A DNA stretch of 26,788 nucleotides, from assembly GCA_026770585.1 (NCBI GenBank), contig MU646373.1, positions 305,899 to 332,686 on the forward strand, read 5' to 3'. This document shows positions 1 to 26,788 of the stretch, piece after piece. The first letter of the stretch is position 1, and every line of letters starts with the position of its first letter. Both the position numbers and the translations under genes were made by a program. This stretch comes from Baffinella frigidus. Its lineage: Eukaryota; Cryptophyceae; Cryptomonadales; Baffinellaceae. The notes under the pieces are model-generated. The model saw only the letters and a list, made by a program, of their open reading frames with translations. It ran no database searches and had not been told where the DNA came from.

Positions 1-30
1 AGGGGGGAGGAAGGAGGGGGGGGCACGCAC

Positions 31-66
31 GTAGTCGCCGGCCTCGGAGACAGCGATGCTTTTGAC
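31..66 (-). CDS. WD40 repeat exon (left edge)
   Basis: Acceptor TCGATTGCAG, donor TAC|GTGCGT, 12 codons, phase 0: VKSIAVSEAGDY, a WD40 strand pair (SIAVSxxGDY). The gene continues beyond the window. Confidence 0.6.
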
Positions 67-3000
67 CTGCAATCGAGCGTCCAAGTTCAGGGCCGAACAT
101 GCGAAAACAGTAAGCAGGTTGCCTCACTCCCACCCTCATGTGCGCGAAGGTGAGGCAGACCAGGAGCACACGAAGGCATCCCTGCCAAGCTTATCTCAAA
201 GAATATATTTATTAATGTCTTTCCTGCCAACGCAAATCACTACACGGATTCTTGACAGTTGGAGTGTGGTCCAATTGTGCAGTATTTTTCTTTTCAAGAA
301 AGACAGCAATCAATATAATCTTTGAGACACACGCGTTGGGGATGGAGGGACCTGGTCAATCTGGACCGCGAATTCAGCACGAAGGCTCCCTCCAGGGAGG
401 TCCCACGCTCGCACCCGCCCCGCCTGCCGCACGCACACAAGCAAGGGCCGTCAGACCCATAGCTGACTGACTCGTTGGGCTGACTCTTGTCAGTCAGCCC
501 GAGAGCTCTCGGGTTATCCATAACCCGCACAGCGTGGCTCGAGCTCGTAACCCGCACAGTGTGGCTCGAGCTCTTGGCGGCCTGACTGTTTGGAAACGCG
601 CGAACAGTGTATGGTTTATGCTAATGGTTAATGGTTCATGCTTTACGGTTTATGGTTTATGATTGATGGTTTCGAGTGTAGGAAACGAGACCTTGCACGT
701 GGACGCGAGGAGGCAGCCAGACGCGGAGAGAGCCACGCCCGTGACTGCTTCCGCGTGCCCCCGTAGAGTCCACCGGCACCCCGCGGCCCCGCTCGAATCC
801 TGCCACGCCAGAGTGCAGGAGGGTGTTGATTTTTTTAAAACACCACTGGTGGTGTTTGTTGACTTTTGAAAACCACTGCCTTGAGGGGAAATTGACTTTT
901 GGCAACACCTTCCTTGAATCTGGCGTGGTGCGCGTCACCAAACAATTTTGTGAACCAAGGTTTTGACTTGATTCCTCGGAAGTCTCCCACCACACACACC
1001 CTTCGCGCCGTTATATCGACTGTATTCGGGGTAAGCCCTGAAACTTCTTGCTCAGGGAGGGGCACGTGGTGTCTAATCGAGGCTATCACACTGGAACTGG
1101 TTCTACAGGATGGCCGTGATTCCTTTGGGACCCCCTGAGCTCAGGCCACCATAAGCGACGCGACCCGAGGCGATTGCGCGGAGGGAGGAGGAGGGGGGAG
1201 GAGGGAGGAGGGAGGAAGGAGGACGGAGGAAGGAGGACCCGGGAGGGAGGAGGGACGACGGAGGAGGGAGGAGGGAGGAAGGAGGGGGGGAGGGAGAACC
1301 TGGTGGGTAGCGCGGGTGAGGCTGATCCACGGGGGGCGCCCCGACGTCCCGGACCTCAGCGCGCGCAGCACCGCCGTCGTCTGCGTCGCCTCGCCTGATA
1401 TGATAGGGTTTGGATTCTCGATCTTCCAGGCCATCTGGAAAGGATATGACACCCAACTGAAATCATATCTGCGTCGCCTCGCCTGGAAAACGTGTTGTGC
1501 ACGGGTTGGTGTGTTTCGGACTGTTTGGGACGGTGTTGAGGACGGGTTGGCGTGTTGGGGACGGTGTTCTACACGGATTGGTGTGTTAGAAAAGGCGTTG
1601 GTGCCGGGAGGGGGGCACGCCTGAAATGATATCAGCAAACATTTAACACCGAGGACGTGTGGGGACGCGGGGGCAAAGTGTTGGGACGCAGCGGTGGCGC
1701 GGGGGGAGGGGGGGGAGGGGTCACCTCGCGCGTTGGCGGCTGCCTGGAAGAGAAAGGTGGGGGAGCGTGCCACGCGCGTGCGGTTTGCTAGTAGGAACCG
1801 CCGCATCTCCCCCGCCGCGCCTGTTAGATACGCGTGAGTGTTAGACACACGCGGGCGAGTGTTAGACACGCCAAAGCGAGTGTTAGATACACCCGGGCGA
1901 AAGTTAGACACAACCGGGCGAGGGTTAGACACACCCACGCGAGGTTGAGACACACTCGGTCGAGAGTTTGCCATACTCGGGCGAGTGTGAGACACACCCG
2001 GGCGAGTGCCTGCCGTGTGTAGAGAGAGGTTGGGCGCTGGGTACGGTACGAAACGTCGCTGCATACACAGACAGAATGCATTCTCGGCGGAGTCTTGCCA
2101 TAGGGGGGGGGCGCGACAGCGTGACAGCGACAGCGCGAGCCATAGACTCGGAGCACGAGAACGAGAACGAGAGCGAAAGAGAGTGCACCACTGGGATCAG
2201 CAAACCCAGGCAGGAGCGAGTGCTAGAACTCGCAAGGCTCCGCGAGATCCGACCCTCTCTGCTTCGCGCGGAGGGGGGGGGGGGTCCACAAGGATACCGA
2301 GCATTTGGCCGCCCCCTCCCCCGTCGGCGCGCGGGGCAGACGCGTCGTGGGATCTGTCTCTCTCTGCGTTGTATGTGTGTGTGGGGGGGGGGCAACGATA
2401 CCGAGCATCTGGCCGCCACCCGACCCGTCGTGCGCGGCAGAAGCGCCCCGGGATCTGTCCCTCAGATCTGTCCCTCAGGGGGGGGGGGTACCGAGCATCT
2501 GGCCGCCGCCCGAAGCGTCGTGGGCGGCAGAAGCGTCTCCCGTCCGCACGCCCAGGCGGAGCAGCAGGTGCTGGTGTAGCAGATCGTGCACCTGCAACAC
2601 ATGCCAGCTTTCGTCAGTTCCAATGGCGGATCTTGATCGACTTCCGCGGGGGCACAACACACCCCGCACGACAGACTGGCAGTGCTCCCGCCCGGTGCTG
2701 ATCGTGCGAATGCTCCCTTGCAACCTGGTGAGTGTGTCGCACCGTAGGGTGCATGTCCTGCGGACAAATCAGGATGAGGAGATGCGGCAGCGCGGGAGGA
2801 AGGATGCGTGGGAGGCAGCGGGTTCAGGGGATTGGGGTTTGGGTTTTGGGGTTCAGGGTTTAGGGTTTGCGGTTTAGGGTTAAGGGTTTAGGGTTTAGGG
2901 GTTTAGGGTTTAGGGTTTAGGGTTCAGGGTCTGGGGTTTCGGGTTTCGGGTTTCGGGTTTCGGGTTTCGGGTTTCGGGTTTCGGGTTTCGGGTTTTGGGT

Positions 3001-6000
3001 TTCGGGTTTCGGGTTTCGGTTTCTAGCTTTAGTGTTGAGGGATGCGCAACCTGGTTGCCGTCGCACTTGAGCTTGCAGTAGGCCAGGTCGGTCAGGCACG
3101 CTTCTGCCGCGTCGTGCAGTCCCGCCCCGATCTGCGATTTCATGCGAGAACAAATTCAATGCGGGAATATATGCGATCTGCCGATCATCCGCGATTTAAT
3201 GCTGGGTCATGTTCAATTGCGCAAAGCGGTAATGCACAGGATGTATGTTGCAGTCCCACCCCGATCTGTCGAGCAACCGCGATTCAATGCGGGAACATGT
3301 TCAATTTGAGTCACCTGTTTGCTATCTTAGGGGTGGTGTTTTGCTCAGGGGCGGATCCTCGGCAGACCCGCCCTGATCTGCCCACGCCCCGCAATTTACT
3401 CCCTGACCACACTCGAATCGGCAATGTACAGGATTCCTGGTGCACACCCAGGTATGTTAAACCCCTGCAAGTGAGTTAAGGTCAGAAATGGCTCCCTGCT
3501 TCATGCACATCTGGGATAAACATATCCAGGGGCGTGAAGAGATTTCAGGCACGCGGCGGCATGACGTTGCACCCCTGTCCAACAGCCTCTACACGGCCAG
3601 GGCTGAGACGTGTTCAGCTGAGTTCCTCCCCAGGAGGCGAGACCATCTACAATATCGGCACTACTGAACGCGGGACACGACAGGGGACACGCCGGGCGAG
3701 AAGAGGGACGAGAAGAGAGGTGGCAGAGGGGGGGGGGGGGGCACAGACCATCTGAGGCACAAGCTCCCGCAGCTTCCTCCAGTTGAGCACCCGCCCCCGC
3801 CCGCCCCCATCCTCCCCCTCCCCATGCCCCGCAACATCCGAAGGGGGATCCCAGAACCACGGCTGCCGCGGAAACATGGGATGTTCCATCATCTTCTTGT
3901 GCGCCTTCGCCGCCTCCTCCTCGGCCCCGGGCCCTCCCAGCGCGTCGTTCGAGAGAGGCGCTGGGGCATGGATGGGGCGGATGAGGGCGACGGGGGTGGT
4001 GAACCAGCGGTCGGGGGCGTTGCGGCCAGCGAAGTAGGCGGAGAGCAGAATGTGCGCCGCGCGTTTCATCTTCTGCGCCCCCTCTGCCCCCGGGCCCTGC
4101 GCACGGCGCACCCCACTGGGTGAGTCCCCCTGCACGGAAGTGTGCGATTCTCGGATGCATGGAAGGTTGCCCTCTTGCCTCTGCAAGAGGGCACACAGGT
4201 TTGCCGAGGAGAGAGATGCGCTGGGAGGTTCAGCCAGCGGTGCGTGTTCTTACGCGGTCTCCCGGGCCGAGCAGAAGCGGAGGAGGTTGGGAAGCTGCTG
4301 GAAGTAACGGCCTCACCACGAAACCCCAACGCACGCCCACACCAAGAAGCCCAAAGCACCGCTGCCTGTTCCACTACAGCAACATCTTCCGCGTCCTTCG
4401 ATGCAAGGACCTCTGCATGCTCCTCACCACTAGGCGCATGCAAAGCACACCAAGCACCCCCCCACATCCCCGGGTGAGACCACACCGAAAAGCACACCGC
4501 CACCAACCAGGACAGGGTAGCAGCCTCTTGCTCCACAGAGGGGGGCAAGACCTTGTCGTTCTGGTCGCACCGCACGCCCCCACTAAGCAGCCCATCACCA
4601 CAGCGCCAAATATCCCGAAACACTATGCACGCCCCCACCTCAGCAAACAGCCCTCCTCCCCATTAACGGTGCTTCCCCCTACGGGCGAGACCACGCCAAA
4701 ACGCCCACCGGCAGAGCGCGCGGGCGAGACCTCATCGTGAAGCACGCGCCGCCTGATTTTGCAAGGACCGCTGCTTGCTCCTCACCACGACTAGGCACAT
4801 GCAAATCACACCACGCCCCACATCCCCGGGGGAGACCTTATCGTGAAGGGCGCGCCACCCAGCAGCAGCAAGCGCCGGGTGCGCAAAGGACAACACCGCC
4901 TCCAAGCCATCTGCCGCGCGCGTCCGCAACAACACCTGTGTACGCCACGCCAGGTCATTAGTCGGAAATTCAGGACGCAACGGTTCGTTTCGTGGTACTA
5001 AATGGTACGTAGCCACCCCCGCCAAGTCGCGACAGTTCGTCATTTCCACGTCCGGTCCGAACACAACATTTCCGGATGCGGGTACAACAGCGCCTCCACA
5101 CCATCCACCGCGCGCGTCCGCAACAACATCTGCCACGCAAGGATGATCGAAACATCCACGTTTGACATCTTTCGAGGGAAACCCCTTGAATCCTTAAGTC
5201 AACCACGTCAGATCTTACGTGGATAAGGCGTCGGTTTCCCTCGATCAGTCTGGCGTGGTGTATACGGTAGCGTCCAGGGTGTAGGGTGTAGCCTGTGTAC
5301 GGTAGCGTTCAGGGTGTAGGGTGCAGCCTATGCACGGTGGCTTTCAGGGTGTAGGGTGTAGCCTATGTACGGTAACACGACACCAGCCCCTACCACAACT
5401 CAACCCAGGTCCCCCTACTCCCTACTCCCTACACCCTACACCCTACACCCTACACCCTACACCCTACACCCTACACCCTACACCCTACACCCTCAACCCT
5501 CAGGGTGTAGGGTGTACCGCCATGCCCCGCAGCACCCGCAGCGCCACCAGGTGCGTCAGCGCGACGCCAGCCGGGAGGGCTGTGTGCGCGGGGGTTTGCG
5601 CGGGGGGGGGGGAGGTGGTTGGTTTCTTGGAGTGGGCGTGCGGGGCGACGAGCATGTCGAGTAGCTCCTCTTCTGAGAGACCTGTTTTTTTTGGAAGGGG
5701 GGGTTAGGGGTTAGGGGTTGGAGCTGGTGGTGGGCGGTGCGCGAATTTTTGGTGAACATCAGGAGCGGAGGAAAGGGGAGGGGGTCCAGGGTTTAGGGTT
5801 AAGGGTGTGCGGTTAGTGTTCAGGGTTTAGGGTTTATGTATGTGTTGGGGGGGGGGGAGGGTACCAGCGGTGGAAGCGAGCAGGAGAGCCACCACACACT
5901 GCACTTCCGCGCGTCCTGCACCCCCAACCAACCATCGCCAGTCATACACACCCACACCCTACACCCTGAACCCGGAACGCTACCGTGCAAGGACTTCGTT

Positions 6001-9000
6001 GACTGTGCCACTACGCACTGCACTTCCGCGCGCCCGTCACACACCCCATCATCAATCGTCAGTCATACACCCCCCCTCAATCGGCCGGCCAGTAATCGTG
6101 AGACATACACACCCACCTACACCCGTCGCAAGACCGCAACCAGAAAGGAATCAGGAGGGCATAGGGTTTAGGGTTTGCAGGCCTACCCCCCCCCTTCACC
6201 AGCAATCGTCAGTCTATTCGCACCTACACCCTACACTCTGAACCCTGAACGCTACCGTACAAGGGCATTGTTGACGGTGCCACGCGCCTCTACAAGGACC
6301 CCATCAGCAATCGGCAGGTCACAGCCTCTCGCAGCTACACCCTGCATCCTCAACGCTACCGTGCAAGGGCATCGTTGACTGCGCCACACCCGTCTACACG
6401 GACCAGGTAGAGCGATTTTCACGTTTGTTGGCCGCGTGTAACCACACAGCGGACTTCGAAGGGGTTTTGGATAACCCCTAAGCGGTAAGACCTAGAACCC
6501 TACTGTAGGCAACCCGGAGGGGCATAGGGGGGTTCCTGCGGATGAGGTAACGGGAAATCGGGCACTGAGTGCCCAAAAATTCCGAAAATCCCCTCGTAGC
6601 CCTCTGTGTGGAAATGATGAAACAATGGCAAAGTTGACTGTTCTGGTACTGAACCATCAACGTTTGCCGTGGTTTCATCCTTTTTGTGGCCGACAGATGC
6701 GAAAACCGCGTTACCAGTCGCAAGACCACGCCCCGCCAAGCGGCAGGGGCGGGAGCTCATGGTATATTTCATACACGGGGGTACATTTCAGGGCTAAGGG
6801 TTCAAGATGGGGGTACATTTCAGGGCTCAGGGTTCAAGATGAGGGTGCATTTCAGGGCTAAGGGTTTATTCGAGCAGGGGGCTCACCATGGCGTTGCATA
6901 AGGCGTTGGAGATACTGGAAGGCAGCCTCCTCCGCCGTGTTGGGCGCGTGACTCCTGAGGCCCGAGGCGTGCGGCCGGTGGTCGTCGCTGTGCTCGATGT
7001 CCCCCTCCTGCCCGAGCGTTGTGCGTTTAGGTTTGACGGGTTAGGATTTGGGGTATCCACACGGTGGGCTACAAGGGTCTCGTTGACCCTGGATTCCAGG
7101 GTGATACGTGACCAATCTGCATCAAGAAAATCCGTAAAGTTAATTGTCTTGAGGCCCGAGGCGTGTGGCCTGTGGTCGTCGCTGTGATGTCGCCCTCCTG
7201 CTTTCGGGTTCAGGGTTTAGGGTTCGGGGTTTGGGGTTTGGGGTTTGGGGTTTAGGTTGTGGGGTGTGTGTTCTAGGGATTAGGGGTTGGGAGTTAGGGG
7301 TTAGGGGTGAGGGTTTAGGGTTTAGGGTTCAGGGTGCAGAGTTTAGGGTGTGGGGTTTAGGGATTCGGGTGTAGTGTTCAGGGTGTCGGGTTTCGGGTAT
7401 CGTGTTTCGTGTTGCGTGTTTCGTGTTTCGTATTTCGCGTTTCGTGTTTCGTGTTTCGTGTTTTGGGTTTCGGTTTTCGGGTTCTGGGTTTCGGGTTTGG
7501 GGGTTCCTGCTCGAGCAGCTCAGCGCGCCTCACAGCCTCAACGTCGAACGCAACCACCAGAACCAACGGCTCCAAGAACCCCCCCCCGCCGCCCTCGATC
7601 AGCTCCTCCCCAGCCCCGGCGGACCCCCCCTCCTTGGAGAGGGTCGCCTTGGGGGGCGATGGGATGAGGTGTGGGAGGAAGGCCGGGGGGACGGGTGAGC
7701 CGTGTTCCTGGTTTAGGGTTTAGGGTTTAGGGTGTGGGGTTTAGGGGTAAGGGTTTAGGGTTCAGAGTGCAGGGTTTAGGGTTGAGGGTTTAGAGTGTAG
7801 GGTTTAGGGTTCAGGGTTCAGGGTTCAGGGTTCAGGGTTCAGAGTTTACGATTGAGGGTTGAGGGGTGTTCCTGGTTGACGCGTTTGAGCAGGCGCTCTG
7901 GCTCGCCGCCAGAGGCCCGGATGCCCTGCAACCTCACCACCTGCCACGCCGGAGTGCAGGGGGGGGGTTGATTTTTCAAAACCGTGTCAGGACACGGTTG
8001 TTGTCTTTTGAAAACCACTGCCTGGAAGGGGAATTGACTTGTGGCGACCCCTTCGAAGACTCTGGCGTGGTGTGCTGAGGCGGGGTCGTCTTGAGGTTCG
8101 TGGACTTTTCGATCACGCATCGCTAGGACGAGAGTAGTTAGGCAGGAGAAGAAGACGAAGAAGACGACGACGACGAAGAAGAAGAAAACGAAGAAGAAGA
8201 CGAAAAAGAAGAAGAAGAAGAAGAAGAAGAAGAAGAAGAAAAAAAGACGAGGGAAAAGAAGAAGAAGAAGACGAAGACAACGAAGAACAAGAAGAAAAAG
8301 AAGAAAGAAGAAGAAGAAGAAGACGAAGAAGAAGAAGAAGAAGAAGAAGAAGAAGAAGAAGAAGAAAAAGGAGCACCTTCCCGGCGACGGCGCGGAGGTA
8401 AGCGAGGGCGCCCTGGCCAGCCGCCGAGCACGATACCACCACCTACCACCGCGCCCGGGAGTTACCACCCGATTCACTCTACATATGCCCATTGTGACTG
8501 GATATGATAGAAGGCGTCCCACTTGAGGCTGAAAGAGGGACTGTTTTAAATGTGGGATTGTTAAATTTAGTACCAGTCACGGGCAGGTTTGGTCACGTAT
8601 CTGGGGGAATTCCCCCAGATACGTGACCAAACGCCCCTATTTGTGTGAAATTTACTACACATATCATTTTTTTTCTTCACTTGTAAAAGAATCCCTGTTT
8701 TAAAATAGCCACACTTCTAGCCTCGAGTGGTCCGCGGCGCGTCACTCGCCTGCCGCGTCTTTGCGCCAGGGGGTGTCCATCCTTCCGTACACAGCGCTGT
8801 GTAAGTGTGCGTGGTGTGCGTGGCCTCCTGCGTCATCACATTCTGCAACCTAGCCTCTGTGGTTACGTGGGGGAGGGGGTGCATGTCGGCTTGATGCATG
8901 GCGGCGGCCTCCTAGGGCTTCCTAGGGCGAGAGGAGTGGGCGGAGCCTTCTATGGCGGGCTCGTCAGACTATTGTATCACTCAACTCAAGGCTGAAGGGC

Positions 9001-12000
9001 CTGTCCAGGGCCTGTATCAAGAGTAATAAAGAAGAGAAGAAGAACAAGTCTCCTAGGGCGAGCGAGATCCTAGGGCGAGCGAGATGGTTGCTGACCCGAA
9101 CATGCGGGGGCAAGAGCGGCTGCTGGCCATTGACAGTCGAAACAGGCAGCCAATTCAGCAGCCCTCGCAGGTCCTCCTCCCCCCACCACTCCCCCCCGCC
9201 CCCAGCGACGTCGTCGAATTTCTCCACCCCCCCTCCCGCGGTGGCGGCGCCCTGCGCCTTGCGGCCCTCTGCTGCGGCCGCCGAGAGTCGCACCTGCGGG
9301 CCGCGCGGGGTCCGGCGTCAGCAGCCAGAACCGCTTCTCAAAACCGGCTTTGGGAGCACCGTGTGTGACTGATGAGAGCTTTCCCGGGTGCTTCTGTTCG
9401 CCCGGCCCGTCGCAGCTCAGACGCCGAGGCAGGAGCAGATTTCGAGGTGGTACGATGCGGTCCAGAGCGCTGCACGTGCAGCGGTCTTGCCTTGGATGCG
9501 CGCGCGATTACCGACAGGAGCCGATCGGATCCAGGAGGGGCGATGCGGTCCAGAGCGTGGGGGGGGGGAGGAGGAGGACCTCGCGAAGCACGTCGAAGGC
9601 ATCAAGCACAATCACAAGCGGCGACACCGCCGACGCCCGCCCCGCCTCATCCCGAAACCTCGCACTCAGCTCCGAAAACCCCCCAGCGAAGTCATGTTTC
9701 CTCCGGAACTTATCCAGGTACGTTGGACCCGCCTCGGCGATGCGGCGCCAGCCTCTGGGGCGTGAGGCGGCGTCGCTCCCGCCCCCCCACCCTGATGCTT
9801 CGTCCACCTGCGTACCCCCGTTTTTAGGCGCTAATCTGGACAAGACCAGAGGACATGAGGTACCAGTGCACCACCCAGGGATGAGCCAGGGCTACGTGTG
9901 TGACAGAACCCAGCGATGAGGCAAGGGCGCGTGTGTGGCTGGGCGGTGGACACCAGATGGGGCCAAGTCACCTCCCCCACCAACGGGAGTTCCCACCACC
10001 TCAGCAAGTCCAACTCAACCAGCGCAACTCACGTCCCCAGCCACTGAGAAGCGTGTGTCTCAAGACTTGCAGTAGGGGAAGCGAAACGGAGCTGGGTTCA
10101 GGCGCAGGACTTAGGGTTCAGGGTTGAGGATTGGAGAGTCGAGGTGGTAAGGTGTGGCTTGGCCTTATCGAGGTCGTCAAGGTCCAGCATTTCGAGTTGA
10201 GGGTTTAGAGGAGAAGCCAGGTGGTTCTGCCATGTTGGGGGTTGACCTTGTCGGAATTGATGGGGGTTAGGGGTTAGGGCGTTATACCAGAATTCATGGG
10301 GGTTGGGGGTTAGGTCCTTTGGGGGTTTGGGGGGGTGACTTTATCGAGATCATTGAGGACCAGCATCTCGAGCATACGCCCAAAAAAGACACAGAGTTTA
10401 CGGTGCTGGGTTCAGGTTCAGGTTCAGGACTGAGGGTTCATGGTTGAGGGTTTGAGAGTTGAGGGGGTAATGACTGACCTTATCGAGGTCGTTGAGGACC
10501 AGCATTTCGAGCATGAGGCCATGCACCAACGCCTCGATCTGCACCAACACCCCGGGGAACGTGATGAGACTCCATCGACACCATGGGAGAAACCACATGC
10601 TCTCTTCGACACAAATGCAGAAACCATATGGAACGTGAAAACAAGAAGCAGCCATAAAAACATATTGAGCCATGGAAAGCATGAAGCAAACACATCAAGG
10701 AGGCGGTTGGGTGCGGGGGCAGACCTCCTCGGACGGGAGGGTGGTTCCGATGAGGCGCGTGAGGATGCGCGCGCGCGGTGGGAGACGTGCCGCGAGCACT
10801 CCCACGAGAGATGACATCAGCGCTGACCCGCCCACGCCTGGCCCGCTGCACGCGAGGGAGGAGCGCGTTCAGCTGGCGCGTGAAGGGTGCAGCCACCACG
10901 GGTGGCGTTCAGGAGCCACGAACCACGTTCCTTCGTTAGTGCTGTTCAGGCATTCGTGAGTGTTGTTCGGGCACCACTAACGAAGGAAGTAACTAGCTAA
11001 CCACTTCACGAAGACGAAGAATAAGAATAGAAACATGAAGCAGAGGAAGAAGAAGAAGAAGCAGAAGAAGAAGAAGAAGAAGAAGAAGAAGAAGCAGACG
11101 AAGAAGAAGACCTCCCGCGCGTCATCGATGCTCTCCGTGCGGCGGCATCGTGGCGCAAGGGATTCGTAAGAAAATTTCATAGAGAATCCGTTTTGATTTA
11201 AAACTTACTGGCCACGAAATTTACCACACAGAATGAGTTTTACTAGTAATATTAAAGCATTCGTGTAGTAATTTTCATTAAATCACAAGTTTTGAATTAA
11301 ACCCGTTTTCTTATGAAATTGTTCCGCACAGAAACGACTGTATCACACTGTAGAAGGTCGTGCATGACCCTGCGAGCATCCGGGGCAGCAGACCCCCCCG
11401 CGCCGGAGGAGATGTACCACAACGCTCCCTACGATCGCTGGAAAAGGTGCAGTACTCTTGACCGCTTCCGCCGCGGGAATCATCAACGTGTGCCATTCTC
11501 TCATGATGTTCGGTGGCCACCAGATGCAAAAACGGTGCAGATGGTGCAGGGGTTACGTGCGGAGGGTTTCGGGATCAGGTGGTGTCACGGGGGAGACCTG
11601 CACTCAAGTAGCGTCAACGGGGCTGGCTGTGCCATGCCCCCAGCCACGGTCTCAGCCAGCTCGGCCATCAAGTGCCCCCACGAATCGGCAACGGGCGCGC
11701 CGGCAGCCATCCCCACGCGTCGCGCGTGCGCCTCCACTGCCAGCCCGTGCGCGCGCGCCTGCTTAGGGCGTTGGGATCAGGGTTGACGGTGTGGGGGTTG
11801 AGCCCGGTGGTTGTGGCGGTTCGGTGCAGGCATCCCCATCCGCCCCCTCCCTGGAGGCCTCTCCCCCTGCGCGAGTGAAGAGCGCCACTGCGACGCTGGA
11901 CACAACACGGTGTCTTCAACGAAATGGTAAGAGGCGGGCTCAACCCCCAAACCGTCAAGCGCGACACCAGCACCCTCGATGCGCCTGCACTGAAGGCTGC

Positions 12001-15000
12001 CTACCACGCATGCCTGCCATATCGCAAGCGCGCCCATCCTACTCCCTGCGCGGTCTCGATGCGGCAACTCCACTCATGAATAGCAACACCGAGCATCGCA
12101 CAGACCCGCCCACTGAACGAACTCAAACTCGCAGCCTTGGTTTGATGGGGAGGCGGACCTCCTGCAGAAGCCCCCACTCGCTCTCCTTCGGGCCAGCCGC
12201 GACCGCAACCTCCGCAGCAGCCATCAACCTCGCCACCACCTCCGCCGCCCCCCCAGCCCCGCCCGCCCGCGCCCCGCTCCCAAGCGCCCGCACATCAACA
12301 TCCATCGTCCCCCCCCAGCGCCCCTCCCCCCCCTTGGCGCGCGCGAGGTGAGCGAGGCGCCGCAGGAGGATTGGGTCTGCGGCACCGCTCTCCGCGCGCG
12401 CCTTGACCTGTGTTGGAGTGTGGGGTTTGATGTTTTGTGTTTGGGGTGTGGGGTGTGAGGTTCGGGGGTTGGGGTTTGGGGTTTGGGGTTTNNNNNNNNN
12501 NNNNNNNNNNNNNNNNNNNNNNNNNNNNNNNNNNNNNNNNNNNNNNNNNNNNNNNNNNNNNNNNNNNNNNNNNNNNNNNNNNNNNNNNNNNNNNNNNNNN
12601 NNNNNNNNNNNNNNNNNNNNNNNNNNNNNNNNNNNNNNNNNNNNNNNNNNNNNNNNNNNNNNNNNNNNNNNNNNNNNNNNNNNNNNNNNNNNNNNNNNNN
12701 NNNNNNNNNNNNNNNNNNNNNNNNNNNNNNNNNNNNNNNNNNNNNNNNNNNNNNNNNNNNNNNNNNNNNNNNNNNNNNNNNNNNNNNNNNNNNNNNNNNN
12801 NNNNNNNNNNNNNNNNNNNNNNNNNNNNNNNNNNNNNNNNNNNNNNNNNNNNNNNNNNNNNNNNNNNNNNNNNNNNNNNNNNNNNNNNNNNNNNNNNNNN
12901 NNNNNNNNNNNNNNNNNNNNNNNNNNNNNNNNGTGGGGGTTGGGATTTGGGGGTTGGGATTTGGGGTTTGGGATTTGGGATTTGGGGTTTGGGGTTTGGG
13001 GTTTGGAGTTTGGGGCCCAGGGTTCAGGGTCCAGGGTTCAGGGTTCAGGGTTCAGGGTTCAGGGTTCAGAGTTCAGGATTCAGGGTCCAGGGATTAGGGC
13101 GCGAAACCTCGAAGCGCATAGCGAGGGCGGACGCTGCGCGGTTTGGGGGTGTGGGGTGTGGGGTCTAGGGTTTAGAGGTTAGGGGTGAGGATTCAGGGTG
13201 CCCCCAGGCGTCAGAGGGGGGGGAAACCTCGGAGCGCATAGCGAGGGCGGACGCGGCAAGGGAGACGTTGCGGCGCGCGAGAAGGGCCACCATCGCGCGC
13301 GCCAGCAGCAAGTCCGCACGCTGCGAACGAGACACCGCGTCAGTCAGGGTGCGTTCATCCCAGATGGCCAGGGCCGATGACGAGATCGAGCACTGCAGTT
13401 GACACGCTGCTCGCGAGAAGATGAAAGAATTATGGGGAATTAAATCGAAGCGTCGACTCGAGTCCGCACGCTGCTCACGAGACACCGCGGCAGTCAGGGT
13501 TCGTGCATCCCAATGGCCAGGGCCGATGCTGAGATCGCATCCCAGATCCAGAGACAGCGACGGAGCATGCCAGAGACAGAGACACGTTTGCTGCATGCCA
13601 GCCGCTGCCTACCGGGTCAGCCAGAGTTGATGCATCCCAGATGGCCAGGGCCGGTGCTGAGATCGAGCGCTGCTCCGAGGCTATCTGCAAGTTCCAGGTC
13701 CGAGATCCGCGACGCGCCGCTGCCTGCAGCCACGGGGCAAGTCGCTGCGTTTGGGGGAGGGGGAGTTCCTCCGTGACGCCGCAGGCGCTGCGGAGCGTGT
13801 GGGCCAGCCAGGGGAGGGCCTGCGCCAGCAACTGGGGGTGGGGGGGGCACCGTCAAGTCGCGGCGAGAGGCGGCATCAGCAGCTTGCACGACCAAATCAC
13901 ACCCACTCCCGACCTCCAAAACCCACGCCCGCACCCGCACCTCGACCAGCCATGCCTCAGCCGACCCCCCCTCCACCGCCCCCCCGCCCGCATCCCGCAC
14001 ATCCCGCGCCTTCCCCCGCTTCCCGGGGAGGTCCACCGGCTCCATGCGCAACCATCCGCTGTCTCCCCCCGCGCCCGATGCGGCGTCGCCTCCAGCAGCC
14101 GCCCCGCGCCCCCCGTCGGGGAGGGTGAGGAAGGCGGGGGCGTCCTCGTGGCGGGCGAGGAGACGCGTGGGGATGGAGAGGGAGGCGAGGGGCGTCGTGG
14201 ATGGGGGGACCGAGTGCGTCTCGACCACCGTCACCTTCAACGTCTGCCGTCCAAGGTGTAGAGGTCAGTCAAGGTGCAGGGTTCAGAAACATCCGGATCG
14301 GGGGTGCTCCCTGAGCACGCGCCGCCAGCCCTGGAAGTGAGGGCCTGGGGCATCCTTTTCCGGGGCCGCCCGGGGAACGATGCTGGACGTCAACGGCGTG
14401 GTTCTGAGGTGTGTGTGGTGCGCAGAGCACAGCCGTGCGCAGAGGGGGGAAACGCGGCCGAGAGGCAGGGGACCATGCCGGGTGGGTGTTCCATGGGGGG
14501 TGTTCCATGAGACGAGACACGGGTAGCATCGTGTAGGGTACCAGGCGAGAAACGTGGGAGGAGGAGGAGGATGGGGGGGATACCGCGCGCGCGAGCGTCT
14601 CACCAGACACGTCCAGAGGACTCACCTGCTCCCAGCTGTATCGCCCGTGACCCTCAGCCTGCGCGACCTGCGACTTCTTGCTGGTGGTGCACCGCCACGC
14701 GCCCTTCCCCCCCGAGCCGTCCCGCGCGCGCGCAGCCTGGGGCGCGTCGACGATGGACAGCTGGAGGGAGATGCTCCCGCCGCTGACGCCGACGACGTTC
14801 CGCAGGTCGATGCCTTCCAGCACGAGCGACGTCCCGGTCAGGAACTCCAAGGCATGCCCCCCACCGCCTGCGCCACCCCCCACCATCCCTGACGCGTCGC
14901 TGTCCAGGTGGGTGTCGCGAGCGGTGTGCGTGTTCCGCGTGGAGGGGGGGGGCGAACGTGTCCTGTCCTTGTTGAGGGGGGCGGCGAAGGATCGCGAGGG

Positions 15001-18000
15001 GGTGTCGAGGCGTCCGGACACAGCCATTACGTCCCCGAACCCCTTGAAATGCGCCTGCGTGAGGGACACAGGGAGGCTTGATGTGATCCGAAAGGAAGCA
15101 TGGCCTTTCTACAGAACCAGTTCCGTTGTCCGTCTATGGTGGGAGTTCAAAGAACCGAAAGGACCTAAAGGGAGAGTTGGTATTCGCACGCCCCCCTATC
15201 GAATTGCCCGGCGCTGCTTCAGGCGGGGACATTCTGCAACACCTGCAAATCTAGTACAACCACTCTAGAAGCTCCTGAAAATCTAGTACAACCACTCTAG
15301 AAGCTCTGGGAATCGCGGGGTATCGCCCTGAAAGGATACACGCTTGGACAGAAACAGTTGCCTCGCTGCCACCAACCCTCACAGTCTGGGCAAATCGGGG
15401 AAAATGGCTCTAAAAATCCCCATAAAGGCCGTCGGATTCCGACGGCCTCCAAGGGGGTTTGGTGTTTTTGACTTGTTCGATTTGCCCAAGTTGTGAGGGT
15501 TGGTGGTGCCGGGACCAGAAAACCTCAGGCAAAAACAGGTTCGCCGAACCATAACCACCAGCCCTGGGAGGTGGCTCAAATTGTGGTCTGAAGTTGGAGC
15601 CATTTTACCTTGTAGACACCCCAGATCTGGGGTGTCTACAACTTAAGAAGTCGCAATCTTGGTACAAAATCAACTTTTGGCATTTTTGTTCCAGACCACA
15701 ATTTGAGCCACCTCCAAGGGCTAGTGGAAAGCCTGCGACCGTCTGGTCACGGTTGCGCGGAACCAGAAAGCCAGCAGAGTATGTTGTCCCTTAAGTGGCG
15801 AGTAGGCGCATACGCCCTACGGTAGGGCCCTAGGACCTGCCTAGAGCGAGTTAGGGCGAATTTTGCGGGGCGCACCTCCTTAGACGGCAGCGGGAGGGAA
15901 TCGCGGGGCGCGTGCGGAGAGGGCGAGCGAGATGGCGAGCGAGATGGAGAGGGCGGCAGCCCGGACGTGCTCCGCAGCGCCTTCTCGAACATGCCTGCGC
16001 CCTGTTTCAGGCTGCTACCCCACGTTGACGCGACCTTGTCTCCGTCTGCCCGCGCCTGTCCGCGCGCAGGCTTCAGGGTCGAGGTTAGGGGTTCATGGTT
16101 TGGGGTTCAGGATTTAGGGGTAGTGTTTGGAATGCGGCGGAGTGCTTACCCAGCTGCCCGGTCCTGCCAGGTTAGGGTGTGGCGCTCAGTACTGGCGTGC
16201 CCCGCACGATGAAACTGAGAAGAGACCAGGCAGCCACCACTAGTGGACGTGACTGTGGCAAGGTGACTCCGCCCATTCTGCGCGGGACTGTATCCCCAGA
16301 ACCAGGACAGGCAGGGACGTGCATCCTGCGGCGAACTCTGCGCCCGAACCGCGGCGCCAGCCCCCCCTTCACTGCTCTGGACGCCGCACCGCGCAATGCT
16401 TTCTCCCACTGTTAGGGAGGCTTCGAACCCTCGCTTGGCACGCTGGGCGCCCGCACACGCTTGGAGGGGGGAGGCACCTGACGCCACAGGACCCTCTCCC
16501 CAACCACCGCGCGGTGCTCAAGCTCAGGCGGCACGCGCAACGCCGGCTCCGCGCCCTTGAGCCCTTTCTCAGGCCGCATCAGAAACAGCTTCCCCCCCCC
16601 GACGTCCCCGCCCCCGCCCACCTTCCCCCCACCGAAGTACCCCCCCGCGCCTGCCCCGCCCTTCCCACCCCCCGTGAGGGTGAGCGCGTGATCGTAGAAG
16701 GACGCTTCGTACTTGTGGAGGACCCCGCGCTCATCCTCCCCGGCATACCGTGCTTTCTGGGCGGCCCAGTCGTCCTCCCCCGCCTCCACCCGCTTCCACC
16801 CGCGCGCCGACCCTGGCTCCTTGAGCCCCACCCCCACTCCAAACGAGGACCGGCGCCGACTGCTCACGACCCCGCCCGCGGCCTTCCCCCCCGGGGTCTT
16901 TGGAGCCTCCTGGAGGGGCGCGAGCTTGGGTGCCTTCCCCGCGCTCCCCGGCGCAGGCGAGAGCATGCGGGCGCGCGCCGGGCTGGTGGGCCGCGCGAGG
17001 GGCGTCGAGACGCTGCGCGGCCCGTGCTTCACGCCTGGCGCCGCGCGCTCCACGGACCGCGAGTGCGGGGCGGCGGGCGCCGCGCGCTCCACGGGGCCAC
17101 GGCGGATCGCCTGCGGGGAGGACGCGCGGGGAGGCGACGCCGCGCCCCTGCGCCCCCTCGCGGGGGACGCAGGGGCGAGTGCGCGCATTGGGGAGGCTTC
17201 CGGCGAGGGGAAGCGCTGCGCCGCTCGCCCGGGGGGAGGGGGCTGCGCGGAAAGCATGAGGACGTCCGACATACGCAGCCCGGTGTTGACGGGTACTGTC
17301 CTGGCCCCGGCCCCGAACGTACTCCCCGGGAAGCCCACCCCCACGCGGGGCGTCAGCTCCACCCCCCCCGGCTCCTCGCCCCCGGGCGGGGCGACGCCAT
17401 TCGCCCCCCCCCCCATTCCGTTGACCACGTTCTTTCCCGAGTACATACCCCGGGCGCCGCCACGCGCGTCTTTCCCCGCCGCCTCCTGTTCCTCGGCGTG
17501 CCCCCTCGGAGATGGCAAGGCGGGCGCGATCGACGAAAAAGGCGACCCCCCCGCATGCGATGCTGCAGGGGAGTCGGGCTGAACGCCGTTCGCCACGTCT
17601 TCGCCCTCCCATTCTGACGTCTCTGACAGTAGCCCTGCGCCGACGGGTGGGATGGGTGAGCTGAGGTAAGACGCGGCGGCGAGAGGTGTAGGGTTTGGGG
17701 TTTGTGGTGTATGGTTTATGGTTTATGGTTTATGGTTTGGGGTTCAGGGTTCAGGGTTTAGAGTTTAGGGTCAAGGGTTGAGGTTGTAGGGTATAGGGTG
17801 TAGGGTATATGAGAGGTGACACGAGAAAGCACGCGCAACACAGGAGAGGTGGCGTCACACACCGGACTGAACCCGAAACCCTGAACCAGCAACGGTCCTG
17901 AGCTCATCCGGTCAGGTACTTGATTTAAATGGTCCGGGGTCCCCCCGAATACACGAAATTTACTACACGTTTGATCACACTAGTAATAATAAGGGCTGGA

Positions 18001-20127
18001 CGTAAATTTCGTGCATTCAGGGGACTCCGAACCATTTAAATCAAATACCTGACCGAATGAGATCCACGTCCTCGGAAGCTGGGGCCTCGACGTTGAATAA
18101 TCACCTCCTCACCTCGTACGAGCGAGCTACATGATAGTGAAGTTGAATTCAAGGAAGCGAACAGGTCGAGCATAGACAAGGCGATCGTCCAACGTGACGC
18201 CTGACAGAAGGCATGCCGCACCTAGGCCCTTCTCCTCCTCCTCCTTCTCCTCCTCCTCGAGGATAGTCTCCTCCCCGCCTTTCAACGTCTGGTCCTGCGG
18301 GCGCTCCATCCTGTCACGTGACTGCCCGGCGGCTGGTCCCATCCAGTCACGTGACCGGACGGCTGCTCTCGTCCAGTCACGTGACCGGAACTGCCACCGC
18401 CAGGGCACTCACAGCGAGACGCCGATCCAGGGAAATCCTAGCTCTGCCTCTGTAAAACGGGGTTCGCCACAAAATACATTTGCAGCACAGAAGCTGGGAC
18501 ACAAGTTCAACTCAAAATAAATTCACGGCGAACCAGATTTTACTCAGGCAGATCTGGGAATCCTCGAACCAAGCTTGATACCTTGCCTTTGGGCCCGCGC
18601 TTGCCATCGGGCTTCTTCGCGTGTTTGACCAGCGCCTTGTACGCGCCCTCAGCGAGCGCGGTGCCCAGTCTGCTCCACGCACACCACCCGCCACACGCGT
18701 CAGATCCGGGTGCGGCCTCGTCGGTACCGAGAGGCCAATAACCTGATCCATATGGGCCTCGAGCGCAGCCATGTCCTGCATCATGTCCTGGGACATGAGG
18801 TCCATCTCGTCCATCGTGACCCCGATGCCTCCCCCTGTGACGCCCTCCACGACCCACCCCACCGACGTTTTTACCATTTTGAATTTTTAGCCAACCTCCC
18901 AAAAGTTGCATCGGGATGTGAAAAGTTGACAGGAAAAACAACGCTTGCCTGTCAATACACGCGCGTCATATACGGACACATCGTCTTAGGGTCATGTTTT
19001 GAAGGGGAAAGGGCCTACTGGGTCAACTGACGCGGGCCAGGGGTCCTGGGGCTAATCCTGGCACATCCCTTCCTCTGCTCGAGCACGCGCCAGACTTCTA
19101 GCTCTGCCGCAAGAAAACTGGGCACTCCATAAAAAATATCAACAGCAGAAACTCCAGTATAAACGGGTAACTAACATGATTGTATGGCGAACCCAATTTT
19201 ACTCGGGCAGAGCTAGGACCTGGCCAGTTCTGCGGCAGCTCGCGTGGAGCGCTCCGCGCGTCCTTCCAGCCAGGCAGCGCTGGCCTGCAGCGGGGAGTCC
19301 TCCGAGAGATCTGCGGGCGTCGATAGCACGAACGCCTGGTCTCCGATCCGCCCGCCGCCGCTGCTCGACCGCAGCACCGCGGGCCGATACCACCGCCGCA
19401 CCAGCGTCGCCAAGCTGCTGGCATCCTCCTCCCCGTCCACCTGGCGCCCGGCGGGGACAGCGCCCGCGCCGAAGAGATTCACTGGGAGGGGGGACGAGAC
19501 AGCGTGCCGAAGTCCTGCGATGGGACTGTTCTGGAGATCTGCAGGGACTCCCGGGCGGCGCGAAGGTCCCGCCGAGTTGAAATGGCGCAAGATGGCGTCG
19601 AACTCCTCAGCAGGGATGCGCGGCGGGGGGAGAGGAGGCAGCAGCGTGTACGTGTCGTCGAGAAGACACAGCAATGCCGGACCTGCCGATTCCCGCATGC
19701 AGACCGCGAGTTCTCGTGCGCACACCGCGAGAGAGTCCGTGCGTGCTTGCCCCCGCGCCGGATCGATCTCCGACGAAACATCGATCACAATCAGGCGCCA
19801 CCCGTGCCGTCGCAGACGCTCGCGGATGGCAGGTAAACAGCTGTGCGTCAGCACATCCACAGTCCTCGCTGACGAACCGAGGAAGGGATGTGCCAACATT
19901 AGCCGGATGCATCGCGAGGTGGGATCCACAGGCGCATCGCCCTTCCGCCCCCCGACAGCCGAGAACACCGCCGTGCTGCTGGCCAACACCGAGGACATGA
20001 TCCCCGAGGCAGAAAAGACCCTGTGCGAGGCCACGATCTCGCCGGGGGCGTCCATTGGAGTGTCCTCCCTCCTGGCGCCTGGTTCGGCTGCAGCGAGGAG
20101 GGCATTCTTCGAGGCCCCACATCCCAT
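31..20127 (-). CDS. NWD1-type NACHT-WD40 protein, ~30-exon gene, 3' end beyond left edge
   Basis: Overall gene entry; exons follow separately. Domains in protein order: DUF4062-like N-terminus (19.2-20.1 kb), Pro/Ser-rich linker (16.5-17.7 kb), C2-like beta region (13.9-15.1 kb), helical region (11.4-13.8 kb), NACHT (8.4-10.8 kb), NACHT-associated winged helix and helices (1.3-7.9 kb), first WD40 blade (31-799). NWD1/TEP1-type proteins are STAND NTPases: a nucleotide-dependent switch with WD40 repeats as likely sensor. Seen: exon lengths fit the reading frame at nearly every junction, mostly phase 0, and the ordered family landmarks PLVIVLDAFD, LLNWLP, LPPHVR, GLSEEELLDML, LRELVPQM, W-LRGH and GVALSASG. 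Known: this order is typical of the family. Inferred: that it is a single transcription unit. The link from 18.6 to 17.7 kb is weak, so the N-terminus and the rest could be two genes. No function beyond STAND-type signalling can be claimed. Confidence 0.6.
692..799 (-). CDS. WD40 repeat exon
   Basis: Acceptor CTGGCGTGGCAG supplied by an inverted-repeat element, donor AAG|GTCTCG, exactly 36 codons, phase 0. CRWTLRGHAEAVTGVALSAS then GCLLASTCK shows WD40 signatures: W-x-L-x-GH, V-x-x-V-x-x-S-x-x-G, LLAS. Confidence 0.72.
803..928. mobile_element. inverted-repeat element B, copy 1
   Basis: 126 bp with ends CCACGCC...GGCGTGG, flanked by TG on both sides (possible 2-bp target duplication). It has a central hairpin 838-857 (AACACCAC, TG, GTGGTGTT). 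On the minus strand its end plus flank gives the acceptor TGGCGTGGCAG of the WD40 exon. Confidence 0.72.
1176..1296. repeat. GGAGGA purine tract, intron
   Basis: Imperfect GGAGGAGGGA units directly downstream of the donor at 1299; pyrimidine-rich on the sense strand. Confidence 0.82.
1300..1394 (-). CDS. exon linking helices to the WD40 domain
   Basis: Acceptor CATATCAG, donor CAG|GTTCTC, 31 codons in matching phase. EATQTTAVLRALRSG then RPPWISLTRATHQ, the position of 'PWLxWxNRP' in relatives. The acceptor and first 15 exon bases are duplicated at 1470-1486. Confidence 0.6.
1725..1820 (-). CDS. helical exon before the WD40 domain
   Basis: Acceptor TATCTAACAG, donor CGAG|GTGACC, 31 codons in matching phase. 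AAGEMRRFLLANRTRVAR then SPTFLFQAAANAR. Relatives show 'FxxxHxxxLxRxPxLLFQxALNxP' here. Confidence 0.64.
1830..2015. repeat. ~20-bp minisatellite
   Basis: About nine diverged GCGAGTGTTAGACACACSCG units. It lies just upstream (minus strand) of the exon acceptor at 1821. Confidence 0.8.
2272..2545. repeat. three tandem copies of an exon-end plus donor unit
   Basis: Units at about 2272-2345, 2385-2450 and 2480-2545. Each has a poly-G run, TACCGAGCATYTGGCCGCC and CGTCG...GCAGAMGCG. On the minus strand each is the end of the 2492-2591 exon with its GTAYC donor. Confidence 0.68.
2492..2591 (-). CDS. helical exon before the WD40 domain
   Basis: Acceptor CATGTGTTGCAG, donor CTCG|GTACCC. VHDLLHQHLLLRLGVRTGDA continues LRELVPQM in phase 0, as in relatives. 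The 3' end (AAHDASGGGQML) and donor recur twice downstream as diverged tandem copies. Confidence 0.62.
2828..3030. repeat. telomere-like block, intron
   Basis: TTTAGGG, TTCAGGG and a run of TTTCGGG units. Interstitial and degenerate; C-rich on the transcribed (minus) gene's sense strand. Confidence 0.85.
3105..3450. repeat. three diverged ~130-bp repeats
   Basis: GCAGTCCCRCCCCGATCTG...GATTCAATGCGGGAA occurs near 3115 and 3253, with a more decayed copy near 3363. No gene seen; intronic to the NACHT-WD40 gene. Confidence 0.5.
3749..4096 (-). CDS. NACHT-associated helical exon
   Basis: Acceptor GCCGTGCGCAG, donor ATG|GTCTGT, 116 codons, phase 0. KMKRAAHILLSAYFAGR matches the family's 'H..LADYFxG' helix. 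A long variable insert follows (FPRQPWFWDPPS is distinctive), then LNWRKLRELVPQM, matching 'NLRKLSELPYHLV'. Confidence 0.66.
4472..4850. repeat. repeated exon-end plus donor units, winged-helix intron
   Basis: GTCTCNCCCG-type donors preceded by degraded CACGATAAG occur (minus strand) near 4478, 4550, 4688, 4730 and 4836. A longer shared segment (GCAAGGACC...CTCACCAC...CACATCCCCGGG) is at 4401-4482 and 4759-4840. Confidence 0.62.
4837..4935 (-). CDS. winged-helix exon, 33 codons
   Basis: Acceptor GGCGTACACAG, donor AAG|GTCTCC, phase 0. VLLRTRAADGLEAVLSFAHP then ALAAAGWRALHDK, matching the family's 'WxHRxFxEAAxxRY'. Its 5' part is duplicated at 5060-5115 and its 3' end plus donor several times at 4472-4745. 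Confidence 0.66.
5060..5115. repeat. duplicate of a winged-helix exon start
   Basis: Minus-strand TTGTTGCGGACGCGCGCGG plus flanks match 4880-4935 (LLRTRAADGLEAVL versus LLRTRAVDGVEALL). It is immediately preceded by element B copy 3. Confidence 0.65.
5133..5258. mobile_element. inverted-repeat element B, copy 3 (diverged)
   Basis: 126 bp, ends CCACGC...GGCGTGG with TG flanks and inner terminal repeats GATGATCGA and TCGATCAGTC. Only length and ends are shared with copies 1 and 2. On the minus strand it abuts a duplicated exon start at acceptor TGCGTGGCAG (5132). Confidence 0.62.
5265..5515. repeat. inverted telomere-like blocks GTAGGGT / ACCCTAC
   Basis: G-rich GTGTAGGGTGTAGCC units to 5370, then a C-rich ACACCCT array to 5515. 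The right half is one of the few blocks with the purine-rich strand as sense. Confidence 0.8.
5518..5681 (-). CDS. NACHT-associated winged-helix exon
   Basis: Acceptor AAAAAACAG, donor GCG|GTACAC; two bases plus 54 codons. Joined to the previous exon it reads RLMQRH-GLSEEELLDMLVAP, the hallmark 'SRHGLSEDELLDLL' of this family. A Pro/Thr loop follows, then LPAGVALTHLVALRVLRGMA. The frame passes correctly through an 11-base homopolymer. Confidence 0.7.
5780..6400. repeat. mixed short repeats, no gene seen
   Basis: Telomere-like GGGTTTAGGG at 5790-5835, then repeated ACGCTACCGTRCAAGG and CAATCG-CAGTC units. No convincing exon found; intronic to the NACHT-WD40 gene. Confidence 0.55.
6442..6611. 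mobile_element. inverted-repeat element C, copy 1
   Basis: Ends CCACACAGCGGACT and CCACACAGAGGGCT (inverted). Centre hairpin 6560-6574 (GGGCACT, G, AGTGCCC). Shares AAGCGGTAAGACCTAG and CATAGGGGGGTTCCT with copy 2. Confidence 0.7.
6887..7007 (-). CDS. NACHT-to-winged-helix exon
   Basis: Acceptor CTCGGGCAG, donor CATG|GTGAGC; 40 codons plus one base. EGDIEHSDDHRPHASG then TAEEAAFQYLQRLMQRH. The exon start is duplicated upstream at 7142-7197. Confidence 0.6.
7142..7197. repeat. copy of the 6887-7007 exon start
   Basis: TGAGGCCCGAGGCGTGTGGC then TGTGGTCGTCGCTGTG matches 6956-7001. On the minus strand it also has a GCAG|GAGGGCGACATC acceptor-like junction. Confidence 0.7.
7200..7500. repeat. 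telomere-like block with GTTTCGT subarray
   Basis: GGGTTTAGGG/GGGTTTGGGG units, then TTTCGTG repeats at 7400-7470. It separates the exons at 6887-7007 and 7507-7707. Confidence 0.82.
7507..7707 (-). CDS. NACHT C-terminal helical exon
   Basis: Acceptor CCCTAAACCAG formed by telomere-like repeat, 67 codons, phase 0. Linker EHGSPVPPAFLPHLIPSPP, then LEPLVLVVAFDVEAVRRAEL, matching the family's 'PLYLKLALEEAR' helix. The 3' end is LLEQ followed by GAACCC; no GT is available there, so a non-canonical donor or a recent insertion must be considered. Confidence 0.58.
7714..7865. repeat. telomere-like block between 12-bp exon duplications
   Basis: About 150 bp of TTTAGGG/TTCAGGG units bounded by GTGTTCCTGGTT at 7702-7713 and 7866-7877. 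Confidence 0.82.
7872..7940 (-). CDS. NACHT exon with element-derived acceptor
   Basis: Acceptor TGGCGTGGCAG is the end of an inverted-repeat element. VVRLQGIRASGGEPERLLKR follows the previous exon's VAGK in phase 0. Two ends are possible: after LLKR (7881) with donor GTCAAC, or after VNQ (7872) with a non-canonical GAACAC donor. The latter keeps the sequence continuous with the next exon and lies on a 12-bp duplication. Confidence 0.6.
7944..8070. mobile_element. inverted-repeat element B, copy 2
   Basis: 127 bp, same ends and TG flanks as copy 1, with shared internal blocks (TGAAAACCACTGCC, GGGGAA-TTGACTT). Central hairpin 7980-7999 (AACCGTGTC, AG, GACACGGTT) differs in sequence from copy 1 but is fully complementary. 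It directly precedes the exon at 7940. Confidence 0.74.
8148..8370. repeat. (AAG)n tract, (CTT)n on the gene's sense strand
   Basis: Near-pure GAA/AAG with GACGAAG interruptions, starting just after a donor. Apparent Phe/Ser-rich frames here are artefacts. Confidence 0.88.
8377..8442 (-). CDS. NACHT exon after LPPHVR
   Basis: Acceptor GCGCGGTGGTAG, donor AAG|GTGCTC, 22 codons, phase 0. Joined to the previous exon it gives LPPHVR-VVVSCSAAGQ then ALAYLRAVAGK, matching the family's 'LPPHVRLVVST' strand. The donor is followed at once by a long (CTT)n pyrimidine run in the intron. Confidence 0.66.
8519..8730. mobile_element. inverted-repeat element A, copy 1, with 46-bp perfect palindrome
   Basis: Ends CCACTTGAGGCT and CCACTCGAGGCT (inverted), inner blocks TTTTAAA. 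The central palindrome 8587-8632 (TTTGGTCACGTATCTGGGGG to its exact complement, centre GAATTC) is perfect. It lies in an intron of the NACHT-WD40 gene. Confidence 0.7.
8975..9010. repeat. solo end fragment of element A
   Basis: CACTCAACTCAAGGCTGAAG resembles the copy-1 terminus (CCACTTGAGGCTGAAAG). No partner end was found nearby. Confidence 0.35.
9096..9293 (-). CDS. NACHT exon, sensor region
   Basis: Acceptor CGCGGCCCGCAG, donor CGG|GTCAGC, exactly 66 codons, phase 0. A Gly/Ala-rich loop, then EEDLRGLLNWLPVSTVN and PLLPPHVR. 'L-WLP...LPPHVR' is a strong NWD1-type landmark right after Walker B. Confidence 0.68.
9580..9807 (-). CDS. NACHT exon with Walker B
   Basis: Acceptor GGGGTACGCAG, donor GAG|GTCCTC, 76 codons, phase 0. 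A disordered start, then GWRRIAEAGPTYLDKF, FAGGFSELSARFRDEA and SPLVIVLDAFDVLRE. The hydrophobic strand ending in LDAFD is the Walker B position (PLVLxLDALDQL in relatives). Confidence 0.65.
9972..10013 (-). CDS. possible 14-codon NACHT exon
   Basis: Acceptor CTGGTTGAG, donor GAG|GTGACT, phase 0: LDLLRWWELPLVGE. Supported by phase and hydrophobic helical character only. Confidence 0.35.
10163..10376. repeat. two degraded copies of the 10479-10538 exon end
   Basis: Minus-strand LEMLVLNDLDK|GTCACC at 10336-10376 and a more decayed LEMLDLDDLDK at 10163-10196, separated by telomere-like sequence. Confidence 0.68.
10479..10538 (-). CDS. NACHT exon, 20 codons
   Basis: Acceptor GTGTTGGTGCAG, donor AAG|GTCAGT, phase 0 both sides: IEALVHGLMLEMLVLNDLDK. 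This is the 'LLRRLCxEL' helix position after the P-loop strand. The 3' end plus donor is repeated at 10336-10376 and, degraded, at 10163-10196. Confidence 0.55.
10725..10845 (-). CDS. NACHT exon: P-loop-like segment and following helix/strand
   Basis: Acceptor TCGCGTGCAG, donor GAG|GTCTGC. SGPGVGGSALMSSLVGVLAA then RILTRLIGTTLPSEE. In the family this is Walker A (GxxGxGKSAL), a helix, and the strand 'ILTHFIGSTPSS'. The Walker A lysine is glycine here (GPGVGGSAL). The exon starts with one base of a split Ser codon. Confidence 0.55.
11031..11112. repeat. (AAG)n tract, intron
   Basis: AGAAGAAGAAG with GCAGAAG interruptions; again (CTT)n on the sense strand. Confidence 0.82.
11163..11320. mobile_element. 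AT-rich inverted-repeat element E
   Basis: Terminal TAAGAAAA...TTTTCTTA, with inner inverted blocks GAAATTTACCACACAGAATG and CATTCGTGTAGTAATTTTC. It is AT-rich in a GC-rich context and shares the AATTTAC-ACAC core with elements A and G. Confidence 0.6.
11394..11499 (-). CDS. NACHT-WD40 gene exon, before the NACHT core
   Basis: Begins one base after CATCATGAG, completing the Arg codon left open by the previous exon, and ends before GTCTGC. REWHTLMIPAAEAVKSTAPF then AIVGSVVVHLLRRGG. The 3' boundary, and whether a further exon near 11110-11160 lies before the P-loop, are unresolved. Confidence 0.42.
11598..11758 (-). CDS. NACHT-WD40 gene exon, helical region
   Basis: Acceptor CGCCCTAAGCAG, donor TGCAG|GTCTCC. 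It joins the previous exon in phase 0 to give GLLQE-ARAHGLAVEAHARR, a continuous amphipathic helix. It ends MAELAETVAGGM then PLTLLEC plus two bases. Confidence 0.55.
11784..11963. repeat. 180-bp inverted repeat
   Basis: TTGACGGTGTGGGGGTTGAG at 11784 pairs with TTGACGGTTTGGGGGTTGAG (inverted) near 11963. The arms have telomere-like composition. It lies in an intron of the helical region. Confidence 0.55.
12159..12407 (-). CDS. NACHT-WD40 gene exon, helical region
   Basis: Acceptor CTCCAACACAG, donor GAG|GTCCGC, 83 codons, phase 0. VKARAESGAADPILLRRLAH continues the preceding ALAMRSE helix; it ends AAEVVARLMAAAEVAVAAG then SEWGLLQE. The upstream intron contains telomere-like repeats and the assembly gap. 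Confidence 0.6.
12415..13100. repeat. TTTGGGG/TTCAGGG block interrupted by assembly gap
   Basis: GGGTTTGGGG units to 12491, Ns at 12492-12932, then GGGTTTGGGGTTT and CAGGGTTCAGGG units. The gap probably reflects collapse of this repeat. Confidence 0.82.
12492..12932. other. assembly gap (441 N)
   Basis: Run of N inside a repeat-filled intron; frames spanning it are meaningless. Confidence 0.99.
13104..13138. repeat. copy of the 13228-13320 exon end
   Basis: GAAACCTCGAAGCGCATAGC followed by GAGGGCGGACG repeats 13224-13255, including the donor, 125 bp away across a telomere-like block. Confidence 0.7.
13228..13320 (-). CDS. NACHT-WD40 gene exon, helical region
   Basis: Acceptor GTGTCTCGTTCGCAG, donor GAG|GTTTCC, 31 codons, phase 0: RADLLLARAMVALLARRN then VSLAASALAMRSE. 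The frame is open upstream through ALAIWDERTLTDAVSRSQ, so the real exon may start near 13397 at CAACTGCAG. Its 3' end and donor are duplicated at 13104-13138. Confidence 0.52.
13300..13690. repeat. tandem triplication of an exon segment (ALAIWD unit)
   Basis: Three minus-strand copies: ALAIWDASTLADP, IGPGHWDARTLTAAVSREQ and ALAIWDERTLTDAVSRSQ, with GTCCGCACGCTG flanks. The unit includes a potential donor and acceptor. Confidence 0.66.
13613..13831 (-). CDS. NACHT-WD40 gene exon, helical region
   Basis: Acceptor CCACCCCCAG, donor CCG|GTAGGC, 73 codons, phase 0. Helical segments LLAQALPWLAHTLRSACG and LAPWLQAAARRGSRTWNLQ, then SAPALAIWDASTLADP. The last segment is present three times in tandem (see the repeat at 13300-13690), so the 3' boundary is ambiguous. 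Confidence 0.5.
13914..14243 (-). CDS. NACHT-WD40 gene exon, C2-like beta region part 2
   Basis: Acceptor GGACGGCAG, donor GAG|GTCGGG, 110 codons, phase 0. It continues the beta pattern with TLKVTVVETHSV, LASLSIPTRLLARHEDAPAF, GWLRMEPVDLP and EAWLVEVRVRAWVLE, separated by Gly/Ala-rich loops. It reads smoothly from the preceding exon's RYSWEQ. Confidence 0.58.
14626..15054 (-). CDS. NACHT-WD40 gene exon, C2-like beta region part 1
   Basis: Acceptor GTGTCCCTCACGCAG, donor CAG|GTGAGT (the best consensus donor here), 143 codons, phase 0. The N-terminal part is a disordered linker; the C-terminal part has strands LVLEGIDLRNVVG, SISLQLSIVDA, WRCTTSKKSQVAQAEG and RYSWEQ. With the next exon's TLKVTVVET this resembles a C2 sandwich pattern (strand, KK-T-V, W-E-x-L-x-V). 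The C2 assignment rests on pattern only; no Ca2+-binding aspartates are evident. Confidence 0.58.
15248..15308. repeat. 33-bp direct repeat
   Basis: AAATCTAGTACAACCACTCT followed by AGAAGCTC occurs twice in tandem. It lies just outside element H, in the intron between the SR linker and C2-like exons. Confidence 0.7.
15368..15508. mobile_element. inverted-repeat element H with central palindrome
   Basis: Ends GCCACCAACCCTCACA and GCACCACCAACCCTCACA (inverted), inner GGGCAAATCG pair. Central hairpin 15426-15448 (AGGCCGTCGGA, T, TCCGACGGCCT). Confidence 0.72.
15555..15727. mobile_element. inverted-repeat element I with 32-bp perfect palindrome
   Basis: Ends CCACCAGCCCTGGGAGGTGG and CCACTAGCCCTTGGAGGTGG (inverted), then a perfect TCAAATTGTGGTCTG pair. 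The central 15610-15641 palindrome (TTGTAGACACCCCAGA and its complement) is perfect. Confidence 0.75.
15876..16001 (-). CDS. NACHT-WD40 gene exon, SR/SP-repeat linker
   Basis: Acceptor CTGAAACAG, donor GAG|GTGCGC, exactly 42 codons, phase 0 on both sides. GAGMFEKALRSTSGL is followed by three SPSR/SRSP units and LPLPSKE. The repeated 12-bp DNA unit (CGAGCGAGATGG) underlies the SR repeats. Confidence 0.55.
16478..17660 (-). CDS. large Pro/Ala/Ser-rich exon (linker) of the NACHT-WD40 gene
   Basis: About 394 codons between acceptor TCTTACCTCAG and donor CAG|GTGCCT. Low-complexity and proline-rich, with many S-P and R-x-x-S motifs (RGPVERAAP and SRSVERAAP repeats, SPAR), typical of a phosphorylated disordered linker. 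More ordered pieces are GWKRVEAGEDDWAAQKARYA and LHKYEASFYDHALTL, then a glycine-rich run (KGGAGAGGYFGGGKVGGGG). No ATG lies near the 5' end and the frame is open through a pyrimidine-rich acceptor, so it reads as an internal exon. A frame of similar length on the opposite strand has no recognisable composition and was rejected. How it joins the upstream exons is unresolved; the exon begins with one base of a split codon. Confidence 0.5.
17690..17820. repeat. telomere-like block
   Basis: TATGGTTTATGG, CAGGGTTCAGGG and GGGTGTAGGG units, upstream (minus strand) of the large linker exon. Confidence 0.8.
17903..18061. mobile_element. inverted-repeat element G with ~60-bp termini
   Basis: CTCATCCGGTCAGGTACTTG at the left and CTCATTCGGTCAGGTATTTG at the right (inverted), continuing through ATTTAAATGG and ACGAAATTTAC. 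The loop carries TACTACACG. It lies upstream of the large linker exon. Confidence 0.74.
18222..18332 (-). CDS. possible acidic exon, NACHT-WD40 gene
   Basis: Acceptor GGGACCAG, donor CTAG|GTGCGG; 111 bases in the phase left by the mini-exon. It encodes an RDRMERPQDQTLKGGEETI stretch followed by a Glu/Lys-rich run. The frame stays open past the donor to a stop near 18130, so this could also be the C-terminus of something else. The phase into the next large exon does not match, so either this exon or one boundary is wrong. Confidence 0.28.
18313..18385. repeat. three GTCACGTGAC palindromes at 33- and 30-bp spacing
   Basis: Perfect 10-bp palindromes at 18313-18322, 18346-18355 and 18376-18385. 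Flanking bases are also partly shared (CCAGTCACGTGACCGGA), so this is a small diverged tandem repeat. CACGTG is a classic bHLH/bZIP site, so a regulatory role is possible. Confidence 0.6.
18413..18437 (-). CDS. possible 25-base mini-exon, NACHT-WD40 gene
   Basis: Lies between the GGCAGAGCTAG end of an inverted-repeat element and a good donor (CGCT|GTGAGT). Phase 0 in, phase 1 out, DFPGSASR. It is supported only by phase and splice motifs and may be spurious. Confidence 0.22.
18439..18556. mobile_element. inverted-repeat element D, copy 2
   Basis: Ends TAGCTCTGCC...GGCAGATC with extended terminal repeat through GTAAAAY-GGTTCGCC, matching copy 1 at the right arm. One end again lies at a GGCAGAGCTAG acceptor-like sequence on the minus strand. 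Confidence 0.65.
18582..18669 (-). CDS. NACHT-WD40 gene, exon 3 (Lys-rich)
   Basis: Acceptor GTGGAGCAG, donor AAG|GTATCA; 88 bases, matching the phase left by exon 2. It encodes I-LGTALAEGAYKALVKHAKK followed by a basic stretch PDGKRGPKGK. The intron before it holds the inverted duplicate of the CH gene's promoter and first exon. The exon could instead belong to a small separate gene built on that duplicate, but the frames do not agree with that. Confidence 0.4.
18728..18814 (-). pseudogene. inverted duplicate of CH gene exon 1
   Basis: Twenty-nine codons starting MDEMDLMSQDMMQDM, differing from the exon at 20507-20593 only near the end (HMDQVIGLS versus QMDQQMGLS). The copy's upstream sequence matches the CH promoter. 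No in-phase continuation was found, so it is probably non-functional and intronic to the NACHT-WD40 gene. Confidence 0.65.
19065..19097 (-). CDS. NACHT-WD40 gene, exon 2 (short helical exon)
   Basis: Thirty-three bases following acceptor GGCAGAGCTAG. Joined to exon 1 it gives ELARSLARARAEEG, a smooth continuation of the preceding Ala/Arg/Glu-rich helix. It ends in phase 2 before GTGCCA. The alternative, reading on, hits a stop three codons later (MCQD then TAG). The next exon's one-base phase fits the GTGCCA donor. Confidence 0.5.
19099..19215. mobile_element. inverted-repeat element D, copy 1 (forms an intron)
   Basis: Ends TAGCTCTGCC...GGCAGAGCTA, AT-rich inside, possible TA target duplication. 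The predicted intron 19098-19219 begins GTCC just outside one end and finishes with the element's GGCAGAGCTAG. Confidence 0.68.
19220..20127 (-). CDS. NACHT-WD40 gene, exon 1: DUF4062-like N-terminal domain
   Basis: First exon, start ATG at 20127, about 302 codons. It opens MGCGASK: Gly2 plus Cys3 and a basic residue at position 7 fit dual N-myristoylation and palmitoylation, which suggests membrane attachment. Residues from about 70 to 190 follow the pattern of the NWD1/NPHP3-type N-terminal domain: a beta strand (CIRLMLAHPFLGSSARTVD), a helix (LPAIRERLRRHGW), a strand (RLIVIDVSSEID), then CARELAVCM, PALLCLLDDTYTLLP and PAEEFDAILRHF. The family's conserved strand-plus-glycine motif near 'LLGxRYG' reads LLDDTYT here. 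A later 'RRWYRP...AFVLSTP' matches the WYxxD-VYVL region. It ends with two bases of an Arg codon before a GTCCTA donor. The first stop in this frame would be inside the inverted-repeat element that forms the next intron. It is divergent from the CH gene across a 379-bp spacer. Confidence 0.72.
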
Positions 20128-20506
20128 TGCGGCGCCCGGGCGCTAGCGGAAGATGCCAGCCAGGTGTGCGGAGCGGTAGTCTCGGGAAATTGTGGCTGGC
20201 GGAAATCTGTAGCCAGAAAACTCGGAAATCCCCAGGACCCCTGGCCCGCGTCAATTTCTGCCCAGCCCCAGGACCCCTGGCCCGCGTCAATTTCTCAGTA
20301 GGCCCTTCCCTTCAAAATTTGACCAAAAGACGATGTGTCCGTATATTAATGTGGCTACGGCCCGTATATTGACAGGCAAGCGTTGTGTGGTGTCAACTTT
20401 TCACATCGATCACTTTTGGGAGGTCACTTTGAATTTTTAGCCAACTTAAAACGTCGGTAAAGGGTGGGTCGTGGAGGGCGTCACAGGGGGAGGCATCGGG
20501 GTCACG
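20128..20506. promoter_or_regulatory. divergent promoter region between the NACHT-WD40 and CH genes
   Basis: The two predicted starts face away across 379 bp. It contains a 29-bp tandem duplication (20231-20259 and 20267-20295) and two CCGTATATT repeats near 20339 and 20360. The right-hand two thirds also exist as an inverted copy at 18818-19056, with the TATATT/TTGACAGGCAAGCGTTG block conserved. Transcription start sites are not identifiable by eye. Confidence 0.45.
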
Positions 20507-23303
20507 ATGGACGAGATGGACCTCATGTCCCAGGACATGATGCAGGACATGGCTGCGCTCGAGGCCCAGATGGATCAGCAGATGGGCCTCTCGGTAAGCA
20601 AGGACCACTGTTTCTGACATGCACACTCGAATCTCGGCATGAATTCCGCCTGCATACTTCCGCCGCATGACTGTCAGAGGGGAGCCTCCTGGAGGACCTC
20701 GGGGATTTTCGTGCGCGCAATGTCGGCGATTCGTGGTCGTCTCTGTGTTTTGTAACGAGCACAGAAGCAGCCGTTTCTGGGTGTGCCACGCCTCATCACC
20801 AGAAACCTCTGAGAACCCACATCTGGGTTGGAGGGCGAGGTGTGTCTTCTGGGAAACACACCCGGGGCAGTGCAACGTTGTATCCGCCTAATCCGATTGC
20901 TGGCGGCGCAGGCGCCGGTTGCTGCCAGCAGCCACGTTGAAGATGTGCCAACTCCTCAGGAGACCCCCAGCCGCGACAGCCGTGGAGGATCCAGCCGCGG
21001 CGAAGGAGGAACCTACGACGGAAACTACACTGGGTCAGAGGAGAGCGTGATCGCTCAGTGGATCAAGGACGTGTCGGGGGAGGACGTAGACCCCGCAGAT
21101 CTGCAGGGCAGCCTCCGAACGGGCACCATCCTCTGCGAGCTGGTGCGATTCTCTGGGACATTCTGGGTTGTGCGGATCCCTTTCCGTTCCTGTCTTGCCG
21201 TGCGGCTTTCAGTACAAAAATTCCGAAGTATTTCTTGCGCGAAATGGTGAAAAGGGGGTGGGTTTTTTTCTTGCATGGTAGCGGCAGATGCTTCTGTGAG
21301 TTGCGTACCAATCTTTTCTTGCCAACACCTGTGCAGCTTGCTCGATCCTGTCAGATTTCATCAACCCCCCAACCTCTTCCGTATGCTGGTTCTCAGACCA
21401 CAAATGCCTTTTTGGAGGGGTTGTCGGGCGGCAAACGCGGCTCAGAAAAAGCTGGCTCCCGCGTCATGGCGCTCAGGCTGGCAGCGACTGGGCATCCGCG
21501 GCTCTGGCGTGTCAGCTGACAGGGAAAAGCGTGGGTGGCGAGCGTGTCTTCTGACGCGCGAGAGGGTGTGTGGCGAGCAGGTGAACAAGATCAGCCCGAA
21601 GGCGGTGCGGAAGATCAACACCTCGGCGATGCCGTTCGCGCAGCGCGAGAACATCCAGAACTTCTGCGACGCGGTCGCGCGGCTGGGCGTCAAGGACATC
21701 AACTGCTTCGCGGCCGACGATCTCTTCGAGGGCAAGAACCTCAAACAGGTCCCTCTCGCCCCGCGCCTGGAATGCCGTCCGCCTCCCTTCCAGAAGTGCC
21801 ACGGCCGTGGCCGAGCCCGCCTCAGCACTCTTGGCCACACGCGGCTCCGAGCAGGGGAGGGTGGGGCGAGCGTGCGTGGCAGACGGGTGGACACGCTGGT
21901 GGTGTTACGAGGCGGGCGGCGCCGGTCGAGGGAGTGGCAGCAGCTGAGGGCGGGTGTGGGCAGGTGGCGATTTGCATCGAGGCGCTCGGGAAATTCGTGT
22001 GGACGATCCCGGACTACTCCGGGCCGGCGATCGGCAAGGCGGACGAGGCGGCGCCGAAGCCCCGCGTCTTCAACGGTGCGGGCGAGTCGCTCCCGATTCA
22101 GGCGCGCTCCTCCTCCTCCTCCGCCGCCGCCTCCCCCCTGATCGCTCCGGCGTGGCAAACTGCCTGACGCTAGCGCCGCTTCGGCGGCAGTGCTGACGCT
22201 GCACAGGAGACGTCAGTGCTGGCGATGCACAGCAGGCTGTCTGTGCACGCGCCAGAGCGCGCGAGGATGCGGCGGGGGGTGTCGCGGCACAAGGAGTGCG
22301 TCAGACCAAGTTGCGCGGCATGTCTCTGACGAGAGGATGGGTGTGCTGGGCGGCAGGGGACGGCGAATGTAGCAGCGTCTCCGTCAAGGGGCAAGTCGTA
22401 CAAGTGGGAGGTCAAGGCTGGCGGGTGCGTCCCCTTCGCAGCCCCTGCCCTTGGAGCCCACGCTCTTCCTCGCAGTGCGCCCCGCTGGACGCGCCTGCCC
22501 GTTGGCGCCCCCGCGCTTCCTCTCAACGACCACGATGCGCACGATGCCGGATCTTTGCGGTGCTGACCCCCCCCCGCGGCATGTCCGCAGGTCGTTTGCC
22601 CCGCAGATCCCATCAGCTGTGAAGAAGGAGGCGGAGCAACGCGACTCGGAGGAGCACCGCCACCAGAGGAAATGGGAGGTCAAGTTCGCGCCGCCGATGG
22701 CCACAGCCACGCGCCGCACTACCGTGGTCTCCTGCCGCCCCGCGCCACCCCTGCCAGACCGCGCCGCCCTGCTTGCTACCCTCCCCCCCCCCTTCCCCCA
22801 CGCGATAGCCACGGCCACGCGCCCCACCACCACGCGTGGTCTCCTGCCAGACCACGCAACCCTCCTTGCGGCCCTCCCCCTTTCCCCCATATACCCCGCA
22901 AAAGAAACGATGGCGCACGGCCGCATGGCCTGACGAACGAGTCAGGGGATTCCCGCGGGGGGGCATGTACAGTCCCGGGGAATTCCAGAGAGGTCATCCG
23001 ACGCATGTGCCCCCGCATGAAAGATTGGAGATCGTCGATGTGAGCAAGTATCTCTTCCTGACGGCTGGGGCGTGCTCGGGTCGGCAGGTCAGCTCGGACG
23101 TGATGAACTACCTGAATCAGTTCAGCGACGAGAGCCAGCTGCGCACGACCATGGGCACGGGCGAGCATGCCGCCCAACACCAAAAGCCTCCGCAACAACA
23201 AAAGGCACCCCCCTTCGTCCGATGTGGACTCGATGCAGCACTATCTGTGCCGCCTTTTCCCTGCCAGAAAGCGGCCTTTGAAGGAATTTCGAATAGTCAT
23301 TAA
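20507..23303 (+). CDS. calponin-homology (CH) domain protein, multi-exon gene
   Basis: Predicted exons: 20507-20593, 20912-21142, 21581-21748, 21964-22075, 22376-22410, 22607-22678, 22989-23039, 23088-23303. The first is a Met/Asp-rich acidic start (MDEMDLMSQDMMQDM). Exons 2-4 carry a type-3 (calponin/transgelin-like) CH domain: ESVIAQWIKDVSGEDV, LRTGTILCELVNKI, KINTSAMPFAQRENIQNF, DLFEGKNLKQ, VAICIEALGKFV. CH domains of this type bind actin or act in cytoskeletal signalling. Donors are GTAAGC, GTGCGA, GTCCCT and GTGCGG; junctions are phase 0 except after exon 4. If exon 4 is not spliced at 22075 the protein ends at 22167 after a Ser/Ala tail, giving about 229 residues, close to calponin-like size. 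Exons 5-8 are less certain and might belong with the armadillo gene downstream. Confidence 0.68.
20912..21142 (+). CDS. CH gene exon 2 (CH domain start)
   Basis: Acceptor GCTGGCGGCGCAG, donor CTG|GTGCGA, 77 codons, phase 0. A Ser/Glu-rich lead, then SEESVIAQWIKDVSGEDVDP and SLRTGTILCEL, the first helices of a calponin-type CH fold. Confidence 0.72.
21581..21748 (+). CDS. CH gene exon 3 (CH domain core)
   Basis: Acceptor GTGTGGCGAGCAG, donor CAG|GTCCCT, 56 codons, phase 0. VNKISPKAVRKINTSAMPF, then FAQRENIQNFCDAVARLGVK and ADDLFEGKNLKQ. The INTSxMPFxQxENIxNF and DLFExKNLxQV blocks are diagnostic. Confidence 0.8.
21964..22167 (+). CDS. CH gene exon 4 (CH domain end)
   Basis: Acceptor GGGTGTGGGCAG, phase 0. 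VAICIEALGKFVWTIPDYSG, then PKPRVFN. The frame stops at 22167. An internal donor (AACG|GTGCGG) at 22075 would let it continue into 22376-22410, which joins in frame. Confidence 0.66.
   Translation: MAICIEALGKFVWTIPDYSGPAIGKADEAAPKPRVFNGAGESLPIQARSSSSSAAASPLIAPAWQTA
22376..23303 (+). CDS. possible 3' exons of the CH gene
   Basis: Four in-phase candidates: 22376-22410 (SPSRGKSYKWE), 22607-22678 (IPSAVKKEAEQRDSEEHR then HQRKWE), 22989-23039 (RGHPTHVPPHERLEIVD) and 23088-23303 (VSSDVMNYLNQFSDESQLRT, then a Gln-rich tail). The first two end in the same TGGGAG|GTCAAG exon-end and donor, a duplication. The last reads through to a stop inside an inverted-repeat element, so its end is doubtful. Confidence 0.35.
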
Positions 23304-23424
23304 GCGATAAGACCTAGGACCCTAGGGTAAGCAATCCGTAGGGACATAGGGGGGTTCCTACTGATAACGTAACGGAAACTCGGGCTCTCAGAGCCCGAAA
23401 ATCCCTTGGTAGCCCGATGTGCGG
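23264..23424. mobile_element. inverted-repeat element C, copy 2
   Basis: Direct-orientation relative of copy 1 with centre hairpin 23381-23397 (CGGGCTCT, C, AGAGCCCG). The reading frame of the last CH-gene exon ends within it. Confidence 0.68.
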
Positions 23425-23515
23425 TTGAGGCGGGTGGGCGCAAAAGCCGTGGTGTGTCCGCGGAGGAGGGAGTTCCGGCGACGCACGGCGCCGCCTTGTC
23501 CTGACGCACGGCTCC

Positions 23516-26500
23516 ATGCCGCAGAAGTCTGGGGATACAGTGCAGAAGAAGCTCGCGAAGGATAGCGAGGCGCACAAACCAAGCGCGGATGCGCAGCCGA
23601 GTACACGAGCAGCGCCCATCGAGGGCGTTCCCGTGGAGGGGGCGCAGCCTGTCGAGGACTTTCGCCAGGAGGATGAGGTCCCGCCCCGCTCGCACCCGCG
23701 CTGTTGCGCGCTCCAGGCCGTGCAGCCGATTTGCATGCAGCGTGCGGTGCCCCTCTCTTGCACGCCAGGCGTTGCATCAGGTTTGCATGCGGCGTGTGTG
23801 TGCCTGCAGTGTGGCAGCAGCATGGGTACCGGGCGAGGCGGGGGTGCTGAGGCATGGCGGGCGGCGCGGCGGGACAGGAGGAGGAGGGGGAGGAGGAGGA
23901 GGCGGAGGAGGAGGGGGATGACACGACGGCCTACCAAGGAGTGCCGCCCGCGGGGGTGGTGGAGGGCCTGATGATGATGCTCACGTCCCCCGACGCGACC
24001 GAGAAAGCCAAGGCGGCTGCGGCGCTCTGCAATATCTGCTCCGAGACGGACAGCAACCGCGAGCTTGTCGTCAACGCGGGGGTGCGTCCCCGCCCCTGCC
24101 ACCCGCACCATGAAACCACCTCCCGCCTTTCTTCCCAGCCACACTCTGCAACCACCACCAAGGAAAGGGGTGAATGATGAAGTGTTCTCCATCCTGTGGG
24201 ACGCGGGCCTTTGCGGGATCGTGAATGACAGGATGCGGGGATGCGGCTCGCTGGGTGTGGGACAGACGCTGCCGGCGTCGGTGCCGCGTGTGGTTGGGTG
24301 CTGCTGCCATTCCATGCGTGTGGATGGCGGTAGGGCTGACGGCGCGCCGTGTGCGTGGACTCCGCGTGGCAGGCGGCAGTGCCGTGTGCCAGCGTCAGTC
24401 CCACCAAGGATGGCCGCCCTCCATCAATCCCCGACGTGATCCCGCTTGGTAATGGCAGGGGCCGGCGAGGTGATTGGTGTTAGGCCGAAGATGAAGGTTG
24501 CAGTTGTGAACACGTGCAGCATGTGGGGTGCAGGGGCTCCCCTCGCCATCGACAATCTGAGCCAGCATCAATCCCGGCAAGGGTTGACACCCTACTCCCG
24601 GCGCGAACCTAATCCCGCTTGGTAATGGCAGGGGCTTCTTCTTCTTCTTTATCAACCTCGTAGAGTCCCTGTGAACAGGTCCCAAGCCTTCTGCAAAGTG
24701 ATCAAACTGCTAACTACCCACTCGAGAATGCTAGAGGGCCCTATTTATATGTGGGGTTGTAGATGTTTGTACCAGGATAAGGTATTCCAACTTCGTGACT
24801 GGCCAATATATGGCTAGTAACGTGACCAATCAACGAGAGTTACTACACAAATGCCCACTTTTTAAAGCACCCTGGTTTTAAATAGGCCCCTCTAGCGTTC
24901 TCGTGTGGACGCACCGTTCGCCCTGACGGCAGGGGCTGCCCTCGCTAATCGACATGCTGGGCCAGCGTCAATCCCAGCAAGGGCGGCCGCCCTCCATCCG
25001 TCCCCAACGTAATACCGCGTTGGGCAGGGGTGCCGTGTGCCAGCGTCAGTCCCAGCAAGGGTGGACGCCCTACTTCAATCAGGCGCCAACCTAATTCCGG
25101 TTGCATGACGGCAGGGGCTGCCGTCGCCGATGGACATGGTGATGAAGCCGTCGCCGGAAGTGGCGTTGATGCACAGCGCTTGCCGGGACTGACGCCCTGC
25201 ATCCATCCCCAACGTAATCCCGCGTTCCTGAATGCAGGGGCTGCCCTCGCTGATCGACATGCTCATGAACCCGTCGCCGGAGGTGCCGTTCATGCAGAGC
25301 GCGGCTGCTGCGTGCATCTGCAACCTCGCCGCCAACATCAACTCCAAGGAGGTCAGGAACCGTAAAAGAGCCCGGTCTCGCCATATCGCCTCGCCCAAAT
25401 AGTCTGCGCCCAAAATAGCATCGGCAACCTCGCCGCCATCATCAACTCCGAGGAGGTCACTATGTGTGCGCAGACTATTTAAGCTCATGAGACCGGGCGC
25501 GCTTTGGAGCGGAAAAGTTGGCGGGTTTGTACCATACACCCAGCGCGTCGAGTTATGAATAGTCTGCCAAGCCGCGTGCGTCTGCAACCTCGCCGCCAAC
25601 ATCAACTCCAAGGAGGTCAACCCTAATCCCTAATCTCTAAACCCTGAACCATAAACCATACACCATACACCATACACCTTACACCATACACCATACACCA
25701 TACACCATACACCATACACCATACACCATACACCATACACCCTGGTTTAACCCCTGAAGCCGTTGAACCCCTTAGGGTTTAGGGTTAAAACCTGGCCACC
25801 AACATCAACTCCAAGGAGGTCATCGCCGCTTCGGCAGCCTGAACCCTAAACCATTAAGAAAAAAACATAAACCATACACCATAAACCATAAAACATAAAC
25901 CATAAACCATAAACCGTAAACCGGCCAGCTCACCCCGCCACCTCGCTGGGCTGGTGTAATCCCCCCCCTCTCCTACCTCTGTTGAAGCCAAGGCAGGAAC
26001 CAGGTGAGCGATTTTTTCTGGGGTTGGAGCCATTTGTGTAATACTGAAATCTTGAGGAGGCATCTGCAATCTCCCTTTCTAAAATCAACTCCAAGGAGGT
26101 CACTATTTCGGTGAGAACTATTTGGGCGAGGCGATTTTGTGAGACTGGGCGCTTTGGAGTGGAAACGTTGGCGGATTTGTACGACACACGCAGCGTGCCA
26201 ACTTGAGAATAGTCAGCCAACCCGCGTGATTCTGCAACTTTGCCGCCAACATCACCTCCAAGGAGGTGAACCCAAACCCTGAACCATAAACCATAAACCA
26301 TAAACCCGTGTAAACCCTTGGGGTTAAAACGCCAAGGCCATCATCAACTCCAAGTACGTGAGAGCCACGTCGACTGCCTAAACCCTGAAACCTAAAACCT
26401 AAACCCCAAACCCTGAACACCAAACACCAAACACCAAACCCTAAACCCCAAGCCTCAAACCCCAAACCATAAAACGTAATCCCTAAACCCTAAACCCTAA

Positions 26501-26645
26501 ACACCAAACACCAAACCCTAAACACCCAACCCTAAACCCTACACCCTCAACCCCAAACACCAAACCCCGAACCCGAACCCCGCAGGTGATCGCGACGTCG
26601 GGGGCGCTGGAGGTGCTCGTGGAAGTCCTCCGCTCCGACAACCAG
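23516..26645 (+). CDS. armadillo-repeat protein, multi-exon gene, 3' end beyond right edge
   Basis: Exons: 23516-23677, 23878-24081, 25238-25351, 26586-26645, all phase 0. The protein starts MPQKSGDTVQKKLAKDSEAH, has a Glu-rich run across the first junction, then armadillo (ARM) helices: GVVEGLMMMLTSPDATEKAK, AAALCNICSETDSNRELVV, NAG-GLPSLIDMLMNPSPE, SAAAACICNLAANINSKE, VIATSGALEVLVEVLRSDNQ. ARM repeats form superhelical protein-binding scaffolds; the partner cannot be inferred. The Asn-Ala-Gly turn is split across an exon boundary as if the exons were never separated. The second intron (24082-25237) and third (25352-26585) are full of fragments of the exon they flank. The first ATG might instead be internal, making this the 3' half of the CH gene. 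Confidence 0.7.
24381..25237. repeat. dispersed acceptor plus exon-start repeats, ARM intron
   Basis: A ~75-bp unit (GCCAGCGTCAGTCCCACCAA, GCCGCCCTCCATC, AACGTAATCCCGC) ending in TGGCAGGGGCTGCC occurs about five times. The final part mimics the 25238 exon start with its CAG acceptor. Element A copy 2 sits among them. Confidence 0.65.
24718..24908. mobile_element. inverted-repeat element A, copy 2
   Basis: Ends CCACTCGAGAATGCTAGAGG and CCACACGAGAACGCTAGAGG (inverted). Shares GTGGGGTTGT, GTACCAG, CGTGACCAA and TTACTACACA blocks with copy 1. It lies in an ARM gene intron. Confidence 0.7.
25238..25351 (+). CDS. ARM-repeat exon, source of intronic exon fragments
   Basis: Acceptor CCTGAATGCAG, donor GAG|GTCAGG, 38 codons, phase 0. 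GLPSLIDMLMNPSPEVPFMQ then SAAAACICNLAANINSKE, one helical ARM unit. Its start recurs upstream with its acceptor, and its end recurs downstream with its donor. Confidence 0.75.
25372..25502. mobile_element. hairpin element carrying an ARM exon fragment
   Basis: Inverted ends GCCCGGTCTC and GCCCGGTCTCATG with inner AAATAGTCTGCGC pairs. Between them lies a copy of the ARM exon end with its GAG|GTCACT donor. A diverged relative of the right part recurs at 26146-26240. Confidence 0.58.
25416..26358. repeat. six copies of the ARM exon end plus donor
   Basis: ACATCAACTCCAAGGAGGTC-type copies at about 25416-25457, 25571-25618, 25788-25822, 26061-26102, 26228-26268 and 26331-26358. They are separated by CCATACACCATACA or CCCTAAACCC blocks. 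Decay differs between copies. Confidence 0.75.
25619..25930. repeat. CCATACA / ACCATAA array
   Basis: CCATACACCATACA array at 25650-25740 and AAACCATAAACC at 25840-25920. C-rich on the plus strand, which is sense for the ARM gene. Confidence 0.82.
26375..26580. repeat. CCCTAAA block ending at a 3' splice site
   Basis: CCCTAAACCC/CCAAACACCAAACC units run directly into CCGCAG, the acceptor of the last exon. Confidence 0.82.
26586..26645 (+). CDS. ARM-repeat exon at right edge
   Basis: The acceptor CCCGAACCCCGCAG sits at the very end of a telomere-like block; donor CAG|GTGCCC; 20 codons, phase 0: VIATSGALEVLVEVLRSDNQ. It continues NINSKE from the previous exon in typical ARM fashion. The following intron starts with a CCCATCCACCCTCCTCCCTC tandem repeat. 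Confidence 0.7.
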
Positions 26646-26649
26646 GTGC

Positions 26650-26788
26650 CCCCCACCCTACTAGCCCCATCCACCCTCCTCCCTCCCTATCACTCTCACT
26701 CCACCCTCCTTCCTCCCTCTCACTACTAGCCCCATCCACCCTCCTCCCTCCCTCTCACTACTAGCCCCATCCACCCTCCTCCCTCCCT
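26650..26788. repeat. CCATCCACCCTCCTCCCTCC tandem repeat
   Basis: Three near-identical copies of an ACTAGCCCCATCCACCCTCC unit follow the last donor; pyrimidine-rich on the sense strand. The window ends in it. Confidence 0.82.

What the first reader, a model, noticed from the sequence alone, without database searches (positions are those of the whole stretch)
1..26788. Exon ends plus 5' splice sites are duplicated again and again inside the following intron
The pattern repeats at six or more loci: 2272-2545, 4472-4850, 10163-10538, 13104-13255, 22400-22410/22670-22678 and 25238-26358. In each, the last ~20-45 bases of an exon with its GTC-type donor are copied one to six times, separated by telomere-like or simple repeats and with graded decay. 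Exon starts with acceptors show the same at 1394/1486, 5060-5115, 7142-7197 and 24381-25237. Tandem duplication of a segment containing AG|GT is a known theoretical route to new introns. Here it looks systematic and may lengthen introns or provide decoy or alternative donors.
Basis: partly seen in the sequence, partly recalled or inferred. Interest (0 to 1): 0.84.

Follow-up and report, generated by a model that had tools for sequence, protein, structure and literature searches.

The report
Exon edges copied into neighbouring introns
In a cold-water alga, introns contain repeated, decaying copies of the exon edges beside them, and one apparently young intron may still hold copies of the uninterrupted coding sequence it split, a possible fossil of how introns are born and grow.

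Summary
The window matches the cryptophyte Baffinella frigidus. In my gene models 5 of 30 exon tails have a strong copy in the following intron and 4 of 29 heads in the preceding one; controls for those nine never reach the scores. One listed site (22400/22670) is coding in both places; one missed site (22695/22803) fits. Per 40-nt window, exon edges are copied no more than intron interiors (9/59 against 66/524); per family, boundary-crossing ones are over-represented (10 of 16 hand-assembled; 8 of 11 automatic). Best reading: introns grow by repeated local duplication, and duplications crossing a splice site survive because the first donor and last acceptor still give the right mRNA. One intron goes further: at NSKE|VIAT (25352-26585) 14 other proteins of mostly unnamed origin read through without an intron, and two of its six tail copies, related to each other, resemble tail plus next exon head joined. 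That suggests Rogers-type intron birth, though the present boundaries do not lie in clean copies. A decoy-donor role is unsupported. Splicing and genome-wide extent are untested.

The parts
25238..25351 (+). exon c10 (armadillo repeat, ends NINSKE), source of the largest tail-copy family
   Evidence: Pfam Arm; own NCBI model P0012 and P0013 of unnamed origin; coordinates
25352..26585 (+). intron c10|c11, 1234 nt; 14 other proteins cross this point without insertion; holds six copies of the c10 tail
25418..25459 (+). tail copy 1 (35/38 exon bases), between inverted arms 25397-25412 and 25465-25480
   Evidence: DNA fold z -4.1
25571..25619 (+). tail copy 2 (43/45), followed by a telomere-like array
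25789..25838 (+). tail copy 3 (28/30), followed by sequence like the head of the NEXT exon: reads NINSKE-VIAASA
26060..26102 (+). tail copy 4 (32/38)
   Evidence: inside the block duplication 25418-25643/26060-26292
26224..26272 (+). tail copy 5 (37/42)
26330..26377 (+). tail copy 6 (22/25), followed by sequence like the next exon head: reads INSKY-VRATSTA; related to copy 3 by block duplication 25748-25846/26294-26385
26586..26645 (+). exon c11 (VIATSGALEVLVEVLRSDNQ)
24082..25237 (+). intron c9|c10; c10 head copies at 24529-24554, 24915-24958, 25092-25158 and repeated intron-end units (24362-24467, 24530-24634, 24929-25030, 25015-25123, 25106-25226); 11 proteins besides Baffinella's own cross this point without insertion
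22591..22726 (+). exon c6 (SFAPQIPS...TATRRTTV)
   Evidence: Rhodomonas transcript P0001
22803..22848 (+). copy of c6 tail plus donor GTCTCCTGCC in intron c6|c7, an intron not seen in 7 other proteins
13097..13137 (-). copy of e6 tail (exon e6 13228-13392) with donor GTTTC
13633..13673 (-). copy of e6 head in the preceding intron
13498..13537 (-). second copy of e6 head
10336..10382 (-). copy of e10 tail (exon e10 10479-10538)
10160..10202 (-). second copy of e10 tail, donor GT changed to GC
7708..7871 (-). intron e14|e15 as modelled, essentially a telomere-like array, bracketed by the direct repeat AACCAGGAACAC at 7866-7877 and 7702-7713
7157..7221 (-). copy of e16 head (exon e16 6887-7007) behind a telomere-like array
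5085..5142 (-). copy of e18 head (exon e18 4837-4935)
4469..4753 (-). three copies of e18 tail plus donor GTCTC (4721-4753, 4541-4592, 4469-4510); the last two weak (65-66% in the exon part)
2276..2445 (-). two copies of e21 tail plus donor (exon e21 2492-2591)

Best explanation
These are products of repeated local (tandem or near-tandem) duplication in the repeat-rich introns of Baffinella. When a duplicated stretch crosses a splice site, it leaves extra copies of 'exon end + donor' downstream of the true donor, or 'acceptor + exon start' upstream of the true acceptor. The gene still works if the first donor and the last acceptor are used, so such copies persist and decay, while duplications reaching deep into exons are removed by selection. 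At one intron (c10|c11) the process probably also made the intron: an AG|GT-containing piece of an uninterrupted armadillo exon was copied several times, splicing came to skip the copies, and telomere-like arrays and a fold-back were added later. Shown: the copies, their side and extent, and other proteins crossing the site without intron. Supported but not proved: internal copies of the uninterrupted junction. Inferred: slippage or template-switching repair as the copying step, use of the first donor in vivo, neutrality.
For: Strong copies only on the expected side: 5/30 tails and 4/29 heads, with nothing comparable in 59 wrong-side tests. They fade within 40-60 nt of the exon edge. Intron interiors also carry local duplicates: 66/524 windows, false positives 0/1068. 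Other proteins cross the c10 junction without insertion (14), c9 (11 besides Baffinella's own P0012) and c6 (7 besides the Rhodomonas transcript); several look genomic because they run into apparent introns elsewhere (P0014, P0020-22, P0028-29, P0031-34; by eye). Two c10 copies continue into sequence matching the next exon head at 12/18 each (other 28 heads: maxima 9 and 11) and 15/18 jointly; of 52,378 window 20-mers three others do as well, and of 2,968 that begin with GT none other than the exon head itself. All six later donor copies lie behind an in-frame stop, so the first donor is the only one that keeps the protein. P0012 joins c9 to the last acceptor, past every head copy.
Against: The present splice sites of c10|c11 do not lie in recognisable copies of the junction (intron start against next head 6/20, end against previous tail 7/15), so the simple two-copy Rogers scheme is not seen. 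The two junction-like copies are related by a later block duplication, so they are one event, and the stretch after copy 3 also resembles a GCCGCTTCGGCGGC motif at 22169-22188, which scores 16/18 jointly, better than the exon head; the junction reading could be chance. Over all 29 introns, start/next-head similarity is not significant (P 0.07-0.36) and end/previous-tail only weakly (P 0.01-0.10). The family-level excess at boundaries is larger than neutrality with twofold ascertainment predicts (10 of 16 against 3.6, P 0.0008; 8 of 11 against 3.9, P 0.012). The minus-strand gene has no homologue, so its exons are inferred.
Confidence: 0.58

Rival explanations
1. Rogers-type duplication is the general origin of most of these introns, not only of c10|c11: each arose when an AG|GT-containing exon segment was duplicated, and the copies are birth marks.
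For: Other proteins cross eight modelled plus-strand junctions without insertion (c2, c3, c5-c10), though for c2 and c5 partly by transcript or Baffinella's own model and at c7 and c8 with low identity (3-6 of 10-12). Modelled exon heads begin GT in 12 of 29 and tails end AG in 18 of 29. e14|e15 has a 12-nt direct repeat across both splice sites, 26/40 identity against a maximum of 24 in 812 other pairings.
Against: Of 11 tail copies tested only the two related ones in c10|c11 resemble tail plus next exon; none of 8 head copies is preceded by the previous exon's tail. In most other families the copy matches intron sequence beyond the splice site. P0005 and P0006 stop matching at the c2|c3 and c3|c4 boundaries, so those introns seem shared.
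Confidence: 0.17
2. The copies are selected decoy or alternative donors and acceptors that tune splicing.
For: GT kept in 14 of 15 tail copies and AG in 6 of 6 head copies whose alignment covers it.
Against: Donor bases enter a local alignment mostly when they match, and identity of the exon parts is already 0.83-0.91, so the excess is not clear. Every later donor copy of c10 lies behind an in-frame stop.
Confidence: 0.07
3. Copying is RNA- or splicing-directed (cDNA- or RNA-templated repair, reverse splicing), which would explain boundary enrichment and the junction-like copies.
For: Family-level excess at boundaries; two copies resemble the spliced junction.
Against: Most families carry intron sequence (donor plus up to about 100 nt, or about 80 nt of intron end), which a spliced template would not have.
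Confidence: 0.06
4. Fold-back or MITE-like elements captured exon edges and moved them locally.
For: Tail copy 25418-25459 lies between inverted arms, z -4.1; many near-palindromes in the window.
Against: Seen at one copy only; (25352-26200) found no such arm pair around the related copy 26060-26102, only an arm complementary to the distant one at 25365-25414.
Confidence: 0.05
5. Assembly artefact of a short-read assembly with collapsed or mis-joined haplotypes.
For: Illumina and AllPathsLG (PMC9756366 passages); an N gap lies in an array here.
Against: Copies are short, differ by 4-35% in the exon part and have their own flanks; haplotype duplicates would be expected to be long and near identical (my reasoning).
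Confidence: 0.03

Closest known systems
[quoted passage not shown]
   Same: Exonic segment containing AGGT duplicated; intron at an AG|GT site; intron not seen in other proteins; probable internal duplicate of the junction.
   Different: Here many copies, mixed with telomere-like arrays and secondary block duplications; present splice sites are not in clean copies.
Fission yeast genes SPOG_01682 / SOCG_00815, intron across several 24-bp AGGT duplicates (Zhu and Niu 2013, as cited in PMC4974935; original not seen)
   Same: An intron that spans multiple copies of the junction segment.
   Different: There a short tandem array; here about 1.2 kb with decayed, dispersed copies.
Potato RdRp intron gain by duplication crossing an intron-exon boundary (PMC4974935; abstract, introduction and start of methods read)
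   Same: Duplication crosses an existing boundary, as in most families here.
   Different: There it made a new intron; here it mostly lengthens an existing one.
Introners (Gozashti et al. 2022, PMC9860276, passages read)
   Same: Introns not shared with relatives in an aquatic protist; inverted-repeat elements lie in introns here.
   Different: Introners are copies of one mobile element at many loci; these copies come from the adjacent exon. Terms beginning cryptophy, Baffinella and Guillardia have 0 occurrences in that paper's main text.

Membership tests
Rogers tandem-duplication intron gain (c10|c11) | intron absent in relatives | tested here: met
Rogers tandem-duplication intron gain (c10|c11) | intron contains a duplicate of the uninterrupted exon junction | tested here: met
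   copies at 25789-25838 and 26330-26377; joint 15/18 with next exon head; 3 other 20-mers of 52,378 do as well, so chance is unlikely but not excluded
Rogers tandem-duplication intron gain (c10|c11) | donor and acceptor lie in two copies of the same exon segment (intron start like next exon, intron end like previous exon) | tested here: not met
   6/20 and 7/15
Rogers tandem-duplication intron gain (c10|c11) | spliced transcript skips the copies | tested here: inconclusive
   P0013 has the plain junction but may be genomic from an intronless relative; no Baffinella RNA was available
Rogers tandem-duplication intron gain (e14|e15) | direct repeat across both splice sites | tested here: met
   AACCAGGAACAC occurs in the window only at 7866 and 7702 (minus strand); 26/40. 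The exons are inferred, with a possible GT donor 9 nt upstream (by eye)
Rogers tandem-duplication intron gain (e14|e15) | intron absent in relatives | not testable with these tools
   no homologue of the minus-strand gene found
Introners | near-identical introns at unrelated loci | tested here: inconclusive
   within the window, exon-edge families occur only in their own intron and dispersed elements lie inside introns; the genome search did not complete, so nothing outside the window was compared
Tandem protein-repeat exons | copies encode whole repeats and are spliced in | tested here: not met
   c10 copies carry 25-45 nt of exon; junction NSKE|VIAT plain in 14 other proteins

The most novel reading that the evidence does not exclude
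Baffinella makes and grows introns by a running process in which AG|GT exon junctions are repeatedly copied next to themselves with telomere-like repeat filler at breaks, so that intron birth, intron lengthening and much of its sixfold genome growth over Guillardia share one repair-driven cause, with fossils preserved inside the introns.
Probability: 0.14. Interest if true: 0.82.

Novelty: new variant of a known kind. Interest (0 to 1): 0.5.

Why it matters
The source of newly gained introns is rarely identifiable (so argued in PMC4974935, read in part). A genome where introns still contain decaying copies of the exon junctions beside them, perhaps including an uninterrupted junction, would let intron birth by duplication be counted and dated instead of argued from single cases. 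It also warns that annotation of such genomes can miss donors: two public Baffinella models read straight through GTC donors here (P0002, P0012).

Tried and rejected
Rejected: the 22400/22670 item (coding in both places). GA-AG introns at e14 and e15: a GT upstream in frame exists for both (by eye), so not claimed. Functional donor retention: alignment bias. Array insertion with target-site duplication as a general rule: of 24 detected arrays, three had flank matches above the 99% control level (two of these matches being array-like themselves) and two more stood at 1.3%. STAND-type NTPase identity of the minus-strand gene is recalled from the look of its motifs only; Pfam and protein search gave nothing. 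Exon phases agree across e14-e21 (by eye), but e8|e9 do not, so an exon is probably missing there; c4|c5 and c7|c8 boundaries are tentative (c7|c8 has no GT donor as modelled).

Errors found and corrected: the next-exon test used a wrong offset and was redone; the first joined translation had a frame error at c4|c5 and was redone; the background (4 of 52,378; 1 of 2,968) included the c11 head itself, which separates (3 and 0 others).

The automatic family count was 8 of 11, expected 2.4, 3.9 and 5.0 at detection weights 1, 2 and 3, P 0 of 3000, 0.012 and 0.055. It missed e10 and e15|e16 as boundary families, probably through my array filter, and BLAST does not report very short spacings. The 16 families were assembled by hand; arrays of period under 20, telomere-like arrays, and the weak window hits in c8|c9 and e11|e12 were left out. 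The intron e21|> is a 500-nt stretch after the last modelled exon.

Led nowhere: viral contigs (12 stretches matched a pattern, none confirmed); paper searches on cryptophyte introners or splice sites and on telomere-like repeats.
Full report
WHAT THE WINDOW IS. A joined query from the plus-strand gene at 20.5-22.1 kb matched P0002, 'calponin homology domain-containing protein, partial [Baffinella frigidus]', whose residues continue letter for letter into the window's intron at 21749. P0012, T484DRAFT_1743612 of the same species, covers exons c9-c10. Both are listed with a longest contig of 973,455 bases. The paper on the CCMP2293 genome (PMC9756366; passages only) gives 534.5 Mbp, 6.1 times Guillardia theta, 41.1% repeats, Illumina reads and AllPathsLG. 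The plus-strand gene carries a CH domain (E 1.1e-19) and armadillo repeats (3.5e-13). The minus-strand gene has no database match above cut-off; its exons are inferred from open frames, splice signals and agreement of phase for e14-e21.

IS THE PATTERN THERE. I scored the last 40 nt of each exon against the following intron and the first 40 nt against the preceding intron, with the same query against non-adjacent introns as control. Strong tails: c6, c10, e6, e10, e21 (38-75; control maxima 20-25). Strong heads: c10, e6, e16, e18 (46-57; control maxima 20-26). Weak: e3 and e18 tails (26). e18 is kept because its duplication extends about 100 nt into the intron at 78% identity; e3 beat its 56 controls but one search found no copy, so it is not counted. 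Nothing in 59 wrong-side tests was comparable; the best was e10 at 28. The copies fade with depth into the exon: tails 5/30, 1/29, 0/24 at 0, 20 and 40 nt; heads 4/29, 3/28, 1/22, 0/20 at 0, 20, 40 and 60 nt. In all, 15 tail copies and 7 head copies were aligned.

IS IT MORE THAN LOCAL DUPLICATION IN GENERAL. Two counts disagree and both are given. By 40-nt windows, exon edges have a copy in the adjacent intron in 9 of 59 cases and non-array intron windows have a copy in their own intron in 66 of 524, with 0 of 1068 false positives: no excess. Many of those intron windows belong to the boundary families themselves. By families, an automatic count gave 8 of 11 crossing a boundary (expected 3.9 if such families are twice as detectable, P 0.012; 5.0 if three times, P 0.055). 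A list of 16, made partly by hand and adding short-spaced arrays, gave 10, where random placement expects 2.1, 3.6, 4.9 and 5.9 at detection weights 1 to 4 (P 0 of 4000, 0.0008, 0.008, 0.03). Twofold is what simple decay predicts when selection holds one copy fixed (my reasoning).

AN INTRON WITH ITS ANCESTRAL JUNCTION INSIDE? Exon c10 ends AACTCCAAGGAG and c11 begins GTGATCGCGACGTCGGGG (NSKE|VIATSG). P0013, P0020-P0026, P0028, P0029 and P0031-P0034 cross this point with no insertion: 14 proteins, of unnamed taxa, and some may come from one organism. Several run into apparent introns at other places (P0020-22 after EVLVQ, P0028-29 after IATSG, P0031 after AAAAQ; by eye), so they look genomic and simply lack this intron. 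The same holds for c9|c10 (11 besides Baffinella's own P0012) and c6|c7 (7 besides the Rhodomonas transcript P0001). Inside the Baffinella intron are six copies of the c10 tail. Two continue into sequence like c11: AACTCCAAGGAG-GTCATCGCCGCTTCGGCAGC (25789-25838) and AACTCCAAGTAC-GTGAGAGCCACGTCGACTGC (26330-26377). Each matches the c11 head at 12 of 18 bases beyond GT, better than any of the other 28 exon heads (maxima 9 and 11); at 15 of 18 positions at least one copy matches. Three other 20-mers of 52,378 on both strands reach 15 or more, and none of the other 20-mers that begin with GT (2,968 with the exon head). One of the three, a GCCGCTTCGGCGGC motif at 22169, scores 16, so the stretch after copy 3 could have another source. 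The two copies are related by a later block duplication (25748-25846/26294-26385) and count as one event. If the reading holds, the template was an uninterrupted junction: either the copies predate the intron or they came from spliced RNA. The first is simpler, because most copies in other families carry intron sequence.

A SECOND HINT. The intron modelled between RVNQ and EHGSPVP (7708-7871, minus) is a telomere-like array bracketed by AACCAGGAACAC, present nowhere else in the window. Its donor and acceptor surroundings are 26/40 identical, against a mean of 12.5 and maximum of 24 in 812 other pairings. No relative was found to show whether it is new.

HOW IT PROBABLY WORKS. Local duplication, perhaps by slippage or template switching near arrays, multiplies stretches of intron. 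Where a stretch crosses a splice site the gene tolerates it as long as the first donor and last acceptor are used; from c10 every later donor copy lies behind an in-frame stop. Telomere-like repeats lie within 30 nt of 12 of 22 copies against 7.7 expected (P 0.046), a weak association. Fold-back structure occurs around one copy. At c10|c11 the same process, acting on an uninterrupted exon with AG|GT, probably created the intron, as in the multi-copy fission-yeast case cited in PMC4974935 (part 1 of 5 read). The current splice sites of c10|c11 do not lie in clean copies, so the last steps are not reconstructed.

LIMITS. No Baffinella RNA and no DNA of relatives could be reached; the genome-wide request did not complete. 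That I found no report of widespread boundary duplication of this kind in cryptophytes rests only on search listings 14, 15, 18, 19, 40-42, 53 and 54 in an open-licence library and on the passages read.

Noticed in passing
donors of the 29 modelled introns: 12 of 29 donors begin GTC (GTG 9, GTA 2, GTT 2, others 4); public models P0002 and P0012 read through two of them (21749 and 25352) as coding. C at position +3 at this rate is unusual by what I recall of other eukaryotes.
   Followed up: partly
18725-19053 and 20264-20596: Inverted duplication, 83% identical, of the plus-strand gene's modelled first exon and upstream region; it ends 3 nt past the end of that exon (20593).
   Followed up: no
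177-344, 6612-6683, 8562-8654, 11173-11320, 11765-11976, 15369-15506, 15555-15727, 17900-18064, 18318-18412, 18436-18559, 19075-19238, 24718-24908: Twelve near-palindromic, MITE-like stretches. Dispersed similar pairs: 18438-18559/19098-19218, 8518-8576/24717-24775, 799-933/7940-8075 and 6442-6611/23264-23424.
   Followed up: no
25366-25510: Fold-back whose loop contains an exon-tail copy (z -4.1).
   Followed up: partly
22169-22188: GCCGCTTCGGCGGC hairpin-like motif in intron c4|c5 that also resembles the stretch after tail copy 3.
   Followed up: partly
window-wide; 12492-12932: Telomere-like heptamers cover about 9% of the window; the 441 N lie in one gap inside such an array.
   Followed up: partly
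8147-8370 and 11010-11110: Long GAA/GAC-rich tracts beside exon ends on the minus strand (e13 ends at 8377; a possible exon end near 11110 with donor GTCTTC, by eye).
   Followed up: no
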